Below are positions 1 to 64,000 of a stretch of 64,000 nt of DNA, piece by piece; position 1 is the stretch's first letter, and the number at the start of each line of letters is the position of its first letter. The notes beneath the pieces were generated by a model. That model searched no databases, was not told the origin of the DNA, and was given only the letters and a program-made list of their open reading frames with translations. The DNA lies in contig CANQIB010000004.1 of NCBI GenBank assembly GCA_947623915.1, positions 1 through 64,000 on the forward strand. Direction: 5' to 3'. The stretch is from an uncultured Ruminiclostridium sp. (lineage in GTDB: Bacteria > Bacillota > Clostridia > Oscillospirales > Ruminococcaceae). The translations under genes and the position numbers were made by a program.

Positions 1-302
1 CCCGACAAGCTGAAAAAATCGGCAATACCGCATAAGCGGTATTGCTCGATTTTTGCCGCGCTTTGCGCGGCTCTTATCAAACTTGAGGGTGAAAACCCTG
101 ATGGTTTTCCCCTCAAACTCCTCTTTCCTTCCGCTTTCAATAAGGGGCTTGCCCCGTCATTCAACGTGGCAAGGTGCGGCAGCCGCCGCACCTTGGTAAT
201 CAGCAGGAGGATTATGTCCACCTGCTGATTACGAAATTTTCACCGCCGCTATACGCGGCGGGGAAAATCTTGCCTAAGTTATATTGACCTTTTTCTACAG
301 AC
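1..302. repeat. Intergenic hairpin array, copy A
   Basis: No gene is visible in the first 348 bases. The stretch is almost entirely back-to-back inverted repeats. Arms include GCAATACCGC/GCGGTATTGC near 23-42, GCCGCGC/GCGCGGC near 55-71, GGGGC/GCCCC at 144-155, AAGGTGCGGC/GCCGCACCTT at 171-194, GTAATCAGCAGG/CCTGCTGATTAC at 196-232, and a CCGCCGC/GCGGCGG hairpin near 234-269. Bases about 10-137 and 280-302 recur almost unchanged at about 24600-24731 and 24731-24753. Copy A differs by carrying 142 extra bases (138-279) made of further hairpins. It lies downstream of the leftward lipoprotein gene and ends at its terminator-like hairpin. The function is unknown; a family of modular intergenic repeats is my inference. 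Confidence 0.75.
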
Positions 303-340
303 AAGCACCGCCTCCCCCGATAACGGGGGAGGCGGTGCTT
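303..340 (-). terminator. Terminator-like hairpin after the lipoprotein gene
   Basis: A perfect 16-bp stem (303-318 with 325-340, core CACCGCCTCCCCC) closes a 6-base loop. It lies 9 bases beyond the stop of the leftward lipoprotein gene. The run of U after the stem is weak, so it may also be the last unit of the neighbouring hairpin array. Confidence 0.55.
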
Positions 341-348
341 TATAGGCT

Positions 349-1269
349 TTAGTCGCTTTCGTTATAGTTGTATATCATTTTATCCAGCTTCCATTTTCCG
401 TCGATGTACTCTGCGGTGTAGGTCTTGTTATAATAAAAGAATTCAAATCCGCTTTCGGGTGGATTTAATTTTTCATAATCGGCGTAATGCCAGATAAGCG
501 TACATTTGCTGTCTGTTTTTTCGGTGATCTCTATATAACTTCTGCAAATGAACGGATCAAATCCCCAGATCGGCAAAGTCATCAAATTTACATACATCTG
601 TCCGTCCATTTCAACAAAAAGCGGCTCGCCCCCGTTTTCTTCAATTTCTAACGGACGGTGCAAGATATTAAAGGCAGCGGATTCTACAAATGTATCATTA
701 ACCAATTCATTTAAACTTTGCGTGTCAAAAGAGTATTCGGTAAAGCTGATAGGATATAACGGACCGAAAAATTCGGGTGATTCGTAGGGAGAATCCCAGT
801 CTATCGTATAAAAATCGGAGCCGCTGGCCCAAATCATTTCAAATATCAAACGGTTCTTTTCCACCAAAGCCGGAATAGCCTTTTCGGGGTCGGCGGATGA
901 CGTATCGGCTTGGACAGTTTCTTTTATTTTGGTCAAGCCGTCCTTCCTTGCGTCGATCTTTATCCAACTGTCGGGGACAAGCTCATCGTCGGGATATTCT
1001 CTTCCCGCGTAAAATATTATGTCTTCTTTCGAGGTATCGTCGCTTATGTCAGACTCGGTATCTTCTGAGGAAAAGTCGCTGTTTTCAAATGATATTGAAG
1101 AAGATTCGTCGGATGTTTCATTTTCATGTATTTTACTGTTTTCGGAGGAAATTTCGTTGCTTTCAAAGTACGAAGACGCGTCGTGTGTTTCGCTTTGACA
1201 GCCGCTCAGCAGTACGGCGCTCAATGCGAGAAATGCTATAATGCTCTTTTTAAAATTCACCATATACAT
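349..1269 (-). CDS. Secreted lipoprotein of unknown function
   Basis: The 306-residue product begins with a short basic stretch, a hydrophobic segment and the lipobox LLSGC, so it should be exported and lipid-anchored outside the membrane. The start at 1269 is chosen because GGAGGT lies 8 bases upstream; an ATG 66 bases earlier has no such site. After the lipidated cysteine there is a low-complexity Ser/Glu/Asp-rich linker of about 55 residues. A compact domain rich in Trp, Tyr and Phe follows and ends with an EYIDGKWKLDKM-type strand, reminiscent of small NTF2-like domains. I do not recognise the family. The gene stands alone between its own consensus promoter and a hairpin. The lipoprotein call is firm; the domain comparison is a weak impression. 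Confidence 0.8.
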   Translation of the reverse strand: MYMVNFKKSIIAFLALSAVLLSGCQSETHDASSYFESNEISSENSKIHENETSDESSSISFENSDFSSEDTESDISDDTSKEDIIFYAGREYPDDELVPDSWIKIDARKDGLTKIKETVQADTSSADPEKAIPALVEKNRLIFEMIWASGSDFYTIDWDSPYESPEFFGPLYPISFTEYSFDTQSLNELVNDTFVESAAFNILHRPLEIEENGGEPLFVEMDGQMYVNLMTLPIWGFDPFICRSYIEITEKTDSKCTLIWHYADYEKLNPPESGFEFFYYNKTYTAEYIDGKWKLDKMIYNYNESD

Positions 1270-1393
1270 AATAAATACCTCCAGTGTTTTGTAATATAAT
1301 TTTGTCTGCCGTTTAAACAAGGCGAGCTGCGGCAAAAGCCGATTTTCTATCCCTCCTTATAAAATTATTTTACGACTCTATCAAGTCAATATA

Positions 1394-1422
1394 ATTATAC
1401 TACATCATATGTTAAATGTCAA
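1394..1422 (-). promoter_or_regulatory. SigmaA promoter for the lipoprotein gene
   Basis: On the minus strand TTGACA (1417-1422) and TATAAT (1394-1399) are separated by exactly 17 bases, a perfect consensus. It lies about 125 bases upstream of the lipoprotein start. The 425-base gap 1270-1694 holds only this promoter and the divergent one at 1608-1636 in otherwise A+T-rich DNA. Confidence 0.85.
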
Positions 1423-1607
1423 TACGGCTTTAAATATTTTTTTGAATATTTTTATCTCTCTTTTTAAATTTTTACCTATTACAAATTCAAAATAAAAAAT
1501 TGAATATTTTTCACTTTCAGAAAAACAAAAGCTGTCGTAAAAATGCGCGTGGTACGCGAAATTCTACAAAACATACAGCGGGCGGTTTGAAAATTTTGTG
1601 AAAAGCG

Positions 1608-1636
1608 TTGCATTTTTTCTCCAAAGGTGGTACAAT
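1608..1636 (+). promoter_or_regulatory. SigmaA promoter for the alcohol dehydrogenase gene
   Basis: TTGCAT at 1608-1613 and TACAAT at 1631-1636 have a 17-base spacer. The predicted start of transcription is about 50 bases before the ATG at 1695. No obvious operator was recognised. Confidence 0.75.
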
Positions 1637-1694
1637 ATAGACATCACACAGCCGTATATATCGGCTGAAATAACGACCGAAAGGAAATAAACAA

Positions 1695-2849
1695 ATGGTA
1701 AACCGTTTTATTTTGAATGAAACATCATATTTCGGCGCGGGCGCAAGAGAAAACCTCGTGCCGGAGCTTAATGGCAGAGGGCTCAAAAAGGTGTTGTTCG
1801 TCACCGACAAGACTCTTATCGACTGCGGCGTAGCGGGAAAGGTCAGCGCGGAGCTGGACAAGGCGGGGATAGCTTACGATACCTATTGCGACATCAAGGC
1901 AAATCCCACCGTAGCTAACGTTCAGGCGGGCGTGGCAAAATTCAAGGAGAGCGGCGCGGATTCTCTGGTAGCGGTAGGCGGCGGCTCGGTAATGGATACC
2001 GCTAAGGCGATAGGAATAATCATTGAAAATCCCGAATTTGCCGACGTGGTATCGTTGGAGGGAGTTGCCGACACCAAAAACAAGAGCGTTCCGCTCATAG
2101 CATTGCCCACCACCTCCGGCACGGCTGCCGAGGTCACTATAAATTACGTCATCACCGACGAGAAAAACACCAAGAAAATGGTATGCGTAGACCCGCATGA
2201 TATTCCCGTTGTCGCTATCGTGGACAGCGACCTTATGATGGGAATGCCGAAAGGTCTGTGCGCGTCGACCGGCATGGACGCATTGACTCACGCTATCGAG
2301 GGATATATCACCAAGAGCGCATGGGAGCTTTCCGACATGGTGGAGCTGCGCGCGATAGAGCTTATCCATGCGTCGCTTTATGACAGCGTGCAGGGCGACC
2401 CCAAGGCAAGGGAAACAATGGCGCTGGCTCAGTATATCGCAGGTATGGGCTTTTCCAACGTCGGACTGGGAATCGTCCATTCTATGGCGCACCCGCTCGG
2501 AGCGTTCTATGACACCCCGCACGGTGTTGCAAACGCATTGCTGCTCCCGTTTGTAATGGAGTATAACGCCGAAAGCCCCGCAAAGCCCAAGTACAAGGCT
2601 ATCGCAAAAGCCATGGGAGTCGAGGGAACGGAGAGCATGACCGACGACGAGGGCGTAAAGGCGGCTATCGACGCGGTACGCAAGCTGTCGGTATCTATAG
2701 ACATTCCGCAAAAGCTCGCCGATATAGGCGTAAAGCAGGAAGATCTGGAAGCGCTCTCGGTAGCGGCGTACAACGACGTTTGCACCGGCGGCAACCCCAG
2801 AGAAACAAACCCCGCCGAGATCTTGGAGATCTACAAGAAAGCGTATTGA
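1695..2849 (+). CDS. fucO: Iron-dependent alcohol dehydrogenase, FucO-like lactaldehyde reductase
   Basis: The 384-residue protein matches group III iron-containing alcohol dehydrogenases over its whole length and reads very much like E. coli FucO. Shared stretches include VGGGSVMDTAKAIG (NAD-binding), LPTTSGTAAEVTINYVITDE, CVDPHDIP, MDALTHAIEGYIT and GIVHSMAHPLGAFYDTPHG. The last two hold the aspartate and histidines that bind iron. FucO reduces L-lactaldehyde to 1,2-propanediol with NADH in the cytoplasm. AAAGGA lies upstream of the ATG. The gene has its own promoter and is followed by hairpins before the convergent cysS. No fucose or rhamnose pathway gene is adjacent, so the true substrate could be another short aldehyde or diol. 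Confidence 0.88.
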   Translation: MVNRFILNETSYFGAGARENLVPELNGRGLKKVLFVTDKTLIDCGVAGKVSAELDKAGIAYDTYCDIKANPTVANVQAGVAKFKESGADSLVAVGGGSVMDTAKAIGIIIENPEFADVVSLEGVADTKNKSVPLIALPTTSGTAAEVTINYVITDEKNTKKMVCVDPHDIPVVAIVDSDLMMGMPKGLCASTGMDALTHAIEGYITKSAWELSDMVELRAIELIHASLYDSVQGDPKARETMALAQYIAGMGFSNVGLGIVHSMAHPLGAFYDTPHGVANALLLPFVMEYNAESPAKPKYKAIAKAMGVEGTESMTDDEGVKAAIDAVRKLSVSIDIPQKLADIGVKQEDLEALSVAAYNDVCTGGNPRETNPAEILEIYKKAY

Positions 2850-2880
2850 TAACAGCGGGAAAACCCCTTAATAACAACAC

Positions 2881-3180
2881 AAGCGTGCGCTTTTGCGCAC
2901 GCTTCAGCTTGTCGAAAAAGTTATTTTTCGACAAGCTGGCAGACTTCGAGAAACACGCGCAGACAAGGAAAGAGCCGCGATAGGCGTACAAGGGTACGTC
3001 GAGCGGCTCTTGACGCAGGAAGAAAAATGCGTTCTCCGCGCGATTTTCAATCGTGCGGAGAAAATTAAAACAAAGAAACAATACTTCTAAATTTCAATTC
3101 ATAATTCAAATTAAAATTTTTTGCATTTTTCGGTGCGTGGGTTTATCGACAGTCTGAAGCGTGCGCTTTTGCGCACGCTT
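2881..3180. repeat. Hairpin cluster between convergent genes
   Basis: This 343-base gap between convergent genes (2850-3193) holds several inverted repeats and no gene. An AAGCGTGCGC/GCGCACGCTT hairpin occurs twice, at 2881-2904 and 3157-3180, as identical 24-base copies. At 2905-2938 a CAGCTTGTCGAAAAA stem meets its complement; the same CAGCTTGTCG/CGACAAGCTG arms frame the array near 24562-24604, and half of them appear at the window start. Another stem, TTCTCCGCGCGATT with AATCGTGCGGAGAA, lies at about 3031-3062. The outer identical hairpins probably terminate fucO and cysS transcripts. Confidence 0.7.
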
Positions 3181-3193
3181 GTTGATTTTACTT

Positions 3194-4597
3194 TTACTTT
3201 TTCTTTATTACCGTACCTTGGCGCGTTTCCTCGACGGTGTAACCCAGAGCGGTTATCTTATCTCGCAGCTCGTCGGCAAGCGCGAAATTCTTTTCCTTTC
3301 TCGCTTGCTGCCTTTGCTCCGCAAGCTCCTGCACCTCGGCGGGGAGCTGCTGTTCGCTTTCATTGCCGAATTTTTCGGCATGACCGATAAGGTCGAGCGA
3401 AAGCACGCGGTCAACGTCGGCTATCGCCGCCAGCTTATCGGAGGCGGAAGCGTCCGCTTTGAGAATATCGTACACCGCCGTTATCGCCTGAGCGGTGTTA
3501 AGGTCGGCGTCCATCGCTTTTATAAAGCTCTCGGTAAGCTCCGGCTTTACCGCTGCCGCGGGGGATGCCTGCTTTAAAAGCGTCGCTGTCCGCGAGATGA
3601 GCTTTTCGTATGCCGCCGCCGCGTTGTCGAGGTTCTCATAGCTGAACACCAGAGATTTTCTGTAATGGGATTGCAGGCAGAAGAAACGGTACACCAGCGG
3701 GTCGTAGCCCTTTTCTTCAAGCAGCGACACGGTAAGGAACTCGCCCTTTGATTTGCTCATCTTGCCGTCGTTTGTGTTCAGATGGTGAACGTGGAACCAG
3801 TAATTGCACCACTTGTGGCCGAGATACGCCTCGCTTTGCGCTATTTCGTTGGTGTGGTGGGGGAAAGCGTTGTCTATGCCGCCGCAATGTATATCCAGGT
3901 ATTCGCCGTTATGTTTCATGCTTATGCAGGAACATTCGATATGCCAGCCGGGGTAGCCCACTCCCCACGGACTGTCCCATTTAAGCTCCTGATCCTCAAA
4001 TTTCGACTTGGTGAACCACAGCGCAAAATCCGCGCTGTTTCTTTTGTTGCTGTCGGAGTCGACGCCCTCTCTCACGCCGACCTCCAGATCCTCCGCGCGG
4101 AAATCGTTGAATACATAGTATTTTTCCGGCTTGGAGGTATCAAAGTAGACGTTTCCGCCGGAAATATAGGCGTAGCCCTTATCCAGCAGGACCTGTATCA
4201 CACGGATAAATTCGTCGATAAGCGATGTGGCGGGAATTACCGTTTCCGGCTTTTTTATGTTCAGCTTTGCGCAGTCCGCAAAAAAAGCGTCGGTGTAAAA
4301 TTCCGCTATCTGCTTTACGGTTTTGTGTTCGCGCTTTGCTCCCGTCAGCATTTTGTCGTCGCCGTCGTCGCTGTCGCCGGTAAGATGTCCCACGTCGGTG
4401 ATGTTCATGACGCGATCCACGTCGTTGCCGAGATAGGACAGATATTTTTCCAGCACGTCCTCCATGATGTAGCTGCGCAGATTTCCGATATGCGCGTAAT
4501 GGTATACGGTAGGACCGCAGGTGTACATTTCCACCTTGCCCTCGGTGTTCGGAACGAACAGCTCCTTTTTCCTCGTAAGAGTGTTATAGATATACAT
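3194..4597 (-). CDS. cysS: Cysteinyl-tRNA synthetase
   Basis: The 467-residue class I synthetase charges tRNA-Cys with cysteine in the cytoplasm. The N-terminal catalytic domain shows the HIGH-type motif HYAHIGNLRSYI and the zinc cysteine in the YTCGPTVYHYAH segment. KMSKSKGEF is the KMSKS loop, and GWHIECSCISM is the other family signature. The C-terminal third (about 370-460) is the helical tRNA-binding region, ending in RDKITALGYTVEETRQGT. It is the second gene after cysE, 23 bases downstream, and both sit behind a cysteine T-box. Its length matches the usual 460-470 residues. Confidence 0.97.
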   Translation of the reverse strand: MYIYNTLTRKKELFVPNTEGKVEMYTCGPTVYHYAHIGNLRSYIMEDVLEKYLSYLGNDVDRVMNITDVGHLTGDSDDGDDKMLTGAKREHKTVKQIAEFYTDAFFADCAKLNIKKPETVIPATSLIDEFIRVIQVLLDKGYAYISGGNVYFDTSKPEKYYVFNDFRAEDLEVGVREGVDSDSNKRNSADFALWFTKSKFEDQELKWDSPWGVGYPGWHIECSCISMKHNGEYLDIHCGGIDNAFPHHTNEIAQSEAYLGHKWCNYWFHVHHLNTNDGKMSKSKGEFLTVSLLEEKGYDPLVYRFFCLQSHYRKSLVFSYENLDNAAAAYEKLISRTATLLKQASPAAAVKPELTESFIKAMDADLNTAQAITAVYDILKADASASDKLAAIADVDRVLSLDLIGHAEKFGNESEQQLPAEVQELAEQRQQARKEKNFALADELRDKITALGYTVEETRQGTVIKKK

Positions 4598-4620
4598 TTT
4601 TTCTCCGTTTCCTTTGTGTT

Positions 4621-5271
4621 TTAATTCTTATGCTCGTATTCGTCAAGCTGCTTTTCCAGCCGATCGATATGCGCGGACATACTGCACAGCTCCTGAGATA
4701 CCGGATCGGGAAAATGTATCTGATCCAGATCGAAGCGGGGCACTCGCACACCGTTCCGCTTTACCACCCTTGCAGGTACTCCGACCGCCGTACAGTTAGG
4801 CGGCACTTCGGTAAGCACCACCGCGTTGGCGGCTATCTTGGAGTTGTCGCCTATTTTTATGGGACCCAGCACCCGCGCGCCCGCGCCTACCATGACGTTG
4901 TTCCCCAAAGTGGGGTGGCGCTTTCCCGTGTCCTTGCCGGTGCCTCCCAGCGTGACTCCCTGATAGATAGTACAGTTATCGCCTATCTCGGTTGTCTCTC
5001 CTATAACCACGCCGCTGCCGTGGTCGATAAACAGTCCTTTGCCTATCACCGCGCCGGGGTGTATCTCTATGCCGGTCTTGCGCAGCGAACGCTGCGAGAT
5101 CCATCTGGCTATGAAATAATGCTTTTTCATATACCACTTATGGGCGCGGCGGTACGCTCTTACCGCCTTAAAGCTGGGATAGAGGAAAAACACCTCCATG
5201 CTGCTTTTTACGGCGGGATCGCGCTCCTTGACCGACTTTATGTCGGCTTTTATTTTGTCAAACATACGCAC
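4621..5271 (-). CDS. cysE: Serine O-acetyltransferase
   Basis: The 216-residue enzyme makes O-acetylserine from serine and acetyl-CoA, the first step of cysteine synthesis. An N-terminal helical part (about 1-60) precedes a left-handed beta-helix with the signature stretches GAVIGKGLFIDHGSGVVIGE and GDNCTIYQGVTLGGTGKD. The two histidines of the family active site, in FIDHG and KRHPTLG, are present. It is the shorter Gram-positive (EpsC-like) form. The ATG at 5271 follows AAGGAG. It is the first gene of a cysE-cysS operon read from a T-box leader, so uncharged tRNA-Cys should raise its expression. Confidence 0.95.
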   Translation of the reverse strand: MRMFDKIKADIKSVKERDPAVKSSMEVFFLYPSFKAVRAYRRAHKWYMKKHYFIARWISQRSLRKTGIEIHPGAVIGKGLFIDHGSGVVIGETTEIGDNCTIYQGVTLGGTGKDTGKRHPTLGNNVMVGAGARVLGPIKIGDNSKIAANAVVLTEVPPNCTAVGVPARVVKRNGVRVPRFDLDQIHFPDPVSQELCSMSAHIDRLEKQLDEYEHKN

Positions 5272-5284
5272 TCCTTATCAAAGA

Positions 5285-5550
5285 TGAAAAACGCCTTCGC
5301 CCGTTCGGGCGAAGGCGAATATATCGCGGTTCCACTTCGTTTTCCGACAGAATGTCGGCTCATGGCAGCGTCTGCCGTGTCCTTAACGCGGACAAACGCG
5401 CGGCCATTTCCTGCCGCGGGCATCGACTTAAAGTCGGCACAGCCGCACTTCTCCGAGATATCGCCTGCCGCTTTCCACCATTTGCGGCTCTCTGTAAGGT
5501 CATTTCTCGGTTACTCTTGCCGTGCATTGCCTTAAACTATCAACTATCAT
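5285..5550 (-). promoter_or_regulatory. Cysteine T-box leader of cysE-cysS
   Basis: Read on the minus strand, the leader has a long Stem I region with GAGAGCC and GGTGGAAAGCGGCA elements. A GAAGTGC segment carries the specifier triplet TGC (Cys) at 5445-5447. The T-box antiterminator sequence GTGGAACCGCG spans about 5324-5335. The TGGA in it would pair with a UCCA acceptor end, matching the U discriminator of tRNA-Cys. A 12-bp terminator stem (CGCCTTCGCCCG and its complement, 5292-5317) followed by T's lies just before cysE. Transcription should read through when tRNA-Cys is uncharged. This explains the gene-free stretch 5272-5638. Confidence 0.93.
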
Positions 5551-5556
5551 AATTAC

Positions 5557-5585
5557 AGTTTAACACAGACTTTCCGATATGTCAA
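5557..5585 (-). promoter_or_regulatory. SigmaA promoter for the cysE-cysS operon
   Basis: On the minus strand TTGACA (5580-5585) and TAAACT (5557-5562) are 17 bases apart. Transcription from here would begin at the 5' edge of the T-box leader. Confidence 0.82.
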
Positions 5586-5638
5586 GCGAAAAACCGATTT
5601 TTTTATTTTATGCCGCGTATGCCTTGACTGTGAACGGC

Positions 5639-6079
5639 TCATTTTCTGCAAAGCTCGTCGCCGGTTATCATTTTAACGCCGTTTTCGGTAAGTACCTTTA
5701 CCGCCTCGTCGGTATCCTCGACGCGTATGACTATATCCGCTCTGCCGGCGGTCTTGCCCATTACCGAATAGAGATAATCTATATTTATCCCGTTGTCGTT
5801 TATTATATTCATTACCTCATACAATGAGCCGGAAACGTCGGGTATGGTAAACGCTATGACCTTCGTGACCGCCGCCGTAAAGCCGTCCTTTTTAAGCTGC
5901 GAGATAGCCTTTTCGGTATCGTCGACGATTATCCTCATTATGCCGAAATCGGCGGTATCGGCGATGGTCATTGCGCGAATGTCCACGTTCGCGCCGTTGA
6001 GCACCTGCATGACCTCCGCAAGTCTGCCCTGCTTGTTTTCTATAAATACCGAGATCTGGTCTATAAGCATACTGTTCAC
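5639..6079 (-). CDS. Tandem ACT-domain protein
   Basis: The 146-residue protein is two consecutive ACT domains: residues about 5-65 (QISVFIENKQGRLAEVMQVL) and about 70-140 (TIPDVSGSLYEVMNIINDNG). ACT domains bind amino acids or similar small ligands and usually regulate enzymes. It starts 13 bases after the phenylacetate-CoA ligase gene, on the same strand. This pairing is common in anaerobic Clostridia and suggests ligand sensing tied to aromatic acid or aromatic amino acid metabolism. There is no catalytic domain. The exact ligand cannot be read from the sequence. Confidence 0.85.
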   Translation of the reverse strand: MNSMLIDQISVFIENKQGRLAEVMQVLNGANVDIRAMTIADTADFGIMRIIVDDTEKAISQLKKDGFTAAVTKVIAFTIPDVSGSLYEVMNIINDNGINIDYLYSVMGKTAGRADIVIRVEDTDEAVKVLTENGVKMITGDELCRK

Positions 6080-6092
6080 CTTTTCCTTTCAG

Positions 6093-7415
6093 TTACTTCT
6101 TTTCAAACTTATTCTTTATCTCGCGGTTGTCCTTTACTCTGACCGCTTTTCCCATCGAACGCGCCAATGTTTTCGGCTCCAGCAGCTTTATGCTGACTCC
6201 CACGCCGATGGCGGAATCTATCGCCGCTTTCACCTTTTTCTTGTAGTTTTCCAAGGTCTTTACGTCGTCGCCGAACATATCGGGTCTTGTTTCAAGCTGC
6301 ACCTCCAGCGTGTCGAGATTGTTCACCCTGTTGACCTCCAGCATATAGTTGGTAGCCTTTTCGTCCACCGAGAGCAGCGCGGATTCTATTTGCGACGGGA
6401 ACACGTTTACTCCGCGTATGATGAGCATATCGTCGGTGCGTCCCTGCGGCTTTAGCATTCTCACAAGCGTTCTCCCGCATTCGCACTTATCATATACCAA
6501 AGTGGCTATATCCCTTGTGCGGTAGCGTATCAGCGGCATAGCCTCCTTGGTTATGCAGGTGAATACCAGCTCGCCCTGCTGTCCCGCGGGAAGTACCTCC
6601 AACGTGTCGGGGTCGATTATTTCGGGTATGAAGTGATCCTCGCAGATGTGCATTCCCGCCTGCGCCACACATTCGGCGGAAACCGACGGACCCATTATCT
6701 CGGAAAGTCCGTACAGGTCGTAAGCCTTCAGTCCGAGCCCTTCCTCTATCTGCCTGCGCATCTCCTCCGTCCACGGCTCCGCGCCAAACAACCCCGCTTT
6801 CAGCCGAAAATCGGATTTTTTAAAGCCCTTTTCCGCCATCAGCTCTATAAGGCTTATGGCATAGGAGGGGGTCATGCAGATTATGCTTGAGCCGAAATCG
6901 CGGAACATCTCAAGCTGTCTTACGCTGTTGCCCGCGGACGCGGGTATGGCGGTAGCGCCCAGCTTTTCCGCGCCGTAGTGCATGCCCAGTCCGCCGGTAA
7001 ACAGCCCGTAGCCGTATGAAACGTGTACATAGTCGTCCTTTGTGCCTCCGACGTTTACCAACGCGCGCGCGGCACATTCCGCCCAGATGTCTATGTCCTT
7101 TGCGCTGTAGCCTACTACCGTCTGCTTTCCCGTCGTGCCGGAGGAAGCGTGTATCCTGACCACCTCTGTGCTTGGCACGGCAAACATTCCGTAGGGATAG
7201 TTGTCGCGCAGATCTTGCTTTACCGTAAACGGCAGCTTGGGAAGATCGGCGACTGATCTGATGTCTTCGGGTCTTACTCCCGCGGCGTCCATTTTCGCGC
7301 GGTAGGGAGCGACGTTCTCGTACACCCTGCGCACGGTATTTGCCAGTCGGTAGGACTGCAAAGCCTCCAGCTCGCTGCGCGGCGCACATTCGACGTCCTT
7401 GTTCCAGTAATTCAT
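6093..7415 (-). CDS. paaK: Phenylacetate-CoA ligase family protein
   Basis: The 440-residue AMP-forming acyl-CoA ligase would activate phenylacetate, or a related aryl acid, with ATP and CoA. The ATP-binding motif HASSGTTGKQTVVGYS, the ESGQ-like region LYGLSEIMGPSVSAEC, the EIIDPDT and GELVFTCITKEAMPLIRYRT segments and the hinge GRTDDMLIIRGVNVFP are all in place. The start at 7415 is chosen for the strong AAGGAGG site 7 bases before it. The reading frame stays open further upstream but has no ribosome site and crosses the promoter. In fermentative anaerobes such enzymes often work with indolepyruvate ferredoxin oxidoreductase; that partner is not in this window. Confidence 0.9.
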   Translation of the reverse strand: MNYWNKDVECAPRSELEALQSYRLANTVRRVYENVAPYRAKMDAAGVRPEDIRSVADLPKLPFTVKQDLRDNYPYGMFAVPSTEVVRIHASSGTTGKQTVVGYSAKDIDIWAECAARALVNVGGTKDDYVHVSYGYGLFTGGLGMHYGAEKLGATAIPASAGNSVRQLEMFRDFGSSIICMTPSYAISLIELMAEKGFKKSDFRLKAGLFGAEPWTEEMRRQIEEGLGLKAYDLYGLSEIMGPSVSAECVAQAGMHICEDHFIPEIIDPDTLEVLPAGQQGELVFTCITKEAMPLIRYRTRDIATLVYDKCECGRTLVRMLKPQGRTDDMLIIRGVNVFPSQIESALLSVDEKATNYMLEVNRVNNLDTLEVQLETRPDMFGDDVKTLENYKKKVKAAIDSAIGVGVSIKLLEPKTLARSMGKAVRVKDNREIKNKFEKK

Positions 7416-7640
7416 GGGTTCTTCCTCCTTAACTTTTACGTCGGAGCAAAGCCCGAACAGCCACGCAGCGCCTAAGACTGCGGCGCGAGCGGTCGCTCCG
7501 CGGATATTTCCGCCGTTAATATCGGCGCTGACCGACAGGGGACGCCCCCTGCCGGACGCTCCCGCCGTCGGGAGCAAAAGGGTATTCGCGAAACAAATGT
7601 GACTTTTTTCCAGTTTATCATATTTTTTGTAAAAAGTCAA
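7416..7640 (-). promoter_or_regulatory. Promoter and structured leader of paaK
   Basis: On the minus strand TTGACT (7635-7640) and TAAACT (7612-7617) are 17 bases apart. This gives a 5' leader of roughly 190 bases. The leader contains GCTCCCG/CGGGAGC (7558-7575) and a CAGGGG/CCCCTG hairpin near 7536-7551. I could not match it to a known riboswitch class. A leader this long with strong stems suggests post-initiation control, but that is inference. Confidence 0.55.
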
Positions 7641-7759
7641 CAGCGAAACGGCTTTAAATACGAAAATGCAGACCGCCCGACTAAAATTTAAGTATGCGAG
7701 AGCCTGACCCAAGCCGCCCTGCGGTGAGTTTTGTCATCAAACGTTGGCTATATAACCAC

Positions 7760-7788
7760 TTGACAGAAATAATAATCCGTGATATAAT
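7760..7788 (+). promoter_or_regulatory. Consensus sigmaA promoter of the pyr operon
   Basis: TTGACA at 7760-7765 and TATAAT at 7783-7788 with a 17-base spacer form a perfect match to the vegetative consensus. Nothing else in the 340 bases before pyrC looks like a start site. It should drive all seven genes pyrC to pyrD. Confidence 0.9.
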
Positions 7789-7794
7789 AAAATG

Positions 7795-8033
7795 ACTACG
7801 GAAATATGCCGATACCGCTCGGAGGGTCACATATTACTCTGAACGCGCTTTGTTCCGCCTTTCGACCCTTTTTACAATATCCGACGCGCCATGATTTTTT
7901 CCTTGTCACCGAAAAAATTGTGGCTTTTTTTGCGAAATATTCACGGCGGTATCGCAAAAAATTTTTAAATGCAAATGTCTAAAAATGTGTAAGTAATTTC
8001 CCTGCCGAGCAGAGGAACGAAGAGGAAAGACGA
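7795..8033 (+). promoter_or_regulatory. Untranslated leader of the pyr operon, possible attenuator
   Basis: The transcript leader is about 240 bases. GGGTC at 7824-7828 pairs with GACCC at 7864-7868, directly followed by TTTTT, with an inner GAAC/GTTC pair: an intrinsic-terminator shape. A second long-range pairing is possible between CGATACCGC (7810-7818) and GCGGTATCG (7946-7954). Pyrimidine operons of Gram-positive bacteria are often attenuated by PyrR, but I could not identify a clear PyrR-binding loop. I call it only a candidate attenuator. Confidence 0.45.
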
Positions 8034-9302
8034 ATGGATTTTTTGCTTAAAAACGGTTATGCCGTGGACTACGCCGAGGATCTTGAGGGCAGAACGGACA
8101 TACTTATCAGCAACGGCGTTATCGCCCGCGTTGGGCAAAACCTCGACGCGAACGACGCGCGGGTGATAGACTGCGAGGGGCTTACGGTTTTCCCCGGACT
8201 GTGCGATATACATGTGCATTTGCGCGACCCCGGGCAGACCTACAAGGAGGACGTGCTTACCGGCTGCGAAGCGGCGGCGGCGGGCGGAGTAACGGCGGTG
8301 GCTTGTATGCCGAACACCGTTCCTACTGCCGACTGTCCCGACGTTATAAAGTATATCCTGCAAAAGGCAAAAGGCGCTGCCGCAAAGGTATATCCGATAG
8401 GCGCGATAACCAAAGGGCTGAAAGGCGAGGAGCTGTGCGACTATGCCGCTCTTAAAGCGGCGGGGTGCGTTGCGGTATCGGACGACGGCAGACCCGTGGA
8501 GTCGGCCTCGGTAATGGAACATGGAATGTTAAAAGCGCAGCTTGCGGGACTTGCGGTCATCTCGCATTGCGAGGATCTTAAAGTGATAAACGGCGGCATA
8601 ATGAACGACGGAGAGGTCGCGCGGCGGCTCGGAGCAAAGGGCATGAGCCGATTGAGCGAGGACGTTGTTACCGCCCGCGAGCTTGCCATCTCGCGTTCCT
8701 GCGGTGCGCCGATACATATAGCGCACGTTTCCACCGAGGGCAGCGCAGACCTGATACGGGCGGCAAAGCACATAGGGATAAAATGTACCTGCGAGACCGC
8801 GCCGCATTACTTCATGCTTACGGAAGAAAAGCTGTCGGGACGCGACGCGGATTACAGAATGAACCCGCCGCTCAGGACGGAGGCGGACAGGCAGGCGATA
8901 ATAAGGGCGCTTGCCGACGGAACGATAGACTGTATCATCACTGACCACGCGCCGCATTCGGCGGAGGATAAGTCGGATTTTGAAAAAGCGCCGAACGGTG
9001 TCGTCGGGCTGGAAACCTCCCTTGCGGCAGCGCTCACCGAGCTGTATCACGGCGGCGTGCTGACTTTGAAAGATATAGTAAGGCTCATGTGCGTAAATCC
9101 CCGCAGGATACTGGGGATACCCGGCGGAAGTCTGAAAGAGGGCGAGCCCGCCGATATAGCGGTGGCGGATATAAACGAGCTTTGGACGGTGGAGCCGGAC
9201 AAGCTGCATTCCAAATCGCACAACACTTGCTTTAAAGGAATGACGTTAAAGGGAAAAGTGAAATATACCTTCCTTGACGGAAAGACGGTATACAGAGATT
9301 AA
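8034..9302 (+). CDS. pyrC: Dihydroorotase
   Basis: The 422-residue amidohydrolase cyclises carbamoyl-aspartate to dihydroorotate, the third step of UMP synthesis. It is the long (class I) type. The zinc-binding DIHVHLRDPG motif is near residue 60, the histidines in VISHCEDL and PIHIAHVSTEG are present, and IITDHAPHSAEDK carries the catalytic aspartate near residue 303. GAGGAAAG precedes the ATG. It is the first gene of the operon, 18 bases before pyrF. Confidence 0.96.
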   Translation: MDFLLKNGYAVDYAEDLEGRTDILISNGVIARVGQNLDANDARVIDCEGLTVFPGLCDIHVHLRDPGQTYKEDVLTGCEAAAAGGVTAVACMPNTVPTADCPDVIKYILQKAKGAAAKVYPIGAITKGLKGEELCDYAALKAAGCVAVSDDGRPVESASVMEHGMLKAQLAGLAVISHCEDLKVINGGIMNDGEVARRLGAKGMSRLSEDVVTARELAISRSCGAPIHIAHVSTEGSADLIRAAKHIGIKCTCETAPHYFMLTEEKLSGRDADYRMNPPLRTEADRQAIIRALADGTIDCIITDHAPHSAEDKSDFEKAPNGVVGLETSLAAALTELYHGGVLTLKDIVRLMCVNPRRILGIPGGSLKEGEPADIAVADINELWTVEPDKLHSKSHNTCFKGMTLKGKVKYTFLDGKTVYRD

Positions 9303-9320
9303 AAAGGGGAGAGTGCAAAA

Positions 9321-10253
9321 ATGTCGTTTGACAGACTGGCAGAGGAGATCTGCAAAAAACAAAATCCTACGGTGGCGGGGCTTGACCCCAAGCTGGACTA
9401 TGTGCCGCAGTACATCAAGGAAAAGGCGTTCAACAAATACGGCGAAACGCTCAAAGGCGCGGCAAAGGCGATACTGGAATTTAACAAGGGACTTATCGAC
9501 GCGCTGTACGAGATAGTCCCCGCGATAAAGCCGCAGGCGGCTTATTATGAGCTGTACGGCTATCACGGAGTAAAGACCCTGCTCAAAACGCAGGAATACG
9601 CAAAAAGCCGCGGAATGTATGTGATAACCGACGGCAAAAGAAACGACATAGGCGCTACCATGGAGGCGTACGCCGCCGCACATCTCGGAGAGGTAAAGGT
9701 GGGCGAGGAAACGCTGTCGCCGTTTTGCGCCGACGCGCTGACGGTCAACGGTTATCTCGGCAGCGACGGTATAGTGCCGCTGCTGGATATTTGCAAAGAA
9801 AAAGATAAAGGCATCTTCGTTTTGGTCAAGACCTCCAACCCGTCGAGCGGGGAATTGCAGGACAAAACGACGGACGGTATGCCGATATACGAATACATGG
9901 GAAAAATGTGCGAGAAGTGGGGAGAGGCTCTTCCCGGAAAATACGGCTACAGCGGCGTCGGAGCGGTGGTAGGCGCGACCTATCCCGAACAGATAGCCGA
10001 GCTTAGGGAAAAGCTGCCGCACACGTTCTTTCTGATACCGGGATACGGCGCGCAGGGAGCGACGGCAAAGGATATAGCCGCGGCGTTCGACAACAACGGA
10101 CTCGGCGGCATAGTCAACAGCTCACGCGGCATAATGTGCGCGTACAAAAAGGAGGGCTGCGACGAGCGGGATTACGCGGGCGCGGCGTTCAGAGAAGCGG
10201 TAAGAATGAAAAAGGAGATAATGAGCTTTGTCGGAGAGATAAAGCTGAGCTGA
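9321..10253 (+). CDS. pyrF: Orotidine 5'-phosphate decarboxylase
   Basis: The 310-residue TIM-barrel enzyme converts OMP to UMP, the last step of the pathway. It is the longer subfamily of about 300 residues rather than the 240-residue form: PTVAGLDPKLDYVP at the N-terminus, VITDGKRNDIGATMEAYA with the catalytic Lys-Asp pair, VLVKTSNPSSGELQD, and FFLIPGYGAQGATAKD near the phosphate site. AAAAAGGGGAGAG precedes the ATG. It lies 18 bases after pyrC and 40 before carA. Confidence 0.95.
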   Translation: MSFDRLAEEICKKQNPTVAGLDPKLDYVPQYIKEKAFNKYGETLKGAAKAILEFNKGLIDALYEIVPAIKPQAAYYELYGYHGVKTLLKTQEYAKSRGMYVITDGKRNDIGATMEAYAAAHLGEVKVGEETLSPFCADALTVNGYLGSDGIVPLLDICKEKDKGIFVLVKTSNPSSGELQDKTTDGMPIYEYMGKMCEKWGEALPGKYGYSGVGAVVGATYPEQIAELREKLPHTFFLIPGYGAQGATAKDIAAAFDNNGLGGIVNSSRGIMCAYKKEGCDERDYAGAAFREAVRMKKEIMSFVGEIKLS

Positions 10254-10293
10254 TAAAACGGAACTCGGAGAAAGAAAAAGAAAGGGAATAAAA

Positions 10294-11403
10294 ATGAACT
10301 TAATTTCGGTTTCGGCAAAAGCGGCCTATCTTGTGCTTGCGGACGGTACGGTATTCAAGGGCAAGAGCTTCGGCTGCGAGGGGGAGATAACGGGCGAGAT
10401 AGTGTTCACCACCGCCATGACGGGTTATCAGGAAACATTGACCGATCCCAGCTACTGCGGGCAGATAGTGACGCAGACCTTTCCGCTGATAGGAAATTAC
10501 GGCGTGAACGGTGAGGACGGCGAATCCGACGGCAGCGTGGTGAGCGGTTATATAGTAAGGGAATACTGTCAGTTTCCCTCAAACTTCCGCTGCGAGGGCG
10601 ACATCGACGGATTTTTGAAAAAGCACGGGATAATAGGACTGTACGATATAGATACCAGACGGCTCACCCGAATAATAAGGGAGACCGGCGTCATGAACGG
10701 CATGATAACGCCGACGCTCCCCGCGGAGGGGGAGATGGCAAAGGTGCTGGAAAAGATACGCGCTTACCGCGTGGAATCGCCCGTGCCGAAGGTCAGCGTA
10801 AAGCAGCCGGAAAACTATCCGGCGCAAAACGGAAAATACCGCGTGGCGCTTATAGATTACGGGTACAAGCACAATATCCGCCGAGAGCTGGTAAAGCGCG
10901 GCTGTTCGGTCACGGTGTTCCCGCATGATACGACGGCTCAGCAGATAAAGGATTTCAAGCCGGACGGTATCATGCTGTCCAACGGTCCCGGCGACCCGCA
11001 GGACAATGTGCAGTCGATAAATACGCTCAGAGAGCTTATACCGGCGCAGATACCCACCTTCGGCATATGTCTGGGACATCAGCTCCTCGCCATCGCCAAC
11101 GGAGCGACCACCGTTAAGCTGAAATACGGACATCGCGGAGGAAATCAGCCGGTCACGGATATCGAGGCGGACAGAACGTTTATAACCTCGCAAAATCACG
11201 GTTACGCGGTGGTAAGCGAGAGCGTGCCGAAAACCGCCGGAGTGGTAAGCCACATAAACGGCAACGACAAGACCTGCGAGGGGGTACGGTACACCAACGC
11301 GCCCGCGTTCACGGTGCAGTTTCACCCCGAAGCGTGCGGAGGCCCGCAGGACACCGCGTACCTGTTCGATAAATTTATCAGTCTGATGGAAAACCGCTCC
11401 TGA
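10294..11403 (+). CDS. carA: Carbamoyl phosphate synthase small subunit
   Basis: The 369-residue glutaminase subunit supplies ammonia to CarB for carbamoyl phosphate. The N-terminal CPSase small-chain domain (about 10-140, with the GEIVFTTAMTGYQETLTDPS signature) is followed by a class I amidotransferase domain. Its nucleophile cysteine is in TFGICLGHQLLAIANG, and the His/Glu pair is in QFHPEACGGPQDT. AAAGGGAA precedes the ATG. It is encoded within the pyrimidine operon, so it is probably the pyrimidine-dedicated copy. Confidence 0.96.
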   Translation: MNLISVSAKAAYLVLADGTVFKGKSFGCEGEITGEIVFTTAMTGYQETLTDPSYCGQIVTQTFPLIGNYGVNGEDGESDGSVVSGYIVREYCQFPSNFRCEGDIDGFLKKHGIIGLYDIDTRRLTRIIRETGVMNGMITPTLPAEGEMAKVLEKIRAYRVESPVPKVSVKQPENYPAQNGKYRVALIDYGYKHNIRRELVKRGCSVTVFPHDTTAQQIKDFKPDGIMLSNGPGDPQDNVQSINTLRELIPAQIPTFGICLGHQLLAIANGATTVKLKYGHRGGNQPVTDIEADRTFITSQNHGYAVVSESVPKTAGVVSHINGNDKTCEGVRYTNAPAFTVQFHPEACGGPQDTAYLFDKFISLMENRS

Positions 11404-11470
11404 CGCGGTAATATCTGTAATCGCATTAAGCTATGAAAGGAGACGCTCCCAGCGGAGCGGGATAGATGAT

Positions 11471-14400
11471 ATGCCGTTAAGAAGTGACATAAAAAAAGTG
11501 CTTGTGATAGGTTCGGGCCCGATAGTGATAGGGCAGGCGGCGGAGTTTGACTATGCGGGCACGCAGGCGTGCCGCGCGCTCAAACAGGAGGGCTTGGAGG
11601 TAGTTTTGATAAACTCCAACCCCGCTACCATAATGACCGACAAGCATATGGCGGACAAAATATACATAGAGCCGCTGACCTTGGACGTGGTAAAGAAGAT
11701 AATCAAGATAGAAAAGCCGGACAGCATACTTTCCACCTTGGGCGGTCAGACGGGACTGACGCTTTCCATGCAGCTTGCGGAGGAGGGCTTTCTCGCCGAG
11801 AACGGAGTAAAGCTGCTCGGCGCAAATCCCGAAACCATACACAAGGCGGAGGACAGGCAGGCGTTCAAGGACACGATGGAATCTATAGGCGAGCCCTGCG
11901 TACCCTCGCAGGTGGTGGAGAGCGTTGAGGACGCGATGAAGTTCGCCGAAGTGATAGGTTATCCTGTGATAGTGCGTCCCGCATTTACTCTGGGAGGAAC
12001 GGGCGGAGGTATCGCCGACACTCCCGACGACCTGCATGAAATAGCTACCAACGGACTGCGGCTTTCGCCGATAAATCAGGTGCTTATCGAAAAGTGCATT
12101 TCCGGCTGGAAAGAGATAGAGTTTGAGGTGATACGCGACGCTAAGGGCAACGTTATAACCGTCTGCTCGATGGAAAACTTCGACCCCGTCGGAGTACATA
12201 CCGGCGACAGCATAGTGGTAGCGCCCGCGGTGACTCTCGCGGATAAGGAATATCAGATGCTGCGTACCGCCGCGCTCAACATAATACAGGCGCTTAAAGT
12301 GGAGGGCGGCTGCAACTGCCAGTTTGCGCTGAAGCCGGACAGCTTTGAGTATTCCGTAATAGAGGTCAACCCCAGAGTTTCCCGCTCGTCGGCGCTGGCG
12401 TCCAAGGCTACCGGCTATCCGATAGCAAAGGTGGCTACAAGGATAGCGATAGGCTATTCGCTGGACGAGATAGTAAATCAAGTCACGGGAAAGACCTATG
12501 CCTGCTTTGAACCGGCTTTGGACTATATCGTGGTGAAATTCCCCAAATGGCCGTTTGATAAATTCGTGTACGCGAAAAAGACGCTGGGTACTCAGATGAA
12601 AGCGACCGGCGAGATAATGGCGATAGGCACCAGCTTTGAGGAAGCCATGATGAAAGCGGTGCGCTCCATCGAGCTGGGAATGGACACCATGCGCAAAAAG
12701 ACCTTTGCGGAGTTTACCGACGAGCAGGTAAGGGAAAAGCTCAAGGACGTGGACGTTGACCGCTCGTTCTGCATATTCGAGGCGTTAAGACGCGGGTTCT
12801 CCACCGACGAGATAGCGAGGATAACCACGGTGGACAAGTGGTTCATCGAAAAGCTGAGAAATCTTGCCGAACTGGAGCTTTGGCTGGAGGACGGCGAGCT
12901 TACGCAGGAAAAATACGATACCGCAAAGAAGTACAGCTATCTTGACAAAACGATAGAGCGGCTGAGCGGGCAGAAGTTGGCGGATAAGGGGATAAAGACA
13001 CGCCTTGCGGTATATAAGATGGTCGATACCTGCGCCGCGGAGTTTTCGGCGGACACCCCTTATTTCTACAGTACATACGACGAGGAGAACGAGGCGGAGG
13101 AATTTATCGAGCAGCACCCCACCGATAAAAAGAAGATAATCGTTTTCGGCTCAGGGCCTATCAGAATAGGACAGGGAATAGAATTTGACTACTGCTCGGT
13201 GCATTGCGTCTGGGCGCTTAAAGAAATGGGCTGCGAGGCGGTGCTTTGCAACAACAACCCCGAAACGGTATCCACCGATTTCGACACCGGCGACCGATTG
13301 TATTTCGACCCGCTCACCAACGAGGACGTGGATTCACTGATAGCCACCGAAAAGCCTTACGGCGCGGTAGTGCAGTTCGGCGGACAGACTGCCATAAAGC
13401 TGACCAAGCATTTGCAGGAAACGGGCGTCAGGATACTCGGCACGAGCGCGGAGAGCATCGACGCCGCGGAGGACAGGGAAAAATTCGACGAGCTGCTGGA
13501 AAAATGCGGCATACCGCGTCCCGCGGGACATACGGTATTCACCGCTGATGAGGCGATAAAGGCGGCAAATTCCCTCGGTTATCCCGTTTTGCTGCGTCCG
13601 TCATATGTGCTGGGCGGTCAGAATATGATAATAGCGCATTGTGACAGCGACGTATATGAATATATGGATATAATCACCGCTACCGAGCTTGAAAACCCCG
13701 TGCTGATAGATAAATACCTTATGGGCACGGAGGTCGAGGTAGACGCGATATGCGACGGTACCGATTATCTTATTCCGGGCATTATGGAGCATATCGAGCG
13801 CGCGGGAGTACATTCCGGCGACAGTATCTCGGTATATCCCGCCCAGACGCTGTCCGACAGGATAAAGGATACGATAATCCTTTATACCGAGCGGCTTGCC
13901 AAGGCGCTTAACGTTATCGGACTGGTGAATATCCAGTATGTGGTCTACAACAACGAGGTATATGTCATAGAGGTGAACCCGCGTTCCTCCCGTACCGTGC
14001 CTTACATAAGCAAGGTAACGGGCGTACAGATGGTGGATATTGCCACCCGTATAATGCTGGGGCAGTCGCTTAAAGAGCAGGGGTATTCTTCGGGACTTTA
14101 TCCCGTGGGAGATTACGTCGCGGTAAAAGTGCCGGTGTTCAGCTTTGAAAAGCTGCATGACGTGGATACTCAGCTTGGGCCGGAGATGAAGTCCACCGGC
14201 GAGGCGCTCGGCATAGCGAAAACTTTTGAGGAAGCGCTATATAAAGGACTTATGGCGGCGGGCTTTAAGATGTACAAAAAGGGCGGGGTCATTTTCTCGG
14301 TGCGTAATTCCGACAAGCCTGAGATAGTGGAGCTTGCCGCGAAATTCGAGCAGCTCGGATTTGAGCTTTACGCCACCAGCGGAACGGCGTCGCTGCTCAA

Positions 14401-14677
14401 CCGCAATATGATAGCCACCAACTTTACCTACCGCGTGCATGAGGGAAAAGAGCCGAACGTTATCAGCCTTTTGGAAAGCGGCAAGATAAATTATGTGGTG
14501 TCGACCTCCGAAACGGGAAGAAAACCCGCGCTGGACAGCGTGAAGATACGCCGTAAGTCGGTGGAACGTTCGATAGCCTGCCTTACCTCGGTGGATACCG
14601 CAAACGCGCTGGTAAAATGTATCGCCATGGACAAATCCGTCGATGACCTTGAAATGGTGGATATAACAAAGATATAA
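11471..14677 (+). CDS. carB: Carbamoyl phosphate synthase large subunit
   Basis: The full-length 1068-residue subunit makes carbamoyl phosphate from bicarbonate, ammonia and two ATP. Two homologous ATP-grasp halves are visible. The first starts KKVLVIGSGPIVIGQAAEFDYAG, and the second, near residue 555, KKIIVFGSGPIRIGQGIEFDYCS. Each has NPRVSRSSALASKATGYP or NPRSSRTVPYISKVTG metal-binding stretches. The last 130 residues are the MGS-like allosteric domain. The best ribosome site, AAAGGAG at 11437-11443, is separated from the ATG by a small CGCTCC/GGAGCG hairpin (11444-11459), which is unusual. It directly follows carA. Confidence 0.96.
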   Translation: MPLRSDIKKVLVIGSGPIVIGQAAEFDYAGTQACRALKQEGLEVVLINSNPATIMTDKHMADKIYIEPLTLDVVKKIIKIEKPDSILSTLGGQTGLTLSMQLAEEGFLAENGVKLLGANPETIHKAEDRQAFKDTMESIGEPCVPSQVVESVEDAMKFAEVIGYPVIVRPAFTLGGTGGGIADTPDDLHEIATNGLRLSPINQVLIEKCISGWKEIEFEVIRDAKGNVITVCSMENFDPVGVHTGDSIVVAPAVTLADKEYQMLRTAALNIIQALKVEGGCNCQFALKPDSFEYSVIEVNPRVSRSSALASKATGYPIAKVATRIAIGYSLDEIVNQVTGKTYACFEPALDYIVVKFPKWPFDKFVYAKKTLGTQMKATGEIMAIGTSFEEAMMKAVRSIELGMDTMRKKTFAEFTDEQVREKLKDVDVDRSFCIFEALRRGFSTDEIARITTVDKWFIEKLRNLAELELWLEDGELTQEKYDTAKKYSYLDKTIERLSGQKLADKGIKTRLAVYKMVDTCAAEFSADTPYFYSTYDEENEAEEFIEQHPTDKKKIIVFGSGPIRIGQGIEFDYCSVHCVWALKEMGCEAVLCNNNPETVSTDFDTGDRLYFDPLTNEDVDSLIATEKPYGAVVQFGGQTAIKLTKHLQETGVRILGTSAESIDAAEDREKFDELLEKCGIPRPAGHTVFTADEAIKAANSLGYPVLLRPSYVLGGQNMIIAHCDSDVYEYMDIITATELENPVLIDKYLMGTEVEVDAICDGTDYLIPGIMEHIERAGVHSGDSISVYPAQTLSDRIKDTIILYTERLAKALNVIGLVNIQYVVYNNEVYVIEVNPRSSRTVPYISKVTGVQMVDIATRIMLGQSLKEQGYSSGLYPVGDYVAVKVPVFSFEKLHDVDTQLGPEMKSTGEALGIAKTFEEALYKGLMAAGFKMYKKGGVIFSVRNSDKPEIVELAAKFEQLGFELYATSGTASLLNRNMIATNFTYRVHEGKEPNVISLLESGKINYVVSTSETGRKPALDSVKIRRKSVERSIACLTSVDTANALVKCIAMDKSVDDLEMVDITKI

Positions 14678-14718
14678 CGACGGGGCAAGTCCCGCCGAAA
14701 CAACGAAAGGAATTTTAC

Positions 14719-15246
14719 TTGAAAGTAGGCAATTACAAGGTAGAGCTGAATTACGGGATATTAAAGGGATTTTTGGACGTTCTGGGATTGCTGATGGTGA
14801 TAGTGCTGACCGACCTTACCCGCTCGTATATCGGGCTGAACGTTTTTCCCGACCGCGCTCTGCTCGCCGTATATCCCAACGGAGTTCCGCTTGAGCGGTG
14901 GCTGCCGGGGCTTATACTTCCGGCGATAGCGTATATCTATACCGTTTTGTCGGTGGTGTATGTTTTCAAAAGCAAAAAGCAGCCCAAACGGTTTTTGGTG
15001 GACGAAAGCAACGCCCAGCAGTATTACGACCATCTTATGTATCTTAACAGCATACTGCGTATCTTGGTGCTGCTCGCTTTATGGGATTATTCCTATATCG
15101 TGCAGATGCACCTTATGTATGCGAATATTTCATGGTTCAGCATACAGGCGGTATGCGACGTGATAGTGGGAGTTATTGCAACATTATATATCCGAAGCAG
15201 GATAAAAGCCTTTGCGGGCGGGGAAACGTCCGCCGATAATGAGTAG
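14719..15246 (+). CDS. Unknown integral membrane protein inside the pyr operon
   Basis: The 175-residue protein has about four hydrophobic segments (roughly residues 17-35, 55-80, 105-125 and 132-160) and short charged loops, ending in an acidic tail. Translation starts at TTG, after GAAAGGAA. It lies 41 bases after carB and 15 before pyrK, in the same direction and without a terminator, so it is probably co-transcribed. I do not recognise a family and see no transporter motif. The context allows guesses such as membrane attachment of the PyrK-PyrD complex or a transport role, but the sequence does not decide this. It is intact, with codon use like its neighbours. Confidence 0.75.
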   Translation: MKVGNYKVELNYGILKGFLDVLGLLMVIVLTDLTRSYIGLNVFPDRALLAVYPNGVPLERWLPGLILPAIAYIYTVLSVVYVFKSKKQPKRFLVDESNAQQYYDHLMYLNSILRILVLLALWDYSYIVQMHLMYANISWFSIQAVCDVIVGVIATLYIRSRIKAFAGGETSADNE

Positions 15247-15261
15247 GAAAGGATACGGACG

Positions 15262-16032
15262 ATGAGTTATTTTTGCGGCAGTTACCCGATAATCGAAAAA
15301 AAGGCGCTTGCCGGACAGATATACTCTTACACTCTGCTTTGTCCGCAGATAGCGGAAAACGCGCATATCGGGCAGTTTGTCCAGATAAAAGCGGAGGGAT
15401 ATATGCTGCGCCGACCCATCTCGATTTGTCAAACGGACAAGGAGAAGGGGACGCTGCGCCTTGTTTTTGAGGTGCGCGGCGGCGGCACGGATAAGATATC
15501 GCAGCTTGGCGCGGGAGATATGATGGATATTATCGCCCCGCTGGGGCACGGCTTTACCCTGTCGGACGCTCCCAACGGGAAGGTCATAGTGGTAGGCGGC
15601 GGGATAGGCGTTCCGCCGATGCTGGATATAGCGAAGAAATACGGTGAAAACTGCACGGCGATACTGGGTTTTCGCTCCTTTGACAGGATAATACTGGACA
15701 AGGATTACTTTGCGACGGGAGCAAGGACGGTGCTGTGTACCGACGACGGCTCGGTAGGGATAAAAGGTACACTTGCCGCTCCGTTGAAAGAGGAGCTTAA
15801 AAGCGGCGCGGCTGCGGTGTATGCCTGCGGTCCCGTTCCGATGCTGAAAGCGGCGGCGGAAGAGGCAAGGCTTGCGGGAGTTCCCTGCGAGGTGTCGCTG
15901 GAGCAGCGCATGGGCTGCGGAGTGGGCGCTTGCGTGGTGTGCGCGTGTACCGTTATCAGGGACGGGAAAAAGCAGGTGCTTAGAGTTTGCAAGGACGGCC
16001 CGGTATTTAAAGGCGACGAGGTGGTATTTTGA
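15262..16032 (+). CDS. pyrK: Dihydroorotate dehydrogenase electron-transfer subunit
   Basis: The 256-residue iron-sulfur flavoprotein passes electrons from PyrD to NAD+. An N-terminal FAD-binding domain includes LRRPISICQTD and the VVGGGIGVPPMLDIAKKYG NAD-site region. The C-terminal [2Fe-2S] cluster is held by the cysteines of MGCGVGACVVCACTV plus the later cysteine in LRVCKDGPVF. AGGAAAGGATACGG precedes the ATG. The gene is directly followed by pyrD, the usual pairing of the B-type enzyme. Confidence 0.95.
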   Translation: MSYFCGSYPIIEKKALAGQIYSYTLLCPQIAENAHIGQFVQIKAEGYMLRRPISICQTDKEKGTLRLVFEVRGGGTDKISQLGAGDMMDIIAPLGHGFTLSDAPNGKVIVVGGGIGVPPMLDIAKKYGENCTAILGFRSFDRIILDKDYFATGARTVLCTDDGSVGIKGTLAAPLKEELKSGAAAVYACGPVPMLKAAAEEARLAGVPCEVSLEQRMGCGVGACVVCACTVIRDGKKQVLRVCKDGPVFKGDEVVF

Positions 16033-16049
16033 GCGAAAGGAACACAAAT

Positions 16050-16970
16050 ATGTCAAGACCCGATATTTCCGTCGATATTTGCGGCGTTCGGCTTAAAAAT
16101 CCGGTGATAGCCGCGTCGGGAACTTACGGCTTCGGAGAGGAATATACCGACCTTTACCCGCTTGAGCGGCTGGGCGGCATTTCCTGCAAGGGGACGACTT
16201 TACAGCCAAAGGACGGTAATATTCCGCCGAGGATAGCGGAAACTCCGTCCGGCATACTCAATTCCGTCGGGCTGCAAAATCCCGGGGTGGAGCATTTTAT
16301 CAAGACGGATCTGCCAAGACTCAAAAAGCAGGACGTTGCAGTTATCGCCAACATCGCAGGAGCGGGCATAGAGGATTATGCCGAAACGGCGGCGCGGCTG
16401 GACGAAACGGACGTTGATATTATCGAGGTGAATATTTCCTGCCCTAACGTAAAGCAGGGAGGAGCGACATGGGGAGTTACCTGCGCGGGCGCGGAGTCCG
16501 TCACCAAAGCGGTAAGGAACGCCACCAAAAAGCCGATAATGATAAAGCTGACTCCCAACGTCACCGATATAACCGAGATAGCCAGAGCGGTGGAGGCTCA
16601 GGGCGCGGACGCGGTATCGCTGATAAACACGCTGCTCGGAATGAGGATAGATATAAATACCCGCCGCCCGATACTTCACAACAACGTCGGCGGTCTGTCG
16701 GGGCCGGCGGTCTTTCCCGTCGCGGTAAGAATGGTATGGCAGGTGCACAATGCGATAAAGCTGCCGATAGTCGGAATGGGCGGCATTTCCTCCGCGGCGG
16801 ACGCGGTGGAAATGATGCTGGCGGGCGCGTCCGCGGTGCAGATAGGCACCGCGATATTCAACGATCCGTATGTTCCGATAAAGGTATCGCAGGGGATAGA
16901 ACGGTATCTTTCCGATAACGGTATTGCCAAGGTAAGCGATATAGTCGGACAGGTCCGTCCGTGGGAATAA
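16050..16970 (+). CDS. pyrD: Dihydroorotate dehydrogenase B, catalytic subunit
   Basis: The 306-residue FMN enzyme oxidises dihydroorotate to orotate. It belongs to class 1B: the catalytic cysteine lies in VNISCPNVKQGG, and the FMN-site segments IKLTPNVTDI, INTLLGMRID, VGGLSGPAVFPVAVRMV and GMGGISSAADAVEMMLAGA are intact. I chose the ATG at 16050, preceded by GAAAGG, over a TTG at 16029 that overlaps the end of pyrK; 306 residues fits the family. It is the last gene of the pyr operon. pyrB and pyrE are not in this window. Confidence 0.95.
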   Translation: MSRPDISVDICGVRLKNPVIAASGTYGFGEEYTDLYPLERLGGISCKGTTLQPKDGNIPPRIAETPSGILNSVGLQNPGVEHFIKTDLPRLKKQDVAVIANIAGAGIEDYAETAARLDETDVDIIEVNISCPNVKQGGATWGVTCAGAESVTKAVRNATKKPIMIKLTPNVTDITEIARAVEAQGADAVSLINTLLGMRIDINTRRPILHNNVGGLSGPAVFPVAVRMVWQVHNAIKLPIVGMGGISSAADAVEMMLAGASAVQIGTAIFNDPYVPIKVSQGIERYLSDNGIAKVSDIVGQVRPWE

Positions 16971-17005
16971 ACACAGGCTCTTTAGTGAAACTAAAGAGCC
17001 TGTGT
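16971..17005 (+). terminator. Perfect 16-bp hairpin after pyrD
   Basis: ACACAGGCTCTTTAGT and its exact complement close a 3-base GAA loop, directly after the pyrD stop codon. There is no run of T after it, so termination may be incomplete. It could instead be an RNA-stability structure, with some read-through into the two glycosidase genes, for which I see no separate promoter. Confidence 0.65.
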
Positions 17006-17043
17006 AAGTATAACGAAATCCGATATTATAAAGGAGAATGTTT

Positions 17044-18300
17044 ATGAAACTGACAAAAGCGCCTATGGGCTGGAACAGTTGGGATTGCTGGGGTGCGGGA
17101 GTGACCGAGGAAACAGTCCGCAAGAACGCGGAGTTTATGGCGCGGCACCTGAAACAGTACGGCTGGGAATATGTGGTGGTGGATATACAATGGGCCGCTC
17201 CCGAAGCAAAGGACCATGTATATAAGCCGTTCGGCAAGCTGAATATCGACGAATATTCCCGCGTTATTCCGGCAGAGAACCGTTTTCCCTCCTCGGCGGG
17301 AGGAAAAGGCTTTGCCCCGCTTGCGCAATACGTCCATTCGCTGGGGCTTAAATTCGGCATACACATCATGCGCGGGATACCCCGCGCCGCGGTGCATGAA
17401 CGGCGCGGCATTTTAGGCAGCGACCGACGTGCGGACGAGATAGCGCGGCCGAACAGTATCTGCGAATGGAATCCCGATATGTACGGCGTTGACCCCGCTA
17501 AACCCGGCGCGCGCGAGTATTACGACAGCGTTTTTGCGCTGTATGCGTCGTGGGGAGTGGATTTTGTCAAGTGCGACGATATAGCGCGTGAGCTTCCTCA
17601 CGAGCAGGAGGAGCTTATCCTGCTCAGCGAGGCTCTGCACGGCTGCGGACGCGACATGGTGCTGAGTCTTTCGCCCGGTCCGGCGCTTATCGAAAAGGCG
17701 GAGCTTTACAAGCAGGTCGCGGATATGTGGCGGATAACCGATGATTTCTGGGATAAATGGGAGCTGCTGTATGATATGTTTTCCCGTGCGGAGAAATGGT
17801 GCGTACATACGGGAGCGGGGAGCTGGCCTGACGCGGATATGCTGCCGGTAGGCGCGATATTGCAGGATTACGGCAGGGAGAACCGCACCAAGTTCACCGA
17901 GGACGAGCAATTCACCATGCTGACTCTGTGGAGCATTTTCCGTTCGCCGCTGATGATAGGCGGAGATCTTCCCGACTGCGACGAATTTACCCTTAAACTG
18001 CTTACCAACGAGCGGGTGCTGGAAATGCACGAAAACGCGCGCGATTCCCACCCCGTATGGCGCAGGGAGCAGGACGGCAACGAGATGATCCTCTGGACGG
18101 CGGGAGCGGCGCAGGGCGGACGGTATCTCGCGGTGTTCAACGCGGGGGAAAGTCCGGCAAAGGTAACGGTGAAGTTTTCCGATATAGAGCTTTACCGACA
18201 GGCACGCAGCGTGGAGCTTTGGAGCGGGGAAAGCTCCGAGGGGAGCGAAATATCCGCCGTGATACCGCCTCACGGCGCTAAAGCATATCATATCGACTGA
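17044..18300 (+). CDS. GH27 family glycoside hydrolase (alpha-galactosidase or beta-L-arabinopyranosidase)
   Basis: The 418-residue protein opens with the GH27 signature [14 protein letters not shown]. It carries the nucleophile strand VDFVKCDD (aspartate near residue 178) and the acid/base segment MWRITDD (aspartate near 233-234), then a C-terminal beta-sandwich. There is no signal peptide, so it acts on imported oligosaccharides. The start at 17044 is used because AAGGAG lies 7 bases before it; the ATG at 17038 is too close. It sits 11 bases before a GH51 arabinofuranosidase gene, so arabinose- or galactose-decorated plant glycans are likely substrates. GH27 includes alpha-galactosidases, isomaltodextranases and beta-L-arabinopyranosidases, and I cannot choose among them. 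Confidence 0.85.
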
Positions 18301-18311
18301 AAGGGAAAACT

Positions 18312-19790
18312 ATGGAAAAAACAGGTATATACATAAATGCGAAGGATATCAAAGGCAGGATAGCTCCCCAGATATACGGAAACTTTTCCGAACATCTCGG
18401 ACGCTGCATTTACGAAGGGATATATGTCGGCGAAAATTCCGCGATACCCAACACGCGCGGGATAAGGAACGATATAGTCAAGGCTTTTCAAAATATAAAG
18501 CTGCCGGTGCTGCGTTGGCCGGGCGGCTGCTTTGCCGACGAATATCATTGGAAGGACGGAATAGGCGAAAAGTCCTCCCGCAAGAAGATGATAAACACCA
18601 ACTGGGGAGGAGTAGTAGAGGATAACAGCTTCGGCACGCACGAGTTTTTCGATTTGTGCGAGCAGATAGGCTGTGAGCCGTACCTTGCGGGAAATCTCGG
18701 CAGCGGCACGGTGAACGAGCTTGCCGAGTGGATAGAATATATCACCTTTGACGGCGTATCGCCGATGGCGCAGCTGCGCCGCGAAAACGGCAGGGAAAAA
18801 CCGTGGCGGCTGAAATACTTAGGGATAGGCAACGAGAACTGGGGCTGCGGCGGAAATATGCGGGCGGAGTATTATGCGGACGAATACCGCCGCTACCAGA
18901 GCTTTTGCAAGGATTTCAGCGGCAACAGGCTGTTTAAGATAGCATGCGGACCTAACGCGGACGATTGGGGCTGGACGGAGGTCATGATGAAAAACCTCGG
19001 CAGCTGGCACGCGCAGGGGCTTTCGCTGCACTACTACACCGTTCCGTCGGGAAACTGGGATAAAAAGGGCAGCGCGCGGGATTTCACCGATGAGGAATAT
19101 TACGAAACGATGCGCAAGACGCTTTATATGGAAACGCTGCTTACCCGTCACGGACAGATAATGGACAGATACGATCCCGACCGCCGGATAGGGCTTGTCG
19201 TGGACGAATGGGGCTGTTGGTATGATGTGGAGGAGGGCACTCACCCCGGATTCCTCTATCAGCAGAACACTATGCGCGACGCCTTGGTGGCAGCCTGCAA
19301 CCTTAATATATTCAACTCCCATTGCGACAGGGTGGTAATGGCGAATATAGCGCAGGCGGTAAACGTGCTCCAGGCGGTGATACTTACCGAGGGAGCGGGA
19401 ATGGTGCTTACACCGACCTACCATGTCTTTGACCTTTACAAGGAGCATCAGGGCGCTCAAAGCGTGTACTGCTATACGGATACCGCGCAGGCGGGCGGAA
19501 AAATACCGGCGGTATCCGCCTCGGCGTCGGTAAAGGACGGCGTTATGACGCTTACCGTCGCCAACTGCTCGCTTGAGGAGGACACCGAGATAACGGCAGA
19601 TATAGCCGGCTTTGACGCGCTGAGCGCCGATGGCAGGCTGCTTTGCGCGCCGATAAAAGCGCTGAATGACTTTGATTCTCCGCAGAACGTAGTTATAAAG
19701 CCGTTCACGGATATATCGACGGTCGACGGAAAAGTAAAATTCACCGTCCCCTCCTGCGCGGTCGCAGCGGTCACGGTGAAAGGGAAATAA
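18312..19790 (+). CDS. abfA: GH51 alpha-L-arabinofuranosidase
   Basis: The 492-residue retaining glycosidase should remove arabinofuranosyl residues from arabinan or arabinoxylan fragments. The family signature [17 protein letters not shown] is near residue 75. The acid/base glutamate is in [11 protein letters not shown] (about residue 175) and the nucleophile glutamate in [11 protein letters not shown] (about residue 299). A C-terminal beta-sandwich closes the protein. There is no signal peptide, so it is cytoplasmic. It follows the GH27 gene by 11 bases, and a strong terminator follows it. Confidence 0.94.
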
Positions 19791-19799
19791 AAATGGTAT

Positions 19800-19838
19800 A
19801 AAACCATTTGGCAGGTATTTCACCTGCCAAATGGTTTT
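19800..19838 (+). terminator. Terminator after the GH27-GH51 pair
   Basis: A 17-bp perfect stem (19800-19816 with 19822-19838, core CCATTTGGCAGGT) closes a 5-base loop and ends in TTTTG, 10 bases after the GH51 stop. Confidence 0.85.
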
Positions 19839-19925
19839 GTTGATTTTCTACCGCTGAAACTACCGTTAAAGCGGTATTTTTTATGGCAGCCGCCGCTTTT
19901 GGAATAAGCACGTTTGAGAAGTTTT

Positions 19926-20028
19926 TATACCCGATAGGGTACAATAAAAATTTTAAAGCATATTTTATACCTTATAGGGTATAATAATAGTAAAATCTCT
20001 TGACTTTATACCCGTAAGGGTGTAAAAT
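19926..20028 (+). promoter_or_regulatory. hipBST promoter with three operators
   Basis: Three copies of an 18-bp palindrome of form TATACCC-N4-GGGTATA occur at 19926-19943, 19966-19983 and 20007-20024. Their starts are 40 and 41 bases apart, close to four helical turns. The last one fills the spacer of a promoter whose TTGACT is at 20000-20005 and TAAAAT at 20023-20028, 17 bases apart. HipB repressors bind inverted repeats of the same general kind (TATCC-N8-GGATA in E. coli), so autorepression by the adjacent HipB-like protein is the natural reading. Confidence 0.85.
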
Positions 20029-20061
20029 ATAGATAATAATTCTATGATAGGCGGTGTTTCA

Positions 20062-20265
20062 ATGAATAAAATTGCCGTGTTTATAAAAGAAAACAGAAAA
20101 GCGGCGGGTCTGACGCAAGAAGAGTTTGCTATGCGATCGGGGCTGGGGCTCCGCTTTATTCGGGAGCTTGAGCAAGGAAAAGAAACGGTGAGAATGGATA
20201 AAGTCAACGTCGCTCTTTCTATGTTCGATATGGAAGCTGTTCCCGGCAGAAAGGATGAAAAATAA
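20062..20265 (+). CDS. hipB: HipB-like antitoxin and repressor (XRE helix-turn-helix)
   Basis: The 67-residue protein is a single Cro/CI helix-turn-helix: IAVFIKENRKAAGLTQEEFA then GLGLRFIRELEQGK, with a short tail. The ATG at 20062 is preferred because TAGGCGGTG precedes it and the upstream ATG at 20044 would leave almost no leader. The stop overlaps the next start as TAATG. It should bind the three upstream palindromes and repress the operon. Small HipB proteins of this kind sit beside split HipA genes in HipBST modules. Confidence 0.87.
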   Translation: MNKIAVFIKENRKAAGLTQEEFAMRSGLGLRFIRELEQGKETVRMDKVNVALSMFDMEAVPGRKDEK

Positions 20266-20594
20266 TGGACGCTTTCAGAACAGCCTATGTTTATGTAAGA
20301 AATGTTTTTGCGGGAGAGCTTTGCGAAACGGACGAGGGGTATTCCTTCACTTATGACGAGCGGTATTTAAGCAGCGAAAATGCGAGCGCCGTATCGCTTA
20401 CCCTGCCGCTTTGTGAAAAAGCATATACTTCCAAAACGCTGTTTTCATTCTTTGACGGACTGATTCCGGAGGGTTGGCTGCTCGGCGTTGTGAGCCGAAA
20501 CTGGAAAATAGATACTAAAGACAGGTTCGGCTTGCTGCTTGTTGCCTGCAAGGACGGTATCGGCAATGTCAGCATAAGGGAGGAGCGCATATGA
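20265..20594 (+). CDS. hipS: HipS-like protein (HipA N-terminal subdomain)
   Basis: The 109-residue protein corresponds to the N-subdomain 1 of HipA kinases: an AYVYVRNVFAGEL start, then a YDERYLSSENASAVSLTLPL stretch and FFDGLIPEGWLL, which matches the F(F/L)xNLLPEG(W/x)L motif of that domain. As a free protein it equals HipS of the HipBST system, where HipS rather than HipB neutralises the kinase. Its stop overlaps the next start as ATGA, indicating coupled translation at a 1:1 ratio. Confidence 0.85.
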   Translation: MDAFRTAYVYVRNVFAGELCETDEGYSFTYDERYLSSENASAVSLTLPLCEKAYTSKTLFSFFDGLIPEGWLLGVVSRNWKIDTKDRFGLLLVACKDGIGNVSIREERI

Positions 20595-21544
20595 ATTGTT
20601 TATGCTGCGGAAAACCGCTTAAATCCGAGAATACACAGTCCGATTGGCATAAAAGCTGTATCAGAAAATTTTTCGGAACAGCTGAGCTTCCCGAAATCGC
20701 GATAGATGAAAAGACTTTAGAGCTGCTCGCAGCCGAAAGCACAAACAAGGGTTATACCGTTCCGGGCGTTCAGAAAAAGCTGTCTTTGCACCTGTTTTCC
20801 AAGAAAGGAAATCCGAGACTTACGCTGATGAATTATCCTACGGGGTACATTTTGAAACCGCAGGTCGCTGAATTTGAAGCATTGCCCGAAGCTGAGCAGC
20901 TTGTTATGACTATGGCGGACGCTATGGGGATATCAACGGTTCCGCACGCGCTCATTATGGGAAACGGCAGTCCCGCTTATATTACAAAAAGAGTAGATCG
21001 GGTATTTCGGAAGAATACCGTACAGATGTTGGCGATGGAGGATTGCTGCCAGCTTGATCTGCGCCTGACGCAGGATAAGTACAGGGGCTCTTATGAGCGT
21101 TGTGCGAAGATCATCGAACGGTATTCCTCCAGGAGCGGATTGGATATGACGGAGCTTTATTTGCGGCTGATCTTTTCGTTTGTTGTGGGCAACTCGGATA
21201 TGCACCTGAAAAACTTTTCCCTCATAGAAACGGAAGAGGGGAGCGGAAAATATGTGCTTTCTCCCGCATACGATCTTCTTCCTGTCAACGTCATCATGCC
21301 CGAAGACAAAGAGCAATTCGCTCTTGCAATGAACGGCAAAAAGACGAATATCCGCAGAAAGGATTTTCTTGTGTTTGCGGAGGAATGCGGGATCACGCGC
21401 AGCTCCGCCGAGAAAATGATCGAAAGGACGGTTTCTCAAAAAGACAAGCTCATCGGTATGTGCAGCGATTCGCTCCTGCCCGCTCATTTGAAAGAAAGAT
21501 TTGCCGCCCTTATGGAAGAACGAATGAGTGTGTTTGAGAATTAA
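20591..21544 (+). CDS. hipT: HipT-like Ser/Thr kinase toxin
   Basis: The 317-residue protein is the HipA kinase core without its N-subdomain 1. It begins with a CLCCGK...WHKSC zinc-ribbon-like cysteine/histidine set (residues 3-23). The regulatory Gly-rich loop reads TVPGVQKK at residues 56-63, where HipT of enteropathogenic E. coli has a Ser-Ile-Ser pair that autophosphorylates; here Thr56 and Pro58 replace the serines. The catalytic loop VVGNSDMHLKNFSL (Asp203, Asn208) and metal-binding SPAYDLLPV (Asp228) are intact, so an active kinase is expected. HipA modifies glutamyl-tRNA synthetase and E. coli HipT modifies TrpS; the target here is unknown. Confidence 0.86.
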   Translation: MNCLCCGKPLKSENTQSDWHKSCIRKFFGTAELPEIAIDEKTLELLAAESTNKGYTVPGVQKKLSLHLFSKKGNPRLTLMNYPTGYILKPQVAEFEALPEAEQLVMTMADAMGISTVPHALIMGNGSPAYITKRVDRVFRKNTVQMLAMEDCCQLDLRLTQDKYRGSYERCAKIIERYSSRSGLDMTELYLRLIFSFVVGNSDMHLKNFSLIETEEGSGKYVLSPAYDLLPVNVIMPEDKEQFALAMNGKKTNIRRKDFLVFAEECGITRSSAEKMIERTVSQKDKLIGMCSDSLLPAHLKERFAALMEERMSVFEN

Positions 21545-21633
21545 AATTAACTCAGTTATGATTTGTCAAATCGTAAATGACTAAATTGAAGTAAAATTTT
21601 TGAAATGCCGTTTTAAAAACCGCACATTAAAAT

Positions 21634-21670
21634 AGCCTGCTTATGCACAATGGTCGTGCATAAGCAGGCT
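21634..21670. terminator. Bidirectional terminator between hipT and the EAL gene
   Basis: A 15-bp stem (AGCCTGCTTATGCAC with its complement at 21656-21670) has A-rich and T-rich flanks on opposite sides (AAAAT before, TTTGTTTT after). It suits both convergent genes. Confidence 0.85.
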
Positions 21671-21675
21671 TTGTT

Positions 21676-24387
21676 TTAGTCGTTAACACTGTTTACGAAC
21701 AGCGGATTTGCGTCCATTATCTGACGTTTTATTTCGGGGTCTATCTGGGCAAGCGGGCGGAACGACGGTCTGCCGGTGTAAAAGCCTTGGATATAATCCA
21801 CTCCGAAATCTATGACCGTTATCATCTCGTCGTAGGTCTCCACTCCCTCGGCAAGCACCTTTATGTTGTTCAGCCGCGCAAAATCTATCGTACTGCGCAC
21901 GAACATCTGCTTGTTCACGTCCTTGTTTATATTTTCGATAAGGAAGCGGTCTATCTTGATTATCTGCGGAGAATACCGCAAAAGGTTTACGATATTTGAA
22001 TGTCCCGCGCCGTAATCGTCGATGGCTATCTGTGTGCCGCCCTCAACGCCGCCGAAATTCTTCATGGCGCTGAGTTCCTCGTCGGAAATGCTGTTCTGCT
22101 CGGTTATCTCAAACACGAAATATTTCGTGTACTGCGCGTATTTTTCGGAAAACGTCTTAACGTCGTACGGCGTAAGGAAATATCCCGGTATCGAGTTTAT
22201 AAACACCTTGCGTCCGCCGAATTCCTCAAAGCCCTCGGAGAAACGGTCCATAACATTCAGCATGGTCGCCTTTTCTATCTCGTACAGCCGTTTGTAGGAT
22301 TTTGCGGTGTCCAGTACCTGCAAGGGGGTCATCCCTATGCTCGAATCGGTCCTCATCAGCGCTTCGTAAGCGTATATCTCGCCGTTCTTGGCGTTTACTA
22401 TCGGCTGAAAATGGTACAGGAACAAATTGTTGTTTACCAGTATATTGAAAACCTGATAAAAGTCGTTTTGCGGACTTTCGTCTTTTATTGCCGCGCCCAT
22501 TCCGTTCTTGATACGGTTCGCGTAAAGCTCTATGCTGGCGAGCTTGGTATAGTTCGCAAGCGTGCCGTCCCAACCCGGGTCTACCACGGTGCAGCCGCAG
22601 TTGACCTCCACATAATATTCCTTGCTGGTGTTGTTGTTGTAGTTTTCGATAGTGGTAAAGAATATCGAGGTAGCGTTGTTTATTACGCGGGCTATCTCGT
22701 TGCCGTCGGGGAAGAAGTTTATTACTATAAATTCGCTTTCGGCGATATGGGCGATATAGCAGCCGTCGGTGTTGTTCGCCAGCTTGAGCGATTCGGCGGT
22801 GAGCCTCAGCACCTCCTCGATGTCCTTTATGCCGTAGTTTTCATAGATATATTTATATTTTGGCAGGGTGTATACCGAAACAGCGAGCACCAGATCGTGA
22901 TTTTCGGGATCGGAGGAAAATTCGTCGAACCATTGATTCGCGCCTTTCAAATTCGGAAGCTCCGTCACGGGATTTTTAAGCTGTGCGCTTTCTATGCTGA
23001 GGCTCATGAATTTTTGACGCATATGGTCCAGCACGGAGCTTAACGTGATGTTGATTACCTTTGAAACTCTGTCTATATTATGCGCGCTGTTCAGCAGGTC
23101 GGCGGATTTTGACGCATAGTATCCGTACGCCTTGTCGCCGACGAACACCGCCGTCAGTACATATACGGTGTTGTCTTTCGCCCATTGTTCCGTATCGGGG
23201 ATTATTTTATCCACACTTATCTCGGACAGCATTTTTGCGGTCTTGTCGCCGTATCTCGGTATCACCAACAGCTTATCGGGCGGTTTTTTGCCGTCGTCCT
23301 TGTTCTCCTGCGAGATAGCGGAGGTGATAAAATCCGATCTCAGGCAGATATACGAGCCGGGTGTTATGGTCTTTGACAGGCGGTAGCCCATTTTGCTTAT
23401 ATCGGAACATTCTATCAGCTTGTCAAGCTGCGAATACATATAATTTTCGTGGTTTTCCATCTGCTGCAGCGAATGGAAAAGATACGCCGCGTCGCGCTGC
23501 GGGGTCTCGTTCGGGTCGGCGCAGCCGCAGGAATTATGCAGGGAGGGAAGATAAGTCTGCGTTTTTACGCCGACTATCTCCTTGCCGTCAAAAGCGTCCT
23601 TTATCGTGCTTATGCACATTTCCGCCAGTCCGTCGGTGTCCACGCGGCAGGTGGTGAGCTTGGGATAGAAATAGTCCGCGTCGGGTATGCCGTCAAAGCC
23701 GGTCACCGCGACGTCCGTCGGAACGTTATAGCCCATTTCGGCGAGCTTTTCACATACCGCCATCGCCATAAGGTCGTTTGCGCAGATAATTGCGCGCGGC
23801 GGCGCTTTGCGCTTGCGTATAAGCTCCTCAAGCACATTCTTTGCCGGCAGGCTCCAGTAATCTCCGTAGCCTACCATGTCGTCGGAAAACGCAAGACCGT
23901 TTTCCTCCAGCACTTCCTTATAGCATTGTATGCGTATTACGGAATCCTCGTCGTTCTCTTTCTTTCCCGCCATGAAAAACGTATCGGTGTAGCCGTGCTC
24001 CTTTATCAAATGGCGGATAACGCTCTTGTATGCCTCTCGGTATTCCTTAACGATGGAGCAGCAGCCCTCCTCGACGGTCTCGGTGACTACTACCGGCACG
24101 CCTTTTTCCTTTGCCTTGCCTATTATTTCCTTATATTTGCGTCGGTCATGAAAATTGTCCGACAGTACGATCAAAGCGTCGATTACGTCGTAATTTATCA
24201 GCTTATATATGGAATACGCGCCCTCGTCGTAAAGGTCGTTGTTGTAAAAATCCACGACGCTGTTAAAAACGATCAGCTTAAAACCGCTGTGTCCGCACGC
24301 CGTACACAGCCGATTTACAAAATCCGCTCTGGTTTTGTCCTGTATTTGGGTAAGACAAACCCCTATCACTTTTTTCCCGCCGATCAT
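21676..24387 (-). CDS. Cyclic-di-GMP phosphodiesterase with LacI-type sensor domain
   Basis: This 903-residue soluble protein has three parts. Residues about 5-290 are a periplasmic-binding/LacI-like ligand fold (KVIGVCLTQIQDKTRADFVN, then IICANDLMAMAVCEKLAEMG and DVAVTGFDGIPDADYFYP) with no DNA-binding helix-turn-helix. Residues about 460-630 are a GGDEF-like fold without a GGDEF motif. Residues about 660-890 are an EAL domain. EAL active-site residues look complete: YEALMR, FINSIP, FEITEQ, IAIDDYGAG, IKIDRF and LAEGVET. It should hydrolyse c-di-GMP in response to a small ligand, perhaps a sugar. Start 24387 is chosen for GAGAGGAAG just upstream. Confidence 0.87.
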   Translation of the reverse strand: MIGGKKVIGVCLTQIQDKTRADFVNRLCTACGHSGFKLIVFNSVVDFYNNDLYDEGAYSIYKLINYDVIDALIVLSDNFHDRRKYKEIIGKAKEKGVPVVVTETVEEGCCSIVKEYREAYKSVIRHLIKEHGYTDTFFMAGKKENDEDSVIRIQCYKEVLEENGLAFSDDMVGYGDYWSLPAKNVLEELIRKRKAPPRAIICANDLMAMAVCEKLAEMGYNVPTDVAVTGFDGIPDADYFYPKLTTCRVDTDGLAEMCISTIKDAFDGKEIVGVKTQTYLPSLHNSCGCADPNETPQRDAAYLFHSLQQMENHENYMYSQLDKLIECSDISKMGYRLSKTITPGSYICLRSDFITSAISQENKDDGKKPPDKLLVIPRYGDKTAKMLSEISVDKIIPDTEQWAKDNTVYVLTAVFVGDKAYGYYASKSADLLNSAHNIDRVSKVINITLSSVLDHMRQKFMSLSIESAQLKNPVTELPNLKGANQWFDEFSSDPENHDLVLAVSVYTLPKYKYIYENYGIKDIEEVLRLTAESLKLANNTDGCYIAHIAESEFIVINFFPDGNEIARVINNATSIFFTTIENYNNNTSKEYYVEVNCGCTVVDPGWDGTLANYTKLASIELYANRIKNGMGAAIKDESPQNDFYQVFNILVNNNLFLYHFQPIVNAKNGEIYAYEALMRTDSSIGMTPLQVLDTAKSYKRLYEIEKATMLNVMDRFSEGFEEFGGRKVFINSIPGYFLTPYDVKTFSEKYAQYTKYFVFEITEQNSISDEELSAMKNFGGVEGGTQIAIDDYGAGHSNIVNLLRYSPQIIKIDRFLIENINKDVNKQMFVRSTIDFARLNNIKVLAEGVETYDEMITVIDFGVDYIQGFYTGRPSFRPLAQIDPEIKRQIMDANPLFVNSVND

Positions 24388-24439
24388 AGCTTCCTCTCTT
24401 TCGCACACCCTAAAACGTTCAAACCAAGCTATTTAAATA

Positions 24440-24468
24440 ATTTTAACATATTATGAATGAAATGTCAA
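24440..24468 (-). promoter_or_regulatory. SigmaA promoter of the EAL gene
   Basis: Minus-strand TTGACA (24463-24468) and TAAAAT (24440-24445) with a 17-base spacer, about 50 bases before the start codon. Confidence 0.82.
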
Positions 24469-24535
24469 GGATTTTTTGTGGAAAATGCTGTTATATCTGT
24501 TATTGCTCATAAATAATTCGTCAATGCATAATAAG

Positions 24536-24782
24536 CCTCCCGCGACGCGGGAGGCTCCAGCTTGTCGAAAAACCCTCCCTATGGTCGGATTTTCCGACAA
24601 GCTGCCAAAAAATCGGCGATACCGCATAAGCGGTATCGCTCGATTTTTGCCGCGCTTTGCGCGGCTCTTATCAAACTTGAGGGTGAAAACCCTGATGGTT
24701 TTCCCCTCAAACTCCTCTTTCCTTCCGCTTTATATTGACCTTTTTCTACAGACTGAAGCCTCCCGCAACGCGGGAGGCTCAA
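24536..24782. repeat. Intergenic hairpin array, copy B
   Basis: This fills most of the gene-free stretch 24388-24807. It is framed by two near-identical hairpins, GCCTCCCGC/GCGGGAGGC, at about 24536-24558 and 24758-24780. Inside are a CAGCTTGTCG/CGACAAGCTG stem (about 24562-24604), GCGATACCGC/GCGGTATCGC, GCCGCGC/GCGCGGC and a GAGGG...CCCTC stem. Bases about 24600-24753 match copy A at the window start, minus the 142-base block present there. One base pair differs symmetrically in both arms between copies (GCAATACCGC/GCGGTATTGC against GCGATACCGC/GCGGTATCGC), a compensatory change that indicates a selected stem. Confidence 0.75.
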
Positions 24783-24807
24783 CATTATGGAGCGATAATA
24801 GCGGTTT

Positions 24808-26433
24808 TTACTTTTTAAGGCACAGCACGGAGAATACGGCTTTCCGCTGAATGTCGGTGAGAGGCTGCAACAGGCCTTTTTCCAGCAGCTTTTCCACCGT
24901 TCTCGGTATGAGAGTGGGATTTGAGAGCGAGGCGGAGCATTGCTGTCTGAGCAATGTGTGGATATGTTCGGGATAGTAAGGATTCAGCATTTTAAAGCGC
25001 TCCGCATCGAGCTGTTTTGCGTATTCCTTTATCTTGTCGGGTACGGTGATATGTTTGTCGGCGGTGCGCTGCAATGACTGATTTACCGAATCAAGGTCGG
25101 TTTTCAGTATCGCGGGTATGACGTTTTCACCGTGCAGGTAGCCCTTGTCGCAAAGCCGCTTGTACTCCTCTGCGGAAAGGGCGTCACGTCCGCCGTATAT
25201 ATATCTTACAAGCGCCGCCCAATCGGAGGACATATTATCCATCCAGCCGCCGCGGCGGTCGGAATATTTGCAGTCTACCGACACGCTTGCAAACGGTATC
25301 TCCGTTGTCGGAACAACGCCGCACATATCCTCGCCCGACCGCGTCATGATCCCGCAGACCCAGTATGGGAAAGGCTTTTCTTCGGGAGCGGAGTCGTCGG
25401 TAACGCCCGCAAACGCGATGAACTTTCCTCCGTCGGGGCGCTCTACACTAAGATCCTGCCATTCAACTTCGGAAAATCTCAACGTATCTATCGCCGCCAT
25501 AACTACATTGTATTTAAGAAAATTAAGGTCGTTGTCGTGGCAGGAAAGTCCCCAATGCTCGGAGTCGGCTTCAAATTCCCCGAAAACGTCGGGGAAAAAC
25601 TCCTCGCACAGGATATCCGCCGCTTTCTCAAATAACGGTTCAAGATCAACAGCGGCTCTGTGGTCGGTTATCATCATATTCGTACGGAATTTGGGATTCT
25701 TGGAATTGTCCGTGCGGTCGATGTAGCCGTATTCCACCAGCTTGGCAAGGTCGTCCGCGACATATACCTGCGGCACGCCTACCGCCCGCGCTATTTCTTC
25801 AAGAGTTTTGGGCTGCCAATAGCAAGACCATGCTATATTTTGTTTCAGCCTTGTGTCAAACATATCGTTTGTGTCGCCGGTCGAGCCGGGAGTGCCGCTG
25901 TGACCCATACCTATGAATCTTATCGGGTCAAGCTCTAAATTCTGTTCGTTGATGTTCATATTGATACCTGCCTTTAATTTACTTCGTGCGTCGGACAAGT
26001 GCCATTTTACCGTACCTTGGGAAATACCCAGTGATACCGCTATATCCGCCACCGCCATGTTTTTATAGTAGTGCAGCCAGATGACGCGGCGCTGTCGGTC
26101 TGAAAGGTAGCCTATCTCGCGGCGGAGCAGCTGAGCCATTCCGTCGTCCTCCGACTCGGTCTCGGCGGCGATGTTCATGCCGTCGATGCTTGTAAACCGT
26201 CTGCCGTCGGCAAGCCGTGCGGCGTACCTTGCCCAGACATTTCGACTGATTCGGTAAACATAGCCGTCAAGGTTCGCTATATCGTCCTTTTTCAAAAATG
26301 CGCGGTAGACCTCATAAACAATATCCGATGCAAGCTCCTGCGCACGGTCGATGTTTCGCGTTTTTTCAAGGGCAAAACCGAATATCTTGTCGCGGTAACG
26401 GAATATGTACTTGTCTGCTGTCTGTTTTTCCAT
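24808..26433 (-). CDS. ECF-type sigma factor with long C-terminal extension
   Basis: The 541-residue protein starts like an ECF sigma-70: region 2 at about residues 5-75 (YIFRYRDKIFGFALEKTRN...) and region 4 at about 120-170 (LSDRQRRVIWLHYYKNMAVADIA, GISQGTVKWHLSDARSKLK). Ordinary ECF factors end near residue 190. This one continues with a winged-helix-like segment (about 205-265, PKTLEEIARAVGVPQVYVADDLAKLVEYGYI) and some 270 further residues of unknown fold that may sense a signal or act as an internal anti-sigma. The start at 26433 follows CCGGAGGC. No anti-sigma gene is adjacent. A 262-base inverted-repeat element sits about 60 bases upstream, where a promoter would be expected. Confidence 0.8.
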   Translation of the reverse strand: MEKQTADKYIFRYRDKIFGFALEKTRNIDRAQELASDIVYEVYRAFLKKDDIANLDGYVYRISRNVWARYAARLADGRRFTSIDGMNIAAETESEDDGMAQLLRREIGYLSDRQRRVIWLHYYKNMAVADIAVSLGISQGTVKWHLSDARSKLKAGINMNINEQNLELDPIRFIGMGHSGTPGSTGDTNDMFDTRLKQNIAWSCYWQPKTLEEIARAVGVPQVYVADDLAKLVEYGYIDRTDNSKNPKFRTNMMITDHRAAVDLEPLFEKAADILCEEFFPDVFGEFEADSEHWGLSCHDNDLNFLKYNVVMAAIDTLRFSEVEWQDLSVERPDGGKFIAFAGVTDDSAPEEKPFPYWVCGIMTRSGEDMCGVVPTTEIPFASVSVDCKYSDRRGGWMDNMSSDWAALVRYIYGGRDALSAEEYKRLCDKGYLHGENVIPAILKTDLDSVNQSLQRTADKHITVPDKIKEYAKQLDAERFKMLNPYYPEHIHTLLRQQCSASLSNPTLIPRTVEKLLEKGLLQPLTDIQRKAVFSVLCLKK

Positions 26434-26492
26434 TCTGAAAGCCTCCGGAAGCGTTCTGCATATATAGTGGCGGTTTTTCCCGAAAGGTTGGG

Positions 26493-26754
26493 TAGGTATG
26501 CGGTAGCCGAAACCGAGCCGCCCCACGGCGATTCTTTTGGGCTATTTTTGCCCCTTGTTCCTTGGCAGGCGCAAGCCTGCCTGCGTCGCAAGAGACAAAA
26601 CTATCTCCAAAATCTCTCGCCGTGGGGGTTCGTTTTTACGGAGCAGATTTTTGTCAAGACAAGGAAACCGAACGCAGACATACTTGCGTATGTCAAGAGA
26701 GGTTGACGCAGTATTGGCGGAAATATGCCCGTAAAAACGAACCCCGCATACCTA
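26493..26754. repeat. 262-bp structured inverted-repeat element (MITE-like or ncRNA)
   Basis: This fills most of the gene-free stretch 26434-26812. The ends are exact 11-bp inverted repeats: TAGGTATGCGG at 26493-26503 and its complement at 26744-26754. Inside are two adjacent long-range stems: CCCCACGGCGA (26521-26531) with TCGCCGTGGGG (26617-26627), and GTTCGTTTTTACGG (26628-26641) with its complement (26729-26742). Together with the ends they make a three-way junction. Smaller hairpins lie in each arm: GGCAGGC/GCCTGCC at 26564-26581 and GACATAC/GTATGTC at 26677-26694. There is no reading frame of note. It could be a non-autonomous mobile element or a structured RNA. Confidence 0.75.
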
Positions 26755-26769
26755 TGAAACGAGCCTGAA

Positions 26770-26798
26770 AAAACCGACCGCCGTGCGCGGTCGGTTTT
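26770..26798 (-). terminator. Terminator of the GGDEF gene
   Basis: A 12-bp stem, AAAACCGACCGC with GCGGTCGGTTTT around a 5-base loop, is followed on the minus strand by further T's. It lies 15 bases past the stop of the leftward membrane GGDEF gene. Confidence 0.85.
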
Positions 26799-26812
26799 GA
26801 GTTATTTTGTTA

Positions 26813-27991
26813 TCATACGTCGGTTTCGGAGCGGAACGCCTGTTCCTTAAAGCCGATACAGTTGCCGCCGTGTTTTTTGGCGGCGGATAAAGAACGTTCC
26901 GTTCGTGCATACAGCGAATCAAAGCTGTCGCCGGATATGCTGCGCGCGGCTCCCACCGAAACGGTGACCACGCCGAACGAGCCGTTTTCCTTAAAGGATA
27001 TGTTCATGGTGCGGATGCTGGAGCGTATTTCCTCCGCAAACAGCACGGCGTCCCTGTCGGCGGCAGCGGGCAGGCAAACCATCGCCATATCGCCCTCTAT
27101 ACGGCAGGTGAGGTCGGTCTTGGGCTTGGCGACTATTTTTATACATTTGCATATATCGCGCAGTACCTCGTCGCTTTTTTCCGAGCCGTTGACGCGGTTG
27201 TATTCTTTAAAGGAGTCGATGCCGATAAGCAGCATTGCGACGCTTTCACCCGACTTTAGGGAGGAGCTGACGTGTTCGATACCGTATGTGCGGTTGTAAA
27301 GTCCCGTGCGGGCGTCTATCATGGAGTTTAATTTCATGCGCAGACTGTCGTCTTTCAGCTTGCGGGAATTTATCGTGCGCGAGCAGAACATTGTGTAGTT
27401 CGACGCGGAGATGAACATACCGAGCAGCGCAAGGAGAAAGGCGGAAACTATATAATAGGCGAGTATGCCGTTTATAAGACAAAGTACGGTATAATAAACG
27501 AATATCGCGCCGAGGAACAGCGCCGCGACGGCGGGGGAGAATACGGGAACGGCGGCGATAACGAATATCGCGGCGACGGTCAGTACAAAGCCCGCCGCTT
27601 CTCCCGCGCAGCCGGTGACTTTTATACCGTAGGATACCGTTAGCAGCAGCCAGAATATGTAGTTGTAATAAGCGGGATATTTACCCTTGAAGTAAAAGCC
27701 GAATACCACCGAGCCTATGCCGGTCAGTATCATAAGGATATCTCCGGCAAGCTCTGCCGAAAAGCCGTTTGGTACGGAAAGCTCAAAAATCATGAACACT
27801 ACCGAAAGCACTACCGCGAAAACGGAAACTATCGGTATCAGGCGCTGGTCGTGGCGGGAGATGACCCCGTTCAGCAGCGAAGCGCCGCTTTGACCATTTA
27901 CGCCGGAGGCTTTGAATTTTGAAACCGCCGAAAAGGGTATTCGTGCTTTAAGCTCGGAAATTCCCGCGGTGAAAAGCTCCAAAGGTTTCAT
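26813..27991 (-). CDS. Membrane protein with degenerate GGDEF domain
   Basis: The 392-residue protein has about six or seven transmembrane segments (roughly residues 50-205) and a C-terminal GGDEF fold (about 225-380, with IDARTGLYNRTYGIEHV and IGIDSFKEYNRVNG). The signature position reads RIEGDMAM instead of GGDEF, so diguanylate cyclase activity is doubtful; it may bind c-di-GMP or GTP or act as a receptor. AAAGGAGC precedes the ATG. It begins only 51 bases after rnfB, on the same strand with no terminator between, so it may be the last gene of the rnf transcript. Confidence 0.83.
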   Translation of the reverse strand: MKPLELFTAGISELKARIPFSAVSKFKASGVNGQSGASLLNGVISRHDQRLIPIVSVFAVVLSVVFMIFELSVPNGFSAELAGDILMILTGIGSVVFGFYFKGKYPAYYNYIFWLLLTVSYGIKVTGCAGEAAGFVLTVAAIFVIAAVPVFSPAVAALFLGAIFVYYTVLCLINGILAYYIVSAFLLALLGMFISASNYTMFCSRTINSRKLKDDSLRMKLNSMIDARTGLYNRTYGIEHVSSSLKSGESVAMLLIGIDSFKEYNRVNGSEKSDEVLRDICKCIKIVAKPKTDLTCRIEGDMAMVCLPAAADRDAVLFAEEIRSSIRTMNISFKENGSFGVVTVSVGAARSISGDSFDSLYARTERSLSAAKKHGGNCIGFKEQAFRSETDV

Positions 27992-28042
27992 ATTTGCCGC
28001 TCCTTTAAATCAGATGTTATATTGTTCCGATGCCGTATGCGC

Positions 28043-28858
28043 TCAGGAAATATCCGCGCACTCCGGCAGCTTTACCAGACATTTTACCGGACAGCTTTCG
28101 ACGCACGCCGCGCAAGAGGTGCAAAGCGAGTAGTCTATCATCGCGTGGTTGTCCGATACCTTTATCGCGCCGTTGGGACATTTTTTCTCGCATATCCTGC
28201 AAGCTATGCAGCCGTTTTTGCAGACGGTGCGGGTGACTTTTCCTACGTCGTGGGAGGAACAGCGCAGGGCTACCAGGCTGCTTTCGCGGCGCAGGAAGAT
28301 AAGGTGGTTCGGGCAGGCTTTGACGCATTTGCCGCAGCCGCCGCAAAGCACGGGGTTTATTACCGCAACGCCGTTTTCTATCCTTATCGCGTTGTTGTCG
28401 CAGACTTTTATGCAGTCGCCGAGTCCGGCGCAGCCGAACCTGCAATTACCCTTGCCGTTGTAAAAGCGTTCCGCCGCCGAGCAGGAAGCCGTGCCGGTAT
28501 AGGTGAATTTTTCGTCGGTAGCTCCGCCGCAGCCGTTGCAGGCGACGAAAGCGACCTCGCGTACAAATTCGCCGGCGCTTACTCCCATTATCTCGCTTAT
28601 TTTGCTCATCACCTCGGCGCCGCCGGGCTTGCACATATTGAGCGGGGCTTTTCCCGCCGCTACCGCCGAGGCGTAGCCCTCGCAGCCTGAAAAGCCGCAG
28701 CCGCCGCAGTTTGCGCCGGGAAGAGCGTCTTTCAGCTTTTCTACCGTTTCATCGGTCTTTACCGCCAGCAGCTTTGACGCGACCAGCAGCAGTATACCCG
28801 ATAAAGCGCCGAGAGCGAGAAACACGATTATCGGAAAAATATATTCGTTCATATCCAT
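28043..28858 (-). CDS. rnfB: Rnf complex iron-sulfur subunit RnfB
   Basis: The 271-residue subunit accepts electrons from reduced ferredoxin. It has one N-terminal transmembrane helix (about 5-28). A Fe-S domain with CGGCGFSGCEGYA follows near residue 53. Then come several ferredoxin-type sets: CRFGCAGLGDCIKVC, CGGCGKCVKACP, CIACRICEKKCP and CTSCAACVESCP. The high number of cluster motifs is typical of anaerobic Clostridia. It is the last rnf gene in the order C-D-G-E-A-B. Confidence 0.95.
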   Translation of the reverse strand: MDMNEYIFPIIVFLALGALSGILLLVASKLLAVKTDETVEKLKDALPGANCGGCGFSGCEGYASAVAAGKAPLNMCKPGGAEVMSKISEIMGVSAGEFVREVAFVACNGCGGATDEKFTYTGTASCSAAERFYNGKGNCRFGCAGLGDCIKVCDNNAIRIENGVAVINPVLCGGCGKCVKACPNHLIFLRRESSLVALRCSSHDVGKVTRTVCKNGCIACRICEKKCPNGAIKVSDNHAMIDYSLCTSCAACVESCPVKCLVKLPECADIS

Positions 28859-28909
28859 GGTCGGCTCCGCCGTGATACGGCGGGAGCAACGCTCCTTTCC
28901 GTTGGTATG

Positions 28910-29512
28910 TTATGCGCCGAAGATGTTTTCCACCACTCCGCCGAAGCCGATAAACGCGAGCGACACTATCGACGCCGCCATCAGCGTTATCGGCGCGCCG
29001 CGCAGCGCTTTCGGTATGTCACATTCGGCAAGTCTGCCGCGAACGCCCGCGAATATCAGCATTGCCATCATAAATCCGAGCCCCGCGCCGAAGGAGTTTA
29101 CCACGCTTTCCAGCAGGTCGTATTCTTCGGTAAGGTTGAGCAGGGTAACGCCCAGTACCGCGCAGTTGGTGGTTATCAGCGGCAGATAAACGCCGAGCGA
29201 TTTATAAAGCGGGGGTATATATTTTTTCAGCACCATTTCCACGAGCTGCACGAACACCGCTATCACCAGAATGAAAGCGATGGTGTTCATATATTCGATA
29301 CCGAGCGGCACGAGCAGACCGTAGTATATCGGATAAGTCACAAGGCTGGCGCACATCATTACGAAAGTTACCGCCGCGCCCATTCCGAGCGAGCTGGAAA
29401 ACTTGTTGGAAACGCCGAGAAAGGGGCAGATACCGAGGAATTTCGACAGCACGAAGTTTTCGGTAAGTATTCCCGTCAGGAGAATGATACAGAGGTTTCT
29501 TGCAAGCTCCAT
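28910..29512 (-). CDS. rnfA: Rnf complex membrane subunit RnfA
   Basis: The 200-residue integral membrane subunit has six predicted helices and the conserved segments NFVLSKFLGICPFLGVS and TTNCAVLGV, which in known structures place cysteines around a membrane [2Fe-2S] cluster shared with RnfE. Its start overlaps the end of rnfE (29512). It is part of the ion-pumping core that couples ferredoxin:NAD+ electron transfer to Na+ or H+ export. Confidence 0.95.
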   Translation of the reverse strand: MELARNLCIILLTGILTENFVLSKFLGICPFLGVSNKFSSSLGMGAAVTFVMMCASLVTYPIYYGLLVPLGIEYMNTIAFILVIAVFVQLVEMVLKKYIPPLYKSLGVYLPLITTNCAVLGVTLLNLTEEYDLLESVVNSFGAGLGFMMAMLIFAGVRGRLAECDIPKALRGAPITLMAASIVSLAFIGFGGVVENIFGA

Positions 29513-30192
29513 TATTCGTTACCTCCGTTCTCCTGATTTTGCATACAGCCGCCGGAATAGCAGTTACCCGCGTTGGGGCAGTTTTGGCAGCTTATCTCAC
29601 GGGGCTTTTTCTTCATGATGCGGTTGACTATCGCTATAACCGCGCCCAACACGAAAAATCCGCCCGCGGGGAGGATAAACAGCGTCATAGGCTCAAGCAC
29701 CTCCGGCATTACCGTGATACCGAACCATTGACCCGCGCCGAATATCTCTCTTATCGAGCCGACCAGCACGAGAGTGAGCGTAAAGCCGAGTCCCATGCCA
29801 AGCCCGTCCAGCGCGGAGGGGAGCACCTTGTTTTTGGACGCGAACATCTCGGCGCGTCCGAGTATTATGCAGTTTACGGTTATAAGGCTCAAAAACATTC
29901 CCAGACTTGAATACAGCGCGGGAATGAACGCCTGGAGCATCAGACTTACGAAAGTCACAAAGCCCGCTATCACCACTATGTAGCAGGGCAGGCGCACGGC
30001 GGAGGGTATCAGCTTTTTGATAAGCGAGATAACGACGTTAGAGCAGACCAGCACAAATGTGGTGGACAGCCCCATACCCAGACCGTTTACCGCCATGGTG
30101 GTGACAGCAAGCGTGGGGCACATACCGAGCAGCATGACCATGTTCGGGTTTTCTTTTATGATACCTTTGGTAAATTCCTTCATGTAGCTCAT
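29512..30192 (-). CDS. rnfE: Rnf complex membrane subunit RnfE with cysteine-rich tail
   Basis: The 226-residue membrane subunit is the paralogue of RnfA. It shows KENPNMVMLLGMCPTLAVT and ITVNCIILGRAEMFASKN with the two conserved cysteines. It ends in a hydrophilic tail of about 30 residues carrying four cysteines (SCQNCPNAGNCYSGGCM), beyond the last helix. Such a tail is not part of the core family and could bind metal. The start overlaps rnfG by 4 bases. Confidence 0.93.
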   Translation of the reverse strand: MSYMKEFTKGIIKENPNMVMLLGMCPTLAVTTMAVNGLGMGLSTTFVLVCSNVVISLIKKLIPSAVRLPCYIVVIAGFVTFVSLMLQAFIPALYSSLGMFLSLITVNCIILGRAEMFASKNKVLPSALDGLGMGLGFTLTLVLVGSIREIFGAGQWFGITVMPEVLEPMTLFILPAGGFFVLGAVIAIVNRIMKKKPREISCQNCPNAGNCYSGGCMQNQENGGNE

Positions 30193-30809
30193 GACTGTTC
30201 TGCCTCCGTTTCGCTTGTGCCGCTTTCCGTCAGCAGCGCGTCGGTGTCTTTATTCAAAGCGGCGTATGCTTTTATCGCGGCGTTTACCGCTTCGGCAAAT
30301 CCCCGCGAGGAATAAGTAGCGCCGGTCATTGCCTGTATCTCGTTGTCCGCCGCGGGCGGATTTTTGGAGATAGCTATTTCGGACGAAAAGCCTTTGAATT
30401 TATCCAAAAACGCCTTATCGTTTATTTTTGTGCCGAGTCCGGGAGTTTCCCCCAGAGCGACTATCGCCGCCGCGCTTACCTTGCCGTCCTGTGAAAAGGC
30501 TATCACCGCGTCGATTCCGTCCGCCGCATAGCCGTCGGTGACCACTTCCAGCAGGAACGTCCCGCTTGCCGGATCGAGGATTATTTTTTTCACGCTGTCA
30601 AATTCCTCGCCGTCCAGTCCGGCTGCCGCGCGGTCGGTTATAAGTAGGTAATCGGCTTCACCGCAGGCGGTAATGCAGGCGGCTCTCAGCTCGTCGGTTA
30701 TTATCCCCGACGTATCCTTGTAGGTCAGGTTGTAGGTGACTATCAGCAGGGCGCAGATAAGCGTGCAGATAGCGGAAAGCACCAAAACGGGCTTTATCTT
30801 ACTTATCAT
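30189..30809 (-). CDS. rnfG: Rnf complex flavoprotein subunit RnfG
   Basis: The 206-residue subunit is anchored by one N-terminal helix and has an FMN-binding domain outside the membrane. The covalent FMN attachment site is in AMTGATYSSRGF (the threonine of TGAT). I use the start at 30809, which follows AAAGGAGGG, so it overlaps the end of rnfD by 11 bases; an upstream start would lie further inside rnfD. The C-terminal tail is rich in Glu, Thr and Ser. Confidence 0.93.
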   Translation of the reverse strand: MISKIKPVLVLSAICTLICALLIVTYNLTYKDTSGIITDELRAACITACGEADYLLITDRAAAGLDGEEFDSVKKIILDPASGTFLLEVVTDGYAADGIDAVIAFSQDGKVSAAAIVALGETPGLGTKINDKAFLDKFKGFSSEIAISKNPPAADNEIQAMTGATYSSRGFAEAVNAAIKAYAALNKDTDALLTESGTSETEAEQS

Positions 30810-31749
30810 CTTGCACCCTCCTTTTTTTATCCGCTGCACCGAATGCTTTGGGAACGGTAAAGCGGTCTATTATCGGGGTGAGTATGTTCATAAGCAGTAT
30901 GGAGTAGGAGACGCCCTCCGGCATAGTGCCGAACGACCGTATCAGCATGGTGATAAGTCCGCAGCCTATGCCGAAAATGAGCTTGCCCGGCAAGGTCAGC
31001 GGAGTGGTGGCGTAATCGGTCGCCATGAATATCGCGCCGAGCATAAGTCCGCCTGAGAGTATCGCGGCGGTCGCCTGAGTTATATCGCCGGTACTCACCA
31101 GCGAGAGCAGGAACACTGTGCCGATAAAGCACAGGGGAGTTGCGGGGGAGATGACCTTGGTAATTACCAGGAATATGCCGCCTATGATAAGCGCGAGCGC
31201 GCAGGTCTCGCCGAGGCAGCCGCCGGTATTTCCCAAGAACATATCCAAAAGTCCCGCCTCTCCTCCCGCAAGAGGAGTGGAGGAGGTGAGAGCCTCCGCG
31301 CCTTTATTGTAGTAGAACGGTTCCGCCCAGCTCGTCATATAAGAGGTAAAGGACAGCATCAGCACGATGCGGGCGGTTATCGCGGGGTTGGCAAAGTTTT
31401 TGCCCAGTCCGCCGAAGAACTGTTTTACTATCACTATAGCTACAAAGCAGCCTATCACCGCCATATAAAGCGGCAGAGTTACGGGGAGATTAAAGCTGAG
31501 CAGCATGCCGGTAACTATCGCCGAAAGGTCGCCGACAGTGTTTTCGCGTTTCATTATCTTGCGGGTCAGCCACTCAAAAAGCACGCAGCACGCGCAGCAG
31601 ACCACGGTCATTATCAAAGCGCGCAGCCCGAATATCACCACCGAGGCGACCAGAGCGGGGAGCAGAGCGATTATCACCGTGAGCATTATTTTTTGAGTAG
31701 TTACCGCGGATCTTATATGCGGGGAGGGTTCTATTATCAGCTTGGACAC
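30799..31749 (-). CDS. rnfD: Rnf complex membrane flavoprotein subunit RnfD
   Basis: The 316-residue integral membrane protein is of the NqrB/RnfD family. It starts SPHIRSAVTTQKIMLTVIIALLP and carries a covalent-FMN site region STPLAGGEAGLLDMFLGN near residues 165-190, with later helices including MATDYATTPLT. It lies 3 bases after rnfC and overlaps rnfG. Confidence 0.95.
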   Translation of the reverse strand: MSKLIIEPSPHIRSAVTTQKIMLTVIIALLPALVASVVIFGLRALIMTVVCCACCVLFEWLTRKIMKRENTVGDLSAIVTGMLLSFNLPVTLPLYMAVIGCFVAIVIVKQFFGGLGKNFANPAITARIVLMLSFTSYMTSWAEPFYYNKGAEALTSSTPLAGGEAGLLDMFLGNTGGCLGETCALALIIGGIFLVITKVISPATPLCFIGTVFLLSLVSTGDITQATAAILSGGLMLGAIFMATDYATTPLTLPGKLIFGIGCGLITMLIRSFGTMPEGVSYSILLMNILTPIIDRFTVPKAFGAADKKRRVQDDK

Positions 31750-31752
31750 GGA

Positions 31753-33048
31753 CTACACCCCCTTGTTGGTCTGCTCGCGGAGAAAGGCTTTTGCAAGCTG
31801 ATTTTTTTCCGCGAGGTTGCGTTTTGCGGGGCAAACGTAGGAGCAAGCGCCGCAGTTTACGCAAAGGTTTACATTAAGGTCGGCGAGTTTTTTCGCGTCC
31901 CGCATATCGAACGCCGTTTCCAGCGCGGTGGGCATAAGTCCCATCGAGCAGGCTCTCACGCATTTGCCGCATCTTATGCACGCCGTAGGGTGGTATATCG
32001 GGCTGTGCCCGAAAAGCAGCACGGCGTTGTTGGTCTTGGAAAGAGGGTAATCCGGATCGAACGCGCAAGCGCCCATCATCGGACCGCCGAGTATTATCCT
32101 GTCGGGTTCTTCGGTAAGCTCGGCGTATTTTACTATCTCGCCTATGGACATACCCACGGCGGCGATGAAGTTGGAGGGCTTTTTTACTATGTTGCCGTCA
32201 ACGGTTATCCTGCGAGTCACCAGCGGCATGCCCGTTTTTATGTAATCGCTTATAAAAGCGCAGGTGGAGGAGTTTATCACTATGCAGCCGCAGGATAAGG
32301 GGAGAGTCCCCTCCTTTACCACGCGTCCCGTGGTGCTGTATATCAAAGTTTTTTCCGCGCCCTGCGGGTAGCTTGATTTTAGCGGGAATACGGTAATGTT
32401 CGGGCGGTCGGCGCACAGCGCTTTCATCTTTGCGATGGCTTTTGGCTTGTTGTCCTCTATGCCGATGATGCAGTCCGCAATGTCGAGATATTTCATGATA
32501 AGCTCGGCACCGTCCAGCACCTTTTCGCCTTCTTCGATAAAGCAGCGGTAGTCGGAGGTGATATACGGCTCACACTCCGCGCCGTTTATTATCAGCTTGT
32601 CGGGGTGCTTTTCCTTGGGGTCGAAGCCCAGCTTCATCGAGGTGGGGAAGCCCGCGCCTCCCAGACCTATCGAACCGCTCCGACGAACCGCCGCGAGAAA
32701 ATCCTCCCGCCCGTTTATAACGGGAGGCTGAACGCTTTCGCTGACTTCGTTCTTTCCGTCGTTTTCAATTACTATCGACGGCATATTTCTGCCGGAAATA
32801 TGCAGCACGTCGGTAAAGGCAACGACGGTGCCGGAGATGCCGGAGTGTACCGGCGCCGACATGACCGCGGTGCTGTCCGCGATAACGTCGCCTATTTTTA
32901 CCTTGTCGCCGACTTTTACCGTGGGGGTGCATACCGCGCCGAGATGCTGCGCGGTGCTTATTACGGCACGCGAGGGGAGCGGAAGCGTCACCGTTTCGCT
33001 CTCCGCGGAGTTTTTGCTGTGCGGCAGGTGTATTTTATGTACTATCAT
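31753..33048 (-). CDS. rnfC: Rnf complex NADH-binding subunit RnfC
   Basis: The 431-residue peripheral subunit exchanges electrons with NAD(H). Its N-terminal half holds the SIGLGGAGFPTSMKL glycine-rich nucleotide site near residue 130. The C-terminal part has two [4Fe-4S] sets, CIRCGKCVRACSMGLMP and CVNCGACSYVCPAKR. It is the first gene of rnfCDGEAB, with a sigmaA promoter about 100 bases upstream. An AAAGGGG site precedes the ATG, though somewhat far from it. Confidence 0.95.
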   Translation of the reverse strand: MIVHKIHLPHSKNSAESETVTLPLPSRAVISTAQHLGAVCTPTVKVGDKVKIGDVIADSTAVMSAPVHSGISGTVVAFTDVLHISGRNMPSIVIENDGKNEVSESVQPPVINGREDFLAAVRRSGSIGLGGAGFPTSMKLGFDPKEKHPDKLIINGAECEPYITSDYRCFIEEGEKVLDGAELIMKYLDIADCIIGIEDNKPKAIAKMKALCADRPNITVFPLKSSYPQGAEKTLIYSTTGRVVKEGTLPLSCGCIVINSSTCAFISDYIKTGMPLVTRRITVDGNIVKKPSNFIAAVGMSIGEIVKYAELTEEPDRIILGGPMMGACAFDPDYPLSKTNNAVLLFGHSPIYHPTACIRCGKCVRACSMGLMPTALETAFDMRDAKKLADLNVNLCVNCGACSYVCPAKRNLAEKNQLAKAFLREQTNKGV

Positions 33049-33148
33049 TCAGAGATCTGCCCCTTTAATAAATGGTGGGATTTGTCCGCTTTGCACGCCG
33101 AACGGTTTTATTTGTCCGACGCGTTACGCTAAACAAACAGCTATAATA

Positions 33149-33177
33149 ATTTTACACTATATTATAAAAATAGTCAA
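33149..33177 (-). promoter_or_regulatory. SigmaA promoter of the rnf operon
   Basis: Minus-strand TTGACT (33172-33177) and TAAAAT (33149-33154) with a 17-base spacer, about 100 bases upstream of rnfC. Confidence 0.8.
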
Positions 33178-33236
33178 CGGTTTTTTGAAAAATCGCAAAG
33201 GAAAATGGCGGAATCGGCGTTTTGCCGAAAAATAAA

Positions 33237-33280
33237 ACGCCCCGTCGCGCCGCCGAAAAGGAAACGGCGTAACGGGGCGT
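33237..33280 (-). terminator. Terminator of the repressor-protease operon
   Basis: The outer stem ACGCCCCGT/ACGGGGCGT contains an inner CGCCG/CGGCG. On the minus strand it ends in TTTTATTTTT. It is 10 bases past the stop of the ImmA-like gene and marks the left edge of the phage-like cassette. Confidence 0.85.
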
Positions 33281-33290
33281 ATCGGGCGGC

Positions 33291-33698
33291 TCAGTCGCCG
33301 TTCCACAGACCGTAATATTTTAATACCTTTACCATAAATTCCTCAGTCACGCCGAAATGCTCGGCGAGCTGCCACACCTCGGTCATTCCTTCCCTTAGGG
33401 CTTTGCGCAGCGCGCGGGAGGAAACGGTGTTGCGCACCGCCCATTTTTCCGCGCGCAGCTCACATCTGCCGCGAGGTATGACGGGACATTCCGCGTCGTA
33501 AAAGGAGCCTGTGATACAGTGTCCCAGCTCGTGCGCGGTCTTGACCTTGTAGTCGCCGCTGCTTTTGACTTTTCTGCCGTCAATGGCGATTATGCAGCGC
33601 CCGTCGCAGCTTTCGCTGAGCGCTTCTTCTCCGCCGTTGAGCCGCATATCCACTATCGGGATATCGTTTTTTACCGCTATCTTTATCAGCCGATCCAC
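33291..33698 (-). CDS. immA: ImmA/IrrE-family metallopeptidase
   Basis: The 135-residue protein contains the zinc-protease motif AHELGHCITGSFY (His56, Glu57, His60). ImmA proteases cleave the neighbouring phage or ICE repressor on an inducing signal such as DNA damage, as ImmA does to ImmR in ICEBs1. Translation starts at GTG after AAAGGGGTGA. It follows the repressor gene by 75 bases on the same strand. That it cleaves this repressor is inferred from position. Confidence 0.88.
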   Translation of the reverse strand: MDRLIKIAVKNDIPIVDMRLNGGEEALSESCDGRCIIAIDGRKVKSSGDYKVKTAHELGHCITGSFYDAECPVIPRGRCELRAEKWAVRNTVSSRALRKALREGMTEVWQLAEHFGVTEEFMVKVLKYYGLWNGD

Positions 33699-33773
33699 TG
33701 TATCACCCCTTTCATAATCATTTTGTTGTCCAAGTGTTTTTGGCTAAAAACGTTTACTTTGATAAAATGACAA

Positions 33774-34112
33774 CTATTTGTTTTCGTCCTTACTGCGGCG
33801 AAGCTCTAAATGCAGCTTTGCCAAGCGTTTTACGTCGTCCAGCACGTCGTCGTCTATCTCGGAATCGCCGAACAGCGCGAACTTCAGCCTGCTGTCGGAA
33901 ACCTTGGAGTTTTCCGCCCCTTTCAGCAGACAGTCGGTATCGGTGCCGAAATACTCCGCCAGCTTGACCAGAGTATCAAAGTCCGGCTCGCGCCGGTCGG
34001 TCTCGTAAAGGCTGTACGCCTGCTTGGTGATTTTAAGATAGTCGGCGACCGCCGCTTGCGACACGCCTTTTTCTTTTCTCAACCGTCTGATATTTTCCGA
34101 AAAAACACTCAT
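33774..34112 (-). CDS. Cro/CI-type repressor of the phage-like cassette
   Basis: The 112-residue protein has an N-terminal helix-turn-helix (ENIRRLRKEKGVSQAAVADYLKITKQAYSLYETDRREPDFDTL across about residues 5-50), followed by a charged C-terminal helix region. The ATG at 34112 is chosen because AGGGAGGG lies 8 bases before it. It faces the late operon across a divergent promoter region that contains repeated TTGACAA sites, so it should repress both directions. The adjacent ImmA-like protease is its likely inactivator. Confidence 0.9.
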   Translation of the reverse strand: MSVFSENIRRLRKEKGVSQAAVADYLKITKQAYSLYETDRREPDFDTLVKLAEYFGTDTDCLLKGAENSKVSDSRLKFALFGDSEIDDDVLDDVKRLAKLHLELRRSKDENK

Positions 34113-34156
34113 AAAAAACACCCTCCCTTGTTTTTTCGTGTTTCGTCTGTATCTTT

Positions 34157-34305
34157 ATTATATTCACATTTCGTTGACTTGTCAATAAATAACAACAAAT
34201 TGTTGCTTAAATTTAGTAAAAAGTAACGAATTTTGAAAATTTATAAACAAACTGTTGACAAATCGAGCGAAATGTGGTATTATTAAGACAACGAAAGGTT
34301 GACAA
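34157..34305. promoter_or_regulatory. Divergent promoters and operators of the phage-like cassette
   Basis: Leftward: TTGACA (34180-34185) and TATAAT (34157-34162). Rightward: TTGACA (34255-34260) and TATTAT (34278-34283). Both have 17-base spacers. The two promoters share extended sequence, TTGACAA, then TC, then CGAAATGTG between the boxes, as if one operator were duplicated on both strands. TTGAC-TT-GTCAA at 34174-34185 is a perfect palindrome. A third TTGACAA copy lies at 34299-34305, just after the rightward start. Binding by the repressor is inferred. The remaining stretch to 34449 is a leader without a recognised gene. Confidence 0.75.
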
Positions 34306-34449
34306 AACTGTCCGAAATTCCGACCATGCCGTGACCTTTAAGGGTGCTGCATGGGATATTATATCGGACGGCTTGTACGATAGAACGTACAGAGCCTTTC
34401 GCTGACGGTTTTGCGCGCGGCGGAGCGCTTAAAGGAAAGGAGAGGGAGA

Positions 34450-34629
34450 ATGTACAGGTGCGTAGTGTGCAAAAGAAGAATGGCGGCGTCACAGGTCGCC
34501 GAGGGGTTTGAGTATCGAGGGGAATGGTGCGGCAGACCCGCATACGAGCCGACTGCGGTATGTCCGTACTGCGGCGAAGCGGTGGAGAGAGATGACCTGA
34601 CGGTCGGTGACGGATTTGGTGAAGGTTAA
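34450..34629 (+). CDS. Small zinc-ribbon-like protein
   Basis: The 59-residue protein has two CxxC pairs, YRCVVCKRRM at the start and VCPYCGEAVE near residue 40, as in zinc ribbons. Between them is a short tryptophan-containing stretch. The ATG at 34450 follows AAAGGAGAGGG. It is the first gene of the rightward phage operon and overlaps the terminase small subunit gene by 23 bases. Its function is unknown; the position suggests a packaging or regulatory role. Confidence 0.7.
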   Translation: MYRCVVCKRRMAASQVAEGFEYRGEWCGRPAYEPTAVCPYCGEAVERDDLTVGDGFGEG

Positions 34630-35053
34630 GTATACCGAGTGGCTGACCGAGGAGGCGCTGGAAAAGCTGAAAACGGCGTCCCTGTCGGGAATGAGCAGAA
34701 CACAGATAGCGAAGATGATGGGCGTACAGCCCAGAACGCTCAAGCGGTGGGAGAGCAAATTCCCGCAGATAAGGGAAGCGGCGGGGGCTGCCAAGACGGT
34801 GCGCGACCCCGTGGAGCGCGCGCTTTTAAAGCGGGCGGTGGGCTACACGGCTACCGAGGTCACGCGGCAGCGCAACGACAAGACCGGCGAATTTGAAACG
34901 GTGAAGATAGTTGAAAAGCAGGTCATGCCCAGTACGACGGCGCAGATATTCTGGCTGAAGAACAAATGCGGCTGCGAGTGGGAGGAAAAGCCCACCGAAA
35001 CGGGCGGCGGCGTGGTGGTGCTGCCGGAGCTGCTGGACGACGAGGAGGGGTAG
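34607..35053 (+). CDS. terS: Terminase small subunit
   Basis: The 148-residue protein has an N-terminal helix-turn-helix (GMSRTQIAKMMGVQPRTLKRWESKFPQI) and a helical middle, and ends in an acidic tail (LPELLDDEEG), as small terminase subunits do. It would recognise DNA for packaging. Translation probably starts at GTG 34607, inside the preceding gene, although the ribosome site is weak and a TTG a few codons later cannot be excluded. The large subunit starts one base after its stop codon. Confidence 0.83.
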   Translation: MTDLVKVKYTEWLTEEALEKLKTASLSGMSRTQIAKMMGVQPRTLKRWESKFPQIREAAGAAKTVRDPVERALLKRAVGYTATEVTRQRNDKTGEFETVKIVEKQVMPSTTAQIFWLKNKCGCEWEEKPTETGGGVVVLPELLDDEEG

Positions 35054-35054
35054 A

Positions 35055-36503
35055 ATGACCGTCGGGAAAGGAGAAAAGGTATTTTGGCGGCCGCAGGAGC
35101 GGCAAAGGCTGTTCATGCAGCGTCCCGAATACGAGGCGCTGTACGGCGGCGCGGCGGGAGGCGGGAAGTCCGACGCGCTGTTGGCGGAGGCTTTGCGGCA
35201 GGTCAAAATACCGCACTATCGCGGGCTTATCCTGCGAAAGACCTACCCGCAGCTTTCGGAGCTTATCGACCGTTCAAGGGAAATGTACGGCGCGGCGTTC
35301 CCCTCGGCGAAGTACAACGACACCAAGCATTGCTGGCAGTTTGAGTCGGGGGCGAAGATATTTTTCGGAGCGATGCAGTACACCAAGGACCGCACAGCTT
35401 ATCAGGGAAAGCGGTATGATTTTATCGGCTTTGACGAGCTGACGCACTTTTCGTGGGAGGAATACAGCTATATGTTTTCCCGCAACCGTCCCGGAGGGGA
35501 GGGAACGCGGGTATACATACGCGCTACCGCCAATCCCGGCGGGATAGGTCACGGATGGGTAAAGCAGCGTTTCATCACGGCGGCTGAGCCCATGACTCCC
35601 GTCAAGACGGAATACCGTGTGTATAAGCCGAACGGGGAAGCGGTAAAGCTGACGCGCTCCCGCATATTCATACCGGCGAGCGTTTTCGACAACGGGATAT
35701 TGCTCAAAAACGACCCTGAGTATCTTGCGGCGCTCGCCATGCTGCCGGAGGCGGAGAAAAAGGCGCTGCTGTACGGCGACTGGGACAGCTTTTCGGGGCA
35801 GGTGTTTACCGAGTGGACGGACGATCCGCAGCATTATCTCGACAGAAGATACACGCACGTTATCGCCCCGTTTGAGATACCGAGGGACTGGACAGTGGTA
35901 AGAGGCTTTGACTTCGGCTACGCCAAGCCGTTTTCGGTAGGGTGGTACGCGGCGGATCCGAGAGGCTGTCTGTACCGCATACGGGAATATTACGGCTGCA
36001 CCGACGCGCCCAACACGGGAATAAAGATAAACCCCGCGGAGATAGCCGCGAACATAAGGCGGATAGAGGCGGAGGACGAAAATCTGCGGGGGCGGGAGAT
36101 ATGCGGGGTGGCGGACCCGTCGATATTTGACCGTTCCCGCGGGGAGAGCGTTGCGGATATAATGGCGGCGGCTCCGAACTTTATCCTGTGGAGCAAGGGA
36201 GATAACACCCGTATAGCGGGGAAAATGCAGTATCACTACCGACTGAGATTTGACGGGGAGGGGCTGCCTATGTTTTACTGTTTCAACACTTGCAGGGAGT
36301 TTATCAGGACCGTGCCGGCGCTGGTGTACGACGACGCGCGGCCCGAAGACATCGACACCGCGCAGGAGGACCATATTTACGACGAATGCAGGTATGTGCT
36401 GATGGAGCGACCGATAACGCCGCATAAAAAGCCGACGGTGCGTATCGACTATGACGACCCGCTCAGCGAAATGAGGGACGGGCGGGATATTTACCGATTT
36501 TGA
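35055..36503 (+). CDS. terL: Terminase large subunit
   Basis: The 482-residue packaging motor has an N-terminal ATPase with Walker A GGAAGGGKSD (Lys38) and Walker B FIGFDELTHFSWEE (Asp127, Glu128). The ATN motif is in IRATANPGGIGH. The C-terminal RNase H-like nuclease starts with VVRGFDFGYAKPFSVGWY (Asp286) and continues with a GVADPSIFDRS strand. All catalytic residues seem present, so it should pump and cut DNA. AAAGGAGAAAAGG is just inside the gene start and the intergenic gap is one base, so it is translationally coupled to terS. Confidence 0.95.
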   Translation: MTVGKGEKVFWRPQERQRLFMQRPEYEALYGGAAGGGKSDALLAEALRQVKIPHYRGLILRKTYPQLSELIDRSREMYGAAFPSAKYNDTKHCWQFESGAKIFFGAMQYTKDRTAYQGKRYDFIGFDELTHFSWEEYSYMFSRNRPGGEGTRVYIRATANPGGIGHGWVKQRFITAAEPMTPVKTEYRVYKPNGEAVKLTRSRIFIPASVFDNGILLKNDPEYLAALAMLPEAEKKALLYGDWDSFSGQVFTEWTDDPQHYLDRRYTHVIAPFEIPRDWTVVRGFDFGYAKPFSVGWYAADPRGCLYRIREYYGCTDAPNTGIKINPAEIAANIRRIEAEDENLRGREICGVADPSIFDRSRGESVADIMAAAPNFILWSKGDNTRIAGKMQYHYRLRFDGEGLPMFYCFNTCREFIRTVPALVYDDARPEDIDTAQEDHIYDECRYVLMERPITPHKKPTVRIDYDDPLSEMRDGRDIYRF

Positions 36504-36560
36504 AAGGAGATAAGGCTTACCTGAATATGCCCTAACGGCTTGGGTAAGCGAACTGTGAAA
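36502..36560 (+). promoter_or_regulatory. Ribosome site separated from the portal start by a hairpin
   Basis: The only good ribosome site before the portal gene, AAAGGAG around 36503-36509, is some 50 bases from the ATG. Between them GCTTACC (36515-36521) pairs with GGTAAGC (36543-36549), with an inner GCC/GGC. If folded, the hairpin brings the site to within about 16 bases of the ATG. The same arrangement is seen before carB. Confidence 0.45.
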
Positions 36561-38182
36561 TGAACGACAAAAACAAGAGAAAAGGCGAGCCGGACATAGA
36601 CCGCGCCGCCGAGATACTAAAGCGCTACAAGGCGGGAAAGGCAAATCTGGAAAAGCGGATAATCTCCAACGAACAATGGTGGAAGATGCGGCATTGGAAC
36701 GAGATCCCGCGTGACGAGTACGACACGGGGCGGCCGCGTCCCGTATCGGCGTGGCTGTTCAATTCCATAGCGAACAAGCACGCGGACGCCATGGATAATT
36801 TTCCCGAACCGTCGGTATTGCCGAGGGAGGAGGACGACCGCGAATGTGCGGAGAAACTGTCCAAGATACTGCCCGCCGTTTTGGAAAGGTGCGATTACGA
36901 GCGGCTGTACAGCGATATGTGGTGGTACAAGCTGAAGAACGGGAGCTGCTGTCAGGCGGTGCTGTGGGATCCCGAGCTTGAAAACGGAAAGGGCGACATC
37001 AGCATACGGAACATCGACATACTCAATCTTTTCTGGGAGCCGGGGGTAAAGGACATACAGCAAAGTCCGAACCTGTTTTACGTCAGCCTGTGCGACAACG
37101 ACATACTGACGGGGAAGTATCCCGAACTGGAAGGAAAGCTGGGGGACAGCGGACTGCTGGCGGGATACAAATACGACGACAGCGTTGACAACAGCGGAAA
37201 AAGCGCGGTGGTGGACTGGTACTACAAGAAATACCGCGGCGGGGAAAAGCAGCTGCACTACTGCCGATTCGTAGGGGATACGCTGCTGTATTCCAGCGAG
37301 GAGGACGAAAGCTGCGAACACGGATTTTACGCGCACGGGCAGTACCCGTTCGTCATCGACCCGCTGTTTTGCGTGGAGGGCTCGCCCTGCGGATTCGGCT
37401 ACATAGACATCATGAGAGATGCGCAAATGTACATCGACAGGCTCGGTCAGATACTTTTGGAGCATACCGTCAGCATGGGGCGCAAGCGCTTTTTCATCAA
37501 GAACAACAGCGCGGTAAAGGAAGAGGAGTTTGCCGATTGGCGCAGACCGTTCGTCCATGTGGCGGGGAACATCGGCGACGACGATATACGAGAGATAAGG
37601 ATAGACCCGTTGGATTCCGCCGTGATACCCGCGCTGAACATGAAGATAGAGGAGCTTAAAGAAACGAGCGGGAACCGTGATTTTTCGCAGGGAGGAACCT
37701 CCAACGGAGTTACCGCCGCGAGCGCGATAGCGGCGTTACAGGAGGCGGGCAGCAAGCTGTCGAGGGATATGCTCAAAAGCTCCTACAACGCGTTCAGAAA
37801 GGTATGCTATCTTGTGATAGAGCTTATCAGGGAGTTTTACGATACGCCGCGCAGCTTCAGGATAAGCGGCGGGTTTGCCGATATAGACAGAAGTCTGATA
37901 GAGGGAAAGCCGGTGACGGCGTTCGGCATGAGCTTTGGCGAAAAAAAGCCTATCTTCGATATAGTTTGTGCGGCGTCGAAGAAATCGCCGTTTTCAAAGG
38001 CGGCGCAAAACGAGCTTGCCAAGGAGCTGTTCTCGCTGGGATTTTTCAACCCGTCGCTGAGCGCGCAGGCGCTCGCGTGTCTGGATATGATGGATTTTGA
38101 GGGCAAGGAGAGCATGGAGAAAATGATAGCGGAAAATGCCGCTCGCGCGGCTGCCGCGGAAAGAGGAGGAGAGATGATATGA
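36560..38182 (+). CDS. Portal protein
   Basis: The 540-residue protein lies between terL and the protease-scaffold gene, the standard portal position. It has the features of podovirus-style portals: an N-terminal KRIISNEQWWKMRHWNE stretch, VSAWLFNSIANKHADAMDNFPEPSVLPREEDD, a mid-domain MRDAQMYIDRLGQILLEH and a C-terminal GVTAASAIAALQEAG...RDMLKSSYNAF helix. The portal forms the dodecameric ring through which DNA enters the capsid. The stop overlaps the next start by 4 bases. Confidence 0.9.
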   Translation: MNDKNKRKGEPDIDRAAEILKRYKAGKANLEKRIISNEQWWKMRHWNEIPRDEYDTGRPRPVSAWLFNSIANKHADAMDNFPEPSVLPREEDDRECAEKLSKILPAVLERCDYERLYSDMWWYKLKNGSCCQAVLWDPELENGKGDISIRNIDILNLFWEPGVKDIQQSPNLFYVSLCDNDILTGKYPELEGKLGDSGLLAGYKYDDSVDNSGKSAVVDWYYKKYRGGEKQLHYCRFVGDTLLYSSEEDESCEHGFYAHGQYPFVIDPLFCVEGSPCGFGYIDIMRDAQMYIDRLGQILLEHTVSMGRKRFFIKNNSAVKEEEFADWRRPFVHVAGNIGDDDIREIRIDPLDSAVIPALNMKIEELKETSGNRDFSQGGTSNGVTAASAIAALQEAGSKLSRDMLKSSYNAFRKVCYLVIELIREFYDTPRSFRISGGFADIDRSLIEGKPVTAFGMSFGEKKPIFDIVCAASKKSPFSKAAQNELAKELFSLGFFNPSLSAQALACLDMMDFEGKESMEKMIAENAARAAAAERGGEMI

Positions 38183-39120
38183 CCGTCGTCAGCTTAAAGA
38201 AAACGACGCTCGGAAGAAGTCTGTGCATAGACGGTCACGCCGACCGCACCGACGACGCGGTAAAGGGAAACCTTGTCTGCGCGGCTTTGAGCATAATAGC
38301 GCAGACCATGGCGGAAAATCTGATGAACGCCGAGGACGAGGGGAAAGCGGATATAATAACGCTGGATCTAAGGAGCGGGAGAGCGGAGATAGAGTATATC
38401 ACCGACGACGAAGAGGTCAACGCGGCGTTTGACGCGTTGGTAACGGGGATTGAGCTGCTGGCGGACAGATTTCCGGAAACGGTGGAGTTTGACTCCGAGG
38501 ACGGCGGATATATCCAAAGCGGGCTGGATCTGTGCAGATTTGACGGAGAGGAAGCCGAACCCGCGCCGGAGGTTTCCGCCGAGCAGCCCGCTCAAACGGA
38601 CGCGCAGCGTTTTAACGCAAGGGTGCGCGAGATAAGGCAGCGCGGTCAGCTCCGCCAAAGCCGTATACTTGACGCCGCCGCGAGAAGATACGGCGTAAAA
38701 AGCGGCGACCTTGACGCGCTGGAGCAGGCGATGAGCCGAGAGGAGGAAAGCAGAGAGCCGAAAAGGCTGATGGAGGAATGGAAAAAGCAGGAGCAGACGG
38801 CGAAGGAGTTTTATCCGCAGCTTGACCTCGGCGAGGAGCTGAAAAACAGGAGCTTTTTCGAGATGCTCTACAGGGGGATAGATCTGCGCACCGCATACGA
38901 GATAGTTCACCGTGACGAGCTGCTCGAAGCCGCCATGCGGTACGCGGCAAAGACCGTCCGAGAAATGACGGCGGAGGAATTGCTGTCGAGGAAAGAAAGG
39001 GTACGCGAAAGCGCGCTGAGCGAAAGCGACAGGGTAAGGGAAAAGCCCGCCGCCCTTACCAAAAAGCAGCGCAGCGAGCTTATCAAGCGTGCCGAGCGCG
39101 GAGAGCGGATAAAGCTGTGA
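38179..39120 (+). CDS. Prp-like cysteine protease fused to a scaffold-like domain
   Basis: The 313-residue protein joins two parts. Residues 1-115 resemble the ribosomal-processing cysteine protease Prp family: IDGHADRTDDAVKGNLVCAALSIIAQT places His20 and Cys34 like the catalytic pair of S. aureus Prp. An acidic linker follows (about 116-140). The remaining 170 residues are helical, highly charged and rich in Glu, Arg and Gln, ending in a basic tail (KKQRSELIKRAERGERIKL), as in phage scaffolds. It lies between portal and capsid genes, where capsid proteases and scaffolds are encoded. I infer a scaffold that cleaves itself or the capsid during maturation. Confidence 0.8.
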   Translation: MTVVSLKKTTLGRSLCIDGHADRTDDAVKGNLVCAALSIIAQTMAENLMNAEDEGKADIITLDLRSGRAEIEYITDDEEVNAAFDALVTGIELLADRFPETVEFDSEDGGYIQSGLDLCRFDGEEAEPAPEVSAEQPAQTDAQRFNARVREIRQRGQLRQSRILDAAARRYGVKSGDLDALEQAMSREEESREPKRLMEEWKKQEQTAKEFYPQLDLGEELKNRSFFEMLYRGIDLRTAYEIVHRDELLEAAMRYAAKTVREMTAEELLSRKERVRESALSESDRVREKPAALTKKQRSELIKRAERGERIKL

Positions 39121-39178
39121 GCCGTTTCGCCGACGCAAAACCGTTAAAACGAAAGTTATTTGAAGAAAGGAAAAAACC

Positions 39179-40180
39179 ATGAAAATTAAAGTATGTCTTG
39201 ATCAGTTTGACGAACCGTTTACCGCGGTACAGACCACGGGTCTGCTTACCGACGAAATGAAGACCTTTTACGAAAGCACGCTTATCGACGTTGCCGAGCC
39301 TAAGCTGGTGCATGACCGATTTGCCGACAAATATCCCATACCCAAGAACAACGGCAAGTCGATAGAGTTCAGAAAATACAGCCCGCTGGCTAAAGCGACT
39401 CAGGCGCTTACCGAGGGTGTAACTCCCAAAGGGAACAGCCTTTCGGTATCCACCGTCACCGCGACGGTAGACCAGTACGGCGACTACATCAGGCTTTCCG
39501 ATATGCTGGAGCTGTCGGCGATAGACAACAACGTCGTACAGTCCACCAAGCTGCTCGGCGGGCAGGCGGGAAGAACGCTGGACACCGTGACAAGAGAGGT
39601 GATAAACGCCGGCACTAACGTGCTTTATGCTCCCAAGGAGGACGGCACGGAGGTAAAGAGCAGAAAGACGCTTACCTCCGACTGCAAGCTGACGGTAGAT
39701 ACCGTATTCAAGGCCGCCGCCGCTTTGGAGGCGATGAATGCCGAGGGTGTAGACGGCGAAAGCTATGTGGCGATAATACACCCGTATGTGGCGTACGACC
39801 TTATGAGGAGCGCCGAGTGGGTGGACGTACATAAGTATGCCGAGCCGGACAACATTTTTAAGGGAGAGATCGGCTGTATCGGAAACGTAAGGTTTGTGAA
39901 ATCCACCGAGGCTAAGATATTCAAGGACGACACCTGTCCCGAAGGACTGGCGGTATTTTCCACGCTGGTCATAGGAGCGCACGCCTATGCCGTGACCGAC
40001 ATAAACGGCGGAGGCCTGCAGCATATAATCAAGCAGCTCGGATACGGCGACGATCCGCTCAATCAGCGTTCCAGCGTGGGCTGGAAAGCGGTAAAGACGG
40101 CGAAGATACTTTCCGACGAATATCTGGTGAGAATAGAAAGCTGCTCACCCGAATATTCCGATAAAGTAAACGCCAACTGA
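39179..40180 (+). CDS. Major capsid protein, N4-gp56-like
   Basis: The 333-residue protein resembles the N4-gp56 capsid family: TGLLTDEMKTFYESTLIDVAEP at the start, GKSIEFRKYSPLAKATQALTEG near residue 60, a VDQYGDYIRLSDMLEL stretch, VAIIHPYVAYDLMRS and a GWKAVKTAKILSDEYLVRIE end. It should form the HK97-fold shell. It has a good ribosome site (GAAAGGAA) and follows the protease-scaffold gene by 58 bases. A hairpin just downstream may stabilise or limit its transcript. Confidence 0.92.
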   Translation: MKIKVCLDQFDEPFTAVQTTGLLTDEMKTFYESTLIDVAEPKLVHDRFADKYPIPKNNGKSIEFRKYSPLAKATQALTEGVTPKGNSLSVSTVTATVDQYGDYIRLSDMLELSAIDNNVVQSTKLLGGQAGRTLDTVTREVINAGTNVLYAPKEDGTEVKSRKTLTSDCKLTVDTVFKAAAALEAMNAEGVDGESYVAIIHPYVAYDLMRSAEWVDVHKYAEPDNIFKGEIGCIGNVRFVKSTEAKIFKDDTCPEGLAVFSTLVIGAHAYAVTDINGGGLQHIIKQLGYGDDPLNQRSSVGWKAVKTAKILSDEYLVRIESCSPEYSDKVNAN

Positions 40181-40195
40181 TAAATGTCTTGCGGG

Positions 40196-40218
40196 GGCGT
40201 GCCGTTAAGCGGCACGCC
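40196..40218 (+). terminator. Hairpin after the capsid gene
   Basis: GGCGTGCCG with CGGCACGCC around a 5-base loop, 16 bases past the capsid stop. There is no T-run. It probably protects or attenuates the transcript so that capsid protein is made in excess. Confidence 0.5.
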
Positions 40219-40244
40219 TTGGCAAAACGGAAACGGAGGAAAAG

Positions 40245-40496
40245 ATGATGGAACGCAATACCGACGCGCTTGACCGGCTCGTGCCGGTAAAGCTGTTTAA
40301 GGACAACGAAAGATATACCGACGACGTGTTCGTTTCGGTGAACGGCAGCACATTCCAGATACAGCGAGGGGTAGAGGTCATGGTGCCGATGTATGTAAAG
40401 CTGGAGCTTGACCGTTCCGAAAAACAGAGAAAGGCGGCTGAATACTATTGCAGCGAGGGCTGGAAAGAATCGCTGATAGTGCAGCAGGGGAAATGA
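40245..40496 (+). CDS. Small phage structural protein
   Basis: The 83-residue protein reads KLFKDNERYTDDVFVSVNG then TFQIQRGVEVMVPMYVKLELDRSEKQRKAAEYY. Short proteins of this shape follow capsid genes in many phages of Clostridia. The function is unknown; a capsid decoration or minor head role is possible from position. A GGAGGAAAAG site precedes a double ATG (40245 and 40248), and either could be used. Confidence 0.75.
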   Translation: MMERNTDALDRLVPVKLFKDNERYTDDVFVSVNGSTFQIQRGVEVMVPMYVKLELDRSEKQRKAAEYYCSEGWKESLIVQQGK

Positions 40497-40497
40497 C

Positions 40498-40866
40498 ATG
40501 ACGGTAAAGCAGGCAATAGACATTGCGGACGCGGTAAAGCCGAACCAGTACAAAAGAGAGATAAAAGTCGAGTGGGTAAAGAACGCGGAGCGCAGGATAT
40601 ATAACGAGATATACTCAAATCACGAGTCGGGGGAGGTCCGTTTTGTTCCGCCGGACGAAAACAGCGGAGAGGACACCGAGCTTTTTGCGCCGCCGCCTTA
40701 CGACGAGCTTTATCCTTTATATATCGAGGCGCAGATAGACGCCGCGAACGCGGAATACGGCAGATACAACAACAGCGTTAGGCGGTTCGAGGCGGTGTAC
40801 GGCGACTTTGAAAAATTCTGGCAGTCGGGTCATATGCCCAGTCCGCTGAATTTAATGAAATACTAG
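40498..40866 (+). CDS. Head-tail adaptor (gp4-like head completion protein)
   Basis: The 122-residue mostly helical protein contains NAERRIYNEIYSNHE and PPPYDELYPLYIEAQIDAANAEYGRYNNS, a layout seen in portal-bound adaptor proteins. It sits one base after the previous gene and would bind under the portal ring to close the head. The stop is TAG and is in the same frame as the next gene, whose start lies only 3 bases later. Confidence 0.75.
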   Translation: MTVKQAIDIADAVKPNQYKREIKVEWVKNAERRIYNEIYSNHESGEVRFVPPDENSGEDTELFAPPPYDELYPLYIEAQIDAANAEYGRYNNSVRRFEAVYGDFEKFWQSGHMPSPLNLMKY

Positions 40867-40869
40867 GGG

Positions 40870-42636
40870 GTGGGCGATATATTCCCTTATTTAAGCGATG
40901 TAAGAACAAAGGAAAGGTATTCCGTCAAATTCGGCGGGATAAACCGTTCGGACGGCACGCCGCTCGGCGAGTGGGAGGAGCTGTGCAACATGGACTTTTC
41001 GCACTATCCCGCATTGTCCAGCTCCCGCCCAAAGGGGTATAACGTTGTCGAGTCGGAGATGACCGGCTGCGTTTACAAAAACGGGGTCTTACAGTACACC
41101 GTGCCGGACGGCATATACATAGACGGGACGAAGTACCCGCTTACCCTGTCGGAGGGGGAAAAAAGACTTGTCTGCATGGGCGCGTATATAGTGATACTTC
41201 CCGATTTTATCGTCTGCAACACCGCGGGAGATACCCCCGAATTCAACGACGCGGCTTCTCCCGCGGCGGCGCTTACGGGAACGCTCACCGAGGTGAACCG
41301 CGACTGGACGGTGATAGACACCAAGGAAAGCACCAAGGACAAGCTGCTTTATCTTACGGTATCGGCGGAGGATCCCGCTTTGGAAAAGTACGCGATAGGA
41401 GATAAGGTGCTGGCGGAATGGGTGCATGACGGAAAGCAAAAAAGCGCGTACATGACGATACAGAGCATACTGAAAGAGGGCGACGCCACCTGGGTTAGCA
41501 AGGGAAACGTCGCGGTACATTTTGAGACCGACCTGTCCTTTCCCGATATAGATTATTTTTATCTTGAGGACGCGCCGCAGTCCGGCATACGGTTTTCTGT
41601 GGGAAAGCCTAACTCAACGGTAAGAAAGTACATACCTAAGGATATGGATTTCGTCATCGAACACAACAACCGGCTGTGGGGCTGTTCCTCAAAAAATCAC
41701 GAGATATACTGTTCTAAGCTGGGGGATCCCACCTGCTGGGGAGATTTTCAGGGCATATCCACCGACTCCTGGGCGGTGACGGTGGGCAGCGACGGAGATT
41801 TTACCGGCGCGGCGGTCTATAACGGAAAGGTTTTGTTTTTCAAGGAGGACTGTCTGCACACCGTATACGGTACTAAAGCGTCTAACTTTACGCTTTCCAC
41901 GGTAAAGCTGAGGGGTGTAAAGAAAGGCTGTCACGATTCTCTGTGCATATCCAACGGACTGCTGTATTATAAAGCGCCGGAGGGGATATTCGTGTACAAC
42001 GGCACGACCTCTCAAAAGGCGGACGCGCGGCTGGGGGAGGATATAACGCTCACCGCCGCCGCCTGCGCCGACGACAGAAAGATATATATGCTGACTTCTG
42101 ACGGAGCGGCAAAGGTATACGACTGCGTGCATGGCTGTTGGAGCACGGAAACGGCGGTCGGCGCAAAGCGGGGCTTTAACGTGAACGGCTGCCTTTACGC
42201 GTTGTGCAAAGACGAAAACGGTATGCGTACGGTGCTTTTGTCGGGGAACGAGAGCATGGCGTTTTGTGAGAACGAGGTAAAGTTTTATGCGCAAACCGGC
42301 TGGCTCAACAGCGAAAGCTCGGTAATGAGCTGTTTTTCAAAAATAAAGCTGGCGGTCGGGCTTATCGGCGACCCCGAAAAAACAAAGTTTCGGGTGCTGG
42401 TCAAATACAGCGACGGCGAGGAGTGGACGACCGCATACAGCTTTAACGGGAAGCTCATCACGCGGGAGGGCGGGATATTCACCGTCCCGATAATCCCGAT
42501 GAGGGCGCACCGAATAAAGCTGCGGATAGAGGGCAGCACCTCGCACGACAGCAAGGAAAGCGTACACGCGGGATTTTTGCTGTACGGGTTGTATCTGAGC
42601 ATAGAGGAGGGAACGGAAATTGGCGGTGAACATTGA
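40870..42636 (+). CDS. Tail or DNA-stabilisation protein (gp10-like)
   Basis: The 588-residue beta-rich protein starts near FGGINRSDGTPLGEWEELCNMDFSHYPALSS and carries repeated propeller-like blades, for example VIEHNNRLWGCSSKNHEIYCSKLGDPTCW and AVTVGSDGDFTGAAVYNGKVLFFKEDCLHTVYG. This resembles podovirus packaged-DNA stabilisation/tail proteins of the P22 gp10 type and relatives in Clostridia phages. The apparent start is GTG at 40870, only 3 bases after the upstream TAG and too close to AGGGGG for normal spacing. Translation probably restarts there after termination. Its end overlaps the fibre gene by 17 bases. Confidence 0.8.
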   Translation: MGDIFPYLSDVRTKERYSVKFGGINRSDGTPLGEWEELCNMDFSHYPALSSSRPKGYNVVESEMTGCVYKNGVLQYTVPDGIYIDGTKYPLTLSEGEKRLVCMGAYIVILPDFIVCNTAGDTPEFNDAASPAAALTGTLTEVNRDWTVIDTKESTKDKLLYLTVSAEDPALEKYAIGDKVLAEWVHDGKQKSAYMTIQSILKEGDATWVSKGNVAVHFETDLSFPDIDYFYLEDAPQSGIRFSVGKPNSTVRKYIPKDMDFVIEHNNRLWGCSSKNHEIYCSKLGDPTCWGDFQGISTDSWAVTVGSDGDFTGAAVYNGKVLFFKEDCLHTVYGTKASNFTLSTVKLRGVKKGCHDSLCISNGLLYYKAPEGIFVYNGTTSQKADARLGEDITLTAAACADDRKIYMLTSDGAAKVYDCVHGCWSTETAVGAKRGFNVNGCLYALCKDENGMRTVLLSGNESMAFCENEVKFYAQTGWLNSESSVMSCFSKIKLAVGLIGDPEKTKFRVLVKYSDGEEWTTAYSFNGKLITREGGIFTVPIIPMRAHRIKLRIEGSTSHDSKESVHAGFLLYGLYLSIEEGTEIGGEH

Positions 42637-44674
42637 TATGTCGTTTGTCCCCGACAAGAACGCTCCGACCTTAAAAAGACTGTCCGACGCGGAGGACGCG
42701 CTTTCGCTGCTTGCGGAGCGCACCGAGTTTTGCTTTGATAATACGGAGATAAAGGACAGCGCGGAGGAGATAAAAAAGCTGGACAAAAAGCTGAACGCGG
42801 TCTCAAACGGCGGCGTCGGCAAATTTGCGAACGAGGAGAAGAACAGCGAGATATTCAACGACTATACCTCCAACACCGCAACGGGTCCCATGCACCATGT
42901 CGAGGGCGCGGCGAACCGCATTACGGGCGGCACGGTAAACCATGCCGAGGGCAGCGGCAACGAAATTTCCGGCACGTTCAGCCACGCCGAAAACTCCGGC
43001 AATAAAATAATAAACGGCGCGTCCAACGCTCACGCCGAGGGCACGGGAAACACCGTCACCAACAGCGCAAGCAACGCCCATGTCGAGGGCACGGGAAACA
43101 CCGTCACCGACGGCGCAGGCAACGCCCACGTCGAGGGGATAGGCAATAAAACTACCGGCGGCGCGATAAACCATTCCGAGGGGTACAACAATACCGTTAC
43201 CGGCGTGCAGTACACTCACGCGGAGGGCAGCGGCAATACCGCCGAGGGCGGAAGCTGCCAGCATATCGAGGGGCAAAACAACGCCGTGAAAAACGGTTCG
43301 ACTGTCGCTCACGCCGAGGGGTCGGGCAACGTCATAACCGACGGCTGCTCGAACTGTCACGCCGAGGGAGTGGGCAATAACATATCCTCGTCCGCCGCCT
43401 GCTGCCATGCCGAGGGCAACACCAACGTCATAACCTACGGCAGCTCCGGCGCCGCGAGCAACGTTCATATCGAGGGGTACGGCAATACCGTTCGCGGCGG
43501 CACGGCAAACCACGCGGAGGGCGTCGGCAACGAGGTGACCGGCAAGTACAGCCACGCCGAGGGGCAGAGAAACACCGTCACGGGTAGCGATACCGTGCAT
43601 ATCGAGGGCATATCGAACAGCTCCGACGGCGGCTGCTCCTACTGTCATATCGAGGGCTCGGGCAATTCGGTAAAACAGGGGAGCTGCTGGCATGTGTCGG
43701 GACACGGCAACGAGGTCGAGTGCAAGTCGGGCGACAGCATGGGCGGAACGGTGTCGGGTCAGGACAACACGGTCAGCGGCTCGTTTGAAAGCGTTTCCGG
43801 CATGAGCAACAGCGTTTCCGGCACGGCAAACGCGGTAAGCGGCTCGTTTAACAACGTGAGCGGACAGCAGCATATCGTAGGCGGCTCTCAAAACGTCTGC
43901 GACGGGAGTTATTCGCTTGTGGCGGGGCTGGACAACAATGTTTCGGCTGACGGCTCGGTCGTCGGCGGAATACACGGGACGCTTAGCGGAGAGCATAACG
44001 TTTTAAACGGCATATACAACACCGCCGAGAATGTGAAAGAAAGCATAGTCACGGGCAGCTACAACGACCTGTCGGAGGCGGAAAACGCCGCAGTGCACGG
44101 CGGGTTTAACACGGTATCGGGAGCGGCGGACGGCTCGGCGGTCATAGGCTGGCAAAATAAGCTGACGGACGCCTCCTGCACGTTCGTTGCGGGGCAGTAC
44201 AACGAGGTAAGCGGGAATCGGTCTTTTGTCGCGGGAGATCACAACATCTCAAGCCATGAGAACACCGCAGTTTTCGGGCAGTTCAACGAGGACACCGACG
44301 CGGCGTTTGCGGTAGGCACGGGAAGCTACGACAGCCGTAAAAACGGAATGGAGCTTGACAGGCAGGGAAACCTTACTCTTGAGGGAAAGCTGTACGCCTC
44401 GGCGGATATCGCGTCGGGGACGGTTTCGGTCGGGGGAGAACCTTTGCCGGCGGTCGATCGGCGCACGAAAGCCGAGGTCATGATATGGCGCAACAGCGCT
44501 GCGGACGGCGGCAGCTTTTTTGAGTGCGCGGACGCGGATATCACCGAGCCGAAAGATACGGTGCTGTATTCCTGCGAGAGCGGCTCGGTAACGCTCATCG
44601 TGACCGACGGCGGAGAGCTTTCGATAAGCTCGGATATGGACGGGGTAAAGTACAGGATAACATATTACAATTAA
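42620..44674 (+). CDS. Repeat-rich fibre or spike protein
   Basis: The 684-residue protein starts at TTG after GAGGAGG. Following about 85 residues of attachment region, it has some 17 tandem units of about 14-18 residues built on H(A/V/I)EGxGNxVxxG (for example HAEGSGNEISG, HVEGTGNTVTDG, HIEGYGNTVRGG). These are followed by VSGxxNxVSG units and a distinct C-terminal domain of about 100 residues. The pattern matches the left-handed beta-roll of YadA-like adhesin heads, so a trimeric receptor-binding fibre is likely. An exact 24-base segment repeats 48 bases apart (43037 and 43085), a sign of recent unit duplication. Confidence 0.85.
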   Translation: MAVNIDMSFVPDKNAPTLKRLSDAEDALSLLAERTEFCFDNTEIKDSAEEIKKLDKKLNAVSNGGVGKFANEEKNSEIFNDYTSNTATGPMHHVEGAANRITGGTVNHAEGSGNEISGTFSHAENSGNKIINGASNAHAEGTGNTVTNSASNAHVEGTGNTVTDGAGNAHVEGIGNKTTGGAINHSEGYNNTVTGVQYTHAEGSGNTAEGGSCQHIEGQNNAVKNGSTVAHAEGSGNVITDGCSNCHAEGVGNNISSSAACCHAEGNTNVITYGSSGAASNVHIEGYGNTVRGGTANHAEGVGNEVTGKYSHAEGQRNTVTGSDTVHIEGISNSSDGGCSYCHIEGSGNSVKQGSCWHVSGHGNEVECKSGDSMGGTVSGQDNTVSGSFESVSGMSNSVSGTANAVSGSFNNVSGQQHIVGGSQNVCDGSYSLVAGLDNNVSADGSVVGGIHGTLSGEHNVLNGIYNTAENVKESIVTGSYNDLSEAENAAVHGGFNTVSGAADGSAVIGWQNKLTDASCTFVAGQYNEVSGNRSFVAGDHNISSHENTAVFGQFNEDTDAAFAVGTGSYDSRKNGMELDRQGNLTLEGKLYASADIASGTVSVGGEPLPAVDRRTKAEVMIWRNSAADGGSFFECADADITEPKDTVLYSCESGSVTLIVTDGGELSISSDMDGVKYRITYYN

Positions 44675-44686
44675 AAGGAGGAAGAG

Positions 44687-45706
44687 ATGGCGCAAAAGAA
44701 AAAGGACATCGCACAAAGCCTTACGGAGCAACAAAAGAGCAAGCCTGCCGATTATACCGGCGGATACGCCGATAAGATACGGCAGACCATGGACAGCATA
44801 ATCGACCGCCAGCCGTTCAGCTATGATGTGAACGCGGACAAGCTGTACCGTCAGTACAGGGACAATTACACCGCGCTCGGCGAAAGGGCGATGAAGGATA
44901 CCGTCGGAAACGCCGCGCTGCTCACGGGAGGATACGGCAACAGCTACGGAGTGACCGCGGGTCAGCAGGCGTACAACAGTTATATGCAGCAGCTCAACGA
45001 GGTCGTCCCGCAGCTTGAGCAGCAGGCGTACGAACGCTGGCTCAACGAGGGCGAGGAGTTATATGACCGTCTGAAAGCGCTGCAGGGGGCGGACAACACC
45101 GAATACGACAGGTATCGCGACAAAGTGAGCGATTACTACAACGACAGAGATTATGAGCGCAGCGTATACGAAAGTGACAGGGACTACAACTACAAAAAGC
45201 AGCAGGACGCGCTGGAGCAGGCGTATCGGGAAAAGCAGTTCGAGCGGGAAGTGTACGAAAACGACCGAGATTATCAGCGTAAGGTGTACGAAAGCGACCG
45301 CAAATATATGAACGACAGCCTTGCGCAGGCGGTGAACAGTGAGAAAACGGAGCAGAACACGGAGTTTTCTCCCGCCGAGGCTTACGAGTTTTTGGACAAG
45401 TATTCCGACGTGATATATTCCGACAGCGAGCTTGTCGAGTCGATGTACCGAATGTTCGGCGATAAAAACGGATTTTTCGAGTGGCTCAGCGCGGTGCAGG
45501 TATCGGGAGGAGATACGGGACTTGACGTTTTGTATCGGCTGCACCCCGAACTTGCGGACGATGATTTCAAAAGAGAGGACGCGTTCAATACGGCGAAGAA
45601 AGCGATGAACGCAAGTATGCAGCTGCTTAAAGACAACAAGTACAATATAATCACCGCGGGTCTTCGTCAAAAGGCGATCGAATCGGCGAAAGGACGGCAA
45701 AAATAA
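44687..45706 (+). CDS. Phage internal or tail-associated protein with coiled-coil repeats
   Basis: The 339-residue protein has a conserved-looking block, MKDTVGNAALLTGGYGNSYG followed by AGQQAYNSYMQQLNEVVPQLEQQAYERW (about residues 75-125), which I associate with structural proteins of Firmicutes phages. After it come several copies of a VYESDRDY motif spaced through a Gln/Glu/Lys-rich helix (about 150-205). A globular C-terminus ends the protein. A particle-internal or ejected role is plausible; no enzyme motif is seen. AAAAGGAGGAAGAG precedes the ATG. Confidence 0.7.
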   Translation: MAQKKKDIAQSLTEQQKSKPADYTGGYADKIRQTMDSIIDRQPFSYDVNADKLYRQYRDNYTALGERAMKDTVGNAALLTGGYGNSYGVTAGQQAYNSYMQQLNEVVPQLEQQAYERWLNEGEELYDRLKALQGADNTEYDRYRDKVSDYYNDRDYERSVYESDRDYNYKKQQDALEQAYREKQFEREVYENDRDYQRKVYESDRKYMNDSLAQAVNSEKTEQNTEFSPAEAYEFLDKYSDVIYSDSELVESMYRMFGDKNGFFEWLSAVQVSGGDTGLDVLYRLHPELADDDFKREDAFNTAKKAMNASMQLLKDNKYNIITAGLRQKAIESAKGRQK

Positions 45707-46116
45707 TGACAAAAGCACAGGCGCTTATAGACGGCGCGGCTGCCGCTGTGGGAGCGGTCGTCGGATTTCTTTTCGGGGAAGCCGGCGGTATGCTGTATGT
45801 ACTTACGGCGTTTATGGCGATGGATTACGTCACGGGAGTTGCGGCGGCGGCGGTGAACCGCGAGCTTTCCAGCAAGACGGGCTTTAAGGGACTGGCAAGA
45901 AAGCTGCTGATACTGGTGTTTACCGCGATGGGACACATCATCGACAGCGCGCTGCCGGGCGGAGCGCAGACGGTCATGTCGGCGGTCATGCTGTTTTACA
46001 TAGTAAACGAGGGGATAAGCATAACCGAAAACGCCGCCGTGCTGGGTCTGCCGATACCCGCAAAGCTCAAAGAGGTGCTGAGTCAGCTCAAGGAAAAGCA
46101 GGACGAAAGGAGATAA
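45706..46116 (+). CDS. Phage holin
   Basis: The 136-residue membrane protein has about three or four hydrophobic segments: AAAAVGAVVGFLFGEAG, MLYVLTAFMAMDYVTGVAAAA, a middle helix and MSAVMLFYIVNEGISITENAA. It ends in a charged tail (KEVLSQLKEKQDERR). The MDYVTGVAAAAVNRELSS and FYIVNEGISITENAA segments are hallmarks of the phi29/Cph1-type toxin-secretion holin family. It would permeabilise the membrane for the lysin encoded 3 bases downstream. Its start overlaps the previous stop. Confidence 0.93.
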   Translation: MTKAQALIDGAAAAVGAVVGFLFGEAGGMLYVLTAFMAMDYVTGVAAAAVNRELSSKTGFKGLARKLLILVFTAMGHIIDSALPGGAQTVMSAVMLFYIVNEGISITENAAVLGLPIPAKLKEVLSQLKEKQDERR

Positions 46117-46119
46117 ACG

Positions 46120-47184
46120 GTGGCATTTTTAAAAGGGGTAGATCTTAGTTACTGCCAAAAGGGTTTTGACTATAAGGCGGCAAAGGAAAAGGGAGTCAGC
46201 TTTGCCATAATACGGGCGGGCTTTTCCGAGGTCACGGACAGCCGGCTTGAGGAGCATATCGAGGGCTGCGAAAAAAACGGCATAGATTACGGATTTTACT
46301 GGTATTCCTACGCAATGAGCGTGGAGGAGGCGAAACGGGAGGCTGCCGCCTGCCTCAGAGCGATAGCGGGCCGCAGACCGAGTTATCCTGTATTTTACGA
46401 TATGGAGGAGGGCGACCAGTCGGGAAAGCTGAGCCGCGAGACCGTCACCGATATGGCGCTGGCGTTTTGCAAAGCCGTAAACGACGGCGGCTATCCCTGC
46501 GGTATCTATGCAAATCCGAGCTGGCTGCAAAACGTTTACGACAGCTCCCGTATCGTCGGAAAGTACGATATATGGCTTGCGCATTGGACGAACAGCCCGA
46601 ACAGTCCCTCAAAATACGATTACGGGCAGACCGTATGGCAATGGGGGATAGACTGTATAAACGGCATGGACGTAGACGGAAATATATGCTTTACCGATTA
46701 TCCTACGGCGGTTTCGATGTGGTACGAGGAACACGGCGTACAGCAGGAGAGCAAAGCCGATGAGCCTGTCCCCGCATACAAAAGAGGGGATAACGTCATG
46801 CTGGCGAAAGGCGCGAAATTCGTCGGCGGAGTTACTCCGTACAGCTGGGTGTACGATACGGTGTTTACCGTATACGCAACGGCGGCGCAGGGCAGCGAGC
46901 TTATGATAGGTCTGGGCGGAGAGGTCACGGGCTGGATATATTCGGCTGACGCGGTAAGTCCGCCCTGCCGCACGGCGGAGAAAAAGAAGTTTTCGACGGG
47001 CGACAGAGTTACGGTAAAACGCGGAGCGCTCACCTGTAAGGGAGAAAAGCTGGCGAGCTTCGTTTACGATAACGTTTATACCGTTTTGCAGGCGGGAACG
47101 AACAAAGACCCCGATTACACGGTGATCGGGGTGGACGGTAAAGTTACCGCGGCGGTATCCGCAAGCGACCTTGAACCCGCCTGA
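46120..47184 (+). CDS. GH25 endolysin
   Basis: The 354-residue protein starts with GTG after AAGGAGATAAAC. Residues 1-200 are a GH25 muramidase: KGVDLSYCQKGFDYKAAKEKG, SFAIIRAGFSE, FYWYSYAMS and VFYDMEEGDQ, with the catalytic Asp-Glu pair. The C-terminal part holds two related domains of about 60 residues (RGDNVMLAKGAKFVGGVTPY... and TGDRVTVKRGALTCKGEKLA...), probably SH3-like wall-binding repeats. It would cut the peptidoglycan glycan backbone at lysis. It has no signal peptide, in agreement with a holin partner. Confidence 0.94.
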   Translation: MAFLKGVDLSYCQKGFDYKAAKEKGVSFAIIRAGFSEVTDSRLEEHIEGCEKNGIDYGFYWYSYAMSVEEAKREAAACLRAIAGRRPSYPVFYDMEEGDQSGKLSRETVTDMALAFCKAVNDGGYPCGIYANPSWLQNVYDSSRIVGKYDIWLAHWTNSPNSPSKYDYGQTVWQWGIDCINGMDVDGNICFTDYPTAVSMWYEEHGVQQESKADEPVPAYKRGDNVMLAKGAKFVGGVTPYSWVYDTVFTVYATAAQGSELMIGLGGEVTGWIYSADAVSPPCRTAEKKKFSTGDRVTVKRGALTCKGEKLASFVYDNVYTVLQAGTNKDPDYTVIGVDGKVTAAVSASDLEPA

Positions 47185-47214
47185 CGGGGATATTCCGAGG
47201 GGAAATAAAAAAGT

Positions 47215-47253
47215 AAAACAGCACAAGCGGTGTAATGCTGCTTGTGCTGTTTT
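47215..47253 (+). terminator. Terminator closing the phage late operon
   Basis: A 14-bp stem (AAAACAGCACAAGC with its complement at 47240-47253) ends in TTTT. It is symmetric enough to serve the convergent EamA gene as well. Confidence 0.87.
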
Positions 47254-47280
47254 ATGATATTTTTAAATAGTTGACCGAAT

Positions 47281-48117
47281 TTATAATGCTTGAAAGCCCA
47301 CTACTCCGATAACGCAGGCGACGCCGCCTATCATGCTCAGCTTGGAGCGGTTTTCTTTTTTTATCAGCGCGATAGCGAACAAAGCGACAAGTATCATGGG
47401 CTGGATAAAGGAGTAATCCACCAGACTTACCGAGATGACGATGTTTTCCAGTATCATGCCCACGGCGTTCGGTATGCGAAACAGCGACATTTTTACCGCG
47501 CCGTCGAGGTTGGTCTTGAATATCTTTATCGGCTTTGCCTTAGGTATCATCAGCAAGGTCACCAGCACGAGAGCGGGTAAGAGCTGCATGGAGGAGGATA
47601 TGTAAGGCGTAAAGCTCTTTATTATAAGCCCGTATCCGTATTTGGAGGCAAGGTACAGTACCAGCGGCAGCATCAGCTTGCGGTAATTTATTTTCTCTTC
47701 TCTTTCGGACTTTGCGATAAATACGAGCCCGACGGCGGTCACGGCGATGAACAGTATCTTTACTATGCGAAGCTGTTCGCCGAAAAGCACGTCGGTCATG
47801 TATGACACGAAGAGCGTTATGCCGAGCCATGCTTTAAGCTCGAACGCCGACAGATATTTCAGCACCGCCGCGCAGGTGGTGAATTCCAGTATCTTTGAAA
47901 GCGCGGTCAGTGCTATCGCGGCAAAGGACTGCCAGCACAGGGAAAAATATATTTCCTGAAACGGCAGCAGTATCGCCAGAAATACCGACAGCGAACCGCA
48001 CATTAAAAACGTGAACTCGCTGCCGTTGAATTTGGCTTTTGAAACGGCGTATTTATCTCCAAGGGAGGACAGGGTGTAGCATACCGTTACGGCAAGCATC
48101 AATACGACGGTATCCAT
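47281..48117 (-). CDS. EamA-type (DMT) transporter
   Basis: The 278-residue protein is almost entirely hydrophobic, with eight to ten predicted helices and an internal duplication typical of the drug/metabolite transporter superfamily. The first helix begins LMLAVTVCYTLSSLGDKYAVSKAKF. The substrate is not predictable. It starts 4 bases after a 28-codon frame and has no clear ribosome site of its own, so it may depend on upstream translation. It reads in the same direction as metH and converges with the phage lysin gene. Confidence 0.83.
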   Translation of the reverse strand: MDTVVLMLAVTVCYTLSSLGDKYAVSKAKFNGSEFTFLMCGSLSVFLAILLPFQEIYFSLCWQSFAAIALTALSKILEFTTCAAVLKYLSAFELKAWLGITLFVSYMTDVLFGEQLRIVKILFIAVTAVGLVFIAKSEREEKINYRKLMLPLVLYLASKYGYGLIIKSFTPYISSSMQLLPALVLVTLLMIPKAKPIKIFKTNLDGAVKMSLFRIPNAVGMILENIVISVSLVDYSFIQPMILVALFAIALIKKENRSKLSMIGGVACVIGVVGFQAL

Positions 48118-48121
48118 TTAT

Positions 48122-48208
48122 TTACCATCTGACTTTCCAACGCTCGGCAAGGCTTTCGCCCGCCTCATCGGCAAATGCCGAAAGCTCGTAATACATTTTG
48201 ACTTCCAT
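48122..48208 (-). pseudogene. Short frame resembling a truncated sugar-isomerase start
   Basis: A 28-codon frame begins MEVKMYYELSAFADEAGES and stops after WKVRW. The YYELSAFADEAG stretch looks like the first beta strand of TIM-barrel sugar-phosphate isomerases/epimerases, whose proteins then continue for about 250 residues. It may be a gene remnant left by a deletion, or a short leader peptide coupled to the transporter gene 4 bases downstream. It starts 22 bases after metH. Evidence is thin. Confidence 0.35.
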
Positions 48209-48230
48209 TTTGTCGTTGTACGGTGAGTTT

Positions 48231-50600
48231 TTACCCTATAACTTTTTTCGCGATATCCACCGTCTGCTTTGCGTCCTTTGAGTAAAAGTCCGCGCCTATC
48301 TTCATTGCGTAGTCCTCGGTCAGCACCGCGCCGCCTACCACTATTTTGCAGTCGGGCTTGCGGATACGCAGCAGCTTTATCGTTTCTTCCATGGACTTTA
48401 ATGTGGTGGTCATCAGCGCGCTGAGCCCGACCAGCTTTACATCATGCTTTACGGCGGCGTCGGCTACCGCTTCGTGATCGACGTCTTTGCCGAGGTCTAT
48501 GACCGTGTAGCCGTAATTTTCCAGCAGTACCTTTACGATGTTTTTACCTATATCGTGAATGTCGCCCTTTACCGTGGCAAGCACTATCTTACCTTTACTG
48601 ACCTTGCTGCCCGATTTGGAAAGCTCGCGCTTTATTACCTCAAAACAGCCTGAGGCTGCGGCTGCCGACAGGATAAGCTGCGGCAGAAATATTTTTCCGC
48701 TTTCAAATCCCGCCCCCGTTTTGTCCAATGCGGGGATAAGCCTGCCGTTGATAATGTCCATGGGCAGTTCGGTTTCCAGCAGTTGTTCGGTCAGCTTCGA
48801 CGCTTGTTCTTTAAGTCCCTTTTCTATCGCCTGCTCCAACGTCATGTCTTCGTTTTGAGCGGGCTTGGCGGGCTGATTTTCGGCGTCGCTTGAATACGCC
48901 GCTATATATTCCGAGCAGTTCACATCGATGTTTTTGAGCAGTCGAAACGCGCGAACCGCGCCGGTCATCAGCTCGGCGTTGGGATTTATTATCGCGAGAT
49001 CCAGCCCGTTTTCCAGCGCCATGGTAAGAAAGATGTGATTTACAAGTTCTCGTTTCGGCAGGCCGAAAGAGATGTTGGAAACTCCCAGTACGGTGCGAAC
49101 GCCGAGCCGCTCCTTGACCGCGCGCACGGCTTTGAGCGTTTCGTTCGCCGCGGCCTGCTCCGCCGAGGCGGTGAGCGTAAGGCAGTCTATGAAAATATCC
49201 TCCTTGGGAATCCCCAAAGCGCAGGCGCGGTCAGTTATCCGCTTTGCTATCTCCAACCGTTTTTCGGCGGTTTTCGGTATGCCGTTTTCGTCGAGGGTAA
49301 GTCCCACCACCGCGGCGCCGTATTTTTTAACCAGCGGAAGAACGGCGGAAAGGCTTTTTTCCTCTCCGTTCACGGAATTTACTATCGGTTTGCCGTTGTA
49401 TATCCTGAGCGCCGCCTCCAAGACCTTTGGGTCGGGCGAATCTATTTGCAGCGGCAGCACGCACACTCCCTGAAGCGCTTTTATCACGCTTACCATCACG
49501 GAGCGTTCGTCTATATCCGGAAGTCCGACGTTTACGTCGAGTATGTCCGCTCCCGCATCGGTCTGCTCTATCGCCTGATTTAATATATACCCCACGTCGC
49601 CGTCTTTAAGCGCCTGCTTGAGCAGCTTTTTGCCGGTAGGATTTATCCTTTCGCCTATAATGCGGGGTCGGTCTATCATACATACCGCCGTGCCGCTGCA
49701 AACCGCGCTGTAAGGAGTTATCTCCCTTACCGTCCGCTTTTGAGAGGAAAGTGCAAAAACGGTTTGCCGTATATATTCGGGGGTAGTGCCGCAGCACCCG
49801 CCGAGTATCGCCGCGCCGATTTGAGCCGCCTTTACCATGGCGGCGGCGAAATCCTGCGCGTTCACGTTGTATTTTCCCGTCATGGGGTCGGGAAGTCCCG
49901 CGTTCGGCTGAAATATCACCGGCAGACGGGTGCGGGAGCAGATGCGCTCCAGCGTAGGTATAAGCTCGTTCGGTCCGAGCGAGCAGTTTACTCCCACTGC
50001 GTCGACGCCCAGTCCCTCGCATAAAAGCACCGTCGCCTCAGGCGGGCAGCCCTCGAACGTCCTGCCGTTTTCCTCAAAGCTCATCGAGCAGATAAGCGGC
50101 AGGTCGCTGTTTTCCTTAGCCGCGAGGATAAGGCATTTAAGCTCGTACAGGTCGGAAAAGGTCTCGGCAATTATAAGCTGCGCGCCCGCCTCCTTTGCCG
50201 CCGTTATCTGCTCGGCGAAAATATCGTACGCCTCCTCAAAGCTCAGCGTACCGGCAGGTTCGAGCAGCTGTCCTATCGGACCTATGTCAATGGCGCAGTA
50301 CGCCTCTTTTCCGCTTTCCGCGATCGCCTGCTTTGCTATCGCAACGGCGGCTTTTATCACTTCCGTCGGTGTTTTCCCGCAGCGCGCCAGCTTGAGGCGG
50401 TTTGCTCCGAAGGTGTTGGTGGTTATCACGTCCGCGCCCGCCGCAAGATATTCCGCGTGTATCTGCTTTATCATGTCGGGAGCGGTGATGTTCAGCAGCT
50501 CCGGCGTTTCGCCCGCCTTTAACCCCTTGGACTGGAGCTGCGTGCCCATCGCGCCGTCGAATATTATAAATCCCTTTTGTTTTAAAAGCTCGTTTGACAT
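48231..50600 (-). CDS. metH: Cobalamin-dependent methionine synthase without reactivation domain
   Basis: The 789-residue enzyme transfers a methyl group from methyltetrahydrofolate through cobalamin to homocysteine. Residues about 1-290 are the homocysteine/zinc domain (VGVNCSLGPNE and ILGGCCGTTPEY, supplying the zinc cysteines). Residues about 310-570 are the pterin-binding barrel (RIIGERINPTGKK, ADILDVNVGLPDIDE). Residues about 590-690 are the cap, and about 690-789 the B12 domain with VKGDIHDIGKNIV, whose histidine ligates cobalt. The SAM-binding reactivation domain of E. coli MetH is missing. It is encoded by the gene just upstream (50608-51273), a split found in many Clostridia. Confidence 0.95.
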   Translation of the reverse strand: MSNELLKQKGFIIFDGAMGTQLQSKGLKAGETPELLNITAPDMIKQIHAEYLAAGADVITTNTFGANRLKLARCGKTPTEVIKAAVAIAKQAIAESGKEAYCAIDIGPIGQLLEPAGTLSFEEAYDIFAEQITAAKEAGAQLIIAETFSDLYELKCLILAAKENSDLPLICSMSFEENGRTFEGCPPEATVLLCEGLGVDAVGVNCSLGPNELIPTLERICSRTRLPVIFQPNAGLPDPMTGKYNVNAQDFAAAMVKAAQIGAAILGGCCGTTPEYIRQTVFALSSQKRTVREITPYSAVCSGTAVCMIDRPRIIGERINPTGKKLLKQALKDGDVGYILNQAIEQTDAGADILDVNVGLPDIDERSVMVSVIKALQGVCVLPLQIDSPDPKVLEAALRIYNGKPIVNSVNGEEKSLSAVLPLVKKYGAAVVGLTLDENGIPKTAEKRLEIAKRITDRACALGIPKEDIFIDCLTLTASAEQAAANETLKAVRAVKERLGVRTVLGVSNISFGLPKRELVNHIFLTMALENGLDLAIINPNAELMTGAVRAFRLLKNIDVNCSEYIAAYSSDAENQPAKPAQNEDMTLEQAIEKGLKEQASKLTEQLLETELPMDIINGRLIPALDKTGAGFESGKIFLPQLILSAAAASGCFEVIKRELSKSGSKVSKGKIVLATVKGDIHDIGKNIVKVLLENYGYTVIDLGKDVDHEAVADAAVKHDVKLVGLSALMTTTLKSMEETIKLLRIRKPDCKIVVGGAVLTEDYAMKIGADFYSKDAKQTVDIAKKVIG

Positions 50601-50607
50601 GGGTGTT

Positions 50608-51273
50608 TCAGCAATGTCCTCCGTTTTTCCTTATAGTGCAGCTTTGCGCCGCGGGGCAGCTTTCGCAGCTTTGGGCGCGGTCTTTTTTCGGTATCGGGCT
50701 GTCGGATAATCCTATTATGGCGGTGACGGATTTTCTCGGAGTGAGCAGCAGACTGTCGGTAGCGTGCAGCCCTATCTTTCGCTGAGCGTCGCAAAGCTCC
50801 AGTATCGCCGGCTGTAATTCCAACGGGAGATCCCCGTAGCCCGGACTGTATCTGTCCGTCCCGTATATATTCGGGAACGCGGAGAATATCTCCTGCTGTG
50901 CAAGGTCACATATCCGCTCGGCGGCAACGCTTGCCAGACTGTCGGTGACCGCCGCTTCGGCTATGTTTTCCGCCTCCAGCGCGCGTATCAGACGGTCGGT
51001 CTGCTGACCCGCCGTCACGCAAAGCAGAAGCGCTTTGTTACAGCCTGCAAGGTGCGCGGCGATGTCCTTTCCGAGAAGAGTTACGCTGCTGCCCGTCAGC
51101 TTTACCCCCTGCGAAGATGTTTCCGTCGGGTACACCGCGTAAACATAGCGCGGAGTCAGCGTTTTAAGCAACCGCTTTTCGCACCTGCAAAGCATATCGT
51201 ACATTTCGCCGTTAGGCGAACCGCCGCCGAGATACCGCAGCGCCTCGTTTTTGTCAAGTTCCTCTATCTTCAT
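50608..51273 (-). CDS. Stand-alone MetH reactivation domain protein
   Basis: The 221-residue protein matches the C-terminal activation domain of cobalamin-dependent methionine synthase, including the signature YSPGYGDLPLELQ and the following SLLLTPRKSVTAIIGLSD. It should bind SAM and remethylate oxidised cobalamin of the adjacent truncated MetH. A C-terminal CESCPAAQSC cysteine set is present. It lies 4 bases after metF and 7 bases before metH, so the three form one operon. Confidence 0.92.
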   Translation of the reverse strand: MKIEELDKNEALRYLGGGSPNGEMYDMLCRCEKRLLKTLTPRYVYAVYPTETSSQGVKLTGSSVTLLGKDIAAHLAGCNKALLLCVTAGQQTDRLIRALEAENIAEAAVTDSLASVAAERICDLAQQEIFSAFPNIYGTDRYSPGYGDLPLELQPAILELCDAQRKIGLHATDSLLLTPRKSVTAIIGLSDSPIPKKDRAQSCESCPAAQSCTIRKNGGHC

Positions 51274-51277
51274 TTCA

Positions 51278-52138
51278 TCAAAGCAGTTTATGTATCGCGT
51301 CGTGTATTTTGAAAGCGACGTAAGGGTTGTTCATCGTGTACAGATGTATGCCGTCCACGTCGTTTGAGATAAGGTCTACTATCTGGTCCGTGGCATAGGC
51401 GATACCCGCGTCGCGCAGCGCCTCCGGCTTGCTCTCGTACCGCTGCATCATCTTGGCGAATTTCGGCGGCAGGCTCGCGCCGCACACCGTTACCATGCGC
51501 TCGATCTGGCGTTTGTTGGTGACCGGCATTATTCCTGCCGAGATAGGGACGTTTATGCCCGCTATCGCCGCCTTTTCGCGAAATTCATAAAAGCAGGAAT
51601 TATCGAAGAAAAGCTGAGAAATAAGGTGGCTCGCGCCGCTGTCCTGCTTTTTCTTCAAATTCAGTATATCCGCCACAGAGCTTTCCGCCTCGGCGTGAGT
51701 TTCGGGATAGCAAGCGCCCGCAACGTCGAAATCTCCCTTTGATATTATGTAGGAGGTGAGGTCGCTCGCGTAGATGAAATCCGTTTTCGGCTGAACGTCG
51801 GGTATCCTGTCGCCGCGCAAAGCGAGAATGTTTTCTATGCCGTGAGCCTTGAAAAGCTCCAACGCAGCGTCGATATCCGAGGCGGTGTTGTTTATGCAGG
51901 TGAGATGCGCCATCGCCTCCGTCCCGCAGTTTTTCATTATATAGGAGGCTATGTCGCAGGTGGAGCTGCCGGGCTTTGAGCCGCCCGCGCCGTAAGTCAC
52001 GCTGAAGTAGTCCGGCTTTAATTCCGCCAGCTTATCGCAGGCGGCGTATACCGTATCCACCGAAAAGCTCTTGTTGGGAGGGAATACCTCCAGCGAAAAT
52101 ACCACCCTGTTTTTTCCGTAAAGTTCAGAGAGTTTCAT
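51278..52138 (-). CDS. metF: 5,10-Methylenetetrahydrofolate reductase
   Basis: The 286-residue FAD barrel enzyme makes methyltetrahydrofolate for the MetH encoded downstream. Family segments are VVFSLEVFPPNK (catalytic glutamate), YFSVTYGAGGS, HLTCINNTASD, ILALRGDRIPD, FFDNSCFYEF and ISAGIMPVTNKRQIERM. It is the first gene of metF-(activation)-metH. AGGAAAGG precedes the ATG. No SAM riboswitch was seen in the 90 bases between it and metG. Confidence 0.96.
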   Translation of the reverse strand: MKLSELYGKNRVVFSLEVFPPNKSFSVDTVYAACDKLAELKPDYFSVTYGAGGSKPGSSTCDIASYIMKNCGTEAMAHLTCINNTASDIDAALELFKAHGIENILALRGDRIPDVQPKTDFIYASDLTSYIISKGDFDVAGACYPETHAEAESSVADILNLKKKQDSGASHLISQLFFDNSCFYEFREKAAIAGINVPISAGIMPVTNKRQIERMVTVCGASLPPKFAKMMQRYESKPEALRDAGIAYATDQIVDLISNDVDGIHLYTMNNPYVAFKIHDAIHKLL

Positions 52139-52158
52139 TTTTTTCCTTTCCTGTTCAA

Positions 52159-52186
52159 ATCCCGCATCGTTTTCACGGTGCGGGAT
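52159..52186. terminator. Hairpin between metG and metF
   Basis: ATCCCGCA and TGCGGGAT pair around a loop that can extend by CGT/ACG. There is no T-run on either side, so it is a weak terminator or processing site, and metF may be read from the metG promoter. Confidence 0.4.
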
Positions 52187-52228
52187 CTTAGGCGGGGCAT
52201 ACTTATCCCGTACGCCGAGCCTTTATCT

Positions 52229-54163
52229 TTATCTTACTGTGCTGCCGTTCGGCGTGTCGCCGTCTACGAACACCACTTGTACCTTTTCGCCCGCGTCGCA
52301 GGCGAGCAGCATACCCTGACTGGTTTCGCCGCACAGCTTTGCCTCGGCAAGGTTCGCAACAAATATTATCTTCTTTCCGATAAGCTCGTCGGGCGTGTAG
52401 TATTCGGCTATGCCGGAAACTATCTGCCTGCCGCCGCGTCCGTCGTCAAGCTGTATCTTCAGCAGCTTTTTCGCTTTCTTTATCTTCTCGCAGCCGACTA
52501 TCTCCGCCGTGCGCAGCTTTACCTTTGCAAAATCGTCGATGGTTATAATCCCCGCCTTGTCAAGGTCCTCGTCCTCTTTTTTAGCGGGTCCGTCCGACTT
52601 TAACATCGCGTTAAGCTCGTCTATCTCTTTTTCAAGGTCTATTCTGGGGAAGAGGGTATCGCCTTTATGCACGGTGACCGTTTGGCTGAGCACGCCGAAT
52701 ATGCCGCAGCTCTCGTAATCGGTCTGCGCGCCCGACGCGCCTATCTGCTCCCATATCTTCGGAGCGGTGGAGGGCATGAAAGCGCTCAGCGGTATCGAAA
52801 TTATCCTTATGCTTTCCAGCAGATTATAAAGCACGGCGGCAAGTCTGGGACGGTTAGCCTCATCCTTTGCCAATACCCACGGAGCAGTTTCGTCGATATA
52901 CTTGTTGGCGCGCGACACCACCTTGAATATCTCGGTGAGCGCGTTGGACAACTGCGGTATGTCGATAAGCCCGTCGACCTTGTCCTTTAATTCGGACGCC
53001 ATCGCGATAAGCTCTTTGTCCGCCGCCTCGTCCGCCTGCTTTTCGGCGGGAAGCGTGCCGTCGAAGTATTTTACCGCCATCGCGACGGTGCGGGACACCA
53101 GATTGCCAAGGTCGTTCGCAAGGTCGGAGTTTATCCTGTTTATCATTATCTCGTTGGAGAAATTGCTGTCGGTGCCGTACGGCATATCCCTCAGCATTTG
53201 GTAGCGCACCGCGTCTACTCCGTATCTTTCACCGAGAACGAGCGGGTCGATAACGTTACCCAGAGATTTTGACATCTTAGCGCCGTTGAAGTTTATCCAG
53301 CCGTGACCGTACAGTCTTTTCGGAACGGGCACGTCCAGCATCATAAGCATAGCGGGCCAAACTATCGAATGGAAACGCACTATCTCCTTTGCGGTCATAT
53401 GCAGGTCGGCGGGCCACATCCTGTCAAAATCGTCGTATGTGTCGTTTTCGTAGCCCAGAGCGCTGATATAGTTGATGAGCGCGTCCAGCCAGACATACAC
53501 CGTATGCTTTTCGTCGAACGGGAGCGGTATGCCCCATTTTACCGAGGTACGGGAAATGCACAGATCCTCCAGACCGTCCTTTACGAAATTGTTTATCATC
53601 TCGTTTACGCGGCTTTCAGGTCGGAGATAATCGCTGTTTTGCAGCAGGTCGGTTATGCGGTCGGTGAAATCGGACAGCTTGAGGAAGTACGCCTCCTCCT
53701 TGGAATCCGTGACTTCTCTGCCGCAGTCGGGGCATTTGCCGTCCACCAACTGTGTTTCCGTCCAGAAGCTCTCGCAGGGTACGCAGTATTTTCCCTCGTA
53801 GCTGCCCTTGTAGACGTAGCCCTTTTCGTACAGCTTGGTCAGTATGTTCTGTACCGTTTGGATATGGTAGTCGTCGGTGGTGCGGATATAACGGTCATAG
53901 CTTATATTCATAAAGCTCCACAGCTTTTTGAATTTTTCCACTATGCCGTCGACGTATTCCTTGGGAGTCATGCCCGCCTTTTCCGCCGCCGCCTGTATTT
54001 TTGCGCCGTGCTCGTCCGTGCCTGTCAGGAACATCACGTCATGACCCTGCATACGTTTGTATCTTGCGATAACGTCGCAGGCTACCGTTGTGTAACAGGT
54101 GCCTATATGCGGATTTCCCGACGGATAATAGATGGGAGTGGTTATATAAAACTTTTTACTCAT
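52229..54163 (-). CDS. metG: Methionyl-tRNA synthetase with C-terminal tRNA-binding domain
   Basis: The 644-residue class I synthetase charges tRNA-Met. It shows the HIGH-type motif YYPSGNPHIGTCY, zinc cysteines in CVPCESFWTE and CPDCGRE, KMSKSLGNVIDP (KMSKS loop), and at residues about 540-644 an EMAP-II-like domain (DFAKVKLRTAEIVGCEKIKKA) that helps dimerise and bind tRNA. The start at 54163 follows AGAGGT; an upstream frame extension has no ribosome site. It has its own promoter. Genes for methionine synthesis follow on the same strand. Confidence 0.96.
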   Translation of the reverse strand: MSKKFYITTPIYYPSGNPHIGTCYTTVACDVIARYKRMQGHDVMFLTGTDEHGAKIQAAAEKAGMTPKEYVDGIVEKFKKLWSFMNISYDRYIRTTDDYHIQTVQNILTKLYEKGYVYKGSYEGKYCVPCESFWTETQLVDGKCPDCGREVTDSKEEAYFLKLSDFTDRITDLLQNSDYLRPESRVNEMINNFVKDGLEDLCISRTSVKWGIPLPFDEKHTVYVWLDALINYISALGYENDTYDDFDRMWPADLHMTAKEIVRFHSIVWPAMLMMLDVPVPKRLYGHGWINFNGAKMSKSLGNVIDPLVLGERYGVDAVRYQMLRDMPYGTDSNFSNEIMINRINSDLANDLGNLVSRTVAMAVKYFDGTLPAEKQADEAADKELIAMASELKDKVDGLIDIPQLSNALTEIFKVVSRANKYIDETAPWVLAKDEANRPRLAAVLYNLLESIRIISIPLSAFMPSTAPKIWEQIGASGAQTDYESCGIFGVLSQTVTVHKGDTLFPRIDLEKEIDELNAMLKSDGPAKKEDEDLDKAGIITIDDFAKVKLRTAEIVGCEKIKKAKKLLKIQLDDGRGGRQIVSGIAEYYTPDELIGKKIIFVANLAEAKLCGETSQGMLLACDAGEKVQVVFVDGDTPNGSTVR

Positions 54164-54214
54164 TTTAAATACCTCTTTTGCTTTTAAAATGCGCAGCGGC
54201 GCAGAATATATCTT

Positions 54215-54243
54215 AGTATACCACATTATGCACGAATTGTCAA
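54215..54243 (-). promoter_or_regulatory. SigmaA promoter of metG
   Basis: Minus-strand TTGACA (54238-54243) and TATACT (54215-54220) with a 17-base spacer, about 50 bases before the metG start. Confidence 0.82.
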
Positions 54244-54254
54244 ACGCGGGCGGG

Positions 54255-55517
54255 TCATTTAGTGTGACGGTTGATATATTTGCTGTGCATTTTTGAATAC
54301 ATTATTTTTTGACCCGTGTACAGCCCGTAATAACCCGAAAGGATATAGCTTACAGAGCAGGCGGCGGCGAAGAACACCAGTCCCTGCGCTCCGAACAGCT
54401 CGACGCTTAGCAGCAGCGAGGAAACGGGGCAGTTCACCACTCCGCAGAACAGCGCTACCAGACCCAGCGCTGCGGCAAACTGCGGGGGAAGTCCGATAAG
54501 CCCGCCTACCGTGCAGCCCAGCGCCGCGCCGATAAAGAACGAGGGGACTATCTCTCCGCCTTTAAAGCCGACGGATATGGTTATCACGGTGAAGAGCAGC
54601 TTTAGGGCGAACGCCTCCGGCTTTGCCTCGCCGGACAGGGCGGAGTTTATTATATTTATCCCCGCGCCGTTATAATCCGTGCCGAATATCACGGTCAGCA
54701 GGACTATTGCGGCTCCGCCCGCGGCGATGCGGATATAGTCGTTTTTTATCTTTTCCTGCAATATTTTGGAGGCTTTATGCAGCAGCCAGCAAAACAGCAC
54801 GCTCACCGCCGCCGCGCATATGCCCAGCAGCATGGCGAGCAGCAGGTTCACCACCGTGAGCTCCGGCGCTTCTACCGTGATAAGCATGGGCTTTACACCC
54901 AACAATACCGAGATCCCGAACGCGGTCACCGCCGAGAAAAAGCAGGGGACTATCGCGGTGTAATAGAACACTCCCACGCTTATGACTTCCATGGCGAAAA
55001 AGGTCGCGGTGACGGGAGTCAAAAACAGCGCGGAGAACAGCCCGCTCATGCCGCACATTATCATGAGGTTGGAGTCGCGCTCGTTCATCTTGAACAGGCG
55101 GGCAAGCTCGGAGGAAAGTCCGCCGCCTATCTGCAGGGCTGCTCCCTCTCTTCCCGCAGAACCTCCGAAAATATGGGTTATAAAGGTAGCGGCAAAGATA
55201 AGCGGCGCCATTCTTACGGGTATCTTTCCGTCGTTGCGTATGGAGGTTATTATTATATTAGTGCCGGGGTCGTTTTTAAGTCCGCAAACGCGATACAGAA
55301 AAACTATCGCGAGTCCGGCGACGGGGAGCGCGAATATCAGCCAGCCGTATTGAGTGCGGCAGTCGGTGGCAAGCTCCATGCAAAAATGAAACGCAAAGCC
55401 CGCCAGACCGCAAAGCAGTCCGGTCACTCCCGACAGCAGCAGCCATTTAAAAAACGTCCTCAGCGTGATAAAAAGCCGCTCGCTCCGTATTTTTATGTGT
55501 GAAAACAGTCCGTTCAT
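54255..55517 (-). CDS. CLC-family anion transporter
   Basis: The 420-residue membrane protein belongs to the CLC chloride channel/antiporter family. The gating motif reads GGSAGREGAALQIGG (Glu124), and a later VGFKGGEIVPSFFIGAALG contains the GxFxP-type signature. The first family motif GSGIP is absent: the matching region reads LKNDPGTNIIITSIRN. Loss of GSGIP with a GREG(A/T) loop is reminiscent of the fluoride-exporting CLC-F clade, but no fluoride riboswitch is seen upstream and I cannot settle the ion. The start at 55517 follows GAAAGGGGA. Confidence 0.87.
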   Translation of the reverse strand: MNGLFSHIKIRSERLFITLRTFFKWLLLSGVTGLLCGLAGFAFHFCMELATDCRTQYGWLIFALPVAGLAIVFLYRVCGLKNDPGTNIIITSIRNDGKIPVRMAPLIFAATFITHIFGGSAGREGAALQIGGGLSSELARLFKMNERDSNLMIMCGMSGLFSALFLTPVTATFFAMEVISVGVFYYTAIVPCFFSAVTAFGISVLLGVKPMLITVEAPELTVVNLLLAMLLGICAAAVSVLFCWLLHKASKILQEKIKNDYIRIAAGGAAIVLLTVIFGTDYNGAGINIINSALSGEAKPEAFALKLLFTVITISVGFKGGEIVPSFFIGAALGCTVGGLIGLPPQFAAALGLVALFCGVVNCPVSSLLLSVELFGAQGLVFFAAACSVSYILSGYYGLYTGQKIMYSKMHSKYINRHTK

Positions 55518-55573
55518 ATATGTCCCCTTTCGGGATAACGCCATGACGTTACGGTAAAAAAGTCGCTTTTAAT

Positions 55574-55602
55574 ATTGTATCATAATCGGGCGGTAAAGTA
55601 AA
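55574..55602 (-). promoter_or_regulatory. Probable promoter of the CLC gene
   Basis: Minus-strand TTTACT (55597-55602) and TACAAT (55574-55579) with a 17-base spacer, about 57 bases before the start codon. The -35 box is weak. Confidence 0.55.
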
Positions 55603-55672
55603 GAAAAAATATAGGTCGGAAACCGCTTGACCCGCTTTTTCCCAAAGACTTTGTGAAAATTTGAAAAAGTTA

Positions 55673-55701
55673 TTGCATTTAGTGGAATAATATGCTATAA
55701 T
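55673..55701 (+). promoter_or_regulatory. Promoter of the GH43-GH5 pair, with possible operator
   Basis: TTGCAT (55673-55678) and TATAAT (55696-55701) with a 17-base spacer. Just downstream, TTTGT and ACAAA flank GTGATAACGATTAC (about 55701-55724), an imperfect palindrome of the kind LacI-type sugar regulators use. The operator is a low-confidence suggestion. Confidence 0.7.
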
Positions 55702-55760
55702 TTGTTCGTGATAACGATTACAAACGATATTTTGATATTGCCGCGAAAAGGGGAGAACAT

Positions 55761-57089
55761 ATGCCAAATCCTATTTTACCGCTTTGGGAATACATTCCCG
55801 ACGGCGAGCCGAGGGTGTTCGGCGACAGGGTATATCTTTACGGTTCGCACGACCGTGTTGCGTCGCCGGAATTTTGCGACGGCAAGCTGAAAGTGTGGTC
55901 GGCGCCGCTGGACGACCTTAACAACTGGCAATGCCACGGGCACAGCTTTCACACGCGTGCAGACCGCGACCACGCTTCCGACACAAAGGAATGGACGGAG
56001 CATGACCTGTATGCGCCGGACGTGGTGGAAAAGGACGGGAAGTATTATCTTTTCGCGTACATAGTCGGTTCGGAGGGCTGCGTCGGCGTAAGCGAGCGTC
56101 CCGAAGGACCTTTTCGGTTGCTGTCCAAATACAGATACGCGCCTGAGGACGCGGGCGACAACGGCACATACAACGACGCGGGAGTTTTAGTAGACGACGA
56201 CGGCAGGGTGTATATTTATTACGGATTTACCGAATCCTACATGAACGAGCTGGATCGGGATATGTTTACGGTAAAGCCCGGCAGCCTGAGGCGTCCCGTC
56301 ATGCCGGACGACGACGGCGTGCCGGACGACAGGCGCTTTTTCGAGGCAAGCTCCATAAGGAAGATAAACGGCAGATATTACTTTGTCTATTCGCCGCGAA
56401 AGGGCAGCAGACTTGCTTACGCGGTGTCGGACAGCCCGACGGGACCGTTTGAATACAAGGGCTATATAGTGGACAATTCGGTGGATTATCCCGGCGGGAA
56501 CGACCACGGCTCGCTGTGCTGCATAAACGGTCAATGGTACATCTTTTACCACCGCATGACCAACAATACGATAATGTCGCGCCGCGCCTGCGTCGAGCGC
56601 GTGGAGATACTGCCGGACGGTACTATACCGCCTGTGGAGATGACCTCGCTCGGCTTTGAAAGCTCGCTCGACCCGTATAAGCCTACTCCGGCGGAGATAT
56701 GCTGCGTGCTTAAAGGCGGCGCGTTCATCACGGAAAAGGATGTGTTTACCCGTGTGATAACCGATATAAAGGACGGCTGTATCATCGGGTACAAGTATTT
56801 CGATTTCGGCGGCGACGACTCCTCGGCTACTCTCAAAGCGGCGCTTTCGGTCGTCGGCTGCGGCGTGCGCTGTCGGGTGCGGGTGCTTTTGGACGACTAT
56901 AACGGCGGCGAGGATATAGGCACGGTGGAGATAGATACCCATGACGGGGTATATACCGGCGTTTTGCGCTCGGTGACGGGCAGACACGCGGTATATTTTA
57001 AAGCCGAGCTGGGCGTTACCGGCTGGGGCAGGGATTATTTTAAGGGCAGAACTCTTTTTGAGTTTGAAAAATTTGTGTTTCTGAAATGA
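55761..57089 (+). CDS. GH43 glycosidase with C-terminal CBM6-like domain
   Basis: The 442-residue protein has an N-terminal five-bladed propeller typical of GH43: YIPDGEPRVFGDRVYLYGSHD, HDLYAPDVVEKDGKYYLFAY, YNDAGVLVDDDGRVYIYYG and FFEASSIRKINGRYYFVYS, covering the base aspartate, pKa-setting aspartate and acid glutamate. Residues about 315-442 look like a CBM6-type beta-sandwich. GH43 members are xylosidases, arabinofuranosidases or arabinanases; which one is not decided here. No signal peptide, so intracellular. AAAAGGGGAGAA precedes the ATG. Its end overlaps the 5' region of the next gene. Confidence 0.88.
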   Translation: MPNPILPLWEYIPDGEPRVFGDRVYLYGSHDRVASPEFCDGKLKVWSAPLDDLNNWQCHGHSFHTRADRDHASDTKEWTEHDLYAPDVVEKDGKYYLFAYIVGSEGCVGVSERPEGPFRLLSKYRYAPEDAGDNGTYNDAGVLVDDDGRVYIYYGFTESYMNELDRDMFTVKPGSLRRPVMPDDDGVPDDRRFFEASSIRKINGRYYFVYSPRKGSRLAYAVSDSPTGPFEYKGYIVDNSVDYPGGNDHGSLCCINGQWYIFYHRMTNNTIMSRRACVERVEILPDGTIPPVEMTSLGFESSLDPYKPTPAEICCVLKGGAFITEKDVFTRVITDIKDGCIIGYKYFDFGGDDSSATLKAALSVVGCGVRCRVRVLLDDYNGGEDIGTVEIDTHDGVYTGVLRSVTGRHAVYFKAELGVTGWGRDYFKGRTLFEFEKFVFLK

Positions 57090-57103
57090 GAAAGGAGATG
57101 CAC

Positions 57104-58396
57104 ATGAGGAAAAGAAGTATCGCGGCTTTAGCCGCGGCGGCTTTCATGCTGATAAGCGTATCCGGCTGCGCGCAGGAGGCGGCACAGTCGGGCGGAGCGT
57201 CGGAAACGGAGTCGGCGGCGAGCAACGTCCAAAGCGCCGCACAGGACAGCAGTCAAAGCGACACACAGGACAGCGCCCCGAACGGCGATACGCAGCAAAA
57301 CGAGGAAAACATGAGCGAAATGACCGCGAACGATTACGCCGAGAAAATGGGGATAGGATTGAACCTCGGAAATACCATGGAGGCGTATGTTGCCGATAAC
57401 TGCGAGAAGGCCTCCTATACCTGGATACCCGAACGCGGGGACAACACTCCGCAGGACTATGAGACCTGCTGGGGAGCCGTTGTGACCACCCAGGAGGTCA
57501 TCGACGGAATGAAAGCCGAGGGCTTCAACACCGTGAGGATACCCGTGTTCTGGGGTAACATGATGAAAGACGACGGCAGCTATACGATAAACGAGGAGTA
57601 TATCGGGCGTGTCCGTGAGATAGTTGATTACTGCATGAACGCGGGAGTTTACGCGGTCATAAATATCCACCATTTCGACGAGTTCATCATACGCCGCAAC
57701 GATCTTGAGTCCTGCAAAAAGATATTCAATAATCTGTGGACGCAGATAGCGGAATATTTTAAGGATTACTCCGGACGCTTGATATTCGAGGGATTTAACG
57801 AGTATCTCGGCGGACAGCAGTTCAACGACAGCGGAGTTTTGACCGACATGCCGGAGGACGAGGCGTTTGAAATGACCAACACGCTGAACCAGACCTTTGT
57901 CGACGCGGTAAGAGCGACCGGCGGCAACAACGCCGAGCGTCTGCTGATAGTTTCGGGATACTGGACCAACATAGACCTTACCACCACGGATAAATTCATC
58001 ATGCCGAACGATACGGCAAAGGATAAGCTGATGGTATCGGTACACTATATTGATAACGCGATGTTCTGGTCAAATCAGATAGGAGGGCAGGCTTGGCTGG
58101 ATTATATAGACGATCAATGCGGCAAGCTGAAAAAGAAATTCACCGACAACGGAATACCCGTGTTTGTGGGTGAGACCACCGCTATCTACCCGTCGGAACG
58201 CTTTGCGGGCAACGCGCTCGACGAGTACGACGACAGCTCGAAATGCCTTGAATATCTGCTGGATACCGCAACGGACTACGGCTTTATACCCGTGATATGG
58301 GATACAAACGACAATATGTATTCAAGAACGGCTTACAGGATAAAATCCGACAGCGACCGCGAGGTCATAAAAGAAATCTCCGATAAGCTGAAATAA
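57104..58396 (+). CDS. GH5 endoglucanase-like lipoprotein
   Basis: The 430-residue protein starts with a signal peptide ending in the lipobox ISVSGC and a Gln/Ser/Ala-rich linker of about 55 residues, so it is anchored outside the membrane. The GH5 barrel follows: MGIGLNLGNTMEAY, FNTVRIPVFWGNM, VINIHHFDE, the acid/base glutamate in LIFEGFNEY (about residue 233), SVHYID and the nucleophile glutamate in VFVGETTAIYP (about 357). It probably cuts cellulose, mannan or xyloglucan backbones at the cell surface. The start at 57104 follows AAAGGAG. It is paired with the intracellular GH43 upstream. Confidence 0.92.
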   Translation: MRKRSIAALAAAAFMLISVSGCAQEAAQSGGASETESAASNVQSAAQDSSQSDTQDSAPNGDTQQNEENMSEMTANDYAEKMGIGLNLGNTMEAYVADNCEKASYTWIPERGDNTPQDYETCWGAVVTTQEVIDGMKAEGFNTVRIPVFWGNMMKDDGSYTINEEYIGRVREIVDYCMNAGVYAVINIHHFDEFIIRRNDLESCKKIFNNLWTQIAEYFKDYSGRLIFEGFNEYLGGQQFNDSGVLTDMPEDEAFEMTNTLNQTFVDAVRATGGNNAERLLIVSGYWTNIDLTTTDKFIMPNDTAKDKLMVSVHYIDNAMFWSNQIGGQAWLDYIDDQCGKLKKKFTDNGIPVFVGETTAIYPSERFAGNALDEYDDSSKCLEYLLDTATDYGFIPVIWDTNDNMYSRTAYRIKSDSDREVIKEISDKLK

Positions 58397-58415
58397 GAAA
58401 CAGAATGTAAACATG

Positions 58416-58447
58416 ACGGACAGCCAAGGCTGTCCGTTTTTATTTAT
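58416..58447 (+). terminator. Terminator after the GH5 gene
   Basis: ACGGACAGCC and GGCTGTCCGT with a 2-base loop are followed by TTTTATTTAT: a strong intrinsic terminator 20 bases past the stop. Confidence 0.92.
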
Positions 58448-58538
58448 CCCCAAAAACCAGTTACATAATTTTGCACATTTGTGCTTTATTGCCTGTCGAT
58501 CAGGCAATCTTTACAATTTAAAAATTTTATTCAACATA

Positions 58539-58567
58539 TTGACATTTTATTTTTATAATGCTATACT
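58539..58567 (+). promoter_or_regulatory. Promoter of the glycosyltransferase cluster
   Basis: TTGACA (58539-58544) and TATACT (58562-58567) with a 17-base spacer. The gap 58397-58725 holds the upstream terminator, this promoter and a leader of about 150 bases in which no gene is evident. Confidence 0.78.
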
Positions 58568-58725
58568 GTTAACGTGAAACTTTTCGTTAATAAAAAAATT
58601 TACGAAAAATCGACGAACCCCCCCGGATTTCCGTGATTTTCATTCAGACCGCTTTATGCGGCGGGGGAGTTCGTTATCTGAAATCGGCTGCGTGCTTTTG
58701 TTCGGCCGGTGAGCTGGAGCGGAAA

Positions 58726-59766
58726 ATGAAGATAATGCTCATTTCTCATGAAATGACCTACACCGGAGCGCCCAACAGTCTTTTGAACGTGGCGCGTGTG
58801 CTGAGAAAGCACGGACATAAAGTCAAAGTATACACCCTTGAGCGGGGCGATTTCGAGCGCAGATACCGAAGATACGGTTTTCGCGTGCGTCAGCTCGCCT
58901 TTACACCGTCGGCGGCGGAATGTGACCGAATAGCAAAAAAATTCGACCTTGTGATATGCAACACGGTATTTTGCAGCCGCATTTGCTGTATGCTGCAGGA
59001 GCGCGTCAAAACGATACTTTATCTTCGCGAGGCGGCGGATCTTCCAAAGATAATATCCGACTGCGGCATAGACCGTTCCTTTTTGCAAAACGCCGAAAAT
59101 ACGGTATGTATCAGCGAATACGCGCAAAAGTTCATCGAAAGGACGTATTCCCCGAAAAGGTTGTGGGTGCTGCGGAATTTTCTCATGACGGGAAAATTTG
59201 CGCGCCCCGCCGCGAACAGGATAAGGGACGGCAAAGTCCATTTTCTTATAGCCGCCACCGTCGAGCCGAGAAAGGGCATCGACATTGCGATAAACGCGTA
59301 CCGCTCCCTGCCGCGTCATTTGACCGAGCGTGCGGTCTTGGACATATACGGCAGAAAGCCGGAATGGGCGAGGGATTACTGGGAAGGACTGTTCGGCGGC
59401 GACGGCGGTATCATTTATCACGGAGAGTATACCGGCGGTAAAAGAAAGCTGTATAAAAAGGCGAACGTCGTTTTGGTGCCGTCATCGGACGAGGCGTGCT
59501 CGCTCGCCGCGCTGGAGGGCGCGAGATACGGCAGACCGCTCATTGTCAGCGAAAACGTCGGGGCAAGGTATCTTACCGGCGGCGGGTGCGGTTTTACGGT
59601 AAAGACCGGCTCTGCGGAGAGCCTGGCGCGGGCGATGAGATTTTTTATAGAAAATCCCGACAGCTTGCAGTCGGCGGGAACGGCCGCGTTTTGCAATTTT
59701 AAAAGAACGTCAGTTCAGGACGGTTATTACGAGGGACTGCGAAAAATTTTGGCGGAGGTATTATGA
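58726..59766 (+). CDS. GT4-type glycosyltransferase
   Basis: The 346-residue protein has the two-Rossmann GT-B layout: N-terminal MKIMLISHEMTYTGAPNSLLNVARVL with the donor-side glycine region, and a C-terminal KVHFLIAATVEPRKGIDIAINAY then a VPSSDEACSLAALEGARYGRP segment carrying the E-x7-E nucleotide-sugar motif. It would transfer a sugar from an activated donor during surface glycan assembly. The ATG at 58726 is preferred, following TGGAGCGG; the frame remains open upstream. Its N-terminal half closely resembles the second half of the glycosyltransferase at the window end. ATGA overlap with the next gene. Confidence 0.86.
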   Translation: MKIMLISHEMTYTGAPNSLLNVARVLRKHGHKVKVYTLERGDFERRYRRYGFRVRQLAFTPSAAECDRIAKKFDLVICNTVFCSRICCMLQERVKTILYLREAADLPKIISDCGIDRSFLQNAENTVCISEYAQKFIERTYSPKRLWVLRNFLMTGKFARPAANRIRDGKVHFLIAATVEPRKGIDIAINAYRSLPRHLTERAVLDIYGRKPEWARDYWEGLFGGDGGIIYHGEYTGGKRKLYKKANVVLVPSSDEACSLAALEGARYGRPLIVSENVGARYLTGGGCGFTVKTGSAESLARAMRFFIENPDSLQSAGTAAFCNFKRTSVQDGYYEGLRKILAEVL

Positions 59767-61910
59767 GTAAAGAGAATATTGCGGTATCTGTGATAGTGCC
59801 GATCTACAATGTCGAACAATACCTCGCAAAGTGCCTTGACAGCATAATTTCGCAGACATTAAAAAATATAGAGATAATATGCGTGAACGATGGGTCGAAT
59901 GACGGCAGCGCCGCCATTCTTGAAAAATATGCCGCAAAGGACGGCAGGATAAAGGTGATAACTCAGCCCAACGGCGGCTACGGTAAGGCTGTGAACAACG
60001 GAGCCGCGGCGGCTTGCGGGGAGTATATCGGCATCGTCGAGCCGGACGATTTTATTCTTCCTAAAATGTATAAGACCTTGTACAACGCGGCAAAAACAAA
60101 TAACTGTGAGATAGTGAAATCAGACTTTTATCGGTTTTACGGCGACGGCAGGGAAAAGACCCTGTGGAGAACGGCACAGGAAGATAAAAATTACGGCCGT
60201 GTGATATGTCCCGCCGAGGAGAAGGAATGTTTCCGCTATGTGATGAATACATGGTGCGGGATATACAGACGGGATTTTTTGCTGTCCGGCGGGATACGGC
60301 ATAACGAAACGCCGGGCGCGTCGTTCCAGGATAACGGCTTTTGGTTCAAGGGATTTTGTCTTGCAAAGCGGATAATGTTCGTAAACAAGGCGTTCTACAT
60401 GAACCGCCGCGACAATCCCGGTTCTTCGGTCGCAAACAAGGAAAAGGTCTACTGCGGCAATACCGAATACGCGCTTATATATGACTGGCTGTGTGAAAAC
60501 GCCGAGCTGAAAGAAAAGTTCACCGACGTTTTTTTAATGAAAAAGCTGCACACATATATGTTTAATCTGCGCAGGATAGCCTCGGAATTTCGCCGAGAGT
60601 ATATATTGAGGTTCTCGCGGGAATTTGCGGAAAGTCTTGAACGCGGCGAACTGAGACAGCCGATGTTCACCCGGAAAGAGTGGACGGAGCTTATGCAGCT
60701 TATCCGCGATCCTGAGGAATATTTTTACACGGTGGAAAGCGAGCGGATAAAGGTATCCGTGATATTGCCGGTGTACAACTGTGAAAAGTATTTGCGGCAA
60801 TGTCTTGATACGCTTACCGCACAGACTCTGCGTGACATCGAGATAATCTGCGTGAACGACGGTTCGACCGACGGGTCGTCGGAGATACTGAAAGAGTACG
60901 CCGCAAAGGATATGCGGATACTGGTAATAAACAGCGAAAATCAAGGCGCGGGCGCGGCGAGAAATCTAGGAATAAACGCGGCTTGCGGGAAATACCTGGC
61001 TTTTCCCGACGCGGACGACTGGTTCGAGCCCGAAATGCTGTCCGCCGCTTACAAGACCGCGGAGGCGAGCAAGGCGGAAATAACGGTGTTCCGCTCGATG
61101 CAGTATGACAGCAATACGGGAAAGACCGCTCCCTGCGGGTATTCCGTCAGGACGGACAAGCTGCCGCTCTTTCGGCCGTTTTCGGCGCGGGATATGGAGG
61201 ACAGCGTTTTCCGCAGCTTTATGGGCTGGGCATGGGACAAGCTGTACCGCCGCAGCTTTGTGTTGAACAACGGGCTGAAATTCCAGCAGCAGCGGACCTC
61301 CAACGATATGTATTTTACTTTTATTTCGCTGTATAAAGCGTCGAGGATAACCGTATGCGATCGGTATCTTTACACTCAGCGCAGGAATGTGAGCGGCTCG
61401 CTCTCGGCAACGCGCGAAAAGTCGTGGGAGTGCTTTTACAGCGCGCTGTCCGCGCTAAAAGCGGAGCTTACGGAAATGGGGATATGGGACAGATACCGTC
61501 CCGATTTTGAGGATTACGCTCTGCATAGCTGCCTTTGGAATCTTAATACGCTGGACGATAACGAGGGCATGAAGCTGTACGACCGTCTGAAGACCGAGTG
61601 GTTCAAGACTTTGGGGATAGCCGACGCGCCGGTCGGGTGGTTCAGGGAAAAGGAAGAATACCGGCAATATCTGCAAATAATGCGTGCGGATGACGATTAC
61701 GTCACATTCCGCCTCGCAAGAGCGGATTTTAATAATATACTGCTTAAAAGCAGACTTGAAGCGCAGCTTTCTTCGCCCGAAAAGACAGCCGACGCGGATA
61801 CGCAGGAGGCGGAATTTTGGCGCCATGCGCTGGACGAGACCCGCAATTCGCTGTCCTACAAGATAGGCAGAGCCGTTACCTGGCTGCCGAGAAAAATACG
61901 GGGCTGGTAG
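59763..61910 (+). CDS. Double GT2 glycosyltransferase
   Basis: The 715-residue protein carries two GT2 (GT-A) domains in tandem. The first, residues about 5-230, begins VSVIVPIYNVEQYLAKCLDS with ICVNDGSNDGS and VEPDDFI. The second, about 325-560, begins VSVILPVYNCEKYLRQCLDT with ICVNDGSTDGS and FPDADDWF. Both keep the aspartates that bind nucleotide and metal. Two-domain GT2 proteins can add alternating sugars to a polymer, so it may build a repeating unit of a teichoic acid or capsule. A charged helical tail ends in LPRKIRGW. It overlaps the preceding gene by 4 bases. Confidence 0.9.
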   Translation: MSKENIAVSVIVPIYNVEQYLAKCLDSIISQTLKNIEIICVNDGSNDGSAAILEKYAAKDGRIKVITQPNGGYGKAVNNGAAAACGEYIGIVEPDDFILPKMYKTLYNAAKTNNCEIVKSDFYRFYGDGREKTLWRTAQEDKNYGRVICPAEEKECFRYVMNTWCGIYRRDFLLSGGIRHNETPGASFQDNGFWFKGFCLAKRIMFVNKAFYMNRRDNPGSSVANKEKVYCGNTEYALIYDWLCENAELKEKFTDVFLMKKLHTYMFNLRRIASEFRREYILRFSREFAESLERGELRQPMFTRKEWTELMQLIRDPEEYFYTVESERIKVSVILPVYNCEKYLRQCLDTLTAQTLRDIEIICVNDGSTDGSSEILKEYAAKDMRILVINSENQGAGAARNLGINAACGKYLAFPDADDWFEPEMLSAAYKTAEASKAEITVFRSMQYDSNTGKTAPCGYSVRTDKLPLFRPFSARDMEDSVFRSFMGWAWDKLYRRSFVLNNGLKFQQQRTSNDMYFTFISLYKASRITVCDRYLYTQRRNVSGSLSATREKSWECFYSALSALKAELTEMGIWDRYRPDFEDYALHSCLWNLNTLDDNEGMKLYDRLKTEWFKTLGIADAPVGWFREKEEYRQYLQIMRADDDYVTFRLARADFNNILLKSRLEAQLSSPEKTADADTQEAEFWRHALDETRNSLSYKIGRAVTWLPRKIRGW

Positions 61911-61930
61911 AGAAAAAGAAGAAAACTGTC

Positions 61931-62014
61931 ATGAGCGAATCGGCAGCCGAAAAACGCTTGGACGGTAAAAACGTATCGGACAATAAAAAACAGAAAAGAA
62001 AGAGGAAACCATGA
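61931..62014 (+). CDS. Possible short basic peptide between glycosyltransferase genes
   Basis: A 27-codon frame (MSESAAEKRLDGK... to KKQKRKRKP) starts 20 bases after the double GT2 gene, and its stop overlaps the next start as ATGA. That coupling is the only support; there is no clear ribosome site and no known family. It may be a leader for coupled translation or chance. Confidence 0.25.
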   Translation: MSESAAEKRLDGKNVSDNKKQKRKRKP

Positions 62015-64000
62015 AGGAAAATTCGGTGAACACTACAATAGCAAAAAACGAGAACGACAACGTTGTTTTGCAGGATAACGGAAAAGGTGGAGATCAGATA
62101 AAAGTATCGGTGATCATGCCCTCGTTGAACGTGGCGGATTATATCGACGAATGCCTTTCCAGCGTTATAAATCAGACGCTCAAGGATATCGAGATAATCT
62201 GCGTTGACGCGGGATCGACCGACGGTACTGTCGGTATACTCAGAAAATATAAGAAAAAAGATCCGCGTATCACTATCATTTCGTCAAAAATAAAAAGCTA
62301 CGGGTATCAGGTCAATCTGGGATTTGCCGCAGCCAAGGGCGAGTATGTTGCCATAGTCGAGACCGACGATTATATAAAAAGCGATATGTACGAGACCCTT
62401 TATTCTATAGCAAAGGAAAAAGACCTGGATTACATAAAGGCTAATTTTGCCCGATTTAAAGGTCCCTCAAGGGCGAGAACGTTTAATCACGCTAAAATAG
62501 TCGACGCTTCTTTCTATGACCGTGTGATATATGCAGGCGACGAACAGGCGGTATTCAATACCTCGGTATATCCGTGGGCGGGAATATACAGAAGAAGCAT
62601 GATAGTTGACAATAATATCCGTCTTAACGAAACTCCCGGCGCGTCGTATCAGGACAACGGGCTTGTTTTTCAGATATACGCCTACGGTAAGCGCGGATAT
62701 TTTGTGGATAAGGAGTTTTATTATCTCAGACGCGAGGATCAGGATGCGTCTTTTTATGCTCCCCATAAGGTAGATGAAATATTCAAAGAGTTCGATTTTA
62801 TCGAAGAGTTTCTTGTTAAAAGCGGGTACTATTCTGTTTTTGCACCGAGATTCTGGAAGCTTAAATACGGTACTTTTTGCTGGCGTGCCAATATGCTGGC
62901 TGATGAGCATAAGCTGGAATTTATGCAGAGATTTGCAGATGATTTCAGAAAAGGCGAGCAGGAAGGAAGATTAGTAACCAAGTTTTTTGATAAAAACGAG
63001 AAAGCGTATCTATACAGTATAATGGCTTGCCCGGACATGGTATGCTGGAAGAAATATTACACACCCGAATCCGTATGGCCGAAACTGGCTGTAAGCAAGG
63101 AGAAAATCGAGCTTGGTGAGGAAAGGACTTCAATAGCCGGAAAAAAAGTTCTGATTTTAACTCATGAATTTACATTTTCAGGCGCTCCGCTTTCTGCATT
63201 GGCACAATGCAAGGTACTTAGTGATGCAGGCGCTTATGTAGAGGTGTGGTCTCTTAGAGACGGAGAACTTCGCAAAAACTATGAAGATGAGGGTATTAAG
63301 ACAAGGATTGTTTACGCCTCTGATTATGAGCGCACATATCATCAGGATCTTATTATGCAGTTTGATGTGGCGATCATGAATACGGTACTTGCCTCTGCTG
63401 CGGCAAAAGTATGCGTGAATATGATACCCACTATACTTTATATAAGATCAGACGGAGAACTTATCGCGCATTTCTTTAAATACGCGAGAGCTTTTAAAGA
63501 TGATTATGAGAAATATTATGCGCTTAAAAACGCAGAATATGTTGTTGCCGTAAGTGAATTTTGCGGCGATTGGGTGCGTGAAAACCTTAATCCTAATGTT
63601 ACTGTTATCAATAATTTCCTTGAGGATAAGTTCGAGGAGTTCGGCAGTCGTGTAAAACCGATAAGCAATACCGATACCGTTAAATTCCTGGCATTGGGGA
63701 CTATCGAAAAGAGAAAGGGCTATGACATTTATTTGGACGCCTATTGCTCTTTGCCGGAAAATTACAGAAAAAAATGTGAGGTACATTTTGCAGGCAGACA
63801 GCTTTTTGGGAGTGAAGAATTATATAAAAATATAACCGAAAGAGCAAGCAAGACACCGGGTTGTGTATTTCACGGCGAAATTCTTGACAGAGATAAACTG
63901 TATGAGCTTATATTGGATTGCGATGTTATAGTGGTACCGTCTAGAAGCGAATCGTTCTCCAGAGTAGCTATTGAGGGAATGATGCTTGGGAAGCCGGTCA
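62011..64000 (+). CDS. GT2-GT4 fusion glycosyltransferase (runs off the window)
   Basis: The frame is open from 62011 to the window end, giving at least 663 residues. The ATG follows AAAGAGGAAACC. After about 30 hydrophilic residues there is a GT2 domain (KVSVIMPSLNVADYIDECLS, ICVDAGSTDG, VETDDYI; about residues 30-300). From about residue 375 there is a GT4-like GT-B part: VLILTHEFTFSGAPLSALAQC, VKFLALGTIEKRKGYDIYLDAY and VVPSRSESFSRVAIEGMMLGKP. That second half is related to the GT4 gene at 58726. Codon choice becomes visibly more A/T-rich from about 63130 onward, where the GT4 part begins. The 3' end is outside the window. Confidence 0.88.
   Translation, partial: MKENSVNTTIAKNENDNVVLQDNGKGGDQIKVSVIMPSLNVADYIDECLSSVINQTLKDIEIICVDAGSTDGTVGILRKYKKKDPRITIISSKIKSYGYQVNLGFAAAKGEYVAIVETDDYIKSDMYETLYSIAKEKDLDYIKANFARFKGPSRARTFNHAKIVDASFYDRVIYAGDEQAVFNTSVYPWAGIYRRSMIVDNNIRLNETPGASYQDNGLVFQIYAYGKRGYFVDKEFYYLRREDQDASFYAPHKVDEIFKEFDFIEEFLVKSGYYSVFAPRFWKLKYGTFCWRANMLADEHKLEFMQRFADDFRKGEQEGRLVTKFFDKNEKAYLYSIMACPDMVCWKKYYTPESVWPKLAVSKEKIELGEERTSIAGKKVLILTHEFTFSGAPLSALAQCKVLSDAGAYVEVWSLRDGELRKNYEDEGIKTRIVYASDYERTYHQDLIMQFDVAIMNTVLASAAAKVCVNMIPTILYIRSDGELIAHFFKYARAFKDDYEKYYALKNAEYVVAVSEFCGDWVRENLNPNVTVINNFLEDKFEEFGSRVKPISNTDTVKFLALGTIEKRKGYDIYLDAYCSLPENYRKKCEVHFAGRQLFGSEELYKNITERASKTPGCVFHGEILDRDKLYELILDCDVIVVPSRSESFSRVAIEGMMLGKPV

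Follow-up and report, generated by a model that had tools for sequence, protein, structure and literature searches.

A podovirus-derived particle gene cluster, probably domesticated and gene-transfer-agent-like, that is inherited mainly with one Ruminiclostridium subclade

Gene transfer agents (GTAs) are known from few lineages. What, then, is a run of phage particle genes doing between host genes, under a repressor and apparently without means to integrate or replicate? This question is raised by a 64,000-nucleotide stretch of DNA from an uncultured Ruminiclostridium sp., here called the window. A preliminary description had placed in it, at 33291..47253, a module of ~14 kb with a repressor and an ImmA-type protease on one side and a rightward particle operon on the other, and had left three options for its nature: a domesticated particle, a capsid-forming satellite or a recently trimmed prophage. 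The genes that it named are present with open frames, and its left end stands, but the cassette proper stops at 47184, the stop codon of the GH25 gene, giving a size of ~14 kb.

Gene content of the cassette

Positions 33291-47184 of the window hold a complete packaging, capsid, tail and lysis operon of a short-tailed phage with a P22-like portal, beside a divergent repressor/ImmA pair. The particle genes form one gene run (34411-47184), not two operons. The predicted genes are as follows.

33291..33698, minus strand: ImmA/IrrE-type metalloprotease (HELGH), presumed anti-repressor (PF06114, 31.9 bits; phrog_87; detected in 15/15 carriers)
33774..34121, minus strand: ImmR/CI-type HTH repressor (HTH_3; PF01381, 59.9 bits)
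34411..34629, plus strand: zinc-ribbon-like small protein (phrog_27517; CxxC pairs; no Pfam zinc ribbon reaching its cut-off)
34607..35053, plus strand: small terminase (TerS) with N-terminal HTH-like region (phrog_309, 7e-34; C-terminal part near-invariant)
35055..36503, plus strand: large terminase (TerL; Terminase_6N, PF03237; phrog_979)
36560..38182, plus strand: P22-like portal (P22_portal, PF16510, 73 bits; phrog_156, 4.5e-81)
38179..39120, plus strand: Prp-type head protease fused to a scaffold-like region (PF04327; phrog_4478; phrog_13908)
39179..40180, plus strand: major capsid protein (phrog_1357, 1.3e-90)
40245..40496, plus strand: conserved small structural protein (phrog_15239; detected in 13/15 carriers)
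40498..40866, plus strand: head-tail adaptor candidate, from its position between capsid and tail genes (phrog_12105, a family with no assigned function)
40870..42636, plus strand: candidate tail nozzle or DNA-stabilization protein (phrog_511, "internal virion protein," 9e-46)
42620..44674, plus strand: tail fiber candidate with beta-roll repeats (LbR_Ice_bind, PF21300; phrog_25468)
44687..45706, plus strand: coil-rich internal or ejection protein candidate, from position only (found in 10/15 carriers; no match in PHROG and Pfam searches)
45706..46116, plus strand: holin (Phage_holin_4_1, PF05105, 132 bits)
46120..47184, plus strand: GH25 endolysin (PF01183, 85 bits; phrog_291)

The tailed-phage functions expected of a GTA, namely head, packaging, tail and lysis, are thus all encoded, the tail genes being assigned partly by position. 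As the preliminary description had held, the key motifs are intact: the HELGH motif and the GH25 domain were confirmed, and the GGAAGGGKS and FDEL motifs and the acidic residues of TerL are invariant in a 15-row alignment. The HTH-like pattern of TerS is retained across the 15 rows, with an HTH_23 score just under the cut-off (24.5 versus 24.6 bits). The head protease and scaffold form a single frame in the window and two frames in many relatives. Searches against the PDB gave one weak match for the capsid protein (9d82, E 0.00018) and none for the portal. The structure prediction for the nozzle candidate was of too low quality for use (pLDDT 48), and the alignment behind it returned no match in a PDB profile search. 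No sheath, tube or baseplate family, and hence no contractile or long-tail gene, was matched among the cassette genes by PHROG and Pfam profiles. A reading of the cassette as chance ORFs was ruled out by the profile matches and by the dN/dS values given below.

Likewise, these profiles matched no integrase, primase, polymerase or helicase in the cassette. The tyrosine integrase family PF00589 has 10 matches in the window's genome, none of them on the contig that carries the window, and no direct repeat of at least 14 nt pairs the two cassette ends, a criterion that leaves shorter or imperfect att sites outside. The absence of integrase, replication genes and att repeats claimed earlier is thus borne out within these searches, and what defined a functional temperate prophage here (a tyrosine integrase, att repeats of at least 14 nt and replication genes) was not found. 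A cf-PICI-like satellite has its own integrase and a replication/primase module along with capsid genes; of this combination, only the capsid genes were found in the cassette.

Occurrence, descent and selection

The cassette occurs in 15 of the 71 genomes of the genus, and these are exactly all 15 members of one host subclade. Repressor orthologues are 64 to 92% identical in 14 further genomes, the next best match being 42%; some HTH repressor is matched in 69 of the 71 genomes, and the count was restricted to the 15 that reach 64% identity. In the same 15 genomes, RnfC reaches 76% identity or more, against at most 60% in the others, and these are also the genomes with the 15 best MetH matches. 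Capsid matches were likewise found in 15 genomes, of which one (G040; 31% identity, with stops) was dropped, leaving 14. The remaining carrier, G025, an 83%-complete assembly, has the cassette in fragments: immA, the repressor gene and the TerS gene were found, as were holin and lysin genes on a different contig; TerL and capsid genes were not found in this assembly.

Cassette and host trees are largely congruent, the main clades being common to both, and the distances of 12 genes correlate with those of the hosts (Mantel r 0.69-0.94, with 0/2000 permutations each). The cassette rows cluster together in the trees of TerL (140 rows, after removal of 28 duplicate rows and of rows with at most 330 aligned residues; FastTree support 0.995), the portal (114 rows, support 1.0) and the capsid (80 rows, support 0.949), in each case with one or two other rows inside. 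Two tree conflicts are supported: the placement of G000 versus G009 (host tree 98, cassette tree 97) and that of G013 (host tree 97, cassette tree with a long lone branch). Synonymous distances in the cassette range from 0.95- to 2.8-fold the host gene values; alleles have therefore probably been exchanged, and inheritance is not vertical in the strict sense.

In the window, the flanks are host genes, named by sequence reading: the rnf operon on the left, and an EamA-like transporter gene and metH on the right. The preliminary description had proposed a search of related genomes for the same cassette at the same locus, between rnf and metH. The left part of this locus recurs, rnfC being the left neighbor in five genomes, each of a different species, but the cassettes of G018 and of the G028 group are located at other sites. 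The right neighbor is metH or a CAP-domain gene in several genomes; the right flanks of G013, G026, G030 and G035 lie outside the view, and those of G039 and G104 stop at or near the lysin gene. The metH neighborhood of G030 and G035 is without the cassette. Within the flanks read, several of them short or missing, no tyrosine integrase lies beside any cassette copy, compared with 14 of the 158 TerL loci overall; cassettes with an integrase, which the earlier account had named as evidence against its proposal, were thus not encountered. Judged from these comparisons, the cassette evolves with its host and mainly vertically, and the synonymous distances, the two tree conflicts and some loci indicate exchange or rearrangement.

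The proposed dN/dS check points the same way for all nine pairs: the values are 0.088-0.182 for cassette totals and 0.011-0.086 for the capsid, and are near or below 0.1-0.2 for most structural genes. As far as sequence comparison can tell, the cassette is kept under purifying selection. All tested gene copies are open (165/165). The test covered 13 genes, with the scaffold and the zinc-ribbon ORF left out, in 195 gene-by-genome cells, of which the 30 outside the 165 were not found owing to contig ends or the lack of a detectable match. The frameshifts in relatives that had been named as a sign against the proposal were not seen. Stop signs appear in seven cassette alignments: three of the nozzle candidate and two of the zinc-ribbon ORF, all five at most three residues from the alignment end, and two of the scaffold, where the protease and scaffold are separate frames. 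The fastest-diverging gene is that of the fiber candidate, which was detected in 7 of the 14 other carriers at 37 to 45% identity, versus 66 to 92% for the capsid in 13 carriers. Reduced carbon content is a published GTA signature; here it was clearly lower for TerL only (p 0.00013; portal, p 0.17; capsid, p 0.054).

The control region and a candidate SOS-type box

The divergent region between the repressor gene and the particle operon contains the following predicted sites.

34157..34185, minus strand: promoter towards repressor/immA, TTGACA-17-TATAAT (matching site in 14/15 cassettes)
34193..34205, no strand: operator-like palindrome CAACAAATTGTTG (the 64-kb window has only two exact CAAC-N5-GTTG sites, this being one)
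34245..34257, no strand: operator-like repeat AAACAAACTGTTG, overlapping the -35 element of the particle promoter (sequence pattern)
34255..34283, plus strand: particle operon promoter, TTGACA-17-TATTAT (matching site in 14/15 cassettes, not in G028 by that pattern)
34289..34301, no strand: operator-like palindrome CAACGAAAGGTTG, just 3' of the -10 element (sequence pattern)
34375..34392, plus strand: SOS-type box candidate GTACGATAGAACGTACAG (GTAC-N8-GTAC or a close variant in 15/15 cassettes)

Each of the 15 cassettes has three to five CAAC-N5-GTTG sites with at most one mismatch. Their count in the window is not unusual, since 15 of 100 shuffles reach two, and what stands out is position and conservation only. 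The layout of promoters and operator-like sites suggests direct repression of the particle operon by the repressor. In ICEBs1, an HTH repressor and metalloprotease pair (ImmR/ImmA) likewise adjoins divergent promoters; unlike that element, the cassette has its pair next to a particle operon and has no conjugation genes.

The GTAC-N8-GTAC site takes its full TGTAC-N8-GTACA form in 4 of the 15 cassettes, and in the window it is the best site by matrix (29.6 versus 13.4 for the next), the matrix having been built from sites that include it. The pattern has 36 matches, 5 in cassettes and 31 elsewhere. Among the 20 of the latter that were read, 9 lie inside frames or in a CRISPR-like array and 11 between genes: 3 upstream of recA (in G000, G009 and G018), 1 upstream of a dinB-like gene, 3 upstream of cas genes, 1 before a gene resembling the macrodomain/RelA families, 2 before copies of a lipoprotein gene and 1 before a ddl-like gene, the last two kinds named by eye. 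In G009, the reversed control pattern has more matches than the box pattern (5 versus 2). The recA genes of G030 and G035 were not located, and the LexA DNA-binding domain (LexA_DNA_bind, PF01726) has no match in the window's genome and weak matches only, in 3 of 9 genomes. Given its occurrence upstream of recA, the dinB-like gene and cas genes, the site is probably an SOS-type box.

Interpretation and comparison with known systems

Considering all of these lines together, the cassette is probably a host-domesticated, mainly vertically inherited, podovirus-derived and GTA-like particle cluster. Of the three original options, the domesticated particle is favored by co-inheritance with one clade, purifying selection, the lack of any broken copy among 165 and a layout fit for direct repression; the age of the cassette across the clade and the absence of decay contradict a recent trimming of a prophage. 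Inheritance with the host species and apparent wiring to the DNA damage response make a tamed virus that packages bacterial DNA the probable identity of the cassette, and we infer packaging and transfer of DNA by its particles. In unstressed cells, ImmR would occupy the CAAC-N5-GTTG repeats that surround the particle promoter, and the GTAC-N8-GTAC site, which lies downstream of that promoter, would be bound by an SOS-type repressor. Upon DNA damage, the SOS-type repressor would leave the box and ImmA would remove ImmR, so that the particle operon could be transcribed in a fraction of cells. TerS and TerL would then load heads with host DNA, the cassette having no known means of self-amplification; the holin and GH25 enzyme would lyse the producer, and the short-tailed particles released would most likely deliver DNA to kin, with the fast-changing fiber setting the recipients.

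PBSX of Bacillus subtilis is a domesticated, prophage-like particle cluster that is repressor controlled and damage inducible and has a long contractile tail; it does not inject DNA, according to the FpGTA study considered below (PMC12946183). The main rival to the GTA-like reading is a PBSX-like killing particle, also domesticated, that packages host DNA or nothing useful and kills competing strains chosen by its fiber. Vertical inheritance fits it equally well, the lysis genes are retained, the fiber diverges far faster than the capsid, as noted above, and the authors of that study raised the same alternative for their own system (PMC12946183). We nevertheless regard it as unlikely, as no contractile or long-tail gene was matched, the podovirus-type tail would need an unusual killing route, and purifying selection acts strongly on the head and packaging genes, TerL among them, which a killing device would need less. 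An active, clade-restricted phage lineage that integrates through host recombinases or an unrecognized serine recombinase encoded elsewhere, and for that reason has similar trees, would account for the differing loci, the raised synonymous distances and the two tree conflicts, and the integrase search covered the tyrosine type (PF00589), not serine recombinases. Such a phage is quite improbable, given ~14 kb with no replication genes found, a left neighbor common to five species and a cassette in every clade member examined.

Related temperate phages do inhabit the same hosts: two clade genomes carry separate prophages of the same TerL family with replication or recombination genes (G031:C42 and G009:C23), the former encoding RecE, RecT, SSB, DnaD, DnaC and a helicase, none of which the cassette encodes. 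They lend something to the idea of an ancient defective prophage retained on other grounds, for instance because its repressor gives superinfection immunity, with the structural genes as passengers, as do the retention of the repressor and ImmA in 15/15 carriers and the state of G025, in which finds were limited to TerS and the control and lysis ends. Passengers would decay, whereas most structural genes have low dN/dS and all tested copies are open, which makes this idea very improbable. The same co-resident prophages, together with small size, could fit a capsid-forming satellite that depends on a helper phage for integration and replication; as neither an integrase nor a replication module was found, descent follows the host and several species have neighbors in common, it is extremely improbable.

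The GTA of Rhodobacter (RcGTA) has a structural cluster of ~14 kb without integrase and a TerS without an HTH-like region; it is siphovirus-like, has scattered loci and is controlled by CtrA/GafA. The cassette differs in being podovirus-like, in forming one operon and in its ImmR/ImmA pair and SOS-type box. GTAs of the RcGTA type are described as mostly vertically inherited in alphaproteobacteria (PMC10883770) and, as the Rhodogtaviriformidae, as coevolving with their hosts (PMC9662315). The closest published system, compared by description, is FpGTA of Faecalibacterium prausnitzii, which its authors present as the first podovirus-type GTA, reported in January 2026; they give packaged fragments of 8.4-8.9 kb and find its operon I in all 12 Faecalibacterium genomes that they examined (PMC12946183, Nat Commun 2026). 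As described there, FpGTA shares with the cassette, which is known from its genes alone, an origin in gut Clostridia, podovirus-like particle genes (TerS, TerL, portal, scaffold, capsid, holin and endolysin) and the absence of replication genes. It consists of two separate operons (10.5 and 5.5 kb), whereas the cassette is a single operon that has an ImmR/ImmA pair of its own and an SOS-type box, and the word "repressor" is absent from the main text of that paper. Its TerS is described as having no obvious DNA-binding domain; because the cassette TerS, unlike those of RcGTA and FpGTA, keeps an HTH-like region, packaging may not be random. The cassette would thus represent a second, separate podovirus-type GTA-like case, with a whole control region and a candidate link to DNA damage, and it offers a record of co-descent over 15 species. 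If DNA is indeed transferred, gene flow within anaerobic communities of the gut and rumen would become easier to explain, as would the retention of a lethal particle operon.

Similar cassettes are present in other Clostridia. In a second lineage (G111, G112 and G114), immA, the repressor gene, a box of this type and terL follow the order of the cassette. A contig of a Faecalibacterium metagenome-assembled genome (G110:C127), a lead towards a sequence comparison with FpGTA, encodes a TerL 68% and a portal 51% identical, with a TerS-like ORF without evident HTH. A family of podovirus-derived GTAs, widespread in gut and rumen Clostridia, with more than one origin from the same phage family and one control plan, is conceivable, a proposal we regard as possible rather than probable. 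If it is true, the plan would comprise divergent operators, the ImmR/ImmA pair and, immediately ahead of the particle operon, a host SOS box, and DNA damage would switch on, along with recA, a translesion polymerase and CRISPR-cas, a suicidal packaging and exchange of chromosomal DNA.

The portal and capsid families also occur at many related TerL loci. TerL proteins of the same family, 59 to 64% identical, are found on IMG/VR phage contigs of 38-41 kb (L031, L051, L053, L056, L067 and L074), three of which (L031, L051 and L056) have a tyrosine integrase near TerL, unlike the cassette. Another IMG/VR contig, L021, carries the TerL of genome G028, an example of how host-owned cassettes can sit in viral databases as viruses.

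Gene content and control region

The podovirus-like cassette is bordered on the left by the rnf operon (rnfC, 31753-33048) and on the right, from 47281, by an EamA-like transporter gene and metH. It consists of a leftward gene pair and a single rightward gene run (34411-47184):

33291-33698, leftward, ImmA/IrrE-type protease
33774-34121, leftward, HTH_3 repressor
34375-34392, SOS-type box candidate, GTACGATAGAACGTACAG
from 34411, rightward, in order, zinc-ribbon-like ORF, TerS, TerL, P22-like portal, Prp-type protease with scaffold, major capsid
continuing to 47184, rightward, two small proteins, 588-aa protein (phrog_511), beta-roll fiber, coil-rich 339-aa protein, holin, GH25 lysin

The preliminary description of a particle module under repressor control, devoid of integrase and replication genes, was borne out: the gene order was confirmed, profile matching of the cassette genes yielded no match to integration or replication families within the cassette, and none of the ten tyrosine integrase (PF00589) matches in the genome of the window (G000) is on the window's contig. 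No direct repeats of ≥14 nt pairing the two cassette ends were found. The fiber gene (42620-44674) contains repeat units of ∼41 to 48 nt (LbR-type beta-roll), and the contigs of several relatives break within this gene.

Two divergent promoters lie between the repressor gene and the zinc-ribbon ORF, one directed toward the particle operon (TTGACA-17-TATTAT) and the other toward the repressor (TTGACA-17-TATAAT); each pattern is matched in 14 of the 15 cassettes. Operator-like CAAC-N5-GTTG sites are located on the −35 element and just past the −10 element, and all 15 control regions contain 3 to 5 such sites with at most one mismatch, 1 to 5 of them exact. The 64-kb window has two exact sites, both in the control region, although two per window is not rare by number.

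Distribution and descent with the host

Among the 71 genomes of the genus searched, G000 included, orthologs of the repressor (64 to 92% identity) were detected in 14 further genomes, the next best match being 42% identical. Capsid matches above background were present in 13 of these 14; the sole carrier without one, G025, is an 83%-complete assembly in which the contig stops just past TerS. RnfC is ≥76% identical to that of the window in the same 15 genomes and ≤60% identical in noncarriers with a match, except that short partial matches (<130 residues) in three genomes reach as much as 70%; no match was obtained for 8 of the 71 genomes. The 15 best MetH matches (≥68%) are also those of the 15 carriers, with the next full-length MetH at ≤65%. 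The cassette is thus characteristic of a single host subclade: every member examined has it, one (G025) in fragments only.

The proposed search of relatives for the cassette at the same locus gave a mixed result. The left neighbor is rnfC in five genomes (G000, G009, G030, G035, and G025), and metH or a CAP-domain gene is found on the right in several, but the G028 group has a different left flank, common to the group, and the G018 cassette is at another locus. On the right, metH follows immediately in G009, past a CAP-domain gene in G019, and past the EamA-like gene in the window. Gene clustering places a counterpart of the CAP-domain gene after the lysin also in G014, G028, G031, and G106, with the domain Pfam-tested in G014 alone; in G014 and G031, metH lies 12 to 13 kb beyond this gene. 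The right-flank comparison excludes G013, G026, G030, and G035; metH of the latter two has other neighbors. These arrangements are most simply explained by an old location close to metH and later disturbance by rearrangements.

The cassette flanks that were read contain no tyrosine integrase of a type present in the window's genome. Integrase matches in the searched stretches number two, one in a prophage (G009:C23) and one on the metH contig of G035, which is without the cassette. Among 158 TerL-bearing loci from IMG/VR and genomes, at least 14 include a tyrosine integrase, often 3 to 4 kb upstream of TerL, a floor value because many of these loci are short.

The main clades G028/G104/G039/G106, G019/(G026/(G031/G014)), and G018/G000/G009/(G035/G030) are recovered both in a host tree (RnfC, RnfD, MetH, MetF, and the 50608 ORF) and in a cassette tree built from ImmA, repressor, TerL, portal, capsid, and the 588-aa protein. 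The trees are not identical and show two supported conflicts. The first concerns which of G000 and G009 lies closer to G035/G030 (support of 98 and 97 in the host and cassette trees, respectively). The second concerns G013, which the host tree places with the G019 set (97) but the cassette tree leaves alone on a long branch. They also disagree, at weak host forks, on the order within the G104 group and the position of G025, which covers 11% of the cassette columns. Pairwise protein differences of 12 cassette genes correlate with those of the host (Mantel r of 0.69 to 0.94; 10 to 15 genomes); for each gene, none of 2,000 permutations reached the observed r.

The gene copies are intact, with no sign of the frameshifts in relatives that the preliminary description had raised: of 195 cells (13 genes in 15 genomes), 30 were not found, owing to contig ends or divergence, and all 165 copies found are open over ≥90% of the aligned length. 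All seven stop signs in the cassette alignments fall either at the end of an alignment or where the protease and scaffold genes meet. The dN/dS check proposed for capsid and TerL (Nei-Gojobori counts, nine pairs) gave 0.011 to 0.086 and 0.015 to 0.107, respectively, with cassette totals of 0.088 to 0.182 and host genes at 0.039 to 0.113. Synonymous distances of the cassette are 0.95 to 1.24 times those of host genes in three pairs within the window's own subgroup and 1.3 to 2.8 times in six other pairs, with many values near saturation. These higher distances make some exchange among related cassettes or phages likely, which counts against strictly vertical descent.

Candidate SOS-type box and proposed mode of action

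All 15 cassettes contain the GTACGATAGAACGTACAG element or a close variant of it; four have the full form TGTAC-N8-GTACA. With at most one mismatch, the pattern has 12, 2, 11, 5, and 6 matches in G000, G009, G018, G035, and G030, respectively; the reversed control gives 3, 5, 2, 2, and 1. Nine matches in these five genomes are exact: five in cassettes, one upstream of recA in G000, one adjoining cas3 of G035, and one upstream of cas5 in each of G035 and G030 (the latter gene named by likeness). Sites with one mismatch are found upstream of recA in two genomes (G009 and G018), and another adjoins a dinB-like gene in G018, the polymerase scoring below NCBIfam cutoffs; recA was not located in G030 and G035. 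We read the element as a candidate SOS-type box.

The window's genome has RecA and the candidate box, with no match to the canonical LexA DNA-binding domain (PF01726); these bacteria may use an unusual LexA. The boxes at L387:1658, L388:1706, and L391:1669 (CRISPR-Cas loci) adjoin the start of a type I-C-like cas3 (G035) or lie upstream of cas5 (G035, with a similar gene in G030), hinting that CRISPR-Cas may share control with recA and the cassette.

Gene content, conservation, codescent, the promoter and operator layout, and the shared box are seen directly in the sequence; the mode of action is a proposal. ImmR would repress the particle operon; DNA damage would relieve the SOS-type repressor, with ImmA acting on ImmR as in ICEBs1. 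Lacking any known route to self-amplification, the cassette would load its heads with host DNA, and particles would be freed by the holin and lysin. The HTH-like region of TerS is kept but variable in sequence, and the C-terminal part is nearly invariant; retention of the former suggests that packaging may begin at preferred sites. Once free, the particles might either deliver DNA or kill.

Published systems and related lineages

As far as sequence tells, the cassette works like a gene transfer agent. The closest published system found is FpGTA, which is probably podovirus-like, packages fragments of 8.4 to 8.9 kb, and is encoded in two operons, with a TerS described there as having no obvious DNA-binding domain (PMC12946183). 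The cassette, in contrast, is a single operon that brings its own switch and whose TerS retains an HTH-like region; therefore, it is not filed as FpGTA. For alphaproteobacterial gene transfer agents, vertical inheritance is stated in one published account (PMC10883770). Among the matches listed, titles and abstract openings of the open-license literature on gene transfer agents included no report of this cassette.

Compared with phage relatives, the cassettes group together in midpoint-rooted FastTree trees of TerL (140 rows, support of 0.995), portal (114 rows, 1.0), and capsid (80 rows, 0.949). One noncassette row, a 7-kb IMG/VR contig beside G026, falls inside all three clades; the TerL of a G031 prophage also lies inside the TerL clade.

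In this prophage (L194, G031:C42:30000-49500; 1423-19500), an early region encoding helicase, methyltransferase, RecE, RecT, RusA, SSB, DnaD, and DnaC is followed by GH25 and then terS-terL-nozzle-fiber; up to the contig end, neither portal nor capsid was matched. A box variant is present at L194:14659. This phage may have recombined with the cassette, or might even use cassette heads. Relatives of five G031:C42 early genes occur in G009:C23 (L203), running to the contig end inside TerL, and G009:C44 (L205) carries a diverged TerL-portal-capsid set. G009 appears to carry a related temperate phage in addition to the cassette.

A separate TerL clade in other Clostridia (support of 0.999) has a similar plan. 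In G111, G112, and G114, immA (∼1 kb off) and a repressor gene lie upstream of TerL, with a TGTCC-N8-GGACA-type site between repressor and TerL; no such site was found in G113, another member. By eye, a cysteine-rich ORF precedes terL in G111 and G114. At the loci of this lineage, L403/L404 (G111:C10), L405 (G112:C24), L406 (G113:C7), and L408 (G114:C11), the repressor is close upstream of terS-terL-portal-capsid. The G111 cassette lies between host genes, flanked by pyrimidine-synthesis genes and chromate/MFS transporters, and the MFS-transporter genes on the right are common to G111 and G113.

Finally, a 4.1-kb contig of a Faecalibacterium MAG (L402, G110:C127) encodes an HTH repressor, a TerL and a portal (68% and 51% identical, respectively), and a short TerS-like ORF with no HTH evident by eye, and it also has a promoter-like pair; the other TerL match in G110 is 36% identical. 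Going by the published description of FpGTA, this contig resembles FpGTA I and is a possible homolog.
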